64,000 bases of DNA, from positions 1 to 64,000 of IMG/VR virus record IMGVR_UViG_3300050343_000214; one strand, written 5' to 3'. The notes under the pieces were generated by a model. It ran no database searches, was not told where the DNA came from, and was given only the letters and a program-made list of their open reading frames with translations. The stretch is from a virus. Numbering within the stretch: the stretch's first letter is position 1; every line of letters begins with the position of its first letter. This document shows positions 1 through 64,000 of the stretch, one piece after another. A program made the translations under genes and the position numbers.

Positions 1-5
1 TTTCT

Positions 6-758
6 ATGGAATGTCTATTCGCTGGATTTGACTATGCTTTATTAGATGGAAAAGGAAATGCAAAACTTCTTGAACGAAATGAGGGTTCTGCGTTTCTAAC
101 AAAGCATTTACGCGCCTACGGTGGTGATGGAGAATACGAAGGCTATAAAATAGGTAGATCATTGAGAGAGATATCCTTCTCTGGAAAAGGTTTGGTTTCC
201 AAGCCTGCTAATCCAAGAAGTGTCATTCTTGATGCTAGCAAAGCTTTCTGCGTAAGCTCTAAATCAAATAATTCTATTTTACTTTCACAAGGAGAAAAGA
301 ACATGTCAGACACTAATCTTTTAGAGAAGCAGCTTGCCGATCTTACTAGTGAGCTAGCATCTGTTAAAGAAGAAAATGATACTCTTCGTACCAAAGCTGC
401 TGAAGCCTCCACTAAGGAGTTCGATGAAGCTGTGGCAAAGCTCGAAACAACAATTGCTGAAAAAGAAGAAGCCATTGCAGCTTTGGAAATTTCTGTAACT
501 GAAAAAGAAGCTGCATATACTGAGCTTCATGAATCTTTGGAAGCTAAAGATAAAGATTTCAAAGAAAAAATGGAAGAACTTCAAAAGATGAAGAAGGAAA
601 AGAAAGCTGAAGCTCGTATGGCTGCACTTCTTGACCTTGGTTTGGAAGCTGAAGAAGCTGAAGAATCCCTCGCTTCTTACGAAACTTTTGATGACGCGAC
701 TTTTGACACCATTCTTACCGCCATGAAAAAGATGGTTAATAAGAAGATGGAAGATTAA
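6..758 (+). CDS. Prohead protease C-terminus fused in frame to coiled-coil scaffold (5' partial)
   Basis: The reading frame is open to the left window edge, so the true start is upstream and only the end of the protease is here. Residues about 45-75 hold a stretch (YKIGRSLREISFSGKGLV followed by KPANPRS) that resembles the C-terminal part of phage head maturation proteases. From about residue 100 the protein becomes a charged coiled coil rich in Glu, Lys and Ala, as expected for an assembly scaffold. The frame stops at a TAA right after KKMED. One base on, a second frame continues the same acidic composition to 975, so the real protein probably ends there. The capsid genes follow directly. 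The protease identity rests on motif resemblance and position; no catalytic residues are in view. Confidence 0.72.
   Translation: MECLFAGFDYALLDGKGNAKLLERNEGSAFLTKHLRAYGGDGEYEGYKIGRSLREISFSGKGLVSKPANPRSVILDASKAFCVSSKSNNSILLSQGEKNMSDTNLLEKQLADLTSELASVKEENDTLRTKAAEASTKEFDEAVAKLETTIAEKEEAIAALEISVTEKEAAYTELHESLEAKDKDFKEKMEELQKMKKEKKAEARMAALLDLGLEAEEAEESLASYETFDDATFDTILTAMKKMVNKKMED
289..305 (+). promoter_or_regulatory. Internal ribosome binding site and ATG for a separate scaffold product
   Basis: AAGGAG at 289-294 sits 8 bases before an ATG at 303 that is in frame with the upstream protease. The spacing and sequence match the sites of the next genes (start codons 994 and 1493). The protein beginning here (MSDTNLLEKQ...) is exactly the coiled-coil part. 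This looks like a nested scaffold start, comparable to lambda C/Nu3. Alternatively the protease stop codon has been lost and two genes have fused. Confidence 0.6.
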
Positions 759-975
759 GGCAGTCAAAAAAGAAGAAGAAGAAGAAGTTAAGGCTGAAGA
801 AGTAGCAGAAGAAACAGAGGCTGAAGAAGTCGCTGAAGAAGCTGCTGAAGCTGCACTTGAAGGTGTAGAAACTACAGAAGCTACCTTGGTAGATTCTTCT
901 AACGACGACAAAGAAATTGAAGCCACACGCGCAAGTGTCGCTGCTTGGCTCGAAAACAACGTACTTAGCAAATAA
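759..975 (+). pseudogene. C-terminal end of the scaffold, displaced by an indel at about 755
   Basis: From base 760 a frame shifted by one relative to the upstream gene reads AVKKEEEEE and then a Glu/Ala-rich helix ending in ASVAAWLENNVLSK and TAA at 973-975. Removing one T from GATTAAG near 755 would join it smoothly to the upstream scaffold (MED-KAVKK). A ribosome binding site for the decoration gene follows after the TAA. I therefore treat this stretch as the true end of the scaffold rather than a separate gene. It has no good start codon of its own. Confidence 0.6.
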
Positions 976-993
976 TTAAAGGAGAAAATAATT

Positions 994-1461
994 ATGGCTC
1001 TAAAATCAGATAGATATGAACTCCAGACTGACATTAGTTTTTTCTGCAACACGGCGCTTGATCGCGGCTTGGTTGTAGTATATAATACAGGTGCAGGCAC
1101 TGGTGCCGCTATGGATCAGGGTGCAGCTGTTGTTGTAGCTGAAGATGGCGATGCAGATAGTGTTCCAGCTGGTTTCCTTCTCAACGACGTTGTTGACAAG
1201 GATCTCACAAGAACTCACCTCAACCAACATAAGGATGAGGTACAAAAAGGCGGTAAGGTTACAGTCCTTCGTAAGGGATATGTAGTGACTGACGCCATTG
1301 AATCCGGCGTCGATCCAGTTGTTGGCAGTCCTGCATACCTGTCGGCTTCTGAAGCTGGCAAGCTTGCAATTACTGGAGCAAGTGAAAATCTTTTGGTTGG
1401 TAGATTTCTTTCAGCAAAAGATGCTGATAACTACGCCAAAGTCGAAGTAAACCTTCCCTGA
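994..1461 (+). CDS. Putative capsid decoration (head-stabilising) protein
   Basis: This 155-residue protein lies between scaffold and major capsid protein, the usual place for a decoration protein that binds the outside of the expanded head. It is rich in Gly, Ala and Val with an alternating beta-type pattern. It contains a stretch (GFLLNDVVDKDLTR, then KGGKVTVLRKGYVV) that I recall from decoration-type proteins of environmental phages. No signal peptide or membrane segment is visible. The start is fixed by AAAGGAG about 8 bases upstream. The role is inferred from position, size and composition; a minor capsid protein would look similar. Confidence 0.6.
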   Translation: MALKSDRYELQTDISFFCNTALDRGLVVVYNTGAGTGAAMDQGAAVVVAEDGDADSVPAGFLLNDVVDKDLTRTHLNQHKDEVQKGGKVTVLRKGYVVTDAIESGVDPVVGSPAYLSASEAGKLAITGASENLLVGRFLSAKDADNYAKVEVNLP

Positions 1462-1492
1462 TCAATATAATATAACTAAGGAGAAATTTAAT

Positions 1493-2506
1493 ATGCCTAT
1501 TACAGAAAGACCTAGTGATGAATTTCTTAGTCTCCTGAAGCAATCAGGGGATTCAGACATCAATAAAGCATCAGCAGCGCAGCGTGAGTTCGCTAAAGCT
1601 CTTGAGCTTCCACTCCGAAAGGGTGTACTTGTTGGTAACATCCTCGGAAACATCTTTGAAACCATCAACGTAGAAGCTGGTTCAACAACTGAGTTTCCTC
1701 TTGATCTTATCAGCCCCGGACTTGAAGGCGAACATGTCGCTTATACCAATCCCGGTCATGGTAGAATTCCAGAGCGTTCGGTTGAAGGTGACTACGTAAT
1801 GATTCCAACGTACAGCATTGCATCATCGGTTGATTACCTCCTCCGATACGCAAGAGAAGCACGTTGGGACATTGTTGGTCGCGCCATGCAAGTCATGGAA
1901 GCCGGTTTTGTTAAGAAGATGAATGATGATGGATGGCACACCATTCTCGCAGCTGGAGTTGACCGAAACGTTCTTGTTTATGACGGTGACGCAGTTGCTG
2001 GTATGTTTTCCAAGAGACTCGTTTCTCTTATGCAAACGGTTATGCGCCGTAACAGTGGTGGCAATAGCGCCTCTGTTGGTCGTGGTCGTCTGACCGATCT
2101 TTATGTTTCACCAGAAGCACTTGAAGACGTTCGCAACTGGGGTCTGGATCAAGTTGACGAGGTAACTCGCCGCGAAATCTATTCCGCTCCAGAAGGTGGC
2201 GCTCCTATCACGCGCATCTTTGGTGTAAACCTTCATGATCTTGACGAGCTTGGCGTTGGTCAAGAGTACACTACGTTCTTCGACAGTGCTTCTGCACTTA
2301 ATGGAGAATTGGAGTCCAGCGACACTGAGCTTGTTGTTGGTCTTGATCAGTCGTCTAACGACAGCTTTGTAATGCCTGTTAAGGAGCAGTTGCAAGTCTT
2401 TGAAGACCCAACTCTTCATCGTCAGCAAAGAGCTGGCTATTATGGTTTCGCAGAGCTTGGCTTTGGCGTTTTGGACAATAGAAGAGTCATTCTTGGCTCA
2501 TTCTAA
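1493..2506 (+). CDS. Major capsid protein (HK97 fold expected)
   Basis: This 337-residue protein has the size, balanced composition and position expected of the major head subunit. The N-terminal half has a helical segment followed by the GSTTEFPLDLI strand, and the middle contains a long helix (ARWDIVGRAMQVMEAGFVKK) like the spine helix of HK97-type capsids. The C-terminus ends in a compact beta segment with QRAGYYGFAELGFGVL and NRRVILGSF, typical of capsid subunits. AAGGAG lies 8 bases before the ATG. A strong terminator follows, which would favour high expression of this gene and its neighbours. No long N-terminal scaffold domain is present, in keeping with the separate scaffold upstream. 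Distant relatives in marine phages are expected; none can be named. Confidence 0.82.
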   Translation: MPITERPSDEFLSLLKQSGDSDINKASAAQREFAKALELPLRKGVLVGNILGNIFETINVEAGSTTEFPLDLISPGLEGEHVAYTNPGHGRIPERSVEGDYVMIPTYSIASSVDYLLRYAREARWDIVGRAMQVMEAGFVKKMNDDGWHTILAAGVDRNVLVYDGDAVAGMFSKRLVSLMQTVMRRNSGGNSASVGRGRLTDLYVSPEALEDVRNWGLDQVDEVTRREIYSAPEGGAPITRIFGVNLHDLDELGVGQEYTTFFDSASALNGELESSDTELVVGLDQSSNDSFVMPVKEQLQVFEDPTLHRQQRAGYYGFAELGFGVLDNRRVILGSF

Positions 2507-2531
2507 GGCTGAAACAGCGACCATCAAAGAA

Positions 2532-2568
2532 AAAGCCACCTTCAAACTTGGGGGTGGCTTTATTTTTG
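2532..2568 (+). terminator. Rho-independent terminator after the capsid gene
   Basis: A perfect 9-base-pair stem (AAAGCCACC at 2532-2540 with GGTGGCTTT at 2553-2561) with a 12-base loop is followed at once by ATTTTT. It lies in the 113-base gap behind the capsid gene and separates the head operon from the fibre block. Confidence 0.85.
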
Positions 2569-2577
2569 TGTATATAT
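2568..2577 (+). promoter_or_regulatory. Candidate late promoter element GTGTATATA
   Basis: GTGTATATAT starts right behind the terminator T-run and 52 bases before the next ATG. The same GTGTATAWA core appears in two other non-coding gaps (6408 and 63092), 46 and 44 bases before the next start codon. It resembles the TATA-type late promoters of T4-like phages. The evidence is recurrence and placement only. Confidence 0.35.
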
Positions 2578-2619
2578 CGTTAGATAACGTCCTATAGGAA
2601 AAGTAACGGAGAAACCCTT

Positions 2620-3303
2620 ATGGCTGCTTTGTCAGATTATCTAGAGTCTGGTGTACTCAATCACTTATTTAGAACAACACCTTTAAGCAAACCGTCTACC
2701 ATTGCCATCGCCTTGACTTCTGATGTAGCCAAAGATTCTGATGACGGCGCTTCAATTCCTGAAATCCCTACTCAGTCCAATACTGGTTCTACCGGCTATG
2801 ATCGCGTAGGCCTTGGCGACCCGTCTCAAAATGGTAATTCCAAGTGGAACAACACGGGAGTAGATGAATTGACTGCATTTGCTATACACAGCGAACAGGT
2901 TGATCATAGTGGATACTTCTACCCTTTATATCTTTCAGAGTCCTCTGCGGAAGCTGCTGACACAGCTAATGGTGCTAATCCAGCAGACGCTGAAGAGTAC
3001 ACGTTTGATCAGTTTGGCTCTACAATATTCTATGCGCCCAAGACTCTTGACGCTAGTGGAGTTGCAAGCAACCCCGGATATCTTCTTTATGAAGGCAATG
3101 GATTTATCAAAAATTCAGCACAAATTGTGTTTGACACAGCTTTAAGTGATTGGGGCTGGGTTTCTGGTATTGCTATTTTAGACAATGAGGTTCATGGGTC
3201 TGGCAATCTGTTAATGTACGCAGAGTTAAATAATCCTAGATATGTTTACACTGGAGATAGTATAAAATTTGATGTCAATGCATTAGAAATTAGTTTTAAT
3301 TAG
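2620..3303 (+). CDS. Virion structural protein of the phage tail-fibre-like small family
   Basis: The 227-residue protein begins MAALSDYLESGVLNHLFR and continues KPSTIAIALTS. This opening (a short helix, then 'LLNHLFR...KPS...ALT') is shared by many small phage virion proteins often labelled tail fibre or capsid-associated proteins. The rest is beta-rich with several aromatic residues (GYFYPLYLS, LSDWGWVSGIAIL). ACGGAGAAA lies upstream of the ATG. It is the first gene after the head operon terminator and the first gene of the fibre block. Whether it is a head fibre or a tail fibre subunit cannot be decided from sequence. Confidence 0.55.
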   Translation: MAALSDYLESGVLNHLFRTTPLSKPSTIAIALTSDVAKDSDDGASIPEIPTQSNTGSTGYDRVGLGDPSQNGNSKWNNTGVDELTAFAIHSEQVDHSGYFYPLYLSESSAEAADTANGANPADAEEYTFDQFGSTIFYAPKTLDASGVASNPGYLLYEGNGFIKNSAQIVFDTALSDWGWVSGIAILDNEVHGSGNLLMYAELNNPRYVYTGDSIKFDVNALEISFN

Positions 3304-3329
3304 CGTACTTCTCAGACAGGAACAGATTC

Positions 3330-6300
3330 ATGTTGTTAGGCAAAAACCAGCTAATAAACAATATCAAAAGTGAGCTTTCTGATAACGCCTCTCAAGCTAT
3401 TGAGCCTTATCATCTTAGGCATAATTTACTTGACATTATTGACTCTTTCCCTTCTGTTCTTCAAGACATTGATCTTGTTGGTAAAAACTACAGCACACCC
3501 GCAACTAGATCTACTATTGCTGGTCAGTTTGCTATAGAAAGAATAAATTTTAATAATTATCAAAGTGTAGATAATTCTGCATTTGGCTTTTCAGCACTCC
3601 GCACTAATTTTGAAGGTGAGAGGAACACAGCTGTAGGTTCTCAGTCGTTATATACAAATGTCTATGGTTCTGACAACAACGCTTTTGGTCATTATGGTTG
3701 CTACGGAAATACTACTGGTTCTAACAACTTAGGCGTTGGTAACTACTCCCTGCTATCAAACAGAACTGGTAGTAATAATATAGCTATAGGACATGGTGCT
3801 GGTTATTATGTCGGCGCTAGTGATAGTTATAAATTTTTCTTAGGATCTGCTGACGTAGACGAAGCAGCGATCTGTGCCGATCCAAGTGGCATAAATGTAA
3901 CGCCCCTGATGTACGGCGACTTACAAAGTAACAAACTTGTCATTAACTCTGACGAACTGGCAAACTCAGCCACGCTTCAAACTTCTGGAGACATTGCTCC
4001 CTCAGTCCACAACTCATTTGATTTAGGTTTGAGTAATTTCTATTGGTCTTCAGTTAGGGCTAATAATCTATATTTAAGCGAGACTCAAAAGTTTTCTTCT
4101 GGTACAGATGTCACATTTAACTTTGACTTGACTCCAGAGACTAATAACGCAGTAGATCTAGGGTCTACATCAAATAGGATTAAGAAAGTCTTTGCTTACG
4201 ACTTAGACGTAGTAAACAACGCAACTATTGGTAACGCTAGCTTCGTCCACAGCACACATTATTTAGATAAAACAATTCATTTAGGATCTCAAGCATTCAA
4301 CGTATCTCTAGACGGCGGCGGTCCAAATAGTCTTTATGATTATATAGCTGATACCTCTCACATAGAAGTAACGCCTCATCTCAGCGACTCACAGCTTGTA
4401 GGCGCTGGCATGTTTATACACTCTAGCGATGACAGAGATTATACATTTACATTTCAGCCACACAATTTAAATACTAATAATTTCCTCTTCAACAATGATA
4501 TCTTAGGTAAATCTTACTGGGATAGCAATGTCAGCATAGAGTTAGGTTCAGAGTGTTATCTTAAATCTAATTATATTTTATCTTCTGGAGTACACAGCGT
4601 AAACATAGTCTCTGGCGATACGTGTCACGCGCTAGACATTTCTAATTCAGAATTTTATTTTGGTGACAGAACATTTAAGTCAGGTAATAATTTGGGTTTT
4701 GGTAATATAAATTTTGTAGCCCAAGAAAACACTAACGAATTCGTTTCTTCCCTTCTTTCTCCATCAAGCGGAGTTATATCACAAAGGTTTTTAAGTCAGA
4801 TATCTGGTTCTGACGACACCAACTTTAATAACCCCTACCTTGGCTTTGCTTTTAGTTATACAGATCATGGTAGTAGCACTGATACTAATTCTTTCTTGTC
4901 CATTCAGTCTCACAGCTTGCGCTCAGGTTCTCCATACAGAAAACCTTTAAATAAACTTCTATTGTCTAGAGACGATGATAATGCTCTATTAAAAATTACA
5001 AATGTAGACAGTGAAGATTTACCAGACGAGGCTTTACACGTAGAGACTACTGATAATACATATGTCAAAATCGAATCTTCCGGTGTGTCCAAAAGCGCTG
5101 GTGTTCTTTTGTCTAATATAGACACAAACGCAAAAGTACATTTATCTGAAGATTATGTAGATATAACATATAATGACTCCAGTATAATCAGATCTAAAAG
5201 TTCTTCGGTTGGGATACTGAATGAAACTAGCGGGTCTTACAATTTTTATCTTGCTGTAGGAGATGCTCTAAATACGGAAGCGTCAATTGGCTTACATCAT
5301 GCGAGTGGAGCGCCCGTTTCTGCTGAAGATTATGGATCTCTATTCGTAAAAGAAAGAGAAGGGGATGTCAATCAAAGTTCAGATTTAATGTTTATAGACA
5401 GCTCTGGCAACTTGTTTAATCTGGTTAGGAACAGTTCTAATCCAGACGATGGCTTAATATTCTCTTCCAACAAAAACACCAGCGGAGGCTCAGGTTCTTT
5501 TTCAAGCAAAGAATCTGCAACTGGTATTGAAAATACTGGATTTGGCGCTTCTTCACTTAAGTCAATTACTGAAGGTAGTCAAAATACTTTTTATGGTTCA
5601 TCTGCTGGAGAGTCAATAACTACTGGGTCAAACAATGTAGCAATTGGTAAGGACACGTTTAAAACGCCCACGACCCTTAGTCATAATATCTGTATTGGTC
5701 CAAATGTAGGAAACTCACTGGATTCTGATTACAACTTCGTTCTTGGTGTTAGCGACGACGCTCCATTGCTCAGGGGTAAAACTGGTCCTGCCCTGACTGA
5801 GACCTTCCTAGAGCTTCCTACTAACGGTCTGCTTAAAATACAAAATATCTCTGACACTCAGGCGCTAGAGTTAAATTCCAGCCAAATATTAGTTTCCGAC
5901 ACAGATGGCTCAGACCATACGGATACGCAGCTCAATTTCAAATTCAAAGGAAATCAAGAAAATACATTATTCACTCTAGATCACTCCCATGCTCCTCTAA
6001 ATATACCAGTTACTCATTATGACAACTCCAGCGGGCCATACGCAGAAGTTCGTGGACATTTAAAGGTCTTGGGATCTATAAAGTTTGCTGATGGAACCGT
6101 TATCGAAAGCGGGCCAAAGAGTAGCGATAAAACATTGTCTGAGCTGGATAGCGACCGTCAATCCCTAGAAACCCGCCTAGATAGCCTTGTAATAGAGGGA
6201 ACCGCTTCATCTGATATCCCTAAAGCTTCTAGCATAAACACCCCTCAGAATGGAACTCTCAACCTTGTGGGGGGAGGCACGGCTGGTATCAAACATAGAG

Positions 6301-6407
6301 ATGTTCACAATCCTATCAAGCAGGGTGATTATATTATAGCAATTAAAATAGGTAGTGAATACAGGCCAATTTCAGTTAGTAGCCAATTTAATATTATTCA
6401 GTGTTAA
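3330..6407 (+). CDS. Tail fibre/adhesin with YadA-head-like glycine/asparagine repeats
   Basis: This 1,025-residue protein has a helical N-terminus (residues 1-50) that could be a virion anchor. Residues about 80-165 hold short repeats of the form NTAVGSQSLYTN, NNAFGHYGCYGN, NNLGVGNYSLLSN and NNIAIGHGAGYY. A second set lies at about 735-795 (NTGFGASSLKS, NTFYGSSAGES, NNVAIGKDTF). Such left-handed beta-roll repeats build the heads of trimeric autotransporter adhesins and occur in phage fibres. Between them is a long beta-rich shaft. Near the end a short coiled coil (SELDSDRQSLETRLDSL) precedes a compact C-terminal domain, as in trimeric fibres. It probably acts as a trimeric receptor- or surface-binding fibre. 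No intramolecular chaperone or protease motif is seen. Confidence 0.72.
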   Translation: MLLGKNQLINNIKSELSDNASQAIEPYHLRHNLLDIIDSFPSVLQDIDLVGKNYSTPATRSTIAGQFAIERINFNNYQSVDNSAFGFSALRTNFEGERNTAVGSQSLYTNVYGSDNNAFGHYGCYGNTTGSNNLGVGNYSLLSNRTGSNNIAIGHGAGYYVGASDSYKFFLGSADVDEAAICADPSGINVTPLMYGDLQSNKLVINSDELANSATLQTSGDIAPSVHNSFDLGLSNFYWSSVRANNLYLSETQKFSSGTDVTFNFDLTPETNNAVDLGSTSNRIKKVFAYDLDVVNNATIGNASFVHSTHYLDKTIHLGSQAFNVSLDGGGPNSLYDYIADTSHIEVTPHLSDSQLVGAGMFIHSSDDRDYTFTFQPHNLNTNNFLFNNDILGKSYWDSNVSIELGSECYLKSNYILSSGVHSVNIVSGDTCHALDISNSEFYFGDRTFKSGNNLGFGNINFVAQENTNEFVSSLLSPSSGVISQRFLSQISGSDDTNFNNPYLGFAFSYTDHGSSTDTNSFLSIQSHSLRSGSPYRKPLNKLLLSRDDDNALLKITNVDSEDLPDEALHVETTDNTYVKIESSGVSKSAGVLLSNIDTNAKVHLSEDYVDITYNDSSIIRSKSSSVGILNETSGSYNFYLAVGDALNTEASIGLHHASGAPVSAEDYGSLFVKEREGDVNQSSDLMFIDSSGNLFNLVRNSSNPDDGLIFSSNKNTSGGSGSFSSKESATGIENTGFGASSLKSITEGSQNTFYGSSAGESITTGSNNVAIGKDTFKTPTTLSHNICIGPNVGNSLDSDYNFVLGVSDDAPLLRGKTGPALTETFLELPTNGLLKIQNISDTQALELNSSQILVSDTDGSDHTDTQLNFKFKGNQENTLFTLDHSHAPLNIPVTHYDNSSGPYAEVRGHLKVLGSIKFADGTVIESGPKSSDKTLSELDSDRQSLETRLDSLVIEGTASSDIPKASSINTPQNGTLNLVGGGTAGIKHRDVHNPIKQGDYIIAIKIGSEYRPISVSSQFNIIQC

Positions 6408-6416
6408 GTGTATAAA
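6408..6416 (+). promoter_or_regulatory. Candidate late promoter element GTGTATAAA
   Basis: GTGTATAAA begins one base after the fibre stop codon and 46 bases before the next ATG. It matches the element at 2568 and 63092 and resembles a T4-type late promoter box. Support is only by recurrence in otherwise non-coding DNA. Confidence 0.35.
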
Positions 6417-6453
6417 CTAGTATATTACAGCATTTACAACGGAAAGGTCAGAC

Positions 6454-6978
6454 ATGTCTTGGCAGACAGATATAACAACTATAGTTCGTCATCTTCTGAA
6501 TGACCTAGACGCAACTTCTCCATCTTTCTCAGATGATAGAGTACAAAAGACCGTTTTGGTTGCTGCTCAATTGATTGTTTCTCAGGTAGACCTTTCGCAA
6601 GATTACACGATTGATATTTCTGGAACCTCTTTGAGTCCAGACCCAACTGCGTCTGCTACCTTAGATAATGATTTTATTACGCTGTTATCCCTAAAGACAT
6701 CCTGTATAATATTAGGTAGTGAGGTTAGATCTGAATCTGGAAACGCGATATCTATAAAAGATGGGCCTTCTTCTATAGATTTGCGTGGAGTTGCCTCAAC
6801 GTTAGTTGTCTTGTACAAAGACTTATGCTCTAAATATGAATCTGCGCTTTTAGATTATAGCGCTGGAAACAGTATTGCTGGGCAAGCTATACTTGGCCCA
6901 TACAGTCCCGGCAGTGACTTTGTGAGACGTACACATGGTGACAGTTACAATCACAGAGGAAATTATTTTAGACATTAA
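6454..6978 (+). CDS. Putative head-tail connector / neck protein
   Basis: The 174-residue protein starts with a helix (MSWQTDITTIVRHLLNDLD) and continues with a helix-rich core (DRVQKTVLVAAQLIVSQVDL, FITLLSLKTSCIILGSEV). The composition and length are those of phage adaptor or head-completion proteins. I recall similar small proteins near the capsid gene in marine phages. Its C-terminus is polar and histidine-rich (THGDSYNHRGNYFRH). It sits alone among fibre genes, with its own candidate promoter and a GGAAAGG ribosome site, so its position is not strong support. A connector role is the best guess. Confidence 0.45.
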   Translation: MSWQTDITTIVRHLLNDLDATSPSFSDDRVQKTVLVAAQLIVSQVDLSQDYTIDISGTSLSPDPTASATLDNDFITLLSLKTSCIILGSEVRSESGNAISIKDGPSSIDLRGVASTLVVLYKDLCSKYESALLDYSAGNSIAGQAILGPYSPGSDFVRRTHGDSYNHRGNYFRH

Positions 6979-6991
6979 AGGAGAATAGAAA

Positions 6992-7936
6992 ATGCCTGCA
7001 AGAAAATTGAGTGACCTTACAACACGAATAGACGATGATCTGGCTAACAATAATGCTGGGTTGATATCTGCTGAAGACGTTCGTGAAAACATTAAGGATG
7101 TTGCTTTATCTATCACGACCGTTGTAGGAAGTGGAGATTTTGAAACAGAAACACCATTCTTAAAAAATGTTAAAATACAAGCGGCTAATCCGCAAAGTAC
7201 TGATTCTGGATCTTTGATTGTAGAATCTGGAATTAGCTTCCCCAATAATGGTAATACTTTTCAGTACGTTGCCTATCCCGGCGCTGCTAATATCTCTCAT
7301 AACGCCTTAGCGGATCTTGATACGGGAGATGAACACACGCAGTACATACCAATTAATGGCAGTAGGCATTTAACTGCTAACCTTGCTACAGATGACAACT
7401 GGATTAATGCCAGTGGTAATGTAGACAGCTTGGGCAGTACGTATAATGATAGAGGCTTTAAGTTCGATTATGTTGATGCTAGCAATGAGACCATAAACGT
7501 TGGTTCTAAATCTACTGTAGAATTCAATGCTGATAGTTCAAAGATGGCAAATGCTAAAGGTGTAGCTAAGGCTTGGATATCTTTTGGTTGGAATAATTCT
7601 TCTAACGTAAACGAAGTTAATAACTCATTTAACATAGCATCTCTTGAACGTACTCATGTTGGTAGATACAAAGTTACTTTTACAGAAGCTTTTCCCGACA
7701 CTTTATATATAGCTATTGGTACTAGTAATGGTCGTACTGCTGGCGCCACTGCTACCAACTTTGAAAATAATACTGTTGGTATTGTGGAAAGAACTGCAAC
7801 TTATATGACTGTAGGCATTATAGCCGATGACGGTAATGCTTATGTTGATGCTGCCGTAGTAGACATCGTAGTGTATGGTACGGTCACTGGTGAAACCAAA
7901 GAAACTACACCAACCATTACAAACAGCGTAGTCTAA
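6992..7936 (+). CDS. Tail fibre-type protein with N-terminal virion-binding segment
   Basis: The 314-residue protein opens with MPARKLSDLTTRIDDDLANN, a pattern common at the attachment end of phage fibres. The middle contains HNALADLDTGDEHTQYI, a motif widely seen in phage fibre and baseplate-linked proteins. The C-terminal 150 residues form an all-beta domain (RYKVTFTEAFPDTLYIAIGT, then repeated aromatic and valine strands) that resembles a receptor-binding tip. It is well placed, with AAAGGAGAA upstream, as one of the short fibres in the cassette. The receptor cannot be guessed. Confidence 0.6.
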   Translation: MPARKLSDLTTRIDDDLANNNAGLISAEDVRENIKDVALSITTVVGSGDFETETPFLKNVKIQAANPQSTDSGSLIVESGISFPNNGNTFQYVAYPGAANISHNALADLDTGDEHTQYIPINGSRHLTANLATDDNWINASGNVDSLGSTYNDRGFKFDYVDASNETINVGSKSTVEFNADSSKMANAKGVAKAWISFGWNNSSNVNEVNNSFNIASLERTHVGRYKVTFTEAFPDTLYIAIGTSNGRTAGATATNFENNTVGIVERTATYMTVGIIADDGNAYVDAAVVDIVVYGTVTGETKETTPTITNSVV

Positions 7937-7953
7937 TAAATTAAGAGGGAATC

Positions 7954-10900
7954 ATGTCAGATAACTTAATCATTATTGCAGATAGAGTCAAAGAGACTAG
8001 CCTAACAGTTGGTACTGGCGATCTTGCTCTAGGTGGAGTCGTTGGTGGCTTTAGTGCATTCAGCGATGTTTACGCTAGCGGAGATGCTCTGTTTTATGCC
8101 GTAACCGATGGAACCAATTATGAGGTTGGCTCTGGTATTTTTCACTATGATCAACCAACTAGTCTGAATTCTCTTCAAAGATTTCCCACTAGAAGTAGTT
8201 TAGCAAATAATGGCTTGGTAGATTTTCCACAAAGTACTAAAGAAGTTTATGTTACATATCCAGCAACCCACTCAGTATACATTGGGTCTGGTGTCGCTGA
8301 TCTTAATTTCCCTCAAGCCAGCGGTCTTGCTTTTTGGTCGTCTAGCAACATACTGAATTATGATAATGATATCGTGTGGGATTCTGACAATCATCGTTTA
8401 GGCATCTTGAGTCCCAATCCGTCTTATGGAATTGAAGTTGGTGGCAATGGATTTGAATCTTCTGTTCAAGCTTCAGGCTTCTACGTAGGTTCATCTGGAG
8501 TTGTTTTTCCTGCACAAAATAATGGTGACGCAACTTATGCTGGTGGAAACCAGCTGTTACACTTTGAGAAAAATCAAACTAATAGTGAAACTGGATCAGA
8601 CTTAGTAATTGAACTAAGTGGCGTTGTTGATCAAGTTATTCTACTCAAGCAACAAAATAAAGGCACTGTTTTTGCTGGACCCGCAAGTGGCTGTCCCGGT
8701 GATTGTGATCCGAACTACCCTGAATTCAGATATTTAACTCTAGAAGACATTCCAGATTTGAGTTCTGTATATTCCAGCTTTAGTGACCTACAAGCAGCTT
8801 CTGGTGCTGTCAATACAGACAGTATCGCGCGTTCCGGTAATCTACAATCTCAAATTGATGACAATCTGACTTCAGTTAATTCTGACGTTAGTACCGTATC
8901 TGGTGCTTTAACTGCCGATGTTAATGCTGTCAAAAATACATTTGACGTTGTAAAAAGTGGTGGTGAGTATGAATTTAGCAACGTTGGAACTTCTACCGAT
9001 TTAAACCCAAATATCTTCTTACAAAAGGGTTTAACCTACTACTTTAATATTGACTCCGCTGGAACTCCTTTCTATGTAAAGACAGCACCAGTTGTTAACA
9101 CAGATGACGTTTTTGATGATGGAGTTACAGGCAATGGTATAACTAGTGGGACTTTAACTTTTGTAGTTCCACAAGACGCCCCAGACATTTTATACTATAC
9201 TGCTTCTAATATTTCTACAGCTTCAGGCATTATATATACTGCTGACATTAATCTTACCTCAGAAAATCTCTACGACAATCTTACTTCTTCTGATTCTCAA
9301 GCCAGTGACAAGATTGCTATTTGGGATTCCAGTGCTAGTGAATACAAAAATATTTCTTTAGAGTCTCTCTTGTTTGCTCCTAGCGGCAATTCATACATTA
9401 AACGAGAAACCATAGCAAGTTCTAGCGCCGTTGGAGATTTGGGAGAAATAACGTTTGATGATACTTACGCATATTTCAAAACGAGTACTGAGTGGAAAAG
9501 GATTAAGATGCTTCCTTTTCAAACTACTACTACCACCACTACAACGAGTACAACCACAACTACAACGTATCCACCATCTTGTACTACTCTGGCTCCAGAC
9601 TGCGGCAATCAAACTTGGAGAACGATAACTGGAGTTGATGTGAATGGATGTCCAGAGTATAGTTCTTGCGCTACAACAACAACTACTACCGCAGCTCCCA
9701 CAACTACGACTACGACTACAACTACTACCTTATCTCCCTCAGACTATTCAAACTTTATATACACTTGGGGTTATAATGGTAATAATCAATTAGGATATAG
9801 AACTAGTGAATTATTCAGTCTATCTCCTACTAAATTGGATATAGGTAATGTTTCTGAGCTATCAGCTGGAGATTTTCATGTTCTTGCAATAGATATATAT
9901 GGTGATCTTTATTCTTGGGGATGGAATATAAATGGTCAAGTTGGTGATGGCACTAAGGTTGACGCTCCAGTTCCCGTTGAGATAGGTTCTGGCAAAGATT
10001 GGAGTTCAGTTGCTGCTGGAGATCATCACAGCGCAGCGATTGATTCAACTGGTGCGCTTTACACTTGGGGTGCTAACAATCTTGGTCAGCTTGGTAACGG
10101 CAATAGAGCCACAGTCTTGACGCCAACTAGAATTGCTGCAAATGTCACTTGGTCTAAAGTGTTCTGCGGCACTGCTCACACTTTAGCTATTAGTTCAATT
10201 GGAGAGCTATACGCTTGGGGATCTAACGAATACGGACAGGTAGGAAATGGAACTTTCACAGACGTTCTGACCCCAACCAAGGTTGGTGTTGAAAACAACT
10301 GGACAACTGTTTCTGCCTACATGCATACTCTAGCTTTAAACTCTGAAGGTCAATGTTTTGCTTGGGGTAGGAATGATGCTGGTCAACTAGGACTTCATCG
10401 CTTAGAAGGCACAAGCCCACTGTTTGAAAACCAAAATTCTCCACAGCAGATTTCTAAGAGAGACACTGGAGGCAACGTTATACTTAACGCTGGAACAGTC
10501 GATAACTGGAAAGCCGTTGCTGCTGGATATCAACACTCTTTAGCTATTAACAATGCTGGAGAACTTTATGTTTGCGGCAACAATGAATTCCGTCAAATAG
10601 GTAGAGCTGGAATCACTCAGACAATAGTGCCGGGAGTCGGAACAAATCCTGCAACTACCACAATAACACAAGAACCAGTTCATACATTCACGCGCCTTGG
10701 ACTAGAAAGAAACTGGAATAAGGTTGCCGCCGGAAACTTCCACAGTATTATAATTAGTGCTGCTGGAGACATGTATGCAATGGGACGAAATAATTATGGA
10801 CAGCTTGGAGATGGAACCACTGATAATAAAGATGTTTTGACTTTGATCTCTACTGATTTTGATTGGGACTTCCCACAAGCTGGTTATGACTTTACTACCG

Positions 10901-11223
10901 CTATAGGAAACTCTAAGATGTCAAATACAACAACTACAGCTCCTCCTTCATCGTTTACAAATTCACTTACAGCAGCTGCAAACGGACAAGCTACTGATAC
11001 GACAAATGGCGTAACCTTCTTAGCCCCTGAAGGTGCTAAGTTAGACTACAATATTCCTTCTACAGTAGAAGATCTTGCTCTAAATACTAACGTCTTCATT
11101 GAAGGCAGCTACGTGTTTACCTTTACAGCCACCGCTGCTTTTGCGGGACAAGTTATTAGGTACACGCCAGTTTCTGGATCTCCTGTAATAGTTACTCTCG
11201 CAAACGGAAGGGTTGATGCATGA
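7954..11223 (+). CDS. Phage fibre carrying a seven-bladed RCC1 propeller
   Basis: This 1,089-residue protein has a typical fibre N-terminus (IIIADRVKETSLTVGTGDLALGG...), a coiled-coil/beta shaft, and a cupredoxin-like domain at about 330-432 whose metal ligands are absent. Then come two poly-threonine linkers around a small four-cysteine module (residues about 524-592), and a full RCC1 beta-propeller (about 600-985). Seven RCC1 blades are visible, e.g. YTWGYNGNNQLG, YSWGWNINGQVG, YTWGANNLGQLG and YAMGRNNYGQLG. After another TTTTAPP linker a C-terminal domain of about 90 residues ends the chain. RCC1 propellers are protein- or chromatin-binding platforms in eukaryotes; on a phage fibre a binding role is inferred. 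The stop overlaps the next start by four bases (ATGA). Confidence 0.8.
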   Translation: MSDNLIIIADRVKETSLTVGTGDLALGGVVGGFSAFSDVYASGDALFYAVTDGTNYEVGSGIFHYDQPTSLNSLQRFPTRSSLANNGLVDFPQSTKEVYVTYPATHSVYIGSGVADLNFPQASGLAFWSSSNILNYDNDIVWDSDNHRLGILSPNPSYGIEVGGNGFESSVQASGFYVGSSGVVFPAQNNGDATYAGGNQLLHFEKNQTNSETGSDLVIELSGVVDQVILLKQQNKGTVFAGPASGCPGDCDPNYPEFRYLTLEDIPDLSSVYSSFSDLQAASGAVNTDSIARSGNLQSQIDDNLTSVNSDVSTVSGALTADVNAVKNTFDVVKSGGEYEFSNVGTSTDLNPNIFLQKGLTYYFNIDSAGTPFYVKTAPVVNTDDVFDDGVTGNGITSGTLTFVVPQDAPDILYYTASNISTASGIIYTADINLTSENLYDNLTSSDSQASDKIAIWDSSASEYKNISLESLLFAPSGNSYIKRETIASSSAVGDLGEITFDDTYAYFKTSTEWKRIKMLPFQTTTTTTTTSTTTTTTYPPSCTTLAPDCGNQTWRTITGVDVNGCPEYSSCATTTTTTAAPTTTTTTTTTTLSPSDYSNFIYTWGYNGNNQLGYRTSELFSLSPTKLDIGNVSELSAGDFHVLAIDIYGDLYSWGWNINGQVGDGTKVDAPVPVEIGSGKDWSSVAAGDHHSAAIDSTGALYTWGANNLGQLGNGNRATVLTPTRIAANVTWSKVFCGTAHTLAISSIGELYAWGSNEYGQVGNGTFTDVLTPTKVGVENNWTTVSAYMHTLALNSEGQCFAWGRNDAGQLGLHRLEGTSPLFENQNSPQQISKRDTGGNVILNAGTVDNWKAVAAGYQHSLAINNAGELYVCGNNEFRQIGRAGITQTIVPGVGTNPATTTITQEPVHTFTRLGLERNWNKVAAGNFHSIIISAAGDMYAMGRNNYGQLGDGTTDNKDVLTLISTDFDWDFPQAGYDFTTAIGNSKMSNTTTTAPPSSFTNSLTAAANGQATDTTNGVTFLAPEGAKLDYNIPSTVEDLALNTNVFIEGSYVFTFTATAAFAGQVIRYTPVSGSPVIVTLANGRVDA
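9523..9567 (+). repeat. Poly-threonine linker 1 (ACN codons)
   Basis: Fifteen codons read Thr except one Ser. All four third bases occur, so the run is kept at protein level rather than as a simple DNA repeat. It separates the fibre shaft from a small cysteine module. Confidence 0.85.
9673..9729 (+). repeat. Poly-threonine/Ala-Pro linker 2
   Basis: Six Thr codons, Ala-Ala-Pro, then ten Thr codons, again with mixed third bases. It joins the small cysteine module (C at both ends of a segment of about 30 residues) to the RCC1 propeller. Confidence 0.85.
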
Positions 11224-13403
11224 GTATTGCTATAACCGCTCGCCTACAGCTGGTTCAACACTTCGATACTACTTCTAGTATCACTATAGCCGATCTTTCT
11301 GCTGGCGTTCTTGACAATATCAAGCTGATTTACAGGTTGAGTGACACTGGTGGCTACCAAGCTTGGACTAAAGATGGTGGTAAGGCTTTTCCTGCATTAG
11401 AGTATGGAAAGGGGTATTTGTTTGTATCTGAAGATGATGCAACCTTTCCTTACACCGTAAATTCTGATACTGAAAATTTTCCAGCAGAAATTTCAATTTC
11501 AACATCTCCAGCAATTGTTCGATATGTTGGTGATAGCTTGGACTTAAGTGATACAGCAAATATTGCTAACTTTAGCCAGATCTACAAAATATCTAATGGT
11601 CAGTATTCCGCATGGAGTAAAGTTGGAGGTAAAGCCTTTACTACTTTAGACGACGGCGAAACCTATCTTGTAATTAGCGAAGACAGCGCTACTTTTCCAT
11701 ATACATTCTCCACGATTACCGCAGCAAATAATCTACATTTCCTACAAAACAGACATGTTAGAAAAGTAAATTCTAAAACTGGGACTTTAAAAGACTCTGT
11801 TTTTATTTCCACTAATACTTACTCAGCTATTCATGTGGATTCAGTTACTGGTATAATTTATGTGGGTGACAGTGGAGATTTAGTAGTTATTAAACGCGAT
11901 TCTTCTAAGGTTACTAGGAGAGTAAATTTAGCTCAATACGGTCTTTACAACCCAACTACAATCTTCACACAGGCTGGCAAGATATATGTTGGATCTATTC
12001 AGTCTAGTATTATTTGCGAATTAGATGAGACCACATACGACGTAGTGGCTTACGATGTTAACGACAGAGTGGGCGAACAGTTAGATTCCATAAGTGGCGT
12101 ATCTAGTTTTGTTCTCGCTGGAGACCAAATATATGTTTGTCCAGCTAGCAAGACTTACTCTGTGTTACTGGAGAACATTAAGACAATAGTTCCTGATGAC
12201 ACTCTTCCAAATTTCACTTCTGAAAATTCTACTGATGAAAATTTATATTTGTCTTTTTCTGATAATCTGAAATACACAGCAATTGTAGAGCCTTCTCCAC
12301 CACAAGATCCTCCGTCTGTGATACTTTCAGTATATGAAATCTCCTCTGGATCTCTAGTGAGGGTTGGAGACCCCAAGGTTATGAATAATAGAATGGGCAT
12401 AGAATTTGGTTCGATTGTAAAAATTTCTAATGATGGAACTACTGTATTAGTTGCGGCCCCTAAGCTTAATACTTCCAGCGTTAGCAATGGAGCTATCTTT
12501 GTTTATAATTATGTCGGAGGTGTTTGGTCTGAAACTGAAAACTTGCCCAGCGTTATAAATTACGAATTATTTCCTCGAAATATATCGCTATCTACTGATG
12601 GCTCATGGGTAGCGGCATCATCTTCTTTGCATAGTGTTAACAACTCAGTTGAAGAAAATCACGGAATAGTAAGAATTTATAAAAACACTTCCACAACTAG
12701 CGCTAGAACATACTCCTTGTCTAACACCATAGTGGGTTTAGATACAGATAGCAAACTAGGTGAAGAGATTTCTTTAAGCGGGTCTGGATCTGTATTGGCT
12801 GTTTCTAACGAATCCCGATCTTCAATAAATATTTATAAACTCAATAATAGCAATCCCTCGTCCCCTGTTTGGACTCTTCATTATACTATATCTCCACCAA
12901 GTGGTTATTCAGTCAATAATTTTGATTTAAATTATAATGGAAACTCTATAGCTGCTAGCTACTCTGGAGATTACGGTCCAATATACGTGTATGAAGACGA
13001 TGGCAGTTCTTGGGTTATAAATAAATCTGTTATATCTTCATCTTCTGCGCAATATAGAGCAGGAGGGCCAATATCTATAAAAGACGATGGTAATAAAGTA
13101 TGTACTATCTCACAAGTTAACGGTAAAAAGTATACAACTACCTATACTTATGATTCTTTAAATAACACTTGGGAACCCGTCTATAGCGATGAGTATCCAT
13201 CAAACCATGTTTTTCACACCATCTTTACAAATCCAGAAATAGATTCTTTTGCCCACGCCTACAAGGGTAGGATTACTTTTGTTTCATCGCCAAACTCCTC
13301 TCTTTTTAGTTCAATTTCTGTGGCAGGATTTCTGGTAAATAATTTTGGTACACAACGCATTATTGAACCTAAAACGTATGTAGAATGGAAAAAGGAACAG
13401 TAG
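11220..13403 (+). CDS. Fibre-block protein: two N-terminal wedge modules plus a beta-propeller
   Basis: This 727-residue protein starts inside the stop of the RCC1 fibre gene (ATGA). Residues about 5-80 and 90-165 are two copies of a module with the pattern 'K/QIY..s..G.Y.AW.k.GGKAF..L..G..YL..SED.ATFPYT'. The same module opens three other genes in the block. From about 190 to 690 repeated beta motifs (e.g. FGSIVKISNDGTTVLVAAP, LGEEISLSGSGSVLAVS) indicate a propeller of FG-GAP/Kelch-like type. There is no signal peptide. It is likely a co-assembled or accessory fibre protein. The next gene starts two bases after its stop, suggesting coupled translation. Confidence 0.65.
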   Translation: MSIAITARLQLVQHFDTTSSITIADLSAGVLDNIKLIYRLSDTGGYQAWTKDGGKAFPALEYGKGYLFVSEDDATFPYTVNSDTENFPAEISISTSPAIVRYVGDSLDLSDTANIANFSQIYKISNGQYSAWSKVGGKAFTTLDDGETYLVISEDSATFPYTFSTITAANNLHFLQNRHVRKVNSKTGTLKDSVFISTNTYSAIHVDSVTGIIYVGDSGDLVVIKRDSSKVTRRVNLAQYGLYNPTTIFTQAGKIYVGSIQSSIICELDETTYDVVAYDVNDRVGEQLDSISGVSSFVLAGDQIYVCPASKTYSVLLENIKTIVPDDTLPNFTSENSTDENLYLSFSDNLKYTAIVEPSPPQDPPSVILSVYEISSGSLVRVGDPKVMNNRMGIEFGSIVKISNDGTTVLVAAPKLNTSSVSNGAIFVYNYVGGVWSETENLPSVINYELFPRNISLSTDGSWVAASSSLHSVNNSVEENHGIVRIYKNTSTTSARTYSLSNTIVGLDTDSKLGEEISLSGSGSVLAVSNESRSSINIYKLNNSNPSSPVWTLHYTISPPSGYSVNNFDLNYNGNSIAASYSGDYGPIYVYEDDGSSWVINKSVISSSSAQYRAGGPISIKDDGNKVCTISQVNGKKYTTTYTYDSLNNTWEPVYSDEYPSNHVFHTIFTNPEIDSFAHAYKGRITFVSSPNSSLFSSISVAGFLVNNFGTQRIIEPKTYVEWKKEQ

Positions 13404-13404
13404 C

Positions 13405-15216
13405 ATGAGTTACAAGCAGACTATTAGAATACCACTCGAAAATAGGCCAATAGATTCATTTTACGATGAAGACTCTAATCTTGTATATACATTATCTTCT
13501 GACGGGCTAGTTAGTATTATTAATGTTTCTGAACACAAGGTTGTCAAGACAATAATCACTAGAGAAAATCCAGTTACTATGAACTATGATAAAATTAATA
13601 ATAATATATTAGTAGCTCATGCTTCTACATCGTCTACTGGTCTAGGGTTTTTAAGCGTTTTTAATGCTGATACGCAAAAAAGAAGGAGAGACATCTCTTT
13701 AGGATTAAACTGCGTTCCTTCTCAAATTTTAATTGATTATGATTCTCAACTATTACACATTATCTCCACTAATATTACTAATACGGCTAATCAAGATTTT
13801 CAATTCGTTAGGTCTTTTGACCTTTCTGATAATTATGCAGAAGTTCGTACAATTATAATGAAAGACTTTGGTGGTAGTAGGTACTCTAAATATGCTGACA
13901 TACTAAGATCATCCACAGTGGTAACAACGACAACCACCATGCACCCTTTAGCTTCTCAAGATTTGTATGTGGTGCATTCACAAAACTCTAGTATAGATAA
14001 GATGGATACTATCAACGGCACGTTTAGTCAAATTAAATCTTTAGAATCAGGCGCATTTCCACAAAAGATAGCTTTAAACACTTCTTCTAATTTAGCGTTC
14101 ATTACCAATTACAATAAGCCCTATATATCGGTATTAGATATTGCCAATCCTAGCAATTCTATAGCAAATGTACCAGCTGAAAAAGGCGTTTGTGGCATTA
14201 AGGTTGACTCGTCTAATAATCTTTTATACTATATAAACAACCTTTCTGATGAATTCGTTTGTTATAATTATGCTAACTCAACATTTGTTTCTACTGTAAG
14301 GCTAAAACATTTGCCCACAGATTTAGCCATAGATTTTGTGACGAACAAAGCCTATGTATTAAACAATATACAGCGTAATATGTATGAGATCAATCTTTCA
14401 GACTTCACATACGAAACTTATAATTTTAATTTTGCTCCATTTGCTATGTTTTTAGACTCTAAATCGCAAAATATTTACATATCCGACTTTGATAATGGCG
14501 GTGTATATACTTTTGACAGATTCTCTAAGCAGTATAAAATAATAGATTTTCCTTTTGGCAAGATATTAAATTTATCATATGATTCTAACGCCAATATGTT
14601 ATATTGTATATCAGAATTTGGAAACATCTTTGGCTATCACACGGGGACTAACAAGATAATTGTAAAGTTTATTAATACTGATAATATAATTGATGGGGCC
14701 AACACGGCTAGTGGCCCAACATCTTTAGTTGTAGACAGCGTGGCTAAGTTACTTTATGCGTCAAATTCTTTGGGTAATACGATATCAATATACAATTTGA
14801 AGGACCACACATTTATGAAAAATATTTCTTCAAGCCAGTTTCCAGATGGTTTGCTTTTACATAATAGTCCTACAACGACTACCACGATAGCTCCCACTAC
14901 GGCTACATTAACCATTGGAAGTTCTTCTAATTTTATAGCTGATAACTATGTGGTATTTTATGGTAACGCTGGAGATGAAATAGAATATGAAGAGATTGCC
15001 ACCGTCTCTGATACTAATAGTATGTCTGAAATTATTATCTCAAGGGGAGGCTCTGCATTAAGTAGAGTTACTTTACCAACAGAATATGTAACTGGCGATA
15101 AGCCCTTTAATATTACAATTGCGTCTGGAGCAGACGCTGGAACTTATAACAATCTTAAATTTGGTGATGGGTCGCTGTCCTCTGGGGGCAATTACAGGAG
15201 TATAACTTTATCATGA
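13405..15216 (+). CDS. YVTN/YncE-like beta-propeller fibre protein
   Basis: The 603-residue protein is built of repeats resembling the YVTN family (DGLVSIINVSEHKVVKTI, YISVLDIANPSNSIANV, NLLYYINNLSDEFVCYN, NTISIYNLKDHTF), each with an 'N..v.v.d....i..i' core, fitting a seven-bladed propeller over about 1-480. A short TTTTTMHP linker lies near residue 175 and a TTTTTIAPTTA linker near 490. A C-terminal beta domain of about 100 residues follows. YVTN propellers occur in archaeal surface layers and bacterial surface proteins. Here a surface- or glycan-binding role is inferred. It overlaps the next gene by four bases (ATGA). Confidence 0.65.
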   Translation: MSYKQTIRIPLENRPIDSFYDEDSNLVYTLSSDGLVSIINVSEHKVVKTIITRENPVTMNYDKINNNILVAHASTSSTGLGFLSVFNADTQKRRRDISLGLNCVPSQILIDYDSQLLHIISTNITNTANQDFQFVRSFDLSDNYAEVRTIIMKDFGGSRYSKYADILRSSTVVTTTTTMHPLASQDLYVVHSQNSSIDKMDTINGTFSQIKSLESGAFPQKIALNTSSNLAFITNYNKPYISVLDIANPSNSIANVPAEKGVCGIKVDSSNNLLYYINNLSDEFVCYNYANSTFVSTVRLKHLPTDLAIDFVTNKAYVLNNIQRNMYEINLSDFTYETYNFNFAPFAMFLDSKSQNIYISDFDNGGVYTFDRFSKQYKIIDFPFGKILNLSYDSNANMLYCISEFGNIFGYHTGTNKIIVKFINTDNIIDGANTASGPTSLVVDSVAKLLYASNSLGNTISIYNLKDHTFMKNISSSQFPDGLLLHNSPTTTTTIAPTTATLTIGSSSNFIADNYVVFYGNAGDEIEYEEIATVSDTNSMSEIIISRGGSALSRVTLPTEYVTGDKPFNITIASGADAGTYNNLKFGDGSLSSGGNYRSITLS

Positions 15217-17639
15217 TTACCCAATATACACAAATATCATTTTACATAGGTCAAAGCACCACACCAATATCTGGACTTAGCAACGTGTCTAATGTTGACA
15301 AGATTTATGACATTGATTCCAACGGGAATTATATAGGCTATTTAGATGACTTTTCAAGCCTGTCTTTCCTTCAGGGGCTAACTGATCTGCAACCTAATAC
15401 TGGATACATCATACACTCAAAGTCTTCAGCCACTCTTCCTTATCAGTTATTTCCAGACGAGACAGAAATTACTACAGACACAGAACTCGCAACTGTTTCT
15501 GGAGTTCTACAGGGCGGCATTGATAATGTAAATTTATTTTCTAACGCTGTTTTTCAAACGTTAATGTCTGCTTCTGGCATTTTAGACGGAGAGATTACGG
15601 TAGTTTCTGGAGACATGAGTTTTGTTTCCGGGGAGTTGATTACTGCGTCTGGCGCTCTTCGAGATTCTATAGACACTCTTGACACTTCAGTAACTGATCT
15701 GGATACTAAATACTTAAATGCGTCTGGTTATCTACAATCTCAGGTAACAAGTAATTCTGGAAACATTGATATCGTATCTGGAATTATGAATACTGATATA
15801 GCTGCGCTCAATGTTGATGTAACAAATTTAGAGAACGATCTTGACTCAGTTTCTGGAGAAATGATTAACAGGGTAGCGGCTTCTGGTCAAGCGGCTCTGG
15901 ATCATTCCGCAACTGTTTCTGGATTATTAGTTGCTTCCTCTGGCAACTTAAGCAATAGAATTTCTGACAATACATCTAATATTGCTTTTGTGTCTGGAGA
16001 AATTATTACTGCTTCTGGCGCTCTCAAAGATCAAATAGATAATATAACTGTAGATTTAGCACCAACAGAAGGCCGCATAGACTTTGTTTCTGGTGAGTTG
16101 ATTACAGCATCTGGAGCCTTGAGAGCAGATATCACCACTGCTGAGTCTGACATAGATTTTGTTTCAGGTGAACTTATCACAGCTTCTGGAGCCTTGAGGG
16201 CAGATGTAGATTTAAAAGCTACGGAGTTAAATTCCGTTGCTAGGTCTGGCAATCTGCAATCTCAGATTACCACTGCTTCTGGTGCTTTACAGGCTGACAT
16301 CGCTACTGCTTCTGGCGCACTGAATGCAGATATGATTGCGAGTGGGACTAGCCTACAATCTCAAATCACCGTTATTGAAAATGACACAGCGATTTTGTCA
16401 ATTTTGCAGGACATAGATGATATTATTGGCGGCACTAATGCTACTGATCTAAATGCTTTTCTGACATCTGTTAACAGCGCTAGCGCATTTGTTTCTGGAG
16501 AAATCATCACGGCCTCTGGAGCTTTGCGAACTGACGTAGACTTGAAAGCTACCGAGGTAGACTCTGTTGCTAGGTCGGGGAACCTACAAGGTCAAATCAC
16601 CACTGCTTCTGGTGCTTTGCAAGCAGACATTGATGCCCTATCCAGCTTAGACCTCGAAGAACTAGGAAACTTGGCTGGTATATTGGGAAGCAGTGCTGAC
16701 TTGGCAGCTTTAATATCTGGTATGGAATCAGACATAGCGACTAACGTATCAGATATAGATTTTGTTTCTGGCGAACTGATTACCGCTTCCGGTGCATTGA
16801 GGTCAGACATTAACGATGTTGATACAGATTTAACATCGCTTTCTGGTCAAATGCTTTCCCTAACTGACGCAGCGGCGCAAAGCTTAAATTTTAATGTTAC
16901 AGTATTTGATGATAACGGTGTTAATAAATATAGGTTTAATGGATGTGGCACAACAGATAGTAATAACCCTGATCTATATCTACATAAAGGTCTCACTTAC
17001 TACCTTAACATAGATGCAGCTACCCATCCGTTTTGGATCAAAACAGAATCTGGTGCAAGTACAAATAACGCTCAAGCAGGGGTTATTAATAATGGCACAG
17101 GAAACGGCACTATAATATTTACTGTACCGCAGGATGCGCCGAGTGTTTTATATTACAATTGTCAGTATCATGAACTTATGGCTGGAAAGATTTACACAGC
17201 TGTCGATAGTGTTCCATCTGTTAACGGCGGGTTAGCAGACACATACTCACCTTTTGGGACTACAACCGTGCCTCCTATTGCTACTACTACTGCTGCTCCA
17301 ACCTTTGATAACGAAGTTACTACAGCTGGTGCTGGGGTTGTGATGGATAATATTTTTGCTACACAGCCAATATCATTTAACACTATTGGTGCAGGATACA
17401 TATTAAGATGGAATTCTCACAATTTATCAAGTATACCAGAAATCTGGGCTACATCTGCTAGAAGGCAAAACATTTACAAAAACGGTACAATTATTGCCTC
17501 TATAGACTTTTATGAACTGGCCTTTTTAAACCAATCTGATAATCCATCATATGAATTTGAACTGCCCGATGGAACCGTTTATTCTGTTAATTGGGGCGCT
17601 GGAACTCAAAATGGTAATGATTACGACGTTAATCTTTAA
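15213..17639 (+). CDS. Coiled-coil fibre with FVSGE repeats and an intact-ligand cupredoxin-like domain
   Basis: This 808-residue protein begins with one copy of the shared wedge module (about 3-75). Residues 95-550 form a long shaft with six copies of FVSGE(L/I)ITASGAL and related SGALRADI or SGNLQSQI units, a pattern of trimeric fibre coiled coils. Residues about 559-665 match the cupredoxin-like domain of the RCC1 fibre, but here His605, Cys650, His653 and Met656 are present, in the order expected for a type-1 copper site. A short TTTVPPIATTTAAPT linker leads to a C-terminal beta domain of about 110 residues. Probably a trimeric side fibre. Whether it binds copper is untested. Confidence 0.68.
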   Translation: MITQYTQISFYIGQSTTPISGLSNVSNVDKIYDIDSNGNYIGYLDDFSSLSFLQGLTDLQPNTGYIIHSKSSATLPYQLFPDETEITTDTELATVSGVLQGGIDNVNLFSNAVFQTLMSASGILDGEITVVSGDMSFVSGELITASGALRDSIDTLDTSVTDLDTKYLNASGYLQSQVTSNSGNIDIVSGIMNTDIAALNVDVTNLENDLDSVSGEMINRVAASGQAALDHSATVSGLLVASSGNLSNRISDNTSNIAFVSGEIITASGALKDQIDNITVDLAPTEGRIDFVSGELITASGALRADITTAESDIDFVSGELITASGALRADVDLKATELNSVARSGNLQSQITTASGALQADIATASGALNADMIASGTSLQSQITVIENDTAILSILQDIDDIIGGTNATDLNAFLTSVNSASAFVSGEIITASGALRTDVDLKATEVDSVARSGNLQGQITTASGALQADIDALSSLDLEELGNLAGILGSSADLAALISGMESDIATNVSDIDFVSGELITASGALRSDINDVDTDLTSLSGQMLSLTDAAAQSLNFNVTVFDDNGVNKYRFNGCGTTDSNNPDLYLHKGLTYYLNIDAATHPFWIKTESGASTNNAQAGVINNGTGNGTIIFTVPQDAPSVLYYNCQYHELMAGKIYTAVDSVPSVNGGLADTYSPFGTTTVPPIATTTAAPTFDNEVTTAGAGVVMDNIFATQPISFNTIGAGYILRWNSHNLSSIPEIWATSARRQNIYKNGTIIASIDFYELAFLNQSDNPSYEFELPDGTVYSVNWGAGTQNGNDYDVNL
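15621..16799 (+). repeat. Six FVSGE(L/I)ITASGAL protein repeats
   Basis: Copies begin at 15621, 15987, 16083, 16158, 16488 and 16761. The protein sequence is nearly fixed while synonymous bases differ (for example GGGGAGTTGATT versus GGTGAACTTATC). This shows selection on the protein rather than recent DNA duplication. Spacing varies from 25 to 122 residues. Confidence 0.8.
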
Positions 17640-17659
17640 AATAACAAAGGAACCATGCT

Positions 17660-20600
17660 GTGCAAATTACTCAAAGATCTCAATTAATTACTTATAATGA
17701 ATCTTCAGATAGTCTTATTAATAGTCTAGCTGGGTATGCCAATGTAGATAAGATCATAACCTTTTTATCGAATGGTCAATCATCTATTTGGAGAAGCGGC
17801 GCTGGTTTGAACGGTTTTTATAGTTTAGTGTCAGCTGAAGGATATTTGATTATATCTAAGTCTTCAGTAACTCTTCCTTATGAGCTTTATCCGTCTGATG
17901 ACGATATTCCAGATAGCGTGATAATTGATCAAAAGTTTCAAATTGCTACATATTGCGGCCCCGACTTTGATCTTGTTAACAATCAGTTTACCACCGCCCC
18001 ACCAACAACAACACCCGCTCCAACAACAGCCCCACCAACAACAACCGCTGCTCCTTCGTCGTGGAGTCAGGTTGGAAGCACTATAAGCAGAGCCAATACT
18101 AGCTTTGCTGTTAGTGTAGACATGACTGAAAGTTATGGCAATAGACGTATTATAGTTGGTGAACGTTATTACAGCGCTTCAGCTGGGGGCGATAACGGTC
18201 GGGTACGAATATATAAAATTAATAGCGACTCAGTAGATGAGCTTAAAACTTTTGATGGCGGTCAAAGTCAGTTTATAGGAGAGAATGTTGCTATATCTGA
18301 AGATGGGTCGAGTGCAGTTTGGGCTATGGGTGGTAATGAATCTTTTAGAAACCTGACAATTGTAGAAAATTTATTTAATAGCAGCGAAAGCACAACTATT
18401 GTTAACAATGTAGTTGACCAATCCAGTACTAACATCATGCTAGACAACGGCATCAATTTGCCCGGAAAAAGATTGTCATACAGAAATGGTAGAGTTATAT
18501 TTGGCGATCCACGAGATAACTCAACCCGAGGCAGTGTCAAGTTATTATCAAAGTCTCAAGGTCAGTGGGGATCGACAAGTGTTGATCCACCTAATGCTGA
18601 TGCTTCAGCTAATAGAAGTCCTTCTGATGTGTTTGGCGCTAACGTCTCTCAAATGACGGGTGGGTTTATTGTATCAGCTCCCAACGCTGACTTCTTAACC
18701 AACTCAACTAACTTTGAAGGCTTTGATGCTGGCGCTGCATACGCCTACGACTACAATCTAAGTACTGTTAGAATTATTGATGACGACAATGAATTAAATG
18801 ATAATTTTGGTAAAATCAATGATTCCAAGGGAGAGTTTGCGGTACTCGGTGGAAACACAGAGATAAGATGCTATAGAGATCTTAGGGGTGCTGCGGCATC
18901 TTCACAGCTGCAAACATATCATCGCGTTAGAGAAATAATAACACTAAATAGCATAAGAAGTCTAGATTCTGATATTTTGGGCAGCGACTCTATTTCATTT
19001 GCAGATGCTTGCATAAGCTCTACTGGGGAAACGTTGGGGGTCTTGGTTTTCAATTCTTCTCAGCGAAGACTTACTGGGTACATATATAAAGCATCTGGTG
19101 GTAGTAGAAACCCTTATGATAATAGCGCCACATGGACTTTTGATAGAAAAATTTATGATCAAGATCAAATTGAGTATAATGAACCTGCTTTTAATATCAA
19201 GTGTGATGGTAGCGGTGCGTATGTAGTCATCTCCGCTGGCGAAGCTGCGATCAGCTCTCCAGATGATAAAACTGGATACCTTTATGTTTATAGAGATAGT
19301 TCTTTCGAGCCTGAAATTAGAATTAGGCGAAAAGCTAGCGATGGATCTACTAGCACATCGTATTACGAAAGTGCGAACTCTCACATTTACGCCAAAGTTT
19401 CAAAAGTAACTAACGACACAACACTTACTTTTGCAGGTGCTATAGCAACTACTGGTGGAGCCGTTACGTACCAGTGGCAGAAGAGAAATACGTCAGGCTC
19501 TTGGTATAACATTGATGGTGCTAATGGTGCAACACTAACGCCAGACTCTTCGTATAGTAACAATAACTCTCTTTACAGAGTACAGCTGACTGCCAACAAT
19601 TGTGAGCCTACTTTTAGTGATATAATTAGGCTGGAACTAAATCCTCTCTACTTGGTTGGCACAAGTATTACGGATTCTCTTTCTTCTGCTAATATACTCA
19701 CCGGGGCTGTTCAGCTAAGTTTAACTGGGGCTGACGGGACTAGAGCTTTGAAGAGAACTACGAACCGCAATCTTGTTCATGCTAACACTAATGCTACTTC
19801 CAATAATGCTTCGTCTCCTCATAGAATTTTAACACAAGCTATGTCTTTGGAGATAGATGAAACCATTTTGCATGAAGATTATAAAAATATCGTCACCAAG
19901 CCATACCTTAGCGTTCCGTTGGTTGATAACATAGATGCCTCCGTAGAGTGTCCTCGACGAGTTACGAATGGTTCTCAGTTGGTAGATAGCCTTGAGTATA
20001 ACTATGCTTTATCTGTCAAGGTTGATAATTCTAGTATGGGCGATGAACATTTCTTAGTTCAAAGTCAAATTTCTCCACCAAGATTACCTTTTTTCCAACT
20101 AGTAGCAGGAGCGGATACTGGAGGCGAAGGTTTTTCTAAATCAGCTACTGAGCGGTCTAATTCAGAGTTCTATGTTCTTACTAAGCCTTCTCACAATAAT
20201 AATGCAGGTAAAGTTGCTATCAGTCAGATGTTGGCATTGCAACAGCACCGTTTACATGGCACTGTAGGAAATATTCCCGCAGCTGTAGCCGCCTGTAATG
20301 TAAATACTGCTACTGTTTACTTACCCGGTGGTGAACCATATATTGGAACATATAATGGTGTACAAAATCAAGGCAATGCAACTACCGTTAATAAACAGAT
20401 AAAAGTAAATAACTCTACTCAACCTTTTAATAGTTACGGCGCATTTCCAATTACGTCTGAAGACGCGCTAGGCTATACTGTAAGCTTTAACTTGACAAGT
20501 GAAAATGCAGACTTCTCCAGTGACCTTACAGCTGCATATGAAAATTTACATTCTAATAATGCTTTCAGACAAGTTCATACTTTAGTTTCTAATAATAGTC

Positions 20601-20947
20601 AAGACGTTTTTGGTAAAAGTGTTGCATTCTGTAACATGGGTAAGGTATTAGCTATTGGAGCGCCAAGGGTAGACGCAACTGCAAGTGTAATTAAGAATAC
20701 ATATATATTTGAATCAGATTATAACTCTTATGGTGACATTAATTTCCATGCTTCAACAAAGATGCAATCAGATGATCCTCATTTTGGAAAATATGTTTCT
20801 TGTTTGACTGTTGGTTCTAGAAGCTACGTCGCTGTAGCTGGAAACTCAGAGCTACGAATTGCTATTAAAGACTATTCTCTGTTTGGTAACAATGCTTGGA
20901 ACACTGTTGTCTCTGACCTAAACGGCTATGGCTCACACAGGCATTGA
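17660..20947 (+). CDS. Giant fibre protein, N-terminal part: wedge module, linker, propeller, Ig-like domain
   Basis: The GTG start follows AAAGG by 9 bases; an ATG five bases earlier opens only a 10-codon frame. Residues 3-75 are the shared module (KIITFLSNGQSSIW...GYLIISKSSVTLPYELYP). Residues 110-133 are a TTAPPTTTPAPTT-type linker. Then FG-GAP-like propeller blades follow (FGANVSQMTGGFIVSAPN, TGYLYVYRDSS). Around residues 590-660 an Ig-like fold is likely (VTYQWQKRNTSGSWYNI... SLYRVQLTANN). More blades follow near the end (FGKSVAFCNMGKVLAIGAP). The frame stops at SHRH, but the protein continues in other frames through 20943-21069 and into the segment at 21118. The whole gene is thus about 17660-23193, roughly 1,840 residues. 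Confidence 0.62.
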   Translation: MQITQRSQLITYNESSDSLINSLAGYANVDKIITFLSNGQSSIWRSGAGLNGFYSLVSAEGYLIISKSSVTLPYELYPSDDDIPDSVIIDQKFQIATYCGPDFDLVNNQFTTAPPTTTPAPTTAPPTTTAAPSSWSQVGSTISRANTSFAVSVDMTESYGNRRIIVGERYYSASAGGDNGRVRIYKINSDSVDELKTFDGGQSQFIGENVAISEDGSSAVWAMGGNESFRNLTIVENLFNSSESTTIVNNVVDQSSTNIMLDNGINLPGKRLSYRNGRVIFGDPRDNSTRGSVKLLSKSQGQWGSTSVDPPNADASANRSPSDVFGANVSQMTGGFIVSAPNADFLTNSTNFEGFDAGAAYAYDYNLSTVRIIDDDNELNDNFGKINDSKGEFAVLGGNTEIRCYRDLRGAAASSQLQTYHRVREIITLNSIRSLDSDILGSDSISFADACISSTGETLGVLVFNSSQRRLTGYIYKASGGSRNPYDNSATWTFDRKIYDQDQIEYNEPAFNIKCDGSGAYVVISAGEAAISSPDDKTGYLYVYRDSSFEPEIRIRRKASDGSTSTSYYESANSHIYAKVSKVTNDTTLTFAGAIATTGGAVTYQWQKRNTSGSWYNIDGANGATLTPDSSYSNNNSLYRVQLTANNCEPTFSDIIRLELNPLYLVGTSITDSLSSANILTGAVQLSLTGADGTRALKRTTNRNLVHANTNATSNNASSPHRILTQAMSLEIDETILHEDYKNIVTKPYLSVPLVDNIDASVECPRRVTNGSQLVDSLEYNYALSVKVDNSSMGDEHFLVQSQISPPRLPFFQLVAGADTGGEGFSKSATERSNSEFYVLTKPSHNNNAGKVAISQMLALQQHRLHGTVGNIPAAVAACNVNTATVYLPGGEPYIGTYNGVQNQGNATTVNKQIKVNNSTQPFNSYGAFPITSEDALGYTVSFNLTSENADFSSDLTAAYENLHSNNAFRQVHTLVSNNSQDVFGKSVAFCNMGKVLAIGAPRVDATASVIKNTYIFESDYNSYGDINFHASTKMQSDDPHFGKYVSCLTVGSRSYVAVAGNSELRIAIKDYSLFGNNAWNTVVSDLNGYGSHRH

Positions 20948-21117
20948 TCTCACTCTTGCTGGAGAGTTTGATAGCTTGTTTGGAACTTCATCTGGCGATG
21001 CTAATAATGAAAATTTAAAAGTTTATTTGTACGGGACAGACAAGCAGGGGGCGTACCAGATGTTTTGATATCACTAGCTTTAAGAGCGCTGGAAGTTCAA
21101 GCCTAGCCTCCGAAAAC
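20943..21117 (+). pseudogene. Bridge between two halves of the giant fibre gene, broken by two indels
   Basis: One frame reads IDLTLAGEFDSLFGTSSGD...YGTDKQGAYQMF and stops at 21066-21068. Dropping one T from the TTTT run at about 21063 would join it to DITSFKSAGSS...ENV and the downstream part. The upstream junction near 20941 needs one base removed or two added. The amino acid flow across both joins is smooth. Confidence 0.55.
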
Positions 21118-23193
21118 GTGGTTGGAGATGTAATTCCTGCAAAGCCTTATGGCGCTGGCGCTGGAAGTACAGTAAAAGCATCTACCTACTATGATCACAT
21201 AAACAATAAATTTGTAAATAGAATTATACGAACCGCAGTGTCTAATACCACTTCTGTTTACTTTGAAGATTCTAACAATCCTTCTTTGGGAGCAAAGAAT
21301 GGTCTAGTTTCTGTGTACGATTTTGATAGCGTTCAAAACAAGTGGGTCCAATATCTGCCAGACATCTCTGACTCTAGCCTTACTGCTGACAAGCAGTTTG
21401 GTACAAATAATGGTAGAAATCTTGGCAGATCCGTCGCGCATCATTATCATACATCTAGAGTGTCCGATCAAACCACAGATGATTTTGTTCGCTACAGTAT
21501 TCTCGCTACTTCCTTAAATTCAGATACATCTGGAATAAGCGCTATGCGTAGAGTCACAGACAAATTAGTTACTACGACCCCAGCGCCCACCACGACTCCA
21601 GCGCCGACTACTATCCCGCCAGAACCTTCTGCGGACATACCTAGATATACTAATACGGCTGGTATGGTCCCTGTAAACTATGCTTCTGACAACATTGGCC
21701 CTCCTGTTTACGATAATAATATTTCTTCTTCAGAAACTCCTAACGATTTAATGCACTTGCCATTATCTTCTATTGTTACATCTGAGGATGGTTACACATC
21801 TGTCATGTGGGACGATAGGTCTAACTATGTAAATATTGATGACAGGAGGACGTATATACTCACTGGATTTCCGAACATTACAGAATATGAGCCAGCTAAT
21901 ATCCAATCTTCTATAGATCCTATTTCTGATGAGTATGAAGTACATACTGAACTGACGGTTGATAGTAACCATAAGAGGAGGGTAGTTGATTGCGCTGTTT
22001 CTGATGGCGGTGAACACATTGCAGTCACTATAGCTCAAACTCCTGCTGGTAAGTCTGCTGGCTTGGAAAAATCTTATGTTTTACTTTATCAAAGAAATCA
22101 AGAAAAACTTGGGGATGGAGCTGATACAGCTCAATTATTAAACAAATTTGTTTATTCTTTACTTAAAACTGCCACACAGTCTATAAACAATTCTTTAGAC
22201 ACAAGTGGGCAAAATCAATCTAATTACATAGATGGTGTAGATTTTAGTGAATACTCATTAGGATACAAAGATGCTCCTACTCCCGGTGAAACAAACCTTA
22301 ACTATCAGAACCGAAGACACAACAGACATAAAGTGATTTGTGTGCTTGTATCTAAACCTTTAAATGATTCTTCTGGGAATTCCTCTACAGCTATGTCTGC
22401 TTACTTGTTTGGCCTTAAGCTTGCTAATCAAGCTTTGACATATCGTGTTCCGGCGGGCTTGGTGGATGGTAAGGATGACGCACAGCAGCTTTATAAGGTT
22501 GACATTCCATATAATAGACTCATGGATGAATCTCTGTTTATAAATGGATCAAGTAGAAACGATTTCATTAGAACTGCTCGCCAACAATCTATGCATATAC
22601 CTAGAATTGTAGATAGGTATTTTGTTAAGAATGATGATGGTGATAGATATGCTCCAGATGATCGAATGTCTGCTGTGGCAGCGCCAACTGGTTACGATGC
22701 TATGGATACGGTCTCAAATGTCATTGGTGATTATACTCATCAAAAATACGACATATATATTTACAGGCTTAATAGGTCTCAACCCGGAACTAACGTTTTT
22801 AATACTCATCACTACGATGTGTTGTCTTGTATAGTTTCTATGAATCAATATGACACAAAGATTCGTACTTATAATACTAATTCTGATACTAGCTTTAAAT
22901 TTAATGGCTCTTCAGTGAATTTTCGTATAAGTCAGACAAATCAGACTGATCAAAACGAAAGCCACCAGTGGAGAACAGGAAAGGTCTCAAGAACTGGCTT
23001 CCTTCCTATTAGCGCAATAGATCAAGAGTATACTGGTAGAAGTGGTCTAACTAGATCAGACTTTGGTGGAGAATCAGACCCTTCAACACCAACTGTTCCT
23101 AATAACAATACTACTGATGCTCCTACTGCAACTACCACCACTGCATACGTAGCGCCGGACAACAACAACAATAATAATGGAGGAGGATATTAA
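21118..23193 (+). CDS. Giant fibre protein, C-terminal part
   Basis: This 691-residue segment has no convincing start of its own; its frame is open upstream to about 21066. It continues the propeller-like pattern (GLVSVYDFDSVQNKWVQYL, LGRSVAHHYH), then carries TTTPAPTTTPAPTTIPPEPS at about 151-170. A long beta domain follows (SEDGYTSVMWDDRSNYV, DGGEHIAVTIAQTPAG). It ends with a low-complexity tail rich in Thr, Ala, Asn and Gly (TTTTAYVAPDNNNNNNGGGY). It is best read as the second half of the gene starting at 17660. GGAGGAGG in its last codons serves as the ribosome site of the next gene, whose ATG overlaps the stop by one base. Confidence 0.6.
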   Translation: MVGDVIPAKPYGAGAGSTVKASTYYDHINNKFVNRIIRTAVSNTTSVYFEDSNNPSLGAKNGLVSVYDFDSVQNKWVQYLPDISDSSLTADKQFGTNNGRNLGRSVAHHYHTSRVSDQTTDDFVRYSILATSLNSDTSGISAMRRVTDKLVTTTPAPTTTPAPTTIPPEPSADIPRYTNTAGMVPVNYASDNIGPPVYDNNISSSETPNDLMHLPLSSIVTSEDGYTSVMWDDRSNYVNIDDRRTYILTGFPNITEYEPANIQSSIDPISDEYEVHTELTVDSNHKRRVVDCAVSDGGEHIAVTIAQTPAGKSAGLEKSYVLLYQRNQEKLGDGADTAQLLNKFVYSLLKTATQSINNSLDTSGQNQSNYIDGVDFSEYSLGYKDAPTPGETNLNYQNRRHNRHKVICVLVSKPLNDSSGNSSTAMSAYLFGLKLANQALTYRVPAGLVDGKDDAQQLYKVDIPYNRLMDESLFINGSSRNDFIRTARQQSMHIPRIVDRYFVKNDDGDRYAPDDRMSAVAAPTGYDAMDTVSNVIGDYTHQKYDIYIYRLNRSQPGTNVFNTHHYDVLSCIVSMNQYDTKIRTYNTNSDTSFKFNGSSVNFRISQTNQTDQNESHQWRTGKVSRTGFLPISAIDQEYTGRSGLTRSDFGGESDPSTPTVPNNNTTDAPTATTTTAYVAPDNNNNNNGGGY

Positions 23194-26100
23194 TGCCTAC
23201 GCCAAAAAGCAATTTGATCAAAATAGTTAAGCTATCCGAGAATGCTTCTATACTTGAGCAGAAAAGCACTATTGCTACAGATAGGGGACATCAGTATAAC
23301 ATGCATGTTTCTAATGATGGCGCTAGACTTTTAACCCAAGATGCTCCCCAATCTCTTCAAGACCAAGGCGCTAGTGATTGGAGCGGTGGAGGATTTAACG
23401 ATTGGTATAATAAATTAAATTCAACGTCTTGGGATCAACCAAAATCTGATTTGCGAGAGTTTTATAATACTACTCAGAACGTTTATGGATATGCTGCTAT
23501 AGATAATACCAAACAAGTTTTCGCTGAACAAGTAGTTAATTCACATTCTAATTCTACAATTGATATAAGCAACAGCGCCATTACTTGTCTTGACAAATCA
23601 GACCCTGTTGTTTCTACTCCGGTTATTAGACTAGGGCCACTAAGCACTTCGGACCAATTAAGCGATGTACATGGTTTTATGCATCGTGAACCACTTAAGT
23701 CAGGCAGCGATTATGAGTCGGCATTTGAGCATGTGTACAACTATTCCTCTGTTACTGACGCGCAGTTAGATAGATGGCGCTTACACGTACCTGCTGTGGG
23801 TGGCGGCGCCGTAAGAAGTCAATTTGACCGCTCTTCAGGTTTGGTTATAGAAGAAGGATCATCTACAATCGGCTTAGAAGAACATGAAACAGCATTTGAC
23901 TTTTCAGAAGAACGGCTAGGTTCAAGATCAACTCAATCATTACCAAGCGATCTCATGGTTCTTCACAATTATCATTTAAAATCTGATAGAGATTCTGTTA
24001 GCACCCCCACCGCCACCGATACGGCTGGACGCATCCATTTGCCAGATTTTGAAGAAAATACCAACAAGACAGGGTATGACGATGGCGCTGCGATGCTTGG
24101 AGAATTCTCAATAGCACGAAGTCGATACTGCGATCCTGCATCCAACGGCGGGAATACATTTTTAGATTTTTCTGTTAGCCTTCGACTACAGAGTGTTACT
24201 CAGTCCGCAGGAGTACCTGCCATGAGAGACATATACTGTTATAGCACTCCGTTTTCAACCTTTGGATATGGGTTCTATGAATTTCCAAACTCGCCCACGA
24301 ACAATTATGTCACCACCCATGATATGAAATTTTCTAAAATACAACCTGCGTACATGAGATTTGGAGGGATATCCCTAAGATCTTCTACTGGTGATATTAA
24401 TAAAATGGATCAAGTAGTTTTAAAATCTAATGAATGTATATCATTAGCTGGTTCTAGTGTTGGCACTAATGGCCTTTCTTATAATAATTCTGATGTTGCA
24501 GATATAGTTATATCAATTCCAGAAATGTCAACAGAAAAATGGTATTTCCTTCACGTATTTTCTGATGTAGAAAAACTTACCGTTGCTATAGACGGAGAAG
24601 TTGTTGCCACTAGAGAGCATGAAACTTCCTTAACTTCACAACATATCTATACTGTTGGCGATTCTGCAAGTGCGGCAAAGTACTCTAAAGATCCCAACGC
24701 ATACCGACCATACATAAACTACAGTAATACGCGGGCTAATGTTATGGGACTAACACCTAGTCATGGCTGTCCTCCTGTTGCAGCTGGTAGATCCCTTTTT
24801 GCTAAATATCCCATTCAAAATGATTACAATACTTACGACGTTACTACCCATCAGTTAGTAATTTTTACCACCAGTGCAACACCTAGATTTATTTATAACG
24901 AGCGTCCCGACGAAATATTTCTTATGAAAAATTTAGCTCCACACTTGTCGGACCCTAATAAGATAAGTACGAGTTTGTTGAGTGCCATAGGGAATATTAT
25001 TCCTCACTTTAAAACACTAACACCTGCAACACTTGGTCTTTCCTTGCGGTTTTCGACTAATTCTACTGCGGCGTCTGCTATGAACATCTGGACCGGACGA
25101 GACAGCATGGTTCTCAACAAATCTGAAGCTTGGTTGCTACATGCTGATCATGATTCTATAACGGACTACCTATCTTGGGATCAACCATCATACGCCTTTG
25201 GCAGGTCCAATACATCAGAAAAGATGCTAGAACATGATCCGGGTAAAGCTGGTATAAATTCTCTCTTGTCTGTTTATTCGTCTAGCTGGAACGGATTGTT
25301 AAACTATAATGATTCACACAACGCAACCTATGGTTCTTCACGACATTATATACATTCAACGGTTGATATTAGTACAAACACCACCACCAGCCGAATGCGT
25401 CAAGATTCTAGCGAGCAAATGCTGTACGGCATATCTCCAACTCATTTAATAATAGCTCCAAATAGAAGGTATGGTCAAGCTGTTATAATGTCTAATGAAA
25501 AAAACCAAACTGTTTTCTATACTCCTTTTTGTGGACACATGCATTCTTTTAGTTTATCAAGATTAGATGGTCGAAAGATTATTAACAGTAAGGAGTTCGC
25601 TAAAGCTAAACATGCACATTTCTCTAAGATGAATGATACAAGAAAAAAGAACAACAGTTTCTTTGCTACTGATTCAGAAAATTTAAAAGATCGAGTGAAT
25701 TTATATGGAAGCACTAAGCCAACGCAGGAAGGTCTTTGGCCTACAACCGACAGCAGCTTTTCTAGCACTACCGCTATAGAAGATTATGTAAATACTGGAT
25801 CTGATCTTTCTAGTAACCAAGCATTCCATGTTGGAGAAGCGCCAATAGTGGGTGATAGAAGCAGAACCCAATTCAATAAACACAACTCCCTATCAGATGG
25901 CAATGTTAGATATTACACAGAGCAATATGTTTCGACAGACTATAATAGTGATTTGAATGATTTAATAGTTGCTCCTTTTTCAGACTACAAAACGGCTACT
26001 ACAGATAACATTGTTACTCAAGGCGTGAGACATGATGTGTTTTTTAATTACAAGAAAACCGCCCTTTCTTCTATGTACAGTGTTGGCGTTGTTGGGGCAG

Positions 26101-26231
26101 ATAATTTTGGTCAAGCAGGAGTTGGTTCCTCAGAACACGCTCTTGGGGATACTGGAATATATAATTCTGTAACGTCTGTTGGCAAAAACAATTATGGACA
26201 GCTGGGTGACGGTTCTACAAGCACAACTTAA
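23193..26231 (+). CDS. Large fibre-block protein ending in two RCC1 blades
   Basis: The 1,012-residue protein is translated from a very strong GGAGGAGG site. Most of it matches no family I recognise. Around residues 445-480 a stretch with EKWYFLHVFSDVEKLTVAI and DGEVVATREHE looks like a concanavalin/LamG-type sandwich. The last 50 residues are unmistakably RCC1-like (YSVGVVGADNFGQAGVG, then TSVGKNNYGQLGDGS). The blade is cut off right after the turn, and its continuation appears at the start of the next gene. This suggests that the two proteins complete one propeller together. Cysteines are few and there is no signal peptide. Likely a virion surface protein. Confidence 0.6.
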   Translation: MPTPKSNLIKIVKLSENASILEQKSTIATDRGHQYNMHVSNDGARLLTQDAPQSLQDQGASDWSGGGFNDWYNKLNSTSWDQPKSDLREFYNTTQNVYGYAAIDNTKQVFAEQVVNSHSNSTIDISNSAITCLDKSDPVVSTPVIRLGPLSTSDQLSDVHGFMHREPLKSGSDYESAFEHVYNYSSVTDAQLDRWRLHVPAVGGGAVRSQFDRSSGLVIEEGSSTIGLEEHETAFDFSEERLGSRSTQSLPSDLMVLHNYHLKSDRDSVSTPTATDTAGRIHLPDFEENTNKTGYDDGAAMLGEFSIARSRYCDPASNGGNTFLDFSVSLRLQSVTQSAGVPAMRDIYCYSTPFSTFGYGFYEFPNSPTNNYVTTHDMKFSKIQPAYMRFGGISLRSSTGDINKMDQVVLKSNECISLAGSSVGTNGLSYNNSDVADIVISIPEMSTEKWYFLHVFSDVEKLTVAIDGEVVATREHETSLTSQHIYTVGDSASAAKYSKDPNAYRPYINYSNTRANVMGLTPSHGCPPVAAGRSLFAKYPIQNDYNTYDVTTHQLVIFTTSATPRFIYNERPDEIFLMKNLAPHLSDPNKISTSLLSAIGNIIPHFKTLTPATLGLSLRFSTNSTAASAMNIWTGRDSMVLNKSEAWLLHADHDSITDYLSWDQPSYAFGRSNTSEKMLEHDPGKAGINSLLSVYSSSWNGLLNYNDSHNATYGSSRHYIHSTVDISTNTTTSRMRQDSSEQMLYGISPTHLIIAPNRRYGQAVIMSNEKNQTVFYTPFCGHMHSFSLSRLDGRKIINSKEFAKAKHAHFSKMNDTRKKNNSFFATDSENLKDRVNLYGSTKPTQEGLWPTTDSSFSSTTAIEDYVNTGSDLSSNQAFHVGEAPIVGDRSRTQFNKHNSLSDGNVRYYTEQYVSTDYNSDLNDLIVAPFSDYKTATTDNIVTQGVRHDVFFNYKKTALSSMYSVGVVGADNFGQAGVGSSEHALGDTGIYNSVTSVGKNNYGQLGDGSTSTT

Positions 26232-26257
26232 TATAAGAATTTAACAAGGAGTTAGAA

Positions 26258-27736
26258 ATGTCTTTAAAAAATGCACTACTTCCAGATAGCGTTGTCGATG
26301 CAGCGTGTGGTAATGATCACTCTTTAGCTGTAACATCTGGTGGCGAATTATATTCTTGGGGTAACAATGGCTTTGGTCAACTAGGTCATGGAGATCGGAC
26401 TCATAGATCAAGCCCTACTAGGGTTGGTTCAAGAACAGATTGGGTCAGAGTTTTTGCTGGTACAAATCATTCTGTAGCTCAAACCTCTGATGGAAAGTTT
26501 TATGGGTTTGGATTAAATGTATCGAAACAACTTGGGGAAGGTCTCAGTACGACAGCTCAATATGTACAGACCCCAGAACTTTTGCTTTCAGAGCCTACCA
26601 ATTTGTCGAGTACAGAAGCTAGTGATTTGCAGACAATGAGGGGAAATATTAACAGTCTCAGCACTAATGTTTTTTGTGGTCCTAATTGCACTATTTTTAT
26701 TACTTCCAGCACTGTATTTTGCAACGCTCTGTACCTCAGTGCTTCGTATAAAAACAACAACGTCTTCTTGTTGGGAGCTAATCCATCTTTTCTTAATAAA
26801 GTTGTTCAATACAGCTTACCACGCGGCATTGGCGCAATACCAGATGGAACTACTGATTATTCTATAAGTGATAACGGAATTTTATTAAATAGATACAATA
26901 TGTTAGCAATGAACGGTATGGTTAGGTTATGGTCAGATCAATCTTGGAGTGGATACAATAATTATTATAAGAGCAGCTCCCTTGCAAACCTTGGTTATAA
27001 TGCTAAGTTGAGTGAGAGATGGTCTTATACATTTGCCTTTGCTAATCATTTTGTTACAAGAGATTTAAGTTACGGTGGAGAAGCGTTTTACGCCAACATG
27101 GCTGACTTCATGGTTGGGACAAACGCGAATTCGGCTAGCAGTCTTACCATAAGTAGAAATTTATTCACTCATGAAAAATCTTCAGATTATACATACGCCG
27201 CTCAAGATGCTTCCGTAAGTTTAGATGATCATACTGTTTTTGCAATAAGTTCTAATAACGATTTGTTGGCTTCAGTAGCACCAAGAAGATTCATATCTTA
27301 TTCAAATTCATATTTCGACACCTACACTAATTATAATTACATCTCCCAATTGGGAGAGGCTCCATCGGGACCAGACAACACGGGGAGCTATCGCATTAGC
27401 CTTATAAACGATGGGGGCAAAAGTAATCCATATTATGTAAGCAATAATCGCCCTGAGAGTTCACCCCTTTTCAATTCTTCTGGAGGAGGCATGGATGGAA
27501 CTGGAGACCTTCAGCCTTATGGCAATGTGAAGTGTAGCACAGTTTTCAACGGTAGAGATAGAATATATGCATTGGATAATAACGGTATTCTTCTTTCTGC
27601 TGGCAAGGATGATAATTATCTTTTAGGTAGAGATGTTTCTACGTCTACTCCAGCTAATGAGCTACACCCTACAGCTATTCGTAATGTAAAAAGAGTCGTA
27701 TCGGGTCGTCACCATTCCCTTTTCCTACAGAACTAA
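26258..27736 (+). CDS. RCC1 propeller protein completing the preceding gene's blade
   Basis: This 492-residue protein starts from AAGGAG six bases upstream of the ATG. It opens directly in mid-blade: VVDAACGNDHSLAVTSGGEL, then YSWGNNGFGQLGHG, WVRVFAGTNHSVAQTSDGK and YGFGLNVSKQLGEG. The middle (about 100-430) is more divergent and includes an insertion. The end closes with LLSAGKDDNYLLGRD and RVVSGRHHSLFLQN. Counting the two blades at the end of the upstream gene gives about six or seven, as expected for a closed propeller. The stop codon is followed, one codon later and in the same frame, by the ATG of the next gene. Confidence 0.65.
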   Translation: MSLKNALLPDSVVDAACGNDHSLAVTSGGELYSWGNNGFGQLGHGDRTHRSSPTRVGSRTDWVRVFAGTNHSVAQTSDGKFYGFGLNVSKQLGEGLSTTAQYVQTPELLLSEPTNLSSTEASDLQTMRGNINSLSTNVFCGPNCTIFITSSTVFCNALYLSASYKNNNVFLLGANPSFLNKVVQYSLPRGIGAIPDGTTDYSISDNGILLNRYNMLAMNGMVRLWSDQSWSGYNNYYKSSSLANLGYNAKLSERWSYTFAFANHFVTRDLSYGGEAFYANMADFMVGTNANSASSLTISRNLFTHEKSSDYTYAAQDASVSLDDHTVFAISSNNDLLASVAPRRFISYSNSYFDTYTNYNYISQLGEAPSGPDNTGSYRISLINDGGKSNPYYVSNNRPESSPLFNSSGGGMDGTGDLQPYGNVKCSTVFNGRDRIYALDNNGILLSAGKDDNYLLGRDVSTSTPANELHPTAIRNVKRVVSGRHHSLFLQN

Positions 27737-27739
27737 AAT

Positions 27740-29962
27740 ATGTTTCCAGAACGTTTTGATAAAATAATACAGTTTTTGCCTAATGGTCAATCTGTGACTT
27801 ACGTTAAGGGCGCTGGTCTTCAGGGAATTACTTACTTGAGGAACGGAGAAACGTATGTCTTTATTAGTGCTAATGATGATGACCACATTGTTTGTGATGG
27901 GGTTGTGGCTACAACGACGACTACTACTACGTCAACTACGACCACAACAACTACAACTACAACTACAACAGCCGCTCCTACCACTTCACTTTCTTTCAGA
28001 AATATTGTAGGCGATAACGGTTGCAATGGTTCGCTTAGTGAATTTCCTAAATGTATTCCTTGTTCACCCACAAGCATTAGCCATGTTGTTAAAACTAAAG
28101 AAGAAGATGGCGTTATTACATTTAAAGTCTCTGTCGGCGTAACTAATCCTAATACTAGTCAACTTCAGTATATATGGGAGTATAAATCCTATACCACAGA
28201 ATGTTCCAGTGGTGATTGGACCCGCTTTGGCACTTCAAATTCCAGCGCCAATCAATACGGAGTTACGTCTGTACCCACTGTAGACTTTAATTATGACTGT
28301 ATTATTGGTCAGTCCTTGAGGATAGAAGTAAGATGTACTGCTCTTATGGGTTGGGAAAACACTCGTACCATTTCAAATAGTTACTATTACAAATGCGATA
28401 ACGAGCTAGATACATCTGAACTTGTTAATAAGTTTGATTTATTAATTAGTACACCAGAAAACGCATCAGAATCTTTCCCCACAGGCTTTACGACAATTAG
28501 TAGAGGTTTTGTGTTAAGCGATAGTAAGGAATACGACTATGATACTGAACAATGTGAATATGATGACTATGTTGAAGGCGGTTATTTACTCTTAAACCAA
28601 CCATCTGACATGTTAGGAGATCGTAATCTTCTTCAATTACCGTTTTCTGAATCAACTAAAGAAGCTATAAAACAAATAGGTCAAGTCGAATGGCTTATAA
28701 GAAGACCCACCGATACGCCTCTTGCAAGTGATAGCGCATCTACTCTAAAAACATTACCAAACAACCAGAGATCGTTCCAAACCTTATCGTCTACTACAGC
28801 GCTCAATAATGATAACGATCCGACTACTTTAAATTTGGCATCTATTAATTTTCCTAGTTTGTATACAGGTTATTACGAAATAGTGGCTAAAGTTCGACTT
28901 GGCACTGAAACGTGCTACTCCAAAATTGTTCCAGTTTTTCTCAATAATTATCTCAGTTCACGGATAAGTATGTATGACACAAGCCGTCCTGATTTAATTT
29001 CTTTAGGTTATCACGGTCATCAAAAACATTGCGCTTACACGGGGAATTATCCTACTGTCGGCGCGCCTAGTATAACAGCAGACGTTGCTATTATTAATGG
29101 TACGGCACCCAGCGCTGGTTTGCCAAGTAGTGATACACAAAATGTTTATGTAGCATCAAGAATAGGAGACAGGAGTTATGGCGCTTTGGAGCATCTATTT
29201 CCTATAAGCTCAGTTTATGTTGACGGAAATTATGTTACGAGAAAAAATTTGAAAGTTGTGTATAACCAAAAAAATAATTCTTTGTCGTATAATAATTCGT
29301 ATTTTATACATGAGGTGTCGGATTCGGAAAATACGAATGTGCTTGCATCTGTTCAGTCGTTAGTAACTTCAGTCTGGGGATTTTATGATCCTCAAAATCC
29401 TATCTGTGCGTTTGGAAGATATTACCCTCACCCTACGATAAGACCTTGGAATTATGGTGTTTTAGCTCCACTTAAACGTGGCTCTTACTATAGTTCCAGC
29501 GGGTACGGTTCTTATCCGGCACAGATATCTGACTTAACTGGTGGTAACACCTTAAAAATAAATTTAAGAACAGCGTTCACTTACAATGACGACGATAAAC
29601 CAGAAGCTCACGATTTAGTTGTTGTTCCACACATGCAGTATAGTAATGATGGGGGTGGTACTTGGAGAAATGCCGGGGGTCTGCAATCGGTTGTCAAGAA
29701 AAACAATAAATTTTGGCAGGCAACTTTTCGTAATCCTTATTCTTATGGTGCTAGTTATTGGGATATTTTTGGATGGCGTAGTGGCACTCTGATCCGTTAC
29801 ACCCCCGTAGGTTATGCAGGAGTTCTCGGAGGATCTTATGATAAAGATATATACAACGCTGGTGGCTATCCGGGTCTTGCGATTAGGCAGTTAACAGATC
29901 CATCTATTCCTATTAATTCTAGGGTTCATTCTGTATTTTCACAGCCATTTTCTTTACCATAG
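27740..29962 (+). CDS. Fibre-block protein: truncated wedge module, poly-Thr linker, beta domains
   Basis: The 740-residue frame is in phase with the upstream RCC1 gene, separated by TAA-AAT. It has no visible ribosome binding site, so translation may depend on re-initiation or stop readthrough. Residues 5-52 (DKIIQFLPNGQSVTYVKGAG...LRNGETYVFISA) are the shared module lacking its first strands. Residues 58-77 are nearly pure threonine. The rest is beta-rich, with Cys pairs at about 95-110 (GCNGS, KCIPCSP), an Ig-like stretch at 115-220 (QYIWEYKSY... LRIEVRCTAL) and a long C-terminal region ending near VFSQPFSLP. Functional assignment beyond a virion fibre component is not possible. Confidence 0.58.
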   Translation: MFPERFDKIIQFLPNGQSVTYVKGAGLQGITYLRNGETYVFISANDDDHIVCDGVVATTTTTTTSTTTTTTTTTTTTAAPTTSLSFRNIVGDNGCNGSLSEFPKCIPCSPTSISHVVKTKEEDGVITFKVSVGVTNPNTSQLQYIWEYKSYTTECSSGDWTRFGTSNSSANQYGVTSVPTVDFNYDCIIGQSLRIEVRCTALMGWENTRTISNSYYYKCDNELDTSELVNKFDLLISTPENASESFPTGFTTISRGFVLSDSKEYDYDTEQCEYDDYVEGGYLLLNQPSDMLGDRNLLQLPFSESTKEAIKQIGQVEWLIRRPTDTPLASDSASTLKTLPNNQRSFQTLSSTTALNNDNDPTTLNLASINFPSLYTGYYEIVAKVRLGTETCYSKIVPVFLNNYLSSRISMYDTSRPDLISLGYHGHQKHCAYTGNYPTVGAPSITADVAIINGTAPSAGLPSSDTQNVYVASRIGDRSYGALEHLFPISSVYVDGNYVTRKNLKVVYNQKNNSLSYNNSYFIHEVSDSENTNVLASVQSLVTSVWGFYDPQNPICAFGRYYPHPTIRPWNYGVLAPLKRGSYYSSSGYGSYPAQISDLTGGNTLKINLRTAFTYNDDDKPEAHDLVVVPHMQYSNDGGGTWRNAGGLQSVVKKNNKFWQATFRNPYSYGASYWDIFGWRSGTLIRYTPVGYAGVLGGSYDKDIYNAGGYPGLAIRQLTDPSIPINSRVHSVFSQPFSLP
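27911..27970 (+). repeat. Poly-threonine linker (20 codons)
   Basis: Twenty consecutive codons are Thr except one Ser, with ACA, ACG, ACT and ACC mixed. It is followed by AAPTTS. It is the longest of the Thr linkers in the window. Confidence 0.85.
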
Positions 29963-29970
29963 GTAATCAC

Positions 29971-30456
29971 ATGCCAATTAATGTACCAGAATCTGTTTTC
30001 GATAAATACTTTGATGTTATAGACTCCACGTTTAATATATTTGGAGTTACGTGTCAACTTGTGTCTATAGAAAAAAGAGAAATCGTTACCCCTCACAATC
30101 CAAACAATAATATTCCTGATAGAAATACAATCAATAATCGCAAAAGAGGTGGTGGTGAGTATGACATTGGCAATAAAACTATCAGGGAAGTTGAAACACT
30201 AACCGATATAAAATTAAAAGTGTATTGGGATGCTCGAAAATTTATAGGAATTACTGATCTACTTAAAATCCCAGATGGTTCTATCCAGACGATTGGATTT
30301 ATGTCAGATGTAGAAGCTGTCATGAAAGCAAAACAACTCATAGTACATAAAGATATTAAAGATAAGAAAGAGCTAAGGTTTGAAAGAGTCGGTGAATACA
30401 TACCCATCGGCCTAAAGCAAGATAGATATTTCGCATGTTTCTGGAAAAGAGTATGA
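29971..30456 (+). CDS. Putative neck / head-closure protein
   Basis: The 161-residue protein starts MPINVPESVFDKYFDVIDSTF and contains TCQLVSIEKREIVTP, DIKLKVYWDARKFIGI and a C-terminal basic, aromatic segment (GLKQDRYFACFWKRV). Size, charge and place at the head of the neck/tail cluster fit a head-closure or tail-completion protein, and I recall similar small proteins in marine phage structural modules. The end overlaps the next start (ATGA at 30453-30456), a sign of coupled expression with the following two genes. Confidence 0.5.
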   Translation: MPINVPESVFDKYFDVIDSTFNIFGVTCQLVSIEKREIVTPHNPNNNIPDRNTINNRKRGGGEYDIGNKTIREVETLTDIKLKVYWDARKFIGITDLLKIPDGSIQTIGFMSDVEAVMKAKQLIVHKDIKDKKELRFERVGEYIPIGLKQDRYFACFWKRV

Positions 30457-31085
30457 TTACTTTAAAATTATTAGACTCAAATTCTGAGATCGCTAGTAAA
30501 ATCAATGGAGCTATAGCTCCAGAGATAAATGCTAGAATTTCTAAAAACATAGATAATATTAAATACGAAATGCAAAGCTTGATAGATGGATGGATACTAT
30601 CACAGCCAGAAATTAAATCTATACAAAGCGCAAACCCTATATCGTTAGCTGGTCAATTTGGCATTCGCCCTAATTCTGTTCCGTCTGTAGTGTCTGGAAT
30701 TGTGGGCGCGGTTAAGTCAGCTGTGTTTATACAGTTCAAGCCGTTTGATAGTAAGCTTTCCGGCGGGTTTAGTATTAATTTCCAACCTATTGATTTTTCA
30801 AATTTACTATCGCTACCGGAAGGCCATGTGTTCTACGAAAAAGGAGACTTACACTGGATGAACTGGCTGCTGACTATGGGTTCTACTATCATTGTTGCTA
30901 ATTATAGTTATTCACCGTCGATGGGTTCTGGTAGATCTGGCTTAGGTGTAATGTCTATAGGTCGTTCTTTTCGTGTTCCTCCCGCATTCAGTGGTACTAT
31001 AGATAATAATTTTGTTACTAGAGCGCTGAATGGACAATCTCAACAAGATCAAATTACTAAGGTCATAGAGAAAGCATTAAGTTAA
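30453..31085 (+). CDS. Putative tail-completion / neck protein
   Basis: I choose the ATG at 30453 (protein MITLKLLDSNSEIASKI..., about 210 residues) over one 18 bases upstream, because it makes an ATGA overlap with the preceding stop and has GGAAAAGAG just upstream. The N-terminal 60 residues are helical. The middle includes LAGQFGIRPNSVPSVVSGIV, FKPFDSKLSGGFSINFQP and LHWMNWLLTMGSTIIVANY, then GSGRSGLGVMS. The pattern is conserved in my memory of environmental phages without a defined function. Context between head-closure and tail-tube genes suggests a gp10-like tail-completion role. Confidence 0.48.
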   Translation: MITLKLLDSNSEIASKINGAIAPEINARISKNIDNIKYEMQSLIDGWILSQPEIKSIQSANPISLAGQFGIRPNSVPSVVSGIVGAVKSAVFIQFKPFDSKLSGGFSINFQPIDFSNLLSLPEGHVFYEKGDLHWMNWLLTMGSTIIVANYSYSPSMGSGRSGLGVMSIGRSFRVPPAFSGTIDNNFVTRALNGQSQQDQITKVIEKALS

Positions 31086-32023
31086 TGGCTTACTTAAATA
31101 ATATAAATAACGTATTTGATAGTACTCATTATAATGAGATACAGGATAATCTAGTAGAATGGCTAGATTGGGGATTGCTAGAAAAGGGCAACTATTTTAA
31201 TTCTACTCTGGGCGAGCTGTCACCTCAGAACACAGACTATAGTTTATTGCAAATATCTAACAATTCTAACTTTTCCGCTGGTCAAGCATGGGATGGCTTT
31301 AGGCCAAACTGGGTCTGGCAGAGCGGTGTCCCATACAGTCCTGACCCTATCATAGAGTCTGGAAACACATCTAAGCCCGGAGTATCTGGTGTTTACGTAG
31401 ATGATACATTCTATCCTACGGACACAGCTGGATCTTACGCTCATCATATAGACTATCATAATGGCAGGGTCGTTTTTGACTCTCCCATACCCACTGGCTC
31501 AAAAGTCCAAGTGGAACATAGTTATAAGTATATTAATATAATATATGCTAATTCTCTCCCTTGGATTAGGGAGGTCAGCTATGACAGTTTGATTAATGGA
31601 AGAGACCCCGTAATGCCCCCTGAAATGACCATAAAACTGCCCTGTATAGCCATTGAGCTTTCTAGGCGAAGTATGGAGCCATTTTCTCTAGGTGGAGGAC
31701 AGAGGATCAATACGGATGTTTTATTCCACTGCGTGGCTGAAGATTCTTACACTAGAAATCAGATGTTGGATATGATTTCCTACCAGAATGATAAGCCTAT
31801 ACAGCTTTTCAACACTAATGATGTTATAGATAATGACGCATTACCTATAGATTATTACGGAACTCCAACGGCTAATGCTCTTAGATATCCTGATTTGATA
31901 ACCACATATCCTCTGTGTACCATGTTTCTCAGAAACATGACTGTACAGAGTGTTAATACCATCAATTCCAACATTCATATGGGCATTGTGAGGGCTACTA
32001 CGGAGATCTACGACTTACCTTAA
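31085..32023 (+). CDS. Virion protein of the neck/tail module (tail-terminator position)
   Basis: The ATG shares one base with the upstream stop (TAATG). This 312-residue protein has an N-terminal segment with conserved aromatics (EWLDWGLLEKGNYFN, PNWVWQSGVPY). It then has a beta-rich core (VKLPCIAIELSRRSMEP near SLGGGQRINTDVLFHCV) and a C-terminus with MFLRNMTVQSVNTINS. The GGGQRINTDVLFH stretch and the 'DMISYQ...IQLFN' segment resemble tail-associated proteins of marine phages as I remember them. It directly precedes the tail tube gene, where a tail terminator or minor tail protein is expected. No sheath-like features are seen. Confidence 0.45.
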   Translation: MAYLNNINNVFDSTHYNEIQDNLVEWLDWGLLEKGNYFNSTLGELSPQNTDYSLLQISNNSNFSAGQAWDGFRPNWVWQSGVPYSPDPIIESGNTSKPGVSGVYVDDTFYPTDTAGSYAHHIDYHNGRVVFDSPIPTGSKVQVEHSYKYINIIYANSLPWIREVSYDSLINGRDPVMPPEMTIKLPCIAIELSRRSMEPFSLGGGQRINTDVLFHCVAEDSYTRNQMLDMISYQNDKPIQLFNTNDVIDNDALPIDYYGTPTANALRYPDLITTYPLCTMFLRNMTVQSVNTINSNIHMGIVRATTEIYDLP

Positions 32024-32134
32024 AACTACTCAAAATCGTTAAAAATGTGTAATTAATTCTAGAGACTAACATGTTCTGGAGTGTTACACGCTCAATCCAC
32101 TACCAGATAATAATATTCATAGGGAGAAACCAAT

Positions 32135-33208
32135 ATGGCTAATAAACGTATTTTTTATGCACTCCAGCAAGTGTTAATAGGCGACGGAGAAGCGAGTGAA
32201 ACATCAACCGCGCTAAAGGGTGTACAAAGTGTTGGAATGAGTTCCACCACAAATGTAGAGAGTTTTAGTGCTTTTGGTGGCATTGAGGCAACTACAATTC
32301 TGCAAGACCTAGATCTTGAAATAACTATTGAGAATGGTCTTGGTAGCGATTGGACGAACGCCCTTGGAGCTGCTGGCTATAGCTCGTTCAATAGTGCGTT
32401 TTTTGACACGAAAAGAACGATTACTTTAGAATATCTTACAGATAGTGGCACTCCGAACGTGACTAAATTAATCACACTGGAAGCTATTTTGACTTCATAC
32501 AGTGTTCAGATGGGTCTTGATGGTGCAGCTACAGAATCTATTACTTTCCAAAATGCTGGCACCTCAGTCTTTACTGCGGGTTCTGACGGTACAGCGCTGT
32601 CAGCTCAAGCAGGCAAAAAACTTTGTAATGTAATTACTCGACCTAACTTTACTAATTTTACATATACTGAATACCCGGAATGCTGTGAAGCAACCACTAT
32701 AGCCCCCGCAACCTATAGTAAAGTTCAATCATTTAGTGCCAATTTTGATGTTGGAAGCGAAAAGGTTTCAGCTCTTGGGCAGTCTATGCCATTTGGCAAA
32801 TTTGCTACCTTCCCAGCTGAAATTTCGGCAGAAGTAGAATACCATCTTGATCCAACTGGTGGTATTGGTACTCTTAATTCTGGAACTATTACTGGCAATA
32901 GCTTGGATGATGTGTGTTATGATGTAGAAATTGCTATGCCCGGAAATACATATGCGATGGATAAAATGAGGCTCGCAGGAGCTAGCCGAAGCGGAGGTGA
33001 TGTTGGCGGTGGAAACGTAACTATTTCAGAAAGTTATACTGGATTTAATACGTTTAGCCTACTACTGGCCCTTCTTAATTGTTACATGAGGACTGACGAA
33101 GAGGAACACTGGATACAGTCTATTAGAGTTGGCACTATTAAGTATGAAAATATTTCAATAGTGCCAGCTACTATAGATCAAGTGTCTGACGCTGCTAGAT
33201 GTCTATAG
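32135..33208 (+). CDS. Major tail tube protein, internally duplicated
   Basis: The 357-residue protein has GGGAGAAA before its ATG and lies shortly upstream of the tape measure, the normal tube position. Its N-terminal half contains LKGVQSVGMSSTTNVESFSA and ILQDLDLEITIENG. The C-terminal half repeats the same layout (YSKVQSFSANFDVGSEKVSALG, then FPAEISAEVEYHLD). The two halves are joined near residue 187 by a short cysteine and Thr/Ala/Pro linker (ECCEATTIAPATYS). Tandem tube domains are known in some long-tailed phages. A role as the main tail tube subunit is the best reading; a minor tail protein is the alternative. It ends at a TAG that overlaps a likely start of the next gene at 33199. 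Confidence 0.62.
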   Translation: MANKRIFYALQQVLIGDGEASETSTALKGVQSVGMSSTTNVESFSAFGGIEATTILQDLDLEITIENGLGSDWTNALGAAGYSSFNSAFFDTKRTITLEYLTDSGTPNVTKLITLEAILTSYSVQMGLDGAATESITFQNAGTSVFTAGSDGTALSAQAGKKLCNVITRPNFTNFTYTEYPECCEATTIAPATYSKVQSFSANFDVGSEKVSALGQSMPFGKFATFPAEISAEVEYHLDPTGGIGTLNSGTITGNSLDDVCYDVEIAMPGNTYAMDKMRLAGASRSGGDVGGGNVTISESYTGFNTFSLLLALLNCYMRTDEEEHWIQSIRVGTIKYENISIVPATIDQVSDAARCL

Positions 33209-33717
33209 GACGATCTTACGATGAGTCTCTAAATAGTGGTATCATGACAGACTCAGGATTGGAACATTGGATGATAGAAAATTCTTTATTGCCGAAGTCG
33301 TTTCATACTTCTAGAGAAAATTTGAATAAATCTATAGACAATCTTAAAAAAAGATCTGTTCCGAAATAGGGCTAGCAAGTCTGCAATTAAAAAGATCCGT
33401 AGCGCAGATCTTACAAACACTCGCGCCAAGTTAAAAGATTGTACTTGCTCAAAAAATCCCACATGTCTCACAATACTTGTGAATTTATAGCGCAAACTGA
33501 AAAGTTAGTCTCTTTACTACACGCTACAACTTTCAAAAATAACAAGCCTTATAAGCCAGCTAATATGAATGTTGTCATTGAAATATGGCAAGAGTCTTTA
33601 GCTTCTGAATCCTTTGATCAGATCTTTAGTCTAGATGTGATACTTGGAGGTCTATTTGGGCTAACAAGGGGTTTGGCTTTAAGTTGTTTAAAAAAAATAA
33701 CCCAGATGATGATTTAA
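33199..33717 (+). CDS. Tail chaperone-position gene, N-terminal part (frameshifted)
   Basis: An ATG at 33199, inside the end of the tube gene, opens MSIGRSYDESLNSGIMTD... and a helical N-terminus. The frame breaks after NLKK in a run of seven A (33346-33352). With six A it continues DLFRNRASKSAIKKIRSADL to CTCSKNPTC, and a missing base near 33465 would return it to NTCEFIAQTEKLVSLLHATT...WQESLASESFDQIFSLDVILGGLFG. The piece 33439-33717 alone is 92 residues. With another single-base loss near 33660 it would flow into the next segment (GANKGFGFKLFKK). I read the three pieces as one protein of about 276 residues lying between tail tube and tape measure. Confidence 0.5.
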
Positions 33718-34028
33718 CTATCAATCAAAGAAACTTAATCACATGGTCCAGAGTGTACGACAATATACAAGAGTCAATAGATTGTCCATCAGACGCAGCG
33801 ATTGCTAACCATGACATGCTTGATGGGTGGTTTTTAATTCAACAAGCTAAGAGGGAAAAAGAAAGAATGGAGCAAGAGGCAGAAGCACTAACTGGCGATA
33901 GAGGTAAGTCTGCAAATGCTCAACATGTCTTCGTTCCTCAAGGCGCAGACAACATAGATATTAATATTTTAAATGAGGGCCACGAATCTAAGCCTATACA
34001 TAATATAATTGAGGATCATAATAAATGA
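33684..34028 (+). CDS. Tail chaperone-position gene, C-terminal part
   Basis: The frame begins without a normal start (a TTG is the first candidate) and reads LFKKNNPDDDLTINQRNLITW, then SRVYDNIQESIDCPSDAAI and a Lys/Glu-rich helix (IQQAKREKERMEQEAEAL), ending IIEDHNK. The upstream overlap contains T TTA AAA A at 33687, a possible -1 slippery site in the right phase. However, the same result follows from one lost G upstream. Tail assembly chaperones bound to the tape measure are made by such frameshifts in many phages, so both readings fit the location. The next gene starts at 34025 within this stop (ATGA). Confidence 0.5.
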   Translation: MFKKNNPDDDLTINQRNLITWSRVYDNIQESIDCPSDAAIANHDMLDGWFLIQQAKREKERMEQEAEALTGDRGKSANAQHVFVPQGADNIDINILNEGHESKPIHNIIEDHNK

Positions 34029-34357
34029 ACAACTATAATAATAGAAGGAAAGAAATTCACGATGCTAAGTCTTATAATAGGCTTTCTAGAAACATGAAAA
34101 AGAAAATACAAACAACTATGATTGGCGCTCTTAGCAGTGTTGAGAAACATTTTAGTTTTTTATGGGAGCAAGAAAATATTTCTGAAGAACAAAGGGAGTC
34201 ATTAAAAAGAATATATGACGATCTTAGATCTGAAATATTAGACAAAGGAAATCATCAACTAAGGAATGTTGATGCTGAATTGTCAGACTATACTATATCA
34301 TTACACCCAAACGTTCATGATATAAATTTTTTCGTAGATAACAAAGAGGAGAATTAA
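34025..34357 (+). CDS. Small helical protein of the tail chaperone region, function unknown
   Basis: The 110-residue protein overlaps the previous stop by four bases and its own stop abuts the next ATG. It is basic and helical in the first half (RRKEIHDAKSYNRLSRNMKKKIQ), with MIGALSSVEKHFSFLWEQ and EQRESLKRIYDDLRSEILDKG in the middle. Tight coupling to both neighbours suggests a tail assembly factor. I recognise no family. Confidence 0.5.
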   Translation: MNNYNNRRKEIHDAKSYNRLSRNMKKKIQTTMIGALSSVEKHFSFLWEQENISEEQRESLKRIYDDLRSEILDKGNHQLRNVDAELSDYTISLHPNVHDINFFVDNKEEN

Positions 34358-35230
34358 ATGAAAAAGGAACCTAAAAGGATACCAATTGAAGCTAAAGACG
34401 ACGATGATAACGTAGTCAAGGGTTACATTAGAAAGCCCGGAAGTAGCGTACTCGCTAGGGCGCAGAGGGTTCATGCTAAAGTGTGGACTGATTGCGTTAG
34501 GGATAAAATAATGACTAAGCAAGAGCTTCAAAACTTTATGTATGAAAATAATGTGTGGAATGCTGAAAAAGATCTTAAACAGCTCACCTTGAGTAATGAT
34601 ATCCAGCAGCTAGAGAAAAAACTGTATGTTGGTAATAAAGGGCAAAAGACGATGAAGGCGTCAGAGGCCAAACAAATTGCTATAGACATGCGAATTGCCA
34701 GAGCTAAACTGCGAGATTTGATTGCGGAGAAAATGGCCTTAGAGCAGAACACTGCTGAAGCCTTGGCAGATAATGCTAAATTTGACGTTTTAGTAGCAGG
34801 CTGCACATTCGACGAAAATGATAATCGTGTGTATAATAGTGTAGATGAATATTCCGAAAATGCTGATACTGGGTTTGCTTTTGCGGCAGCTACAGCTATG
34901 GCTGAATTGTTATATTCATTAGACAAAGACTTCGAGAAAACCTTGCCAGAAAACAAGTTCCTCTCTGATCAGGGGTATGTTAATGACGAGTTATCTCTAG
35001 TCAACAAAGACGGTGAAACCGTAGATACCGAGGGTAGAAGGATAAACGAATTTGGCTATTATGTTAATGACGCAGGAAAGAGGACAGATATCGAAGGTAA
35101 TCTATTGGATGAAGATGGTAATTATATCCCTTCAATACAATACGTAGAAGACGAAGAAGTGCCTAAAAAGAAGGTTGCTAAAAAGAAAGCAACTGCTAAG
35201 AAAAAGGCGGCTACTTCGTCCGATAGTTAA
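34358..35230 (+). CDS. Putative tail assembly protein upstream of the tape measure
   Basis: The 290-residue protein follows AGAGGAGA closely and ends shortly before the tape measure start. Its N-terminal 200 residues are mostly helix (KQLTLSNDIQQLEKKLYVGN, EAKQIAIDMRIARAKLRDL, AFAAATAMAELLYSLDKDF). Residues 205-265 are polar with repeated 'DGE/EGR/NEFGYYVND' turns, and the last 20 are Lys/Ala-rich (KKKVAKKKATAKKKA). The place, helical content and basic tail would suit a chaperone for the tape measure, but there is no recognisable chaperone fold. Confidence 0.45.
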   Translation: MKKEPKRIPIEAKDDDDNVVKGYIRKPGSSVLARAQRVHAKVWTDCVRDKIMTKQELQNFMYENNVWNAEKDLKQLTLSNDIQQLEKKLYVGNKGQKTMKASEAKQIAIDMRIARAKLRDLIAEKMALEQNTAEALADNAKFDVLVAGCTFDENDNRVYNSVDEYSENADTGFAFAAATAMAELLYSLDKDFEKTLPENKFLSDQGYVNDELSLVNKDGETVDTEGRRINEFGYYVNDAGKRTDIEGNLLDEDGNYIPSIQYVEDEEVPKKKVAKKKATAKKKAATSSDS

Positions 35231-35247
35231 TAGCCAAGGACGTTATC

Positions 35248-38200
35248 GTGTCTAAATTCGTTTTAACTGCTCAACTACAATTAAAAGCTCCCAATAATGT
35301 ATCCCAAGTTGTTTCTCAAATGCAGAAGCAGCTTTCGGGTGTCTCTGTAAATTTGAATGCGCAGGGAGCTGTTAAGGCTAATCAACAAGTACAGCAACTA
35401 TCTTCAAATCTTAATCAAGCTTCCAAGTCAGCTAAAGGGCTTGGCAGCGACTTTGCTCAGTCTGTACGTAGATTCTCTGCAATGGCAATCGCCACAAGAG
35501 CTGTTAGTCTCTTTACAAATACTCTTAGTAGCGCAATCAAAGAATCTATAGCCTTTGAACGAGAGTTAGTTAAAATTTCTCAGGTCACAGGGCAAACAGT
35601 TCAGAATTTATCTTTTCTAACTAATACTGTTTCTAGTTTATCTACTAATTTGGGTGTTGCTTCTGGCTCGCTCTTGAGCGTTAGTAGGATGCTATCTCAG
35701 GCTGGTCTCTCAGCCAAAGAAACAGAAACTGCCCTGCGTACCTTGGCTATGACTGACCTTGCTCCAACGTTTGATAATATCGCTCAAACCGCTGAAGGCG
35801 CTATTGCTATCTTTAACCAGTTTGGCAAAGGAGCTGCGGCTCTAGAACAACAACTTGGCGCTGTCAATGCTGTCGCTGGTCAGTTTGCTGTAGAGTCTGG
35901 TGACTTGATTGCTGCTGTTCGTAGAACTGGTGGTGTATTTAGAGCTGCTGGTGGTGATCTCAATGAATTAATCGCTTTGTTTACTAGTGTAAGATCTACT
36001 ACGCGAGAAAGTGCCGAAAGTATTTCTACTGGTCTTCGTACTATCTTTACTAGAATTCAAAGACCAAAAACCATTGAGTTCATGAAAAAGTTTGGCGTTG
36101 AACTTACAGACATGGAAGGAAAATTTGTTGGACCGTTTGAGGCCGTTAAAAGACTGAGCGCTGCGTTAGCTGGTCTTGAACAGGGTGATACTAGATTTAT
36201 CAAGATTGCTGAAGAGTTGGGTGGATTTAGACAGATTGGTAAAGTCATTCCTTTGATTCAACAATTTTCTACAGCTCAGTCTGCTTTGAATGTAGCCCAA
36301 GCTGGTGGCAATTCTTTAGCCAAAGATGCTGCCACTGCACAGCAAGCATTGGCGGTACAGATTATAAAAGTTAAAGAACAATTTTTGGAGTTAATAAGAG
36401 GCGTAACTGCTACTCCAATATTCCAGATGATGGCTACGAGCGCATTGACTTTAGCCTCTGCTCTAATCAAAGTCGCTGATACCTTAAAACCTATTCTCCC
36501 TATTATAACAGCGATTGCCGCTGTTAAGTTCACCAAAGGTATTGCTGGCTTTATGGGTGGTCTTGCTGGCAATATGAAAGGATTTTCCCAAGGTGGCAAA
36601 GTTCATGCTTTTGCTAGAGGAGGAGTAGTTCCGGGTTCTGGTAATCGTGATACTGTACCCGCAATGCTCACCCCCGGCGAATTCGTAATACGTAAAAGTA
36701 GCGTTGCAAAGCTAGGAGCTGGTAATCTAGAGGGAATGAATAAGTATGCTGCTGGAGGGATGGTATCTCAAGACAGACATACATATGGACCAAAAGCTCC
36801 CCCTGCTATAAAAAGGATGAAAGTTGCCCCCAAGGTTTCTCCTGAAGAACAAAAAAGAATAAACGAAAAAGGTGCCGCAACAAGAGCAGAAAATGAAGCC
36901 AAGCGCAAACAAGGTGAAGAATTTGATGGCGAGACGACTAAAGATAATAGTGGCAAAAAATTACCAACTATTGGTTTAGCCGCTTTGCATGGAACTAATA
37001 AATTATATGACCAAGCTATTCCAAACATAGGCAAAAGGGTTAAGTTACAATTCAGTACTTTAGATCCCAAGCAGGCTAAAGGCTATGAGAGAGAGATGAG
37101 AGATTCGGTTGAGTCAGTAGCTGGCAAAATGGCTAGCGAGTTAGCTACTGATATACGAGATTCTACACCTATAAATCAATCTGAAATTGATGGAATGATG
37201 GACAAGGCTGGTTTTGCCAATGCTGTAGGTGCATTTTTTGAAAGCGCCCTAGCCCTTACCGGATCTCCATATGAAGGCGCTAAGGGTAAAATGCAGATCA
37301 ATGACTCTCTTGATTTTGCTTCTGGACTAGGAACAGCTGCTAAATCCTTTAAAGGATTAACTTCAAACATGCCCACAGACGCTACGCGAACAGCAGGATC
37401 TGAAGGTAAAAGCGCAAGTAAATTTGCCTCACAGGTTGGTAGATGGTTTGCTAAAAATCCAAACTATGATATAGATTTAGTTAAAAAAATGGCTGAAGGC
37501 GGCGGGGTTGGTTCTGATACTGTTCCAGCATTGCTTACTCCCGGTGAATTTGTTGTTAATAAAAGCTCTGCTCAAAAGATTGGGTATGGCTCTTTAAACC
37601 GCATGAACAAAGTTGGTAAGTACGCTAAGGGTGGCTTTGTTCAAAAATTTGCTGGTGGTAGTTCTGGAAGCGGTGTTAAGGGTGGTGGCGGTGGAATGAT
37701 GGGTGGGATGTTTGAAGGAATGACGGGTCAGTTGATGGGTGTTCAAATGGCTTTGTCGATGCTTACTCCAGCTATTGATGAAAATAGTGGAGCTTTTGCT
37801 AGGGGCGCAAATAGTTTGATGGGCGGGTTTAATTCGCTTATAGGCGTTGTCACTATGGCTCAAGTAGCTTTAGCTGCATTTGGTGTCAATTTACAAAAAC
37901 AAAATATTGGCTCCTTGCTTAAATCAATGTTTAAGACGGGGAGAGGCGGTTTAGGAGATATTATTGGTGGGGTACAAAAACGAAAAGTCGGTGGTAAATT
38001 ACGCGCCGTCAGAAGGAAAGGAGAGGGTTTCTCTGAGGCTTTTCAAAATGAAATTGGAGTTCAAAAAGAACGAGCTTCTATTAATAAAAAAATGAGAAAT
38101 GTAAGAAAATCTGCTCCACAAAAGAATTTTGTTGAATCACCTGCTGCACAACAACAAACTCAAATTAAGAGAAAAAGAAGGGCTGATAGTTTACGGAACT

Positions 38201-39774
38201 TAAGATCTCAAAAACTTTCACTTAAATCAGCCTCTCCTACGAGTATTACTGGTCAGTTAGGGAAAAAAGCTGCTGGTAGCCCGATGCTTCAAGGAGCATT
38301 GAAAAAATTAAGTGGACCCTTACAGACGTTAGGAACTAAACTTCCTACATTTACTGCTGGACTGCAAGGCGCGATTGGTGCGGTTGGGCCTTTAGCTGGT
38401 CATCTTACCGCTGTTGCTGGCCCAGCGTTGGCTGCTGCTGGAGCAATGAAATTAGTTTTAGGCAGTTTCGATGCTGTTACAGGCAGGACGGAAACACTAA
38501 ATAAAGCTATTGAAGAGGGTAATGTAGCTCAAGCCGAAAAAGTAGCATTTGATAAGGCTGGGGCAGAAGCTGTCACTAATCTCGCTGCTGGCTTAACAGC
38601 CGCTGGTGGATTAATTGGCGGGCCTTTTGGAGCCGCAATTGGTGCTGCGACCGGGGCTGTTCTTAAGGTTGCTAGTGAAATGCCCGTAATTGGTCCAGTA
38701 GTTATGGAAGCTGCTGGTTTTATTAGTCAAGCTTTTGGTGGTAAAAGTTTAAGTAGTATCGTTGCTTTAGCTGGAGCAAACGCTGCGGCAAATAAAGCAA
38801 CAAAAGATTTGGCTAAAGCACAAACTGCTGCTAAAAATGCTACTGAAGATTTTCAAAATGGAACTCTGAGTGCATCGGAAGCGCTAGCTAAAATTCAGCA
38901 ATCTACAGCTAGTGTAACGCAATCTGAAAATAAAGCTAAAAAAGCTGTTCAAGAGAATAGTAAAAATAAATCCGCTGACGGATTCTTTAACTCAGGAGTA
39001 GGACCGTCTGGAAGAGATATTGCCTCATTTGTTAGTTTTGGGATGGTAGACAGCTCTACTACAAGAGACAAAAAGATTGATGATGAAAACAAGGGCGCTA
39101 TGCAGACAGCGATGAAGCAAGATGCTGAACGCTTTCAAATGACTAAAGGTCTAAAAATGTCCACCGCAAAATCTGTTTTTGCTACTGGTGGAGACATGGA
39201 TGAAGCCGCAAAAGCTGTTGGAATTGAAGACTCAGTAGATCCAACAACTGGAAAAGTAAAGAAAGGATTAAGAAGCAAGCAGCTTGAGACTGTTCAAGAG
39301 GCTGAAGCACTTAAAGCGTCTGGCGACGAAGAGGGTGCTAAGATATTAATGCAAGCGGCAAAGCAAACAGAAGAGCAAATACTTGACTTAGAACGTTCTT
39401 TAGAAAATTTACAGAAATCAGTTATAGAACAACAAAAAGCATTCGCTGCGATGAATCTGGGTTTGAATTCTGCTCAAGGTGCTGCTGGTGCATTTAGCGA
39501 TGCAATGAAAAACTATCAAGCTTCACAAGAAGCTGGCAACGTTGGTGTCATGCGCAACTTCGCCACTCTTGAAGCTGGTATTGGAAAAGCCGCTGCTGGA
39601 ATGGACCCCAAGGTATTCCAAAGCGCACTGTCGGAAACTTCTGATGCTCTTAAGTCTTTTGGCGCAGATGACGCACAGATTAAAAAGTTTGAAGAAAATA
39701 TTTCTGCTGTTAATGCAAGCGCTCAGGCTAATGCTCAGGCTGGTTTAGAGAAGTTTAGGCAGAACTCTGACTGA
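35248..39774 (+). CDS. Tape measure protein, N-terminal segment (TP901-type core)
   Basis: A GTG start with AAGGA eight to ten bases upstream opens a 1,508-residue segment. After a coiled coil (residues 1-70) comes a TP901/PhageMin-type tail core at about 85-390 (FERELVKISQVTGQTVQNL, GVFRAAGGDLNELIALFTSV, STGLRTIFTRIQRP). Two copies of a DTVPAMLTPGEFV(I/V)-type motif start near residues 470 and 758. Between them lies a separate domain (about 530-745). Hydrophobic stretches (about 400-430, 1050-1150) may insert into the host membrane. The segment ends at TGA (FRQNSD) but the protein clearly continues in another frame. Total repaired length is about 2,200 residues, so this gene sets a very long tail. 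Confidence 0.85.
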   Translation: MSKFVLTAQLQLKAPNNVSQVVSQMQKQLSGVSVNLNAQGAVKANQQVQQLSSNLNQASKSAKGLGSDFAQSVRRFSAMAIATRAVSLFTNTLSSAIKESIAFERELVKISQVTGQTVQNLSFLTNTVSSLSTNLGVASGSLLSVSRMLSQAGLSAKETETALRTLAMTDLAPTFDNIAQTAEGAIAIFNQFGKGAAALEQQLGAVNAVAGQFAVESGDLIAAVRRTGGVFRAAGGDLNELIALFTSVRSTTRESAESISTGLRTIFTRIQRPKTIEFMKKFGVELTDMEGKFVGPFEAVKRLSAALAGLEQGDTRFIKIAEELGGFRQIGKVIPLIQQFSTAQSALNVAQAGGNSLAKDAATAQQALAVQIIKVKEQFLELIRGVTATPIFQMMATSALTLASALIKVADTLKPILPIITAIAAVKFTKGIAGFMGGLAGNMKGFSQGGKVHAFARGGVVPGSGNRDTVPAMLTPGEFVIRKSSVAKLGAGNLEGMNKYAAGGMVSQDRHTYGPKAPPAIKRMKVAPKVSPEEQKRINEKGAATRAENEAKRKQGEEFDGETTKDNSGKKLPTIGLAALHGTNKLYDQAIPNIGKRVKLQFSTLDPKQAKGYEREMRDSVESVAGKMASELATDIRDSTPINQSEIDGMMDKAGFANAVGAFFESALALTGSPYEGAKGKMQINDSLDFASGLGTAAKSFKGLTSNMPTDATRTAGSEGKSASKFASQVGRWFAKNPNYDIDLVKKMAEGGGVGSDTVPALLTPGEFVVNKSSAQKIGYGSLNRMNKVGKYAKGGFVQKFAGGSSGSGVKGGGGGMMGGMFEGMTGQLMGVQMALSMLTPAIDENSGAFARGANSLMGGFNSLIGVVTMAQVALAAFGVNLQKQNIGSLLKSMFKTGRGGLGDIIGGVQKRKVGGKLRAVRRKGEGFSEAFQNEIGVQKERASINKKMRNVRKSAPQKNFVESPAAQQQTQIKRKRRADSLRNLRSQKLSLKSASPTSITGQLGKKAAGSPMLQGALKKLSGPLQTLGTKLPTFTAGLQGAIGAVGPLAGHLTAVAGPALAAAGAMKLVLGSFDAVTGRTETLNKAIEEGNVAQAEKVAFDKAGAEAVTNLAAGLTAAGGLIGGPFGAAIGAATGAVLKVASEMPVIGPVVMEAAGFISQAFGGKSLSSIVALAGANAAANKATKDLAKAQTAAKNATEDFQNGTLSASEALAKIQQSTASVTQSENKAKKAVQENSKNKSADGFFNSGVGPSGRDIASFVSFGMVDSSTTRDKKIDDENKGAMQTAMKQDAERFQMTKGLKMSTAKSVFATGGDMDEAAKAVGIEDSVDPTTGKVKKGLRSKQLETVQEAEALKASGDEEGAKILMQAAKQTEEQILDLERSLENLQKSVIEQQKAFAAMNLGLNSAQGAAGAFSDAMKNYQASQEAGNVGVMRNFATLEAGIGKAAAGMDPKVFQSALSETSDALKSFGADDAQIKKFEENISAVNASAQANAQAGLEKFRQNSD

Positions 39775-39970
39775 TAAAAACAATAGGGGCGAAAAAGGTC
39801 TGGAGTTCTGGCGAAGCGATCAGTTTGAATTCATTATTGGATACTATTATGGACTCTGTTCCAGCTGGTATGGGCGATGAAGTTAAGGGTCGACTAAAAG
39901 ACATGCTCAAGGGTATGGACATTGATTATGGCAAGATTGCCGTAAAGGAGACTTCAGCCAAATTAATGAA
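39775..39970 (+). pseudogene. Tape measure, middle fragment between two frameshifts
   Basis: One frame reads IKTIGAKKVWSSGEAISLNSL, then LLDTIMDSVPAGMGDEV and MLKGMDIDYGKIAVK, joining the two long segments. One base is missing near 39771, and another in the AAA run at about 39943 (GTAAAAGGAGAC would give VKGDF SQINEVFKKLG). Both joins give smooth helical protein. It is not an independent gene. Confidence 0.6.
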
Positions 39971-41857
39971 GTGTTTAAAAAGCTTGGAATGGAGACACTT
40001 GACCAAGCTAAAGCTATAGCCCAAGCAGAGCAGTTCTATCAAGAAGTTATTGTAGACGCTGCAAAGAAAAGAGCTGAAGCTGAATCTCAACTTATAGATG
40101 CTACTCGCCAGCAACTTGACTATCTTAAAGAGTCTAAAGAAATTATTGCCTCTGCTGGTGGTCCAGCTGTGACTGCCCAAGACAGAGAAAAGATGGCTAT
40201 CGACCGCTACAATGCTGGGGTAACTAGTGGTCCAAAGCTAGGTGGCGCAAGCGCCAAAGACATTGTTGCGCAACAAAAATCTTTGGGTGATCGTAACGCT
40301 CAAATAAACGCAACTAGACTCGGAGCAGCAGCTGGAAATGAAGCCGATAAAGCAACCATAGCTGGTGAGAGTGGTCAAAAGCTGGATGCTGAACAAAGCA
40401 GCATAGCTAAACAAAACCAAGAACTATATCAAACTACCAAGTCTCTCATAGATAGTAAACGTAAAGAAATTGATATAATTAAAGCTAAGAACAAGTTAGA
40501 ACAAGACTCGTTTGATGCTTTGATGTCTGGCGATGCTGATGGATTCTTAGACGCTCAAGCTACTCAGGGCGCAATCGGAGCTATTGCTTCTGGCAACACT
40601 GATGACTTTGATGGTGACACATTGCAAAGAGCTTTTGAAGATCTCAAACGTCAACAAGCTGCTGGCGTAGAAGAAGTTAATGGTCAAAAGATTGGCGGGC
40701 CGGGAGGATTATTAGAAAAGGCTGCTAGTGCTACAATGCAAGCTAGAGGTCTTGATCCTGCGACGGCAGCTATGGAAGCTCAAAAAGTTTCGGGAACACC
40801 CGCAGAGCAAGCAGCAAATAAAGAGATACGAGAACTTGCTGCTACGCTACCAAGATTTGGTGATATTGCTATTAACTCTGCTGAAACTCAAATGAGAGCA
40901 GCTGAATTACAAAAAGAAGCCGCCATTGAAAACAAAGCTAATGCTGTAAACGAAATAAAGACGGGTGGTGGCGCTGGTGGTGGTGGCGCTGGTGGTGGTG
41001 GCGCTGGTGGTGGTGGCGCTGGTGGTGGTGGCGGTGCTGGTAAAGGTGTTGGAACTACCGCTCCTCCTACTCCTCCAGTATCAACTACTGCTGCCCCTAC
41101 TCCTCCAGCTGGTTATAATGACTTTACCAAGCTAGCTGCCGTATCTAGTGGTGGCCCAATGCCAAACGCAACTCCAGAAGAAATGAAGAAAGCTTTATTA
41201 GCGTCTCAAGGAGCTGTTACACCAAAGCCCGCTGGAGATGGCGGTCTGTTAGGCACTGGTGTTATGAGAAGCCTTGCTTCTACGGCTACGGGCGGCTTGG
41301 TATCCAGCAATCAAGAAGTTATATCTGGCAAAAAGGATGAGGTGGGTAGTGTTGGAGACTTTGTTGGTAATCAAATAGATAGAATTGGCAGTTTACAAAG
41401 AGACATAGGCTCTTATGCGACTATGGGATATATGGATACTTCAGCGCAAGTAGCACAAAAACAACAAATGGGAGCAGCCAGCGCGGTAGCCGCTACTGCC
41501 CCGTCAGCCATGTCGCCAGACGTTATTAGCAAGCTAGAAGAAATGACAAAAGCTATAACTGATAGTGGTGGCGGTGAAGGAATGGGAATGGATAGCTCTG
41601 CCATGACTCAATTCGCTAGCTCTTTAGATAAATTTAATGAGACTATACTGCAAAGTATTAGTACTTTACAAAGCACACAATTTAGCATTAAGCTTGAGCC
41701 TACTACTGTAAACCTCAACATAACTGGTACTTCATTCCTCCAAACTATGACAAACGAATTGCAAAACAAGCTGTTTGCAATGGTGAGCGATAAGATTAAG
41801 AATCTTAAAGTCGGGCCAGACGGCAGGATCAAAGAGTCTCAAAGCGAATTGGCGTAG
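39971..41857 (+). CDS. Tape measure protein, C-terminal segment
   Basis: The 628-residue segment continues the tape measure helix (GMETLDQAKAIAQAEQFYQE, AESQLIDATRQQLDYLKESK). It has several long coiled coils to about residue 330. Then come a (GGGGA)n stretch at about 332-358 and a Thr/Pro/Ala linker (TTAPPTPPVSTTAAPTPP). A second structured C-terminal part ends with SIKLEPTTVNLNITGTSFLQ and KIKNLKVGPDGR. The end of a tape measure normally sits at the tail tip, which fits the tail-tip genes downstream. The first ATG inside (39971) is not the true start; the frame is open upstream. Confidence 0.75.
   Translation: MFKKLGMETLDQAKAIAQAEQFYQEVIVDAAKKRAEAESQLIDATRQQLDYLKESKEIIASAGGPAVTAQDREKMAIDRYNAGVTSGPKLGGASAKDIVAQQKSLGDRNAQINATRLGAAAGNEADKATIAGESGQKLDAEQSSIAKQNQELYQTTKSLIDSKRKEIDIIKAKNKLEQDSFDALMSGDADGFLDAQATQGAIGAIASGNTDDFDGDTLQRAFEDLKRQQAAGVEEVNGQKIGGPGGLLEKAASATMQARGLDPATAAMEAQKVSGTPAEQAANKEIRELAATLPRFGDIAINSAETQMRAAELQKEAAIENKANAVNEIKTGGGAGGGGAGGGGAGGGGAGGGGGAGKGVGTTAPPTPPVSTTAAPTPPAGYNDFTKLAAVSSGGPMPNATPEEMKKALLASQGAVTPKPAGDGGLLGTGVMRSLASTATGGLVSSNQEVISGKKDEVGSVGDFVGNQIDRIGSLQRDIGSYATMGYMDTSAQVAQKQQMGAASAVAATAPSAMSPDVISKLEEMTKAITDSGGGEGMGMDSSAMTQFASSLDKFNETILQSISTLQSTQFSIKLEPTTVNLNITGTSFLQTMTNELQNKLFAMVSDKIKNLKVGPDGRIKESQSELA
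40964..41041 (+). repeat. Tandem GGGGA-coding repeat in the tape measure
   Basis: A 15-base unit (GGTGGTGGTGGCGCT) repeats about five times with almost no base changes, unlike the Thr linkers. It codes a flexible glycine linker. Near-identity of the copies points to slippage-prone DNA and possible length variation between strains. Confidence 0.8.
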
Positions 41858-41858
41858 A

Positions 41859-44800
41859 ATGACAAACTTTAGTTTTAATTGTGTGTTTCAGGATCATTCA
41901 TTGATCCGCAATAAAAGCTCGGCAAGTGTCAGGGCCACGACTAAGTGCGTGAACGCCGCAAGAACTAAATTAGTTTCATCTGCATCTGTCAGAACTATTG
42001 CTGGCAAGAAGGTTCCCGTATCGGCAAGGATTAAGAAATCTTTAAAGTTGAATGCTGCGCTGCAAACACAGGTGGTTGCAGTTTCGTCCAAGATATCCAT
42101 TAAGTCTAATGTTAGATCTTCTCTTGTAAATACTAGCGGGTTGTCTGTTGGCTGTAGGATTTCTTGCCAATCTTCTTTTAAGAATACATACGTTGATAAA
42201 ATAGGTGGTGATTTATCTCAGATAAATGCTATTCAAGGATTTACGGGAAACCAAAAATTATATCCTAAGAGTGATATCACTATATCTGTGAATAACAATA
42301 CTTTTGTAGACCAGTTTGGATCTACCTCTAATCTTTTTGATAAGATAAACGATGGTATATTTACAGGTAATTATCAAGAAAATTTTAACTCTAGTAGTAG
42401 GATGGTTGACAGTACCACTTTTATAGAACCCTCTTCTATATTAACAGACGGTACGTTTAAATATGTTTGTGAGGTAGACGCTCCCACCACTACTCCAAAG
42501 CAAAGTTTTCTTTTTGTTAGAGCAGCAGCTCCAATGAGAAATTATGCTTCGTCTATGCCCCCTTCTTATAAACTATATAATGTATCTTTTCTAGACCCTA
42601 ATGGTGATACTATAGTACAGTATGATGATATATTAATTAGGGGTGATTCTAATTACAATGATAATAAAGATGATAATTTTGTTACATACATATCTGGCCC
42701 CTTAGTCAACAATATAGAAAAACCTGAGTGGCATACTGGCTATCCCTTATTTGGTCAAACCTCTGGCTACAAACTCTCTTTTGATTTAGATATTATATGT
42801 AGCGATATAGGATTCTCTGATAAGTTCAACCAAGGCTATCTTACTGAGTCTTGTGTTCTTCCTAGCTCTATCCACTCTGGCAATGATCACCTTGCTATTG
42901 ATGGTTCTCCCTTATCCACAAGTAGTCAAGGATTTATAAACCCTACAGACAATGTAAGAATCAGCGCTATAGAAATTGTAAATAGTGGTACTCCATTTGG
43001 TTTCTCTGTAGCTAATGCTGTAAACGCATTTGTGAAGACTGACGAAAAAGGACTGAGAATAGACAGGGAAATATTACCTTCTGAAATACAACTATCTACA
43101 TTTGACACCACAATACACCCTCAAAGTTTTTCAATTTGGGAATCTGACGATGCCTCTTTAGATAATACCAGCTCTAGCGGTTGTCAAGAAATTACTAAGA
43201 TATTAAGAAAAAATAATGATGAGAATTATATTAACTTGTCTAGCTCTACAGTAGCAGACTCTGGAAAGTTAATAGTAAAGTTTAGTCATGAACCCCCTCT
43301 GCCAACCAATCGTTTCGTTGCTGGAGCTTTTGATATAAATTTCATGCAGCCAGAGAAAGAGTTTGATTACGCAGAGTATAAGAAGGTACATGCTTCCGAC
43401 TCTATGTTTGTCGTAGATGAAGTGTTCTTAAAAGTCATTGCTAAAAAGGGAGCAAGCGCACCAGACTATACCCTAGATGTTGTGGGATACAGTTTTGATC
43501 ATTTACTTTTTAACACGCCAAAGGTTGGCGGCTTCCTGCAAAACACTGAGGGCGCAGGAACCATTCCGTCTGCCATTCAAACTGTAGGTGTAAATGATTT
43601 AGGGGTTGCAACTGAACCTTTATCTAACAAACAGGGATTTGCATTAAAGCCTTTAACTCCTAGTGATGGAGGAGATCATTATATTGTTGCTACAGCACCC
43701 GTAGTAAACTCCACTACTTTTGAAGAATACATTGTACCGCTCAAGGTTTATAGGCAGGGAGATGTGGGCATTCATCCAAATTATAATGTTAGCACATTCT
43801 TTGAGAATTTATTTCTAGATATTTGCCCCTTGCCGGTAGATGCTACTATTGCTTCTGTTAGATTATTAGTTAAACATAAACCGTCTAACGCGATGACGCT
43901 ATACACTCTAGGACATAAAGATTCTGTTGACTTAGGCAGAGAAGACACTTTCATGTCTCCTTCTGAGAAAAAATCTGTAGATACTCCTACAAGTTTTGGT
44001 AATTATAATCATCCGTTATCTACTATAGAAAATATTCCAGCAGGATATAGTTCAGACGATTCCATGAAAAGCAACTACTCTAGAAGATGGAGGGGTGTTG
44101 ATGGGCTTGTTGCTGTTGGTCCGTTTGATTTTTCAGAGTTTGGTTTTGGTTTTTATAACCCGCAACTTAAAGCTCCATTCTTGGGAGGTTATTTCTCCTT
44201 TAATAACGACTCTGGAAATGATATTATATCAGATGATTTATATGAGCTACCCGGAATTACTGGAGAGTATATAGGTAATTATAATAAGTTACAGAATACA
44301 GGCTTAAGGTTTAAAAACGACCAGCTGTTCACTGGCTCTACGTCTCATACTACTATTGATTGGACTTCAATAACAGCCAATCAAGCAGACCCCCTATCTG
44401 GTCAGATCGCTGATGCTTTTGATAACACCGTTAGAGTATCTGGAGTTAATGGATATATTTCCTTTGATGATTTTGATGTTACCTCTGGCGTTATTGCGTT
44501 TGTTAGGTTTAGTCCTGACGAAAATATGTCATTTAATTCTAGTGTATTATTCTCTAAATATAATTCTGGCAAAGACTTAGAGTTTTCTTTAGGTTATAAC
44601 AATGGCTACCTCACAGCGCAAGCAACGGATGATCAAGGCAACCTTATAACCATACAAGATTCTCTTCTTTATACAAATTATTCTTACCCATTATCTGTTG
44701 TTTTGGCGTATAATAATACAAGCGACGGAGTAATGACATTATACACTGATAATGAAATTGACTCTACAGGATTTAATAGGCTCAGAGCTACCTCAAGCAC

Positions 44801-45794
44801 TTTCCAAATAATAGACAGCGATAGCTCTTTTGACGTTGGTTATAGTAGCGGCGCTAGTGGTGGATCTAATGCCTTCATTACTGATTTGGCGATATCTGCT
44901 CCAAACCTATATACCGACCCAATGATGTTGTCAATGAATGTTTCTGATTTCTTAGATTCAATTCATACTAAGTATTGGGATGATGGAGAGGCTGCTGCTA
45001 ATGACACTAGAGAAATAAGCAGATTCATTGATAAAAATACAGACGAGTGGCACTTAGGAGGATTTTCAGTCTGTGCTTTTGATAAATCTTTCGATAGATT
45101 TACAGAGCGCTTTGGTAAAGATTTTATTACTCACAGGGTTAAGAATGACGGTCAGGCTTACAGCACTCACGTAGATTCTAGCATATCTTCTGACGTAGAT
45201 AGCGACACATCGTATCACACTCAAATAGAAAATGATTTCCTTAGAGTTAATCTAAAAAGCACAGAAGATTCGTTTAGCGATGAAGATGTCTTTTATTCAT
45301 TAGCTCCCAGAATTACCAAGCAGCTGCCTAGAGGTTATAAGTTTTTTAAAGACTCAGTATCGGTAGACACTATAATAGAGCATATTACATATGATGATAT
45401 AGTATGGAATGATGATAGCATAGGACCAAAACTAATTGTTAGTTTATATACGACGAATAAGGACAATACATTGAGATCTGAAAATAATATTGGATTAATA
45501 AACAGGTCAGTGCATTATATTCCACCTTCCTCGTGTATCCACAAGATAACCAGCGACTTTGCGTTTGAAGACTTAATTAATACTGATAGCGAGGCTTGGT
45601 GTGATTTCGATCAGTCCTTAAACAAGACTGAGTTCACACATAAGTTTTTCGCAGAGGACATGCAAGAAATGTTTTTGCAGTACGATATAGCTTATCCTTC
45701 TGGAGTAGCTTATGACTCTACTGTTAATATTTATGGCTCTAGAGTAAAGTTTGAAGAACCTTTCCACAAGGCTAGGACTATAACTAATTTATAG
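41859..45794 (+). CDS. Large tail protein with basic repeat N-terminus and LamG-like domain
   Basis: This 1,311-residue protein starts one base after the tape measure stop. Residues about 10-110 are made of short basic, Ser/Val-rich repeats (SASVRATTKCVN, SASVRTIAGKKVPVSARIKK, SSKISIKSNVRSS). The central part includes ILIRGDSNYNDNKDDNFV, an RGD triplet in a beta domain. Around residues 860-960 a concanavalin/LamG-like sandwich is likely (DVTSGVIAFVRF, SVLFSKYNSGKDLEFSLGY, PLSVVLAYNNTSDGVM). The C-terminus contains KSTEDSFSDEDVFYSLAPR, then beta strands. It follows the tape measure, where distal tail and side-fibre proteins lie. Function beyond a tail structural component is unknown. Confidence 0.6.
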   Translation: MTNFSFNCVFQDHSLIRNKSSASVRATTKCVNAARTKLVSSASVRTIAGKKVPVSARIKKSLKLNAALQTQVVAVSSKISIKSNVRSSLVNTSGLSVGCRISCQSSFKNTYVDKIGGDLSQINAIQGFTGNQKLYPKSDITISVNNNTFVDQFGSTSNLFDKINDGIFTGNYQENFNSSSRMVDSTTFIEPSSILTDGTFKYVCEVDAPTTTPKQSFLFVRAAAPMRNYASSMPPSYKLYNVSFLDPNGDTIVQYDDILIRGDSNYNDNKDDNFVTYISGPLVNNIEKPEWHTGYPLFGQTSGYKLSFDLDIICSDIGFSDKFNQGYLTESCVLPSSIHSGNDHLAIDGSPLSTSSQGFINPTDNVRISAIEIVNSGTPFGFSVANAVNAFVKTDEKGLRIDREILPSEIQLSTFDTTIHPQSFSIWESDDASLDNTSSSGCQEITKILRKNNDENYINLSSSTVADSGKLIVKFSHEPPLPTNRFVAGAFDINFMQPEKEFDYAEYKKVHASDSMFVVDEVFLKVIAKKGASAPDYTLDVVGYSFDHLLFNTPKVGGFLQNTEGAGTIPSAIQTVGVNDLGVATEPLSNKQGFALKPLTPSDGGDHYIVATAPVVNSTTFEEYIVPLKVYRQGDVGIHPNYNVSTFFENLFLDICPLPVDATIASVRLLVKHKPSNAMTLYTLGHKDSVDLGREDTFMSPSEKKSVDTPTSFGNYNHPLSTIENIPAGYSSDDSMKSNYSRRWRGVDGLVAVGPFDFSEFGFGFYNPQLKAPFLGGYFSFNNDSGNDIISDDLYELPGITGEYIGNYNKLQNTGLRFKNDQLFTGSTSHTTIDWTSITANQADPLSGQIADAFDNTVRVSGVNGYISFDDFDVTSGVIAFVRFSPDENMSFNSSVLFSKYNSGKDLEFSLGYNNGYLTAQATDDQGNLITIQDSLLYTNYSYPLSVVLAYNNTSDGVMTLYTDNEIDSTGFNRLRATSSTFQIIDSDSSFDVGYSSGASGGSNAFITDLAISAPNLYTDPMMLSMNVSDFLDSIHTKYWDDGEAAANDTREISRFIDKNTDEWHLGGFSVCAFDKSFDRFTERFGKDFITHRVKNDGQAYSTHVDSSISSDVDSDTSYHTQIENDFLRVNLKSTEDSFSDEDVFYSLAPRITKQLPRGYKFFKDSVSVDTIIEHITYDDIVWNDDSIGPKLIVSLYTTNKDNTLRSENNIGLINRSVHYIPPSSCIHKITSDFAFEDLINTDSEAWCDFDQSLNKTEFTHKFFAEDMQEMFLQYDIAYPSGVAYDSTVNIYGSRVKFEEPFHKARTITNL

Positions 45795-45802
45795 AGGATA
45801 TT

Positions 45803-47080
45803 ATGTCTGGATTTAATTTATATATTGAAGGTGAAAAAATACAATATGGTTCAATGCCTATCTACGTGGGAGGTCAAGAATCTTCTCATAGTAGCCTAAA
45901 TCTATTTCATCAAAGCATAATTAAGTATCCTACCTCTGGAGAGTTAAATCTTTTTTGCTCACAATTGACCTGCACTCAGGTGGGAAATGATCTTGTCTGC
46001 CCTATTGAAGACAGTTTTATTCTGCACACCCTAAGAACTGAATCTCTAATAGACGGTGGTTCTTCTGAGGACGATTTAGAATTTTCTCTTTATGTTCGTG
46101 GCAGACAACGCTTCTTTGGAGAGCCTACCACTGGCGGTGGCTCTAGCGGTTCTGATAGTTCTACTCAGCGTGGCGATGTCAATACAATGCCCCTGTATCT
46201 TGAAACTTCCAACGGTTTAGATAATGGAACTTTAAATCTATATACATCTGGACTGAATTCTATACAGGACACCAACAACAATCTATCTCTTTTTACTTTT
46301 TCTGAAACTGTAGGATTACCAACTCAGACTAATGCGTCTGCCCCACTGCATGTGTTTGGATTTATTGATGAAAATGACGACAAAGCTATAATGCCATTGG
46401 TTCTTTTCGGCAAAACTATAAGCTCAACCTTAAATCAAGAAACAATTAATGCTAGTTTTTCACTATTCGTTTCTAAAAATTCTAACTTTACTTGGAACGC
46501 TTCTGCGTTTGGCGTTAGTACAGAGGTAGACGACGAGCCATTTATTAGTGTTGATCCTACTGACGCAATCCGTGGCGTTGAATTAATTTGTTATGGAGAT
46601 TGTATAACGGGCACTTGCGAAGAATTAGTTTTACGATCCCATGATACTGATTGGTTTTCTGTAGATTGTTTAGACGGTGGCATATTCAGAGCTGAGAATA
46701 CATACACAGATTTAAATAATAATGCGTTTGGATCTAGCGTTCCTTATAGTGGTCATTTTTACGGAGCGAGAAAGTTTACTGGATTGGAGCCTTTCACTCC
46801 TTATTCTGTTAACATCAAGGGTTCGTCAGGTTCTAGCGTTAGAATACCAGCACCTAAAGAGTTAAATAATTGGGAATTTACATCCAACAGAGAAGATGGA
46901 GATAATGATTCTTTACCATTATTCTCTGGACTTAAACTTATAGGGGATGCACCATACGCATCTGGCGGCAGAAACCAAGGCGATAAGTATGGCAGCTCTG
47001 TTTCTATGACTCAAGATCTTTTAGCCGTTGGCTCTCCAAACTTTGATATAGATGAATGTTGCTGGTGTCTTAGAAGATGA
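45803..47080 (+). CDS. Giant FG-GAP tail protein, N-terminal part
   Basis: The 425-residue segment has repeated short beta units of the type MPLYLETSNG, LNLYTSGL, FSLFVSK and LNLFCS, covering most of residues 1-230. Between residues 250 and 370 is another beta domain with several Cys (CYGDCITGTCEELV). It ends with the first FG-GAP blade (DKYGSSVSMTQDLLAVGSPN). The frame then stops in CCWCLRR, but a shifted frame continues (VAGVLEDDNDITLNNAGTVF). It is the start of a gene running to 53286, about 2,490 residues in all. Confidence 0.62.
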   Translation: MSGFNLYIEGEKIQYGSMPIYVGGQESSHSSLNLFHQSIIKYPTSGELNLFCSQLTCTQVGNDLVCPIEDSFILHTLRTESLIDGGSSEDDLEFSLYVRGRQRFFGEPTTGGGSSGSDSSTQRGDVNTMPLYLETSNGLDNGTLNLYTSGLNSIQDTNNNLSLFTFSETVGLPTQTNASAPLHVFGFIDENDDKAIMPLVLFGKTISSTLNQETINASFSLFVSKNSNFTWNASAFGVSTEVDDEPFISVDPTDAIRGVELICYGDCITGTCEELVLRSHDTDWFSVDCLDGGIFRAENTYTDLNNNAFGSSVPYSGHFYGARKFTGLEPFTPYSVNIKGSSGSSVRIPAPKELNNWEFTSNREDGDNDSLPLFSGLKLIGDAPYASGGRNQGDKYGSSVSMTQDLLAVGSPNFDIDECCWCLRR

Positions 47081-47100
47081 TAACGATATAACTCTGAATA

Positions 47101-47391
47101 ATGCTGGTACTGTATTCTTATATAGGAGAGGGCGCAGAGCCAGTGTCTGACGCCGAAATTGTATCTGACAAGGCTGGCTGGGATTTAGAAGCGCAATTAT
47201 TCTTGCCTTCAGGTATACTAAGAGATTATTATAAAGAGACGATCCTTCCGCTTGCTGGTACAGATGCTACTGTAACAGAAAGAAAGTGGTATCTTGGTCA
47301 AGAAGGTAGGAACTTTGGTCAAAGCTTGGCGACTTGTATAATTGATCAAGTGGATTTAGCCTCTGGTGAGAAAGCCTCTGTTCGAGGATGA
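47101..47391 (+). pseudogene. Frameshifted fragment of the giant FG-GAP protein (blade 2)
   Basis: The frame reads GEGAEPVSDAEIVSDKAG, then WYLGQEGRNFGQSLATCI, an FG-GAP blade start. It ends at TGA after VRG. The upstream join lies near 47132 in AGGAGAGGGCGC. Downstream two more shifts (about 47385 and 47405) lead to VVVGAPNASWTRTF, the end of the same blade. Confidence 0.55.
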
Positions 47392-47480
47392 TAAACAATT
47401 GAGTTGTTGTTGGCGCGCCTAACGCAAGTTGGACAAGAACATTTGCTGCTCCAGCGCAAGCTGAACACGATATCTTATTA

Positions 47481-47705
47481 ATGGTATTTACGGATGAATT
47501 TTCTCCAAGTGTTGGCAGGCAAACTTACAATGATATTCTAAATGACATCAAGCAAAATAACTTGTTGTACAAATATTATTCTAAACCAGCCATTGATATA
47601 ACTATTAAAGTTATAATATTCCAACCTATGGATTTTACTTTGCAACCAGACATAGATTTTCCAGAACCCACACCTACATTTATCTTGAAGAAGTCTATAC
47701 TCTAG
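47481..47705 (+). pseudogene. Frameshifted fragment of the giant FG-GAP protein
   Basis: The frame is open upstream from about 47409 (VVVGAPNASWTRTFAAPAQ) and reads LLMVFTDEFSPSVGRQTYND, then KPAIDITIKVIIFQPMDF and a Pro-rich end, stopping at 47705. The next codons in another frame (HTNDVNGTSEFQNRDDNILQ) continue the protein. It is part of one damaged gene, not an independent one. Confidence 0.55.
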
Positions 47706-47785
47706 ACACACTAACGATGTTAATGGAACTTCTGAATTTCAGAACCGAGACGATAATATATTGCAGCAGATAAAAGACGCTTACT

Positions 47786-47977
47786 TTGAAATGTATCCTA
47801 CTCAGCGATCCCAAGCAACCCTCTATACTTGGAGTCTATGTAGATGATAGTAGATCTCTAGGCACTACAGCTATGGAGCCTGCTCTCTCTAGATTCAAGT
47901 CTTTCTACCAAGACAGAGTATTTAACAATGGATTGCAAGATGTTTTCAATACGCCCTTCTTCTGGAGCCGTGCTTGA
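47786..47977 (+). pseudogene. Frameshifted fragment of the giant FG-GAP protein
   Basis: The frame reads SDPKQPSILGVYVDDSRSLG and ALSRFKSFYQDRVFNNGLQD, then runs out at about 47977. Its helical sequence and uninterrupted sense suggest genuine protein joined by indels on both sides. Confidence 0.5.
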
Positions 47978-48146
47978 GACTGTTACCGACGACGAAAACT
48001 GGATTCAACAGAGTAGGTCTTTGCTTGACTTTACATTAGATAGCGGTAGATTGATCACGAAAGAGTTTTTGAGTTTACTAACTGACCCAGAAGAGTTTGG
48101 CTCCTTCAATACCGACTCTAGAAGAGTTCAACGAAGCCCCTGCTAG
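47928..48146 (+). pseudogene. Frameshifted fragment of the giant FG-GAP protein
   Basis: Sense protein appears from RPSSGAVLETVTDDENWIQQ to FLSLLTDPEEFGSF, after which the correct frame moves to that of the long downstream segment (APSIPTLEEFNEAPASGGTV). The overlap with neighbours reflects shadow codons at both ends. Confidence 0.5.
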
Positions 48147-51100
48147 CGGTGGAACCGTTTACGTTTTTGAAAAAGAAAGCGGCGCATGGAATCTTATACA
48201 AGAGCTAGCATCTCCTACCACAGAAATTGATGTAGACGTAGACAGGTTTGGAAAAGCTGTAGAGATAAGTAAAAATGGTGAGGTCATAATAGTAGGTTCT
48301 CCTTACATGGATGAAGCTCTCACTGTTTACGAGTACGATTACGACGAAAAAGAACGTCTTTATAGCAATGTTGAAAAATGGGTAGATTATCATATAGCTG
48401 AGTCTACAGATCAAAATGTATATCCTAATCTTAAATTTAATATTGATGAGCTTAGGAAAATATTTGATGACGATGAAGATGTTTTTAGATCTATTTATGC
48501 TGTATTGAATCCAGATCAAAAATATAGATACCGTACAGACGCTGCTTATTGGGGAGCGCAAGGTGTCATAGAAGAATACAAAAAAATATATGAATACAAA
48601 TATAGTGACATTGAATACAAGGGCAGTTATACAAAGTTGTTAGAAAGATTTGCTCCTACTTCCCGAATGGGATACAGCGTAGCTGTCAATGCTTCTGGAA
48701 CTTCTCTTGCTATTGGTTGTCCTACTGACAGTCTTGATCAATCTGATGATTCTAACTTATACTATCATCCTACTAATTCTGGTCAGATATTATGGCCCTC
48801 ACACACCAACGCTGGCTCTGTGCGCGTTTTTGATGCAAGAAAGTATTATCCTCATAGCAAAATTGTAGAATATGGAAAGTTTGGAAACAAAACTAAATCG
48901 TTTATAGACGAAGGCTCTGAAAGTCAATTTGCTCATTACTCTGGAGTGTATGATGGTATAGACAAGACTTTCCACATTACTGACTTCAATGATTTTGACA
49001 TACCTGAAGACGCTGGTATTGTTTTTATAATCTGTCCAGAAGTTAATTTTGCTAACGATGCAGTCATTGGAAGACTACAAGCTTGGCTAGACTTGGGTGA
49101 TAGAAACTTAGTTCTAGTTGGAAACAATTCTACATTCGAGGAGAATTCAGCATTTTATGAATCCAACGAAATTGTAAATGATATTCTTGCTAAGTTGGAT
49201 TCTGCAATGACTCTTAAGCCAACCATAGGCATGAAGAGATCTCTACTTGGTGATAACGCTTGTCAGGATGTCCCCAATATACTGCCAGTTTCCCCGCCGG
49301 ATAATTCTATAGAATCTTATATAGATAATTCTAGCAACTTACATGCTAGAGGTGTGTCTCATATTGCAATGAAGACCCCCAACGTTCCTAACAAAAGCTC
49401 TTACTTTATTAATGTGAATCAGATTATGTATGAAAATTATACATGTGATTCTGACTACACTCAATATAATAATTATTGCTCCCCACCCTTGCAAGACGGT
49501 GCTGATCTTAGGTCTTCTTGGAGAACTAGTGCGGGAGTCAGGAATTGGCCTAATATCTTTGATGATGTTTTTGAAGGTAGCCGACAACCACCTGTTCCGC
49601 TATATACTTCAGCAGAAGTCAGAGAGCCGTTTACTTTAAACATACCAGAAGTTCCTGCTAGGTCCGGCATCTTCTTAGAGTTTGATTTAGTTCAATCAGA
49701 TGCCTCTCCAGCGTTTGGTGATATCATAGACAGTAACATCAAAGACTTTGCTTGGTCTAGCACTGAAACTGATTATACATATCTTAATACTAATTATGGT
49801 AATAATACTAATCCAAACAGATTTTTTGATCCACAGTCAAAAGTTTTTACTGACCCATTAATACAGTCTGAGGGTTCTAACGGCGTAGAAAACATTAAGA
49901 CTGAAGCGGAAGTTTCAGACAAGGCTTATTTCTCAGCTGAAGAAAGACTTCCCAACAATTTCTCTAAAGTCTATTTAATATCTTCATTGAGGACAGAGCT
50001 TTTAGATAAACTTTATTCTGGAGGAGATAGGAATATCAATTTCTATTTTAATATTGCTGCCAAAAATAGGTTTGGTGGATCACACATAGCGCAGCTCAAC
50101 GCTTTCTCTGGAAGGTCAAATTTCACAGATGCTATTTCAGGCTCTGCGCTAGAGCTAGTGTTTACAAATAATGGTAATACCGTAGATACTAATGTTAATA
50201 TATCACAGCTTGTCAATGGCAATTCTCAAGGTAAGACATATGATGTGTGTTGGGTAGCAAATCCTCTTAACAGCCCTTCTGATTCCGAAGTACGTGAAAT
50301 TAAATTGTGGATGAGTAATGGCAAGAAAAAACTTGTTGTTACTTATGACAACCCCGAATCTGCTCAAGCTGCTAAGGATTTATGCGAGGCTCTAGAATTG
50401 TCAATGGCCCCCTTGTATTTACCCCAAAGAAAAAAGTTTGCTAATAACAAAAACGATACACCTAAGAGCAGTAGGTTTTATTCTTTCAATAACTCCTCTA
50501 GATTTGTTGGTATTAACGATAATAATAGAGCAATTAGATTTGGATTCGACGCAGAAAGAGATAGCATATCGACGCTAACTTTAGATATATCTAGAGATAC
50601 TTTTATACCTATATCTTTGGGTAGAGCTACCGCCATAGCGCAGGTTAATCATGGGATAAGTGATGATAAATACATAGATGTGGGTTTCAGCTTCATGAAA
50701 ACTGGAATCTGTAAAGTTGATTTTGCCGTTCAGCCAAATACCGCTTACAGGATTTCTTTTGAAACTATAGCATTTTCTAAACTAGAAACAGAGCCTTTAA
50801 ATGTATACATAACCAATTGCAATGGAACGCCCACCTTTGAATCCGCTGATACGCCTCCCACGCAGGATATTATAAACTGGGACAATGACAATAATAATGT
50901 TTCTGTATTCACAGCGCCAGTTGGTATTATTGGTTCTTTGGGTAGTCATACTTCTTTTAGAAAAATTCACGAATTCAATATTAAGACTTTGAGTAATGTA
51001 GATAGCATTTCTGTATTTATAGAGGGTAACAATCCTAGAACTAGCAACACATCAATTCTTCCCAGCACTCTGGCCTTGAATAGTATATCTGGTCATGAAA

Positions 51101-53286
51101 TTTCGATAGAAGAACGTCCAGTATTCAAGAAGGTAGCTAGATATGAGACTAGACTTATCAGACCGGCAGAGCCAGCTAGAACAACCACTGTTACATTTGA
51201 TGAACCTATTCCGTTTACGTCTGATAGTTCTAATAATTGTCCTACTGCTGACTGCTCTGATGTGTTTAAAAATACTGAGATAGAAGATGGCGCCGTAGTA
51301 GTGGCTCAGGAAATTTATTATGCTGGTGATCATAGCAAGGGTATAAATAGATCTAGGATAACTGTCATTGCTGACGCAGACATGATTCAAGGTAATTGTA
51401 TATTTGATGACGATGGTTCTATTAAGCCTGAACATAAAGACTTCCTGCAAAGCCTGTATCCAGACACTATATTCCCAACCAATCTAAATGCAAGAATTTT
51501 TGATGTCAATAAAAAAATCATATCAGACGAACGAGGCAGTCCTGCTAGGTACTATCACGGTTTTGGTAAAGATGGTTTAATTGGTCGTTTCATTCCAGAG
51601 CAAGGAACTCCTTCTTCTGGATTATTGATGCAAGACTTTAGAGATGTCTCTGATACCGCTATCGAGCGACCAGTATTAGATGATACAAATCAAACTTCTG
51701 TATTCTCAGCTTTCATAGATAGCCAATCTCACTTCGGTGTTAATTCTAAATTTTCTCAAAATTTCAGTGGCGTATCTTACTCCGATGCTAATGTTTTAGG
51801 TGGACTGCCTGACGTTTTAAGAGACCACAATGTAGACTTTTTAGATTTTAGAGCATTTCCTTCAGGCTATCCGGGCGATTTATTTGGATTTGATATAGCC
51901 TATTATAACGGTCACTTGGTAATTGGTTCTCCTTATGCTGCATATGAGCGAACATACATTACTCCTTGGTCTGAAGTTTCTGGTAACACCCCTCAGTTTT
52001 CTCATCCTAGCGGAATAGTTGTTAGTAATTATGGTGGCGCTGGTTCTGTATATGTTTATAATCAGTCTAGCAATGGCGATTGGGATTTAAAACAAAAATT
52101 AAGGCCAGATGGTATTAATGTGGGTCAAGATCTTAGCACTCAAGCAGAGTCTATCCTGACGGCAGCTTTAGGTGCTAACAATTACGATTTAGATTTCCTT
52201 CTTGAGTATTCTCCTATTACTGACAAATTTGGATACTCCGTAGATATTCACGGTGACGTTATAGCCGTTGGCGCTCCGGGTCATGATTATCCAGTTGAAG
52301 TGGACGTAACGGTTCAAGGAGCTTTTGAAACAAGAAGTTTTAATTTTGAATTTGATATTGAAACTAGAATCAGTAAAGACTTGGGAGACGAAGAAGTTAG
52401 ATTGGTTTTAGGTGTCGCCAGCGGCGTGCTGAATAACGGAGCTATATTTACTTTTGAGAACAGGTTTGGGGACAAGATATCTGGTTTCAGGAATTGGGAA
52501 TTTGTAGAAAAATTAATGCCTCAAGGTTACAACTCTAGAGTGCAAGAACAAGTGGCTGCCTCTGGTACAGAAAATGAAAACTTTGGCGAATCTCTTGCTA
52601 TATACAGACCAAAAAGAAGAGACGCTGATTATACTGTAGCTATTGGCACTCCTTATCACAAGTTTGCGACTAGTGGAAATCATATTTCGCCAGAGCCTCT
52701 AGAAGATGCTGGAGCAGTCACCACCTTTGATGCTATGCTGAGAACTAATAATGCATTTAGTGCGGCTTCTGGGTCTGGCGCTTTTATAGATGCTTTTGTG
52801 TACGGGATAGCTAGAAACCAATACAGCGTAAATCTATACATAGACAATACTGATTTAGATAGAGACTACTATGCTAACGGCGTAGTATATGCTAATAATG
52901 AAGGAGAAATATTTATAGAAGCTTCTGGTCAAGATCTTAACGCAAATGGCTTCACAGTGCATAGACCTTACATTCAATCAGTTTTAGGTGGAATTTCTCG
53001 TCCAACCTCGTCTTCTATTAATGATAATTTCTCGCTATACACCTCCGCTATTACTGACTCAACTCGGGCAGAAATGCCACTATATTGCTTACCCTCAAAT
53101 AAAGCAAATGTGTATAATAGTGTGGGAATGTTTGTAGATTCTATCGACTTGGCTGGCTCTAACATTATGCCACTATTTGTAACTGCGGGATCAGGAACTC
53201 CTATATCTGACGATGATTTTAACTTGTTTGTTAGCGGCGTTGGTAATCCTGACGACAACATTCACCTTATTACTTTTGGATTTTAA
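48097..53286 (+). CDS. Giant FG-GAP tail protein, main part with a large domain insert
   Basis: This 1,729-residue segment holds FG-GAP blades at about residues 49 (DRFGKAVEISKNGEVIIVGSP), 190 (RMGYSVAVNASGTSLAIGCP), 1260 (LFGFDIAYYNGHLVIGSP), 1375 (DKFGYSVDIHGDVIAVGAP) and 1494 (ENFGESLAIY). With two upstream blades the total is seven, as in integrin alpha propellers. Between blades 4 and 5 about 1,070 residues are inserted. They contain stretches like IVFIICPEVNFANDAVIGRL plus QAWLDLGDRNLVLVGNN, and a second copy (VCWVANPLNSPSDSEVREI), resembling GATase/ThuA- or DUF4350-type alpha/beta folds. The end returns to MPLY/LNLF beta units. It is likely a tail-tip or side-fibre adhesin. The TTG at 48097 is not a true start. 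Confidence 0.62.
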   Translation: MAPSIPTLEEFNEAPASGGTVYVFEKESGAWNLIQELASPTTEIDVDVDRFGKAVEISKNGEVIIVGSPYMDEALTVYEYDYDEKERLYSNVEKWVDYHIAESTDQNVYPNLKFNIDELRKIFDDDEDVFRSIYAVLNPDQKYRYRTDAAYWGAQGVIEEYKKIYEYKYSDIEYKGSYTKLLERFAPTSRMGYSVAVNASGTSLAIGCPTDSLDQSDDSNLYYHPTNSGQILWPSHTNAGSVRVFDARKYYPHSKIVEYGKFGNKTKSFIDEGSESQFAHYSGVYDGIDKTFHITDFNDFDIPEDAGIVFIICPEVNFANDAVIGRLQAWLDLGDRNLVLVGNNSTFEENSAFYESNEIVNDILAKLDSAMTLKPTIGMKRSLLGDNACQDVPNILPVSPPDNSIESYIDNSSNLHARGVSHIAMKTPNVPNKSSYFINVNQIMYENYTCDSDYTQYNNYCSPPLQDGADLRSSWRTSAGVRNWPNIFDDVFEGSRQPPVPLYTSAEVREPFTLNIPEVPARSGIFLEFDLVQSDASPAFGDIIDSNIKDFAWSSTETDYTYLNTNYGNNTNPNRFFDPQSKVFTDPLIQSEGSNGVENIKTEAEVSDKAYFSAEERLPNNFSKVYLISSLRTELLDKLYSGGDRNINFYFNIAAKNRFGGSHIAQLNAFSGRSNFTDAISGSALELVFTNNGNTVDTNVNISQLVNGNSQGKTYDVCWVANPLNSPSDSEVREIKLWMSNGKKKLVVTYDNPESAQAAKDLCEALELSMAPLYLPQRKKFANNKNDTPKSSRFYSFNNSSRFVGINDNNRAIRFGFDAERDSISTLTLDISRDTFIPISLGRATAIAQVNHGISDDKYIDVGFSFMKTGICKVDFAVQPNTAYRISFETIAFSKLETEPLNVYITNCNGTPTFESADTPPTQDIINWDNDNNNVSVFTAPVGIIGSLGSHTSFRKIHEFNIKTLSNVDSISVFIEGNNPRTSNTSILPSTLALNSISGHEISIEERPVFKKVARYETRLIRPAEPARTTTVTFDEPIPFTSDSSNNCPTADCSDVFKNTEIEDGAVVVAQEIYYAGDHSKGINRSRITVIADADMIQGNCIFDDDGSIKPEHKDFLQSLYPDTIFPTNLNARIFDVNKKIISDERGSPARYYHGFGKDGLIGRFIPEQGTPSSGLLMQDFRDVSDTAIERPVLDDTNQTSVFSAFIDSQSHFGVNSKFSQNFSGVSYSDANVLGGLPDVLRDHNVDFLDFRAFPSGYPGDLFGFDIAYYNGHLVIGSPYAAYERTYITPWSEVSGNTPQFSHPSGIVVSNYGGAGSVYVYNQSSNGDWDLKQKLRPDGINVGQDLSTQAESILTAALGANNYDLDFLLEYSPITDKFGYSVDIHGDVIAVGAPGHDYPVEVDVTVQGAFETRSFNFEFDIETRISKDLGDEEVRLVLGVASGVLNNGAIFTFENRFGDKISGFRNWEFVEKLMPQGYNSRVQEQVAASGTENENFGESLAIYRPKRRDADYTVAIGTPYHKFATSGNHISPEPLEDAGAVTTFDAMLRTNNAFSAASGSGAFIDAFVYGIARNQYSVNLYIDNTDLDRDYYANGVVYANNEGEIFIEASGQDLNANGFTVHRPYIQSVLGGISRPTSSSINDNFSLYTSAITDSTRAEMPLYCLPSNKANVYNSVGMFVDSIDLAGSNIMPLFVTAGSGTPISDDDFNLFVSGVGNPDDNIHLITFGF

Positions 53287-53288
53287 TT

Positions 53289-54866
53289 ATGTCAACACTA
53301 GTCACAGTTACCTCTACTTCACCCACAACTCCCGCTTATAGAATTAAAGATGTGTCTGGCGTCCTAAAGTATCTTGAGCCAGAACCTTTAATATCTTTTT
53401 CCAGTTCTCCTGTGCAGCAGGGAAGCCATTCGTTGGGGTATGAACACAATGTTACTTTGACTTGCTATGCTCACACAACTGGAAATGCTACTGAAAGAGC
53501 TAATACGCTTCTAAATAATATAGCTTCTTTAGATAATTTTTTCACTACAGAAGCAAAAGAATTTCAAATCATGGGCGCTGCCAATGCAACCCATCCAGCT
53601 TACACTTGGAACATCTTGAACCCTACTGTTTCTACAGAGGAGTCCAATTTCTACAATTTAGTTAAGTATACTATTAATTTTACTGGCTACACACCAGAGA
53701 GCGGTGGCTCAGTATCTGGAACAATCAGTCATAAAGATGATGACCAAGTAATTGATACCAACTTTACTAGCATTCCATTGGCATCTTTTTCTGACACTTT
53801 CGATTACCAACCAGACGATTCTCTAGGTTATGCTTTCGATGATCCTACTGCAAAGCCTTATAGGTTTACTAGAACTGTCTCGGCTACCGCCAGACCAGTA
53901 AGCAACGCTTCCCTCCATCGAGATAGCGTTTTTCAAGCCAGCGCTGTTAGCGGAGCAAAAACTTTTGTGGAGGCTAGATTGGCTTATGACGGCACAGACA
54001 TCGGTGCGCACCAAGTATCTGACACGTTTAGGTATGGTGAAGGAATTAGTCTGTTTAATCTACAAAGGTCTGTTAATATTGATATGGCTAATTTGTCATA
54101 CAGCGTTACTATTAATGGTATTTATGCAAGTGGTAGTGCGGGATCAGTTACAGAGCAAGGAGCTTTTGAAACATACAGCACAACAGTATCTAAAGAGGCA
54201 AACACTCCTATTGTTAGCGTAACTGTAGATGGGAAGTTGATGGGCTATCAAGCTAACACTCAAAATACTAATCTAAACACAGTTAATGCTGGTGCAACTG
54301 CTGGAGCTATGGCTAAATTATCTCATATATCAAATGGTAATTATGGTTATGGATCAATTATTTTTAGACGCGCACAGTTCGCCGCTGGAGTACCACTAAA
54401 TTCTAGCCCCAAGTCTGTAAGCATTGCTGACAGCACCATCGCTGATAATTCAATTAGTTATAATGTTAGTTACGACAATAGACCGTCTCCTATTATAAGC
54501 GGAGCAATAACAGAATCAGTTACCGTAAATGATAGTTATCCAACCGATGTGTACGCTTCTATTCAAGTTATGGGTAAGCGCAGCGGACCAGTGTTTCAGT
54601 ATATGAACACCACTACTCATTATGAAAGAGATGTTTCAATAGAACTACAAATGGATTTAAATAATATACCAAATACTTTAAATGGAGCTGCGTTAATGGG
54701 ATACAGCCCTTCTTTGGACAGCAATACTAGAGATGCAGTCAACGGCTTAATAAATAGCCTGTCTCCAGCTGGAAGTTGGGGCTATGTCATGCTAAAAAGT
54801 TGTAATGAAAGTTGGTCTCCAAAAGATGGAAGATACACGGCTAATATAGGATGGATCTATAAATGA
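53289..54866 (+). CDS. Tail protein of the distal tail region
   Basis: The 525-residue protein starts two bases after the giant gene's stop. The N-terminal part (VLKYLEPEPLISFSSSPVQQ, YEHNVTLTCYAHTTGN, RANTLLNNIASLDNFF) resembles tube-like or distal-tail proteins I recall from marine phages. The second half has further beta strands (SYSVTINGIYASGSAGS, TPIVSVTVDGKLMGYQ, RPSPIISGAITESVTVND) that look like a diverged repeat. It ends ATGA, overlapping the next start. A distal tail or hub-adaptor role is plausible from its location between tape measure and hub-like genes. Confidence 0.5.
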   Translation: MSTLVTVTSTSPTTPAYRIKDVSGVLKYLEPEPLISFSSSPVQQGSHSLGYEHNVTLTCYAHTTGNATERANTLLNNIASLDNFFTTEAKEFQIMGAANATHPAYTWNILNPTVSTEESNFYNLVKYTINFTGYTPESGGSVSGTISHKDDDQVIDTNFTSIPLASFSDTFDYQPDDSLGYAFDDPTAKPYRFTRTVSATARPVSNASLHRDSVFQASAVSGAKTFVEARLAYDGTDIGAHQVSDTFRYGEGISLFNLQRSVNIDMANLSYSVTINGIYASGSAGSVTEQGAFETYSTTVSKEANTPIVSVTVDGKLMGYQANTQNTNLNTVNAGATAGAMAKLSHISNGNYGYGSIIFRRAQFAAGVPLNSSPKSVSIADSTIADNSISYNVSYDNRPSPIISGAITESVTVNDSYPTDVYASIQVMGKRSGPVFQYMNTTTHYERDVSIELQMDLNNIPNTLNGAALMGYSPSLDSNTRDAVNGLINSLSPAGSWGYVMLKSCNESWSPKDGRYTANIGWIYK

Positions 54867-55678
54867 GTACAACCACTGTTGACCCAGCTGTTGCTGTTTT
54901 AAAATACAATGCAGCGAGGTATCCAGAAGAATTTGATAGCGCCATAGAAGGTGTGTCATGGAATACTTACAATGAATTGTCTATGGCTGAGATAGACTTA
55001 GATTTTCTTTCTAATAAAACACAAGTCGCACAGAATAATTTAGAAGCCACAATACTCAATGATGGAACAAACACGTATTTTGATACTTTTTCTTCCGATT
55101 TTTCTTATGATAATGTTTTATATAGCGGAGTAAAGAGAGCCACAGGAACTCAAACTGGCGGGTTCGTAGAGGTTGATCAGTCAGAAGTAGAGTCTAAGTT
55201 TGAGCATAGGTTTATGCCTAATTATGATAGTGACAGCGACTTGACATATACAGGCGTCGATGACGATGGGAATACTCAGACTTTTAACTTTCGTGGAAAA
55301 TTTGGTGATCAGGCTTCTTTTGAGAGTAATCAATCTAATGCTTCTGGCGTCATTGAATTTAAAACATTTAAGTTTAAAGACGGAATTGTTGAAGCTGCCG
55401 TCAAAGAGGTAGATTTAGAACACATGGGGCTAAGTGGTATTGTTACAACAGACACTTTTACCAGCTTAGACAATGATGAGAGAAATCCTAACTTTACTAG
55501 TTTTGAGCCAGACGGGAGTAAGGCTGCTGGAGGTATTTTTTTTGAGCCAGATGGTAAGGGTGGTGGAGTAGACACTGGTGAACCAACTGACGATTTTACA
55601 GAGCCTGACGAGGCACAGGAAGAGGAAGAGGAAGATGATACCACTCCAACAGCTACCACCACATCTGCCCCAACTTAA
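54863..55678 (+). CDS. Tail-associated protein with acidic, Thr/Pro-rich C-terminus
   Basis: The 271-residue protein begins MSTTTVDPAVAVLKYNAARY and has no family I recognise. Residues 60-200 are beta-rich with acidic turns (DYDNVLYSGVKRA-like, YTGVDDDGNTQTFNFRGKFG). The last 60 residues are disordered: FEPDG repeated twice, then GGGVDTGEPTDDF, an Asp/Glu run, and TTPTATTTSAPT. Coupled to both neighbours (ATGA upstream; AAAGGA before the next gene). Probably a small tail-tip component. Confidence 0.45.
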   Translation: MSTTTVDPAVAVLKYNAARYPEEFDSAIEGVSWNTYNELSMAEIDLDFLSNKTQVAQNNLEATILNDGTNTYFDTFSSDFSYDNVLYSGVKRATGTQTGGFVEVDQSEVESKFEHRFMPNYDSDSDLTYTGVDDDGNTQTFNFRGKFGDQASFESNQSNASGVIEFKTFKFKDGIVEAAVKEVDLEHMGLSGIVTTDTFTSLDNDERNPNFTSFEPDGSKAAGGIFFEPDGKGGGVDTGEPTDDFTEPDEAQEEEEEDDTTPTATTTSAPT

Positions 55679-55698
55679 TATTATAAAAGGACTGTCAA

Positions 55699-56487
55699 AT
55701 GACTTATAATTCTAATACTAACAAATCTATAATTAGAGAAAACCAAAGCGCCCCTAGCTTAAGTTCGTCTTATGCCATTCAACAGGGAGCAAGAGAAAGT
55801 GGCTTATTTGCTCCTGAGCAACAGAGTTTCTTGGGTGCTAGCATTACAAACTTTAGCGTACAAAACGGTGATGGTTCTAGTCCATCATCTTTATCCGTAG
55901 AGCTTGTAGAAGATCCTGACTTTAACAATTATGTCAATGAGATATCTGGTGTTGGTGGCTTTGAGTATGACCCGTATCACAACGGATCTAGTGACAACTT
56001 CAATCCACCAGCTGTAGGTATGCCTGTCTTTTTTGTTTACGCGACTCCAAGAGCTAAAATCAAAGATGCGTTTTACCCAACTGGCGCCCTTCCTAATGGT
56101 GAATCTATTTTTAAATTTGGGGGCTTGCTACAAAGTTTTCATCAAACTAATTCTGTTGGTGGTAGGACTTTTTCAGTTACAGTTTCAGACCCAAGAGAGA
56201 TACTATCCAATATATATTTGATATTAAATCACTCCGACACAAAAGTTGGAGACGTTGAGAACAATGTATTTAATGTGTTTGGTTTTTTAGAATACAATCC
56301 TACAGACGACACAAGGGAAATGTTTAATGGTTATACCTCTAACGTCTTAAGAAGGAGTGGGGATGGAACACAGTTTGCTGGCGACGACATGTATTATAGC
56401 GCGGGAATACCCGCCTTGCCAGCTAATCAGCTGTATCCTACGCATTACTTTGAAAATACAGGTTATGACATACCAAGTTCCCCATAA
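55699..56487 (+). CDS. Tail hub-like protein, N-terminal part
   Basis: The 262-residue segment contains FLGASITNFSVQNGDGSSPS, SLSVELVEDPDFNNYV, a YDPYHNGSSDNFNPPAVG stretch, then FKFGGLLQSFHQTNSVGG and FSVTVSDPREILSNIYLILN. The hub domain pattern 'F.FGG.LQS......G..FSV...DPREILSN' is, in my recollection, a hallmark of tail hub or baseplate-type proteins of marine phages. The frame stops after YDIPSSP. Adding one T (GTTCCCC to GTTTCCCC) would continue it as FPITGTAMSRRGSYGMPYYR. It is the start of a gene running to 59861. Confidence 0.6.
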   Translation: MTYNSNTNKSIIRENQSAPSLSSSYAIQQGARESGLFAPEQQSFLGASITNFSVQNGDGSSPSSLSVELVEDPDFNNYVNEISGVGGFEYDPYHNGSSDNFNPPAVGMPVFFVYATPRAKIKDAFYPTGALPNGESIFKFGGLLQSFHQTNSVGGRTFSVTVSDPREILSNIYLILNHSDTKVGDVENNVFNVFGFLEYNPTDDTREMFNGYTSNVLRRSGDGTQFAGDDMYYSAGIPALPANQLYPTHYFENTGYDIPSSP

Positions 56488-56644
56488 CTGGAACTGCAAT
56501 GTCTAGGCGTGGATCTTACGGAATGCCTTACTACAGGATAATGCAAGGCTTATCTGCAATGAGCGCTACGCTTCCACATGCAGAATATTCTGGATTTTGC
56601 TGGAGGTATATATTATAGAGGTATGACATTCAATTTAGTCTTTA
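56488..56644 (+). pseudogene. Hub-like gene, segment between frameshifts
   Basis: In shifted frames this reads ITGTAMSRRGSYGMPYYRIM, then MSATLPHAEYSGF and AGGIYYRGMTFNLVFNGLP. An extra T in TTTTGC (about 56597) and an extra C in CTCCCTG (about 56652) explain the breaks. Protein sense is continuous across both. Confidence 0.55.
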
Positions 56645-57097
56645 ATGGACTACCTCCCTGTTCCTCCTATGTATTGTTTCGATCAAGACAGCACTGATCT
56701 ATTATCATTTTTGATAGAGATAGCTGACGCCTCTGGCAGAGAAATATCCGTATCTTTGAGGCCATCTCAAACCAATTCGGCTACTTCTTTCTCTGGTGGT
56801 GATATCATAATTAATTTTATTGATAGAACTATGGAAAGTTCTGTGGGTCAGATACGTAATTTTATTAAAAATAATGTGCCACAATCTAAAGATCCGTCAA
56901 GCGGTGGATCGTCTTCTGAGTTTAGTCAAGCTGAAAAGGAAGATATTGGATATGAAGCTACTAATCCTGAAACTGGCAAGATAGTATTTGGTGGTAATAG
57001 GGTTGACTTATATGCATTTACTAGCAATCATGATGATGGCAGATATTTTAAACTAAACAACGGGCAAGTACCAGTCCAATGGATCTTACTTTGCTAA
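56645..57097 (+). CDS. Hub-like gene, middle part
   Basis: The 150-residue segment (from VPPMYCFDQDSTDLLSFLIE) includes IADASGREISVSLRPSQ, then FIDRTMESSVGQIRNFIKN and YEATNPETGKIVFGGNRVDL. It ends QVPVQWILLC at a TAA, after which a shift gives SNGSYFANNQFLPYYGKLSE. It belongs to the same long hub-like protein; the first ATG (MDYL) is out of the true frame by one base. The alternation of helix and strand here is unlike the fibre proteins. Confidence 0.55.
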   Translation: MDYLPVPPMYCFDQDSTDLLSFLIEIADASGREISVSLRPSQTNSATSFSGGDIIINFIDRTMESSVGQIRNFIKNNVPQSKDPSSGGSSSEFSQAEKEDIGYEATNPETGKIVFGGNRVDLYAFTSNHDDGRYFKLNNGQVPVQWILLC

Positions 57098-57107
57098 CAA
57101 TCAATTC

Positions 57108-57332
57108 TTGCCGTACTATGGGAAGTTGTCTGAAAATGTTTTCAGTCCCGTTAGAGGGTCTGGGGATTGGAGGCAAATATTATTAGACTCCAGTGGGCTG
57201 GGTGCGTTTGGGGTTGGCAACTATTACATTGCGACAGAAGTTGAATTGAGATACGCTGCAAAAAACTTTAAGGCTTGGAAAAGTTTTCTGGAGTTCTTTG
57301 ATCAACAAGTACCTGACCAAGCTAGTAACTAA
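57108..57332 (+). CDS. Hub-like gene, short middle part
   Basis: The 74-residue segment reads YYGKLSENVFSPVRGSG, then LLDSSGLGAFGVGNYYIATE and WKSFLEFFDQQVPDQASN. The upstream frame is open to about 57078. It is flanked by indels and continues as QESRYQDVFRDGGATKSAG in another frame. Together with neighbours it forms one protein. Confidence 0.5.
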   Translation: MPYYGKLSENVFSPVRGSGDWRQILLDSSGLGAFGVGNYYIATEVELRYAAKNFKAWKSFLEFFDQQVPDQASN

Positions 57333-57353
57333 TCCAAGAGTCTAGATATCAAG

Positions 57354-59861
57354 ATGTGTTTAGAGACGGTGGGGCGACTAAGAGTGCAGGATTCTGACGG
57401 GGTGCGCGTTAGAGGTCTGAAAGTTCCTAGATGCTTATTCACTAACGATACAGGTTTTGAAGACGGAGTGCCTAAAAATCCTTGTTCTCCACCTTTTGGT
57501 TTTCCTCTTTACTATGGAAGATCTAACTCTATAGGACTATCATTAGACGGTCTTATTGATCCTCGGTTTAGTGTTCTTGCTGATTTAAACAGGGTTAAAC
57601 AGTCTTCCGGTGAAGACATACAGGTGGTAGTAAATTATCTTATTGACAAGTATACTAAACTAAGAAATTTGAGAGGTATTAGTCAAGCAGAAGAAGACTT
57701 GTTAGAAAGTCTAGAAGAAGGAAATCTTAATCCAGAGTACTTACAAAGAGCTTCTGAGTCTCTTTCCAAGCAAGTATACACAGCTAAGTCTGCGGAATTT
57801 AGCAAAAACAGAAAAGAGAATGTACAGAAAATATATAACTTTGTTAGATCGGTAGCTACACAATGCTATGGTAAGAAATTTCTAGTTAGAATACCGAACA
57901 AGCCCAACTACAAGTTTGCTTCAGGTACTGCTACTGGAGTAGAGCTTAACGGCAATAAAAGCATTTACAAAAAAGGATATTTTGGTTTTCCCCCAAGGTC
58001 TTCTGTGTCCGGTTCAGACTTGAGCGGTGCAGCTGGTGGTGACGATATTTCATTTGTTTACAATTCCAATGACACCAATATTAATAACGATCAATCTAAA
58101 TTTCATAGAGCATTAATAACTAATTACAATCCTATAGATGCTGCTTTAGCACATAACTTTACTCCCAATGCAGCTGGTGGATTTTTAACTAAAAGCGCAT
58201 ATGCGACAGGGCTTAAAAGTGCATTAATACCTAGAGATTTAAGTTCCTTTGGTACTTCCTATAGGATACAAGGTTATGCTAGATATGATCACGCTGAATA
58301 TTTAAATATACCCAGTACTGATTGTTATACTGAAAAAGTCGGAGATGATCCAAATAGGAAAAACGCCATACCAAATAAAATAGCTGGAACAGATGAATTT
58401 GAGGCTCGGGTTAGTGGGGAAACTATGCTAGGTTTCATGCCTATAGAATTAGATGAAAAATATTATTTTCCAGCACAGACTGTTTCACGTACTGTTAAAA
58501 GATACGGTACAAACTTAAGAAGCAAAGTCTACTATGTGGCAGAAGCTCAAACTCCAGATGAGGATGGGAAACTGCCAGAGAATGCAACTTTAGAATCAAA
58601 AATAGAATTAATACCAAACTACAAATCTAATCACACACAATCTATAGTAGATTTTCCAAGAGACAGTATAGGCAAAATTATACCTTATCCAGATACATCT
58701 AGAGCTTACGCTCTGATTACTTTGCCAGAAAAGGTCACTGTCAAAAGAGACAACGTTGGAGACATACCGATTCGTAACCATTTTAAGGCGGCAACTTATA
58801 TAAATCATTTCGGAGACGATGCGTCAATAAATACAGTTACACACGTAAAGACAAACAAAAGATTAGATTTTGCTAATCAAGGCGCTTCTCTTACATTCTT
58901 TAACCCCAATAGGTTGTTTAGCTCTCCTAAAGGTTTGCCCCCAGACGTTGTTGTGTTGCCATTAGAAAATGAGCAGGCTTGCTATGGACCTTGGTATACT
59001 GGTCCCGTTAGAGTTAAAAATGATGATGATACCTACAGTTATAAGGTGATTAAAAACTCTGGAGGTAAGGTTAATATTGAGATGGATGAAAGTTTGACCC
59101 CTTGGAACTTTGGGTCATATGAGCTGATGAATGTAGCTGGCATGGCTAGGACAGAAGTTATTAATACTTTGTATTTTGCGTCAGAAAAAGGATCTATCAC
59201 TTTTCCCGGTATGCCTTTTGGTATCTTTGAAATAGGAGATATCGCTGCAAATTCGGGGCCAATACTAGACAGTATAAGTTTTGATATAGGCGTGGGTGGA
59301 GTTCACACTAGCTATAGATTTCAAACATATACTAGAAGTTTTGGAGCTATGAAAAAACAACAACAGAAATCTTTGGATTTAATGAAGACGCAATCTTTAA
59401 AAGCTGGCAAAGCTAATTTTGATTTATTCACTAAGGGGATAATAAAATCTAAATTTAGCGGCGCACTTCCCAAAAGACAATTTAAGCCTTACGAGTCTTT
59501 TTACGAAGAGCCAAGCAGTAGCACTACAGACACTGAAATTGTATCCTTAGTACCAGCTGTTAATCCAGCTGATCCCAGAGGGGACTCTTTTACAAAACTA
59601 ACGCCTCAAGCGGCTAATGTTTCTTCAGAAGGTCTGCAAGCAAGCATAGAAGGTTCAGAAGATATTACATCTTTAGCGGAAGAGAATTACAATTCTGCAA
59701 TAAAACAATCTTCAGACGGAAAGGTTGTTGTTTCTATGGAGCCTCACGCTAGCGTCCCGTCTGTAGATATAGGAAATGCTGAATCGTTAGAGTCGTTGTA
59801 TCAACAACCCACCGATTCGTATGATTTAGACAATATAACACTCAGTTATTGGAGGACATAA
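57354..59861 (+). CDS. Tail hub-like protein, C-terminal part
   Basis: The 835-residue segment opens in VRVRGLKVPRCLFTNDTGFE and PCSPPFGFPLYYGRSN, then has a helical section (residues about 90-170). Central parts carry GETMLGFMPIELDEKYYFPA and RTVKRYGTNLRSKVYYVAEA. Near residues 610-690 comes SITFPGMPFGIFEIGD, then GVGGVHTSYRFQTYTRSFGA, a pattern I recall in tail hub-type proteins of marine phages. The C-terminal 100 residues are Ser/Glu-rich and probably disordered. The true N-terminus is at 55699; repaired length is near 1,380 residues. The role is inferred as a tail-tip/hub structural component. Confidence 0.6.
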   Translation: MCLETVGRLRVQDSDGVRVRGLKVPRCLFTNDTGFEDGVPKNPCSPPFGFPLYYGRSNSIGLSLDGLIDPRFSVLADLNRVKQSSGEDIQVVVNYLIDKYTKLRNLRGISQAEEDLLESLEEGNLNPEYLQRASESLSKQVYTAKSAEFSKNRKENVQKIYNFVRSVATQCYGKKFLVRIPNKPNYKFASGTATGVELNGNKSIYKKGYFGFPPRSSVSGSDLSGAAGGDDISFVYNSNDTNINNDQSKFHRALITNYNPIDAALAHNFTPNAAGGFLTKSAYATGLKSALIPRDLSSFGTSYRIQGYARYDHAEYLNIPSTDCYTEKVGDDPNRKNAIPNKIAGTDEFEARVSGETMLGFMPIELDEKYYFPAQTVSRTVKRYGTNLRSKVYYVAEAQTPDEDGKLPENATLESKIELIPNYKSNHTQSIVDFPRDSIGKIIPYPDTSRAYALITLPEKVTVKRDNVGDIPIRNHFKAATYINHFGDDASINTVTHVKTNKRLDFANQGASLTFFNPNRLFSSPKGLPPDVVVLPLENEQACYGPWYTGPVRVKNDDDTYSYKVIKNSGGKVNIEMDESLTPWNFGSYELMNVAGMARTEVINTLYFASEKGSITFPGMPFGIFEIGDIAANSGPILDSISFDIGVGGVHTSYRFQTYTRSFGAMKKQQQKSLDLMKTQSLKAGKANFDLFTKGIIKSKFSGALPKRQFKPYESFYEEPSSSTTDTEIVSLVPAVNPADPRGDSFTKLTPQAANVSSEGLQASIEGSEDITSLAEENYNSAIKQSSDGKVVVSMEPHASVPSVDIGNAESLESLYQQPTDSYDLDNITLSYWRT

Positions 59862-59862
59862 A

Positions 59863-62406
59863 ATGGCGAGTCAAGGAAACTTTTTTAGCTCTACTTCACA
59901 AAATCATCAGTTTCTTACTAATGATCCCGTGTTTTTAAAATATGGTTCTGGTAGTTTTACTAAGAAAAGTATTAAAAATGTTTTAAAAGGTATGAGGGAT
60001 GACGGTGATAATATATCAGATGAGGAATTCTACAAAGACCATCTAGAGGGAATAGCAGATGATGGCTTAACCATTGACATTATTAATAATGCAAACAGTG
60101 GTTCTTGGGTTGGTAAAGAATTTGTCGATGCTAATAATTCTTATAGCGACGTAACCTACACCTTTCAAGAGGTAATAGATTTAGTAGATACTTTTGAAGA
60201 AAAAATAAAAGACTTAACTAAGAAGCACGAAGACAAAGATACTGCTGTACAAAAAAGAACCGATGCAAAAAATTGGATATCTGCTAACATTGATACGTTT
60301 AAAACTGGAGAGCAAGAATGCTTACAGTTACACGGAACACTTTTTTATGATAAAGACTTAGACGACAACGGTAGTCAAAAAGAGTATTGGACTAAAATAT
60401 TTTTCTACATGCCTAAAGAAAGAAACAATGAAAGGGTTGTAGCCACCAAGGGAAAGACAGTTATATCAGACGTTGGCACTCGCGCTACTGGAGCCAAGTA
60501 TTCAACCAGCAAAACTAAATCAGCGTTATCAAGACACCATCCGGGCCTGTATATTAACGCTGATGCTATAGATGCTTCCAGCCTAGACGATCTTGCTTCA
60601 GGGCCATTACGATTATCTTACAATAATAGTCTTGGGATGTGGGAATCTTCTCAATGTATATTAGCTAGACTTATTACTGACTTGGCGCCAGCCGGTAACA
60701 ATCCGTTCACTATGCCGGATGAAACGAATGGTTACTTGTCTGATCCCGATGAGGCGGCAGCGTTTTATAACAAAGGGTCTGAATTCTATACTGGCAATTT
60801 TAGTACTGGGTTAGCAGTTCCTGTCAATGCTGAAAATAAAAATCCACATTTGTTTGGTCCTAATTTTAACATGGATGAATATGGCGAAAAATCAATAGAA
60901 AGAATCATGGTCGTTAACAGGGCAGAAAAAGAGTTTACTGCTGGCACGTTGATAATGTGTACTTTGATTGGGGCAGAGTGGATAGTTTCTGAATTTAGCA
61001 CAGCTGGTCAGGGATTTCCTACTAGAATGGGAGCTTGGACTTTCTCTAAATTTATTGCTAACTCAGATAATTATTTCAGAAGCAATGATGAAACAGACAG
61101 AATGTGGGACATAAATACATATGAAGACAGAGCTAGAAAGAGATGGTATGAAGATTGGAAGACATCAGTTGCTGATGGATCAGAATCTCATTTGGGATTT
61201 CACAACATTGCAACAATCGCTACAGACAACGGAGCGGAAAATGTTCCATTCAATCCCAGCTGTGGTTATCAAATGTGTACATCTTTTGATACAGCTAAAT
61301 ATCATAAAGACACTAAGATAAATTTTGATGAAATAATGTCAGACACTCAGGGAGATCCACAGGGCAATCACCTTCCTATATTTTGGGGTCCGGTTCTTCC
61401 AGATGGATACAATTCTAAAGCTCCCACTATAGGTGAAGCTGGCGCGTCTTTTGGTATCAATAGTGACAAATATTTCTACTCTACAGACTATCTAGATGAA
61501 ATGAATATCCCAGCGGACATGGCTGTTAACGGACCCTACAGTGAAGATTATAATACGTCTCCCATACTTCCGCTAGATTACTGGCAAGAAAAACTTTTTG
61601 GTGGTGGAAGTCTTTACAGTAATGCTAAAAGCTATAGAAACGAAATATTTGCTTCTCAAACTTACAAAAATGGTTTTGGGTTTCAACCTAAAAATCCAAA
61701 CAGACTTCAATTTGCTCCACTTACTATGGAGATGGTAATTAATACAGACGAAGATCAAGCAGATGAATCTAATCCAAATTACGACAATGGATTTACAGGC
61801 GGCGGTAAGGTTGCGATGTATAATAACTGGAGGCAAGCGTATGGTAATGAAAACATGTTTGGCTTTATGTTTGACAGATATAGCTGTGTTGCAAAACAAG
61901 CCAAGCAAATACAGTACGACAAAAAGGTTGAATTTAAACCTTTAAGTACTCCGTATAATTATTGGTATACTCTATTTAGAGACCAAGAAAATGAACAAAC
62001 ACAAGGCTTGAATCTTACAGCGGTCACGGCTGCTATCAACAGAATATCGCGCCCCGGTGGTGGAGAAGTTAATATTGAGGTTGCGCAACAATTTGGTACA
62101 ACACCCGCAAGAACAGTTTCAGGTGGACAGAATGCTTCTTTTAATGGAGTGGCTGCTTTCTTTGGTGTACCGTCCATGACTCCCGCTACTCCTCCAAGTA
62201 GCAATACTTTTACTCAGTGGGGTAGCGTTACAGATAAATATAATACAGCTGGGACAACAGCTCTTCACTGTAGAGCGTTTGATGCTTGGCCTCGTAGAGA
62301 TACTATATGGGATACGAGATTCTTTTCTGCTCTCCATTTCAATCCAGATTTAGAAGATGAAGACGGCAGGACAGATGTAGACTTTCAAGTTCCCACATTG
62401 TCTTGA
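59863..62406 (+). CDS. Large tail-tip protein, N-terminal and central part
   Basis: This 847-residue segment follows the hub-like gene after one base. It starts MASQGNFFSSTSQNHQFLTN. A helical portion lies at about 110-150 (IDLVDTFEEKIKDLTKKHED). It then has a mixed region with many aromatics (LHGTLFYDKDLDD, KIFFYMPKERNNERVV), and ERIMVVNRAEKEFTAGTLIM followed by CTLIGAEWIVSEF. The protein lies downstream of hub genes, a position I associate with tail-tip or receptor-linked proteins. Its frame ends in VPTLS, but continuation is seen in the next pieces (SGGFPSDGASITAADEASYK), giving a gene ending near 63086, about 1,070 residues. Confidence 0.55.
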   Translation: MASQGNFFSSTSQNHQFLTNDPVFLKYGSGSFTKKSIKNVLKGMRDDGDNISDEEFYKDHLEGIADDGLTIDIINNANSGSWVGKEFVDANNSYSDVTYTFQEVIDLVDTFEEKIKDLTKKHEDKDTAVQKRTDAKNWISANIDTFKTGEQECLQLHGTLFYDKDLDDNGSQKEYWTKIFFYMPKERNNERVVATKGKTVISDVGTRATGAKYSTSKTKSALSRHHPGLYINADAIDASSLDDLASGPLRLSYNNSLGMWESSQCILARLITDLAPAGNNPFTMPDETNGYLSDPDEAAAFYNKGSEFYTGNFSTGLAVPVNAENKNPHLFGPNFNMDEYGEKSIERIMVVNRAEKEFTAGTLIMCTLIGAEWIVSEFSTAGQGFPTRMGAWTFSKFIANSDNYFRSNDETDRMWDINTYEDRARKRWYEDWKTSVADGSESHLGFHNIATIATDNGAENVPFNPSCGYQMCTSFDTAKYHKDTKINFDEIMSDTQGDPQGNHLPIFWGPVLPDGYNSKAPTIGEAGASFGINSDKYFYSTDYLDEMNIPADMAVNGPYSEDYNTSPILPLDYWQEKLFGGGSLYSNAKSYRNEIFASQTYKNGFGFQPKNPNRLQFAPLTMEMVINTDEDQADESNPNYDNGFTGGGKVAMYNNWRQAYGNENMFGFMFDRYSCVAKQAKQIQYDKKVEFKPLSTPYNYWYTLFRDQENEQTQGLNLTAVTAAINRISRPGGGEVNIEVAQQFGTTPARTVSGGQNASFNGVAAFFGVPSMTPATPPSSNTFTQWGSVTDKYNTAGTTALHCRAFDAWPRRDTIWDTRFFSALHFNPDLEDEDGRTDVDFQVPTLS

Positions 62407-62735
62407 GTGGAGGATTTCCTTCAGATGGTGCTTCTATCACCGCTGCCGATGAAGCTAGTTATAAAGACAAGAAAGATTGGACGTATGATAAAATACGCAG
62501 AGGAAAGCTTCTCACTAATGGTGGATTTAAATATAATAAATTAACTATTGGTCTAGACCCATCTAGCCTTGTAATAGCTAAAGCTGGCGAAACTGGCGTG
62601 TCTGGATTTGTTGATAATGATAGAAATGAATATAAGTTTTATGTAAACGTTACTGATGGCGCAGTACAATCTGTGGATTTTAACGCTTCTGATTCTTTGG
62701 GTGTTTCATTAGAAGGTGTAGATTTAAGTCCCTAA
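62403..62735 (+). CDS. Tail-tip protein, penultimate fragment
   Basis: The 110-residue frame has only a TTG as a possible start, inside the upstream stop. It reads SGGFPSDGASITAADEASYK, RRGKLLTNGGFKYNKLTIGL and EYKFYVNVTDGAVQSVDFNA. A lost base between CTT and GAG near 62403 joins it to the upstream segment. It stops at SP, where removing one C from CCC (62730-62732) continues the protein as NAFSGAYVDDDGTTHNGFIV. Confidence 0.5.
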   Translation: MSGGFPSDGASITAADEASYKDKKDWTYDKIRRGKLLTNGGFKYNKLTIGLDPSSLVIAKAGETGVSGFVDNDRNEYKFYVNVTDGAVQSVDFNASDSLGVSLEGVDLSP

Positions 62736-63086
62736 TGCGTTCTCGGGCGCTTATGTTGATGATGACGGAACGACACACAATGGTTTTATCGTCAGGTACG
62801 CAGATGCTGTCCTTATATTTCAAGGGAAGGTCAGGCTCGTTAAAAGGCAAGATAATGGGCCTACGGAACACGGTGGAGTTGTCAGATGTACAGCTAGCAG
62901 CAAACTACGGGCAAGGTCAAGTAAGTGGCACAACCAGCGCTTCTTTGGCGTTAGATCCTAATAAATACAGGGAAATACGACGTTTATTTCTTCTTTCATA
63001 ATGACATTTCACACACGTATCAGAGCGCCGACTACAATCCCTTTATGTCAAATGGATTACAGTACGTGGTAGCTAATATAACTTAA
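62731..63086 (+). pseudogene. Tail-tip protein, frameshifted C-terminus
   Basis: The frame from 62731 reads NAFSGAYVDDDGTTHNGFIV and LIFQGKVRLVKRQDNGPTEH, then stops near 62961. After one more shift at the GAAAT near 62975 it gives YDVYFFFHNDISHTYQSADY, and NPFMSNGLQYVVANIT ends at TAA (63084-63086). This aromatic and His/Asp-rich end is a convincing C-terminus. Another open frame at 62735-63001 covers the same DNA, but most of it is low-sense protein and I reject it. Confidence 0.5.
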
Positions 63087-63091
63087 TTTTG

Positions 63092-63101
63092 GTGTATATA
63101 A
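63092..63101 (+). promoter_or_regulatory. Candidate late promoter element GTGTATATA
   Basis: GTGTATATAA lies in the 49-base gap, 44 bases before the next ATG, and matches elements at 2568 and 6408. It would let the last virion gene be transcribed separately. Not tested beyond recurrence. Confidence 0.35.
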
Positions 63102-63135
63102 CTATGTTTCATACCTTTTTACGGAGATTTTAACA

Positions 63136-63888
63136 ATGGCAGAGATCAAATTTATGGCAAATATCAAGGGCGCAGCAGCAACAGCTGACTCTAATTTGCT
63201 AAACCACACTGGGAGTAATGGTGAGGAGAAGCAAGGGCTAGGATTTTATGGCTTGGCTCATGGCTTGTCTGTTCCGGTTGGTAGCGTTCAAGACACTACT
63301 TTTGTGACCAACGAAACTGGAACAGCAGTCGGCTCGCAACTAAACAATACGGCTATGTCTTCTCTTGGAGATGGTAGCACGGTTGGCGAAGTAAAAGTAA
63401 ACAATTCAGCGGCAATTGATCTAAACAAATTGCCTAATTATTTATGCCCACTTAATCTGAGATTTACAAACGACGATGCAGTTAGAGTTCAAGAATGTAA
63501 GTTGCGTGTCTTTAACAAGAGCGACATTGATACGCCTGCTCAGGGTGTAACTACTTACGTCTTTGAGGCTAGGCATCCATCGAATCTTCAGACTGTAGGA
63601 AATCTCAACCATAGAGGTAGATCAGATAACAGCTGGGTTGAGTTCAGTTCTTCTACCGCCAACAACGCAGGGCAAGTTGTTGACATGGTAATGACACCAT
63701 CTCCGGGTGCGAGCGGAGTAAATACTGACAACCAAGACAGTGATACTGCCTTGGGCTATAGCACCACTGAGGGAGTTACACACGCCAGCACTCAGCACGA
63801 TTGGTATGTCGCTCTCAGCGCAGAACCTGAAAGCATTGGAAGCAAAGAGAATTACGCTCTGTATTTTACATTAGAATACTTGTCGTAA
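63136..63888 (+). CDS. Last virion protein of the operon, function unknown
   Basis: The 250-residue protein starts MAEIKFMANIKGAAATADSN with ACGGAG upstream. It has a beta-rich layout with ECKLRVFNKSDIDTPAQGVT, then HRGRSDNSWVEFSSSTANN, and a C-terminal YVALSAEPESIGSKENYALY ending FTLEYLS. The overall pattern (small beta protein ending with a 'W.a...a....g..nya..l..eyl' strand) resembles small structural proteins I recall from marine phages, often of the head or tail surface. It is followed directly by a strong terminator. No enzyme motif is visible. Confidence 0.55.
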   Translation: MAEIKFMANIKGAAATADSNLLNHTGSNGEEKQGLGFYGLAHGLSVPVGSVQDTTFVTNETGTAVGSQLNNTAMSSLGDGSTVGEVKVNNSAAIDLNKLPNYLCPLNLRFTNDDAVRVQECKLRVFNKSDIDTPAQGVTTYVFEARHPSNLQTVGNLNHRGRSDNSWVEFSSSTANNAGQVVDMVMTPSPGASGVNTDNQDSDTALGYSTTEGVTHASTQHDWYVALSAEPESIGSKENYALYFTLEYLS

Positions 63889-63914
63889 TTTTTTTATTAG
63901 GTATGAAACAAGAT

Positions 63915-63950
63915 AGCTACCCACCCCTTGCGGGGTAGGTAGCTTTTTCT
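63915..63950 (+). terminator. Strong rho-independent terminator ending the structural operon
   Basis: AGCTACC (63915-63921) pairs with GGTAGCT (63938-63944) and ACCCC (63923-63927) with GGGGT (63932-63936). One C-A mismatch lies between the two helices and the loop is TTGC. A TTTTT run follows the stem. It sits between the last + gene and a converging - frame. Confidence 0.9.
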
Positions 63951-64000
63951 TTATTCGTTGGTCTTCGTCTTGGGATTCCATTTAACCCAACCGTTATCAG
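63951..64000 (-). CDS. C-terminal end of a converging gene (partial)
   Basis: On the - strand the frame entering from the right edge reads DNGWVKWNPKTKTNE and stops at TAA (complement of 63951-63953), directly behind the terminator. Only 15 residues are visible, so no function can be given. The good sense of the sequence and its fit with a shared terminator suggest a real gene on the opposite strand and the end of the structural region. Confidence 0.35.
   Translation of the reverse strand, partial: DNGWVKWNPKTKTNE

What the first reader, a model, noticed from the sequence alone, without database searches (positions are those of the whole stretch)
2620..29962. A 27-kb block of propeller fibres between capsid and neck genes
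At least ten large genes lie between the major capsid gene and the neck/tube genes, where most phages keep only connector genes. They include RCC1, YVTN-like and FG-GAP-like propellers, a YadA-like fibre, cupredoxin-like domains and an Ig-like domain. Most are coupled by ATGA or near-zero gaps. Such a stock of different propellers in one phage suggests a multi-component receptor-binding apparatus or a virion surface coat. Gene order and motifs are seen; the role is inferred.
Basis: partly seen in the sequence, partly recalled or inferred. Interest (0 to 1): 0.8.

Follow-up and report, generated by a model that had tools for sequence, protein, structure and literature searches.

The report
Variable fibre island between phage head and tail
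An abundant but never-cultured group of phages keeps, between its head and tail genes, a fast-changing set of large fibre genes; this phage has filled it with several propeller-shaped proteins that probably stick out from the head-tail junction to grip host cells or surfaces.

Summary
The block is real, but "ten propeller genes" needs correcting. The record is full of indel frameshifts: ORFs 17660-20947 and 21118-23193 are one broken gene. RCC1 (7954, 26258) and YadA (3330) are firm; the YVTN, FG-GAP and Ig calls rest partly on orthologues, and cupredoxin is unconfirmed.

Relatives show what it is. More than 600 IMG/VR contigs carry the same capsid gene, almost no isolate does, and every relative read has an 11.5-37.5 kb block in this place. 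Its frame is fixed: capsid, GP4-gp80-like protein, YadA fibre, slot A, p174, p314, an anchor fibre conserved only in its first ~270 residues, slot B, p161. The slots hold different giant proteins in different phages. The window's clade fills slot B with propeller proteins, several sharing an ~85-residue N-terminal module found only in that clade. Two relatives 96% identical in DNA differ by 0.8 kb against 6.5 kb inside the last slot-B gene.

Best explanation: a hypervariable, modular fibre system mounted near the portal/neck and used for adhesion. The virion location is inferred from GP4-, Venkman- and A-1(L)-type phages, not shown. New variant of a known kind.

The parts
1493..2506 (+). major capsid protein, left border of the island
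   Evidence: 83-92% identical to 80 IMG/VR relatives; weak match to Bacillus phage G major head protein
2620..3303 (+). GP4 gp80-like (fibre I) protein, conserved ends with a variable middle
   Evidence: PF23140 E=1e-20; PDB 8jou_a E=7e-7 with profile A2
3330..6407 (+). YadA-like trimeric fibre, conserved N-terminus
   Evidence: phrog_6002 E=7e-23, phrog_4636 E=1e-17; present in all 13 relatives
6408..6453 (+). slot A, empty here; up to about 30 kb in relatives
   Evidence: gene tables of relatives
6454..6978 (+). p174, conserved small structural protein, possibly a connector (inferred)
   Evidence: 50-64% identical in all 13 relatives; no PDB, Pfam or PHROG match
6992..7936 (+). p314, fibre protein
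   Evidence: phrog_11355 tail fiber E=1e-13; directly upstream of the anchor in 60 of 65 loci
7954..11223 (+). anchor fibre: residues 1-270 conserved anchor, then poly-T linkers and an RCC1 propeller
   Evidence: RCC1-like domain E=1e-85; only the N-terminus is conserved in most relatives; AF2 model confident for residues 11-100
11220..13403 (+). two copies of the N85 module plus YVTN/FG-GAP-like propeller region
   Evidence: N85 domain E=2e-18 and 5e-27; Foldseek tandem propellers on a low-confidence model
13405..15216 (+). YVTN/lactonase-like propeller
   Evidence: PF10282 E=1e-5; orthologues in G014, G021 and L128
15213..17639 (+). N85 module, coiled-coil repeats, cupredoxin-like C-terminal part
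   Evidence: N85 E=6e-20; phrog_677 E=3e-25
17660..23193 (+). one gene read as ORFs 17660-20947 and 21118-23193 because of two frameshifts: N85 module, weak FG-GAP, Ig-like
   Evidence: frames and missing ribosome site; intact 2347-aa orthologue in G021; N85 E=1e-15
23193..26231 (+). private 1012-aa protein, RCC1-like repeat motifs at its C-terminus (seen by eye)
   Evidence: ORF with ribosome site ggaggat; no relative found
26258..27736 (+). RCC1 propeller protein
   Evidence: RCC1 E=4e-24, RCC1-like domain E=4e-35
27740..29962 (+). private 740-aa protein with a partial N85 module and poly-T linker
   Evidence: N85 domain E=3e-5, whole protein E=3e-7
29971..30456 (+). p161, right border of the island
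   Evidence: 54-76% identical in all 13 relatives

Best explanation
It is a hypervariable fibre island. Fixed parts (GP4-gp80-like protein, YadA fibre, p174, p314, anchor fibre) build fibres on the portal/neck region of a long-tailed phage, and two slots between them take in and swap giant adhesins. In the window's clade slot B is filled; several of its proteins carry one or two copies of an ~85-residue N-terminal module (called N85 here) that probably docks them to a common base, while their different heads (RCC1, YVTN-like, FG-GAP-like, Ig-like) contact host or particle surfaces. Shown: the conserved frame, the variable slots, the shared N85 module, and tip replacement between near-identical relatives. 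Inferred: presence in the virion, the portal/neck location, docking by N85, and a role in adhesion additional to the tail tip.
For: Fixed gene frame in 13 relatives and p314-anchor adjacency in 60 of 65 loci. Block length 11.5-37.5 kb between the same borders. Gp80-like protein matches GP4 fibre I. Gp80-like and anchor-domain genes also lie close together between capsid/portal and fibre genes in ctXG6705, Venkman and CRP-6, and Venkman has the same YadA families. N85 shared by several block proteins. G014 and G021, 96% identical, differ by 0.79 against 6.46 kb inside the last slot-B gene. Neck-mounted fibre systems exist in A-1(L), and DEV has a collar compared to GP4.
Against: No virion data. 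p174 and p161 match no known connector by sequence. The fold match of the anchor to GP4 is not significant (E=0.22), and the matched GP4 chain is a tail fibre, which says fibre anchor but not neck. In Caulobacter phage Seuss a 116-aa protein of this fold exists, and the 116-aa gene in the part of its genome read here lies among genes after the tape measure (identity of the two not tested).
Confidence: 0.58

Rival explanations
1. Ordinary tail-tip or baseplate fibres: the proteins attach to the distal tail, and gene position says nothing about where they sit.
For: 15213 matches phrog_677, annotated baseplate wedge tail fiber connector. The same stretch matches cyanophage tail-fibre proteins. 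The GP4 chain resembling the anchor is a tail fibre.
Against: The tail-tip region after the tape-measure gene already has its own conserved giant FG-GAP protein in every long relative. The island lies between head and connector genes in all relatives, next to a Gp80-like gene that PHROGs class as head protein.
Confidence: 0.2
2. A capsid surface coat (Hoc-like display) that binds mucus, particles or cell surfaces over the whole head.
For: Adjacent to capsid and cement genes; Ig-like domains in orthologues; phrog_240 and phrog_6002 are classed as head proteins.
Against: Anchor domain recurs in fibre genes of podophages beside portal, adaptor-like and Gp80 genes. Giant proteins of up to 3690 aa are unlikely in hundreds of copies per head (inference).
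Confidence: 0.12
3. Mostly an artefact: broken genes or a mis-joined assembly make an ordinary region look like a propeller array.
For: Many frameshifts in the record. No relative of 23193 was found, and the pattern scans with 17660 and 13405 gave no confirmed relatives, though searches do show orthologues of those two.
Against: Frameshifts hit conserved enzymes equally, so they look like sequencing errors. Slot-B gene order is shared with G014 and G021. Long open frames persist and base composition is even.
Confidence: 0.05

Closest known systems
GP4/Bcep22-like and Venkman-like podophage fibre cassettes (Gp80, PF23140, plus fibre genes after the capsid and adaptor genes)
   Same: Gp80-like gene with, in Venkman and ctXG6705, an anchor-domain gene next to or near it; Venkman also has a YadA-family fibre.
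   Different: Those phages are short-tailed with much smaller cassettes. The long-tailed group adds p174/p314, two slots of up to about 30 kb, and in the window's clade the N85 propeller array.
Neck fibres of Anabaena myophage A-1(L) (gp5 15-mer, gp82/gp81/gp80; PMC10966104)
   Same: Several proteins build a long fibre anchored at the neck by an N-terminal domain.
   Different: No sequence link found; A-1(L) neck-fibre genes lie far from its other structural genes, and its fibre is a chain of identical beads.
RCC1-domain proteins of Synechococcus phages S-SRM01 and BUCT-ZZ01, Brevibacillus phage Jenst, Clostridioides phages
   Same: RCC1 propellers at 27-35% identity to the window's.
   Different: Matches cover only the propeller; the anchor is not matched there.
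T4-like cyanophage tail-fibre proteins (phrog_677)
   Same: Match to 15213 residues 354-661 and to 7954 residues 303-519.
   Different: Shared part only; different N-terminus and genome place.

Membership tests
GP4-type fibre I (Gp80, PF23140) | Gp80 sequence family | tested here: met
   2620-3303 PF23140 74.8 bits against cut-off 27; PDB 8jou_a E=7e-7
GP4-type fibre I (Gp80, PF23140) | chain-like fibre attached near the tail vertex of the virion | not testable with these tools
   Needs virion structure; the GP4 arrangement is from my own knowledge of Zheng et al. 2023, not read here
Portal/neck-anchored fibre system | fibre with a conserved N-terminal anchor domain and variable C-terminus | tested here: met
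   Anchor residues 1-270 conserved, ORF length 316-3029 aa
A-1(L)-type neck fibre | gp5-like 15-mer neck protein | tested here: inconclusive
   p174 profile gives no PDB match at E<=1; its fold was not predicted
RCC1-like propeller family (PF00415) | RCC1 repeats above the curated cut-off | tested here: met
   7954 224 bits and 26258 85 bits against cut-off 21.7
FG-GAP propeller (PF14312) in 17660 | score above the curated cut-off | tested here: not met
   17.3 bits against 23; met in the G021 orthologue and in L128
Diversity-generating retroelement target | reverse transcriptase in the genome | tested here: not met
   RVT_1 absent in 21 records, some of them fragments

The most novel reading that the evidence does not exclude
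A widespread uncultured phage lineage carries a dedicated evolvable island in which different propeller adhesins, joined by a common N85 docking module, are displayed together on one neck collar, separate from the tail-tip receptor-binding machinery, with tips exchanged between nearly identical phages.
Probability: 0.35. Interest if true: 0.75.

Novelty: new variant of a known kind. Interest (0 to 1): 0.55.

Why it matters
Neck fibres are among the least understood parts of phages. Here a group with more than 600 contigs in IMG/VR spends roughly 11-37 kb per genome on one variable island between head and tail genes. That makes it testable how phages diversify adhesion without a retroelement and whether propellers act as exchangeable binding heads on a common base.

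Tried and rejected
Retroelement-driven variation: no RVT_1 in 21 records. Assembly chimera: disfavoured from 7954 to ~18 kb by gene order shared with G014/G021; not testable for 23193-29962, which has no relative. Programmed frameshift at 20.94/21.04 kb: rejected, because frameshifts also litter conserved enzymes. The 26231/26258 boundary as a sequencing error: one indel cannot join the frames, so kept as real. Slots A and B mutually exclusive: rejected by L128/G015, where contig coordinates put the anchor ~15.5 kb after the capsid gene while slot B is also filled. p174 as a known adaptor: no match by profile or hhalign. Host: four MAG contigs in four different groups (SAR202, Alphaproteobacteria, Flavobacteriales, Chitinophagia), so no assignment. 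Scans with 23193, 17660 and 13405 gave no confirmed relatives. Venkman gp51, named 'HERC6' in its record, as an RCC1 protein: not supported. Literature searches found no description of this locus.

Full report
What is there. The window is the first 64 kb of a 105.8-kb linear IMG/VR virus record. On the + strand come cement, major capsid, then thirteen ORFs (twelve genes) from 2620 to 29962, then p161, p216, p312 and tube. Family searches support RCC1 propellers in 7954 and 26258 strongly, a lactonase/YVTN-like propeller in 13405 moderately, and FG-GAP in 17660 only weakly. YadA repeats in 3330 and fibre families in 6992 and 15213 are found with PHROGs. The first gene of the block, 2620-3303, is a relative of GP4 fibre-I protein gp80 (PF23140 E=1e-20; PDB 8jou_a E=7e-7).

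Record quality. Intact proteins of relatives match this record in two to six pieces in alternating frames in many conserved genes; one 682-aa gene (ribonucleotide-reductase-like, judged from its sequence) matches in six pieces over three frames at 75-96% identity. This pattern fits sequencing indels. It applies to the block: 17660-20947 and 21118-23193 join into one frame through two shifts, 21118 lacks a ribosome site, and G021 has one intact 2347-aa gene starting with the same module. The region at 33.1-34.0 kb and the giant gene at 41.9-53.3 kb are broken the same way. The starts at 23193 and 26258 have strong ribosome sites and are kept as real.

Relatives. In 13 relatives the same frame recurs: protease/scaffold, cement, capsid, Gp80-like, YadA, [slot A], p174, p314, anchor fibre, [slot B], p161, p216, p312, tube (for G008 the fetched stretch does not reach the protease/scaffold gene). 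Over these and G021 the capsid-to-p161 distance is 11.5-37.5 kb, median 21.5 with the window included. A second scan with the anchor profile found 203 relatives. In 65 loci read, p314 is directly upstream in 60, the anchor ORF is 316-3029 aa (some cut by the contig end), and p161 follows within 530 bp in 45 of the 51 loci where it is seen. So slot B is usually nearly empty, and slot A usually carries the bulk. The window's clade (G014, G021, G015/L128, L132) fills slot B; by contig coordinates G014, G021 and L132 have an empty slot A while L128 fills both.

A shared N-terminal module. An iterative profile search found an ~85-residue module (called N85 here) in 11220 (two copies), 15213, 17660, 27740 (partial) and once more at 98714-98839 (-) of the record, and in G014. 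A profile built only from relatives recovers the block copies in the window at 2e-18, 5e-27, 6e-20, 1e-15 and 3e-5 per domain, and shuffled proteins gave no match to the iterated profile. In the anchor loci it occurs only in L128, L130, L131 and L132. The module sits in front of divergent heads, which is what a common attachment domain would look like; that it docks anything is inferred.

Variation. G014 and G021 are 96% identical over 17.4 kb that includes the first four slot-B genes and the start of the last one, then differ (0.79 kb against 6.46 kb, the latter with Ig and FG-GAP repeats), then agree again at 91% from p161. Among other close pairs, L042/L043 differ in length inside an unlabelled giant gene and L146/L175 by an extra stretch before p161. 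No reverse transcriptase was found, so ordinary recombination is the likely mechanism (inference).

Where on the virion. The anchor's residues 6-110 recur in other phages: CRP-6, after portal and a weakly Gp80-like gene; ctXG6705, after capsid, two unnamed genes, a Gp80-like gene and an HNH gene; Venkman, after capsid, 'tail tube A' and Gp80, with a fibre of the same YadA families downstream; and CRP-603. The AF2 model of the anchor is confident for residues 11-100. It matches proteins of uncultured phages in BFVD (31 hits E<0.001) and, not significantly, GP4 chain 8jov_1 (E=0.22), a tail fibre homologous to BcepIL02 gp58. DEV has a 15:12 fibre collar round its head-to-tail adaptor, compared there with GP4 (PMC10925440), and A-1(L) anchors five neck fibres on a 15-mer neck protein (PMC10966104). 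Together these favour the portal/neck over the tail tip, without proof. From my own recollection of Zheng et al. 2023, GP4 fibre I is attached near the tail vertex of the head; I did not read that paper. The long relatives also have a giant FG-GAP protein (open frames of 2.2-4.5 thousand residues) after the tape-measure gene, a plausible tail-tip protein, so the island is probably an additional adhesion system.

Verdict. The block is a hypervariable fibre island, and the propellers are one clade's filling of it. Its core is a known kind (GP4/Venkman-type fibre cassettes); its size, slots and N85 array make it a new variant. Virion location and function are inferred.

Noticed in passing
window 33200-34030, 41859-53286, 56480-57360; record positions 67-92 kb: Frameshifts in many conserved genes of this record, most likely sequencing indels; gene counts anywhere in the window should be treated with care.
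   Followed up: partly
window 41859-53286: Pieces of one giant FG-GAP protein after the tape-measure gene, intact in relatives with open frames up to about 4,500 residues (G001: 3959 aa), a plausible tail-tip protein.
   Followed up: partly
L105 12562-14091 (record 96562-98091, minus strand): A fibre-like protein with poly-T linkers carries what looks by eye like a Hint/intein-type self-processing domain; an N85 copy lies near it at record 98714-98839.
   Followed up: no
L124: A 93.7-kb contig binned with a SAR202 genome carries an 83% identical capsid relative: a possible host hint or a binning error.
   Followed up: no
L104 and L105 (record 64-92 kb, minus strand): By sequence reading only: split DNA polymerase III alpha-like genes, several glycosyltransferase-like genes and a RecA-like gene.
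   Followed up: no
window 23150-23193 and G001 32795-43867: Two giant block proteins of different phages both end in an Asn/Gly-rich run and Tyr right before an overlapping start codon.
   Followed up: no
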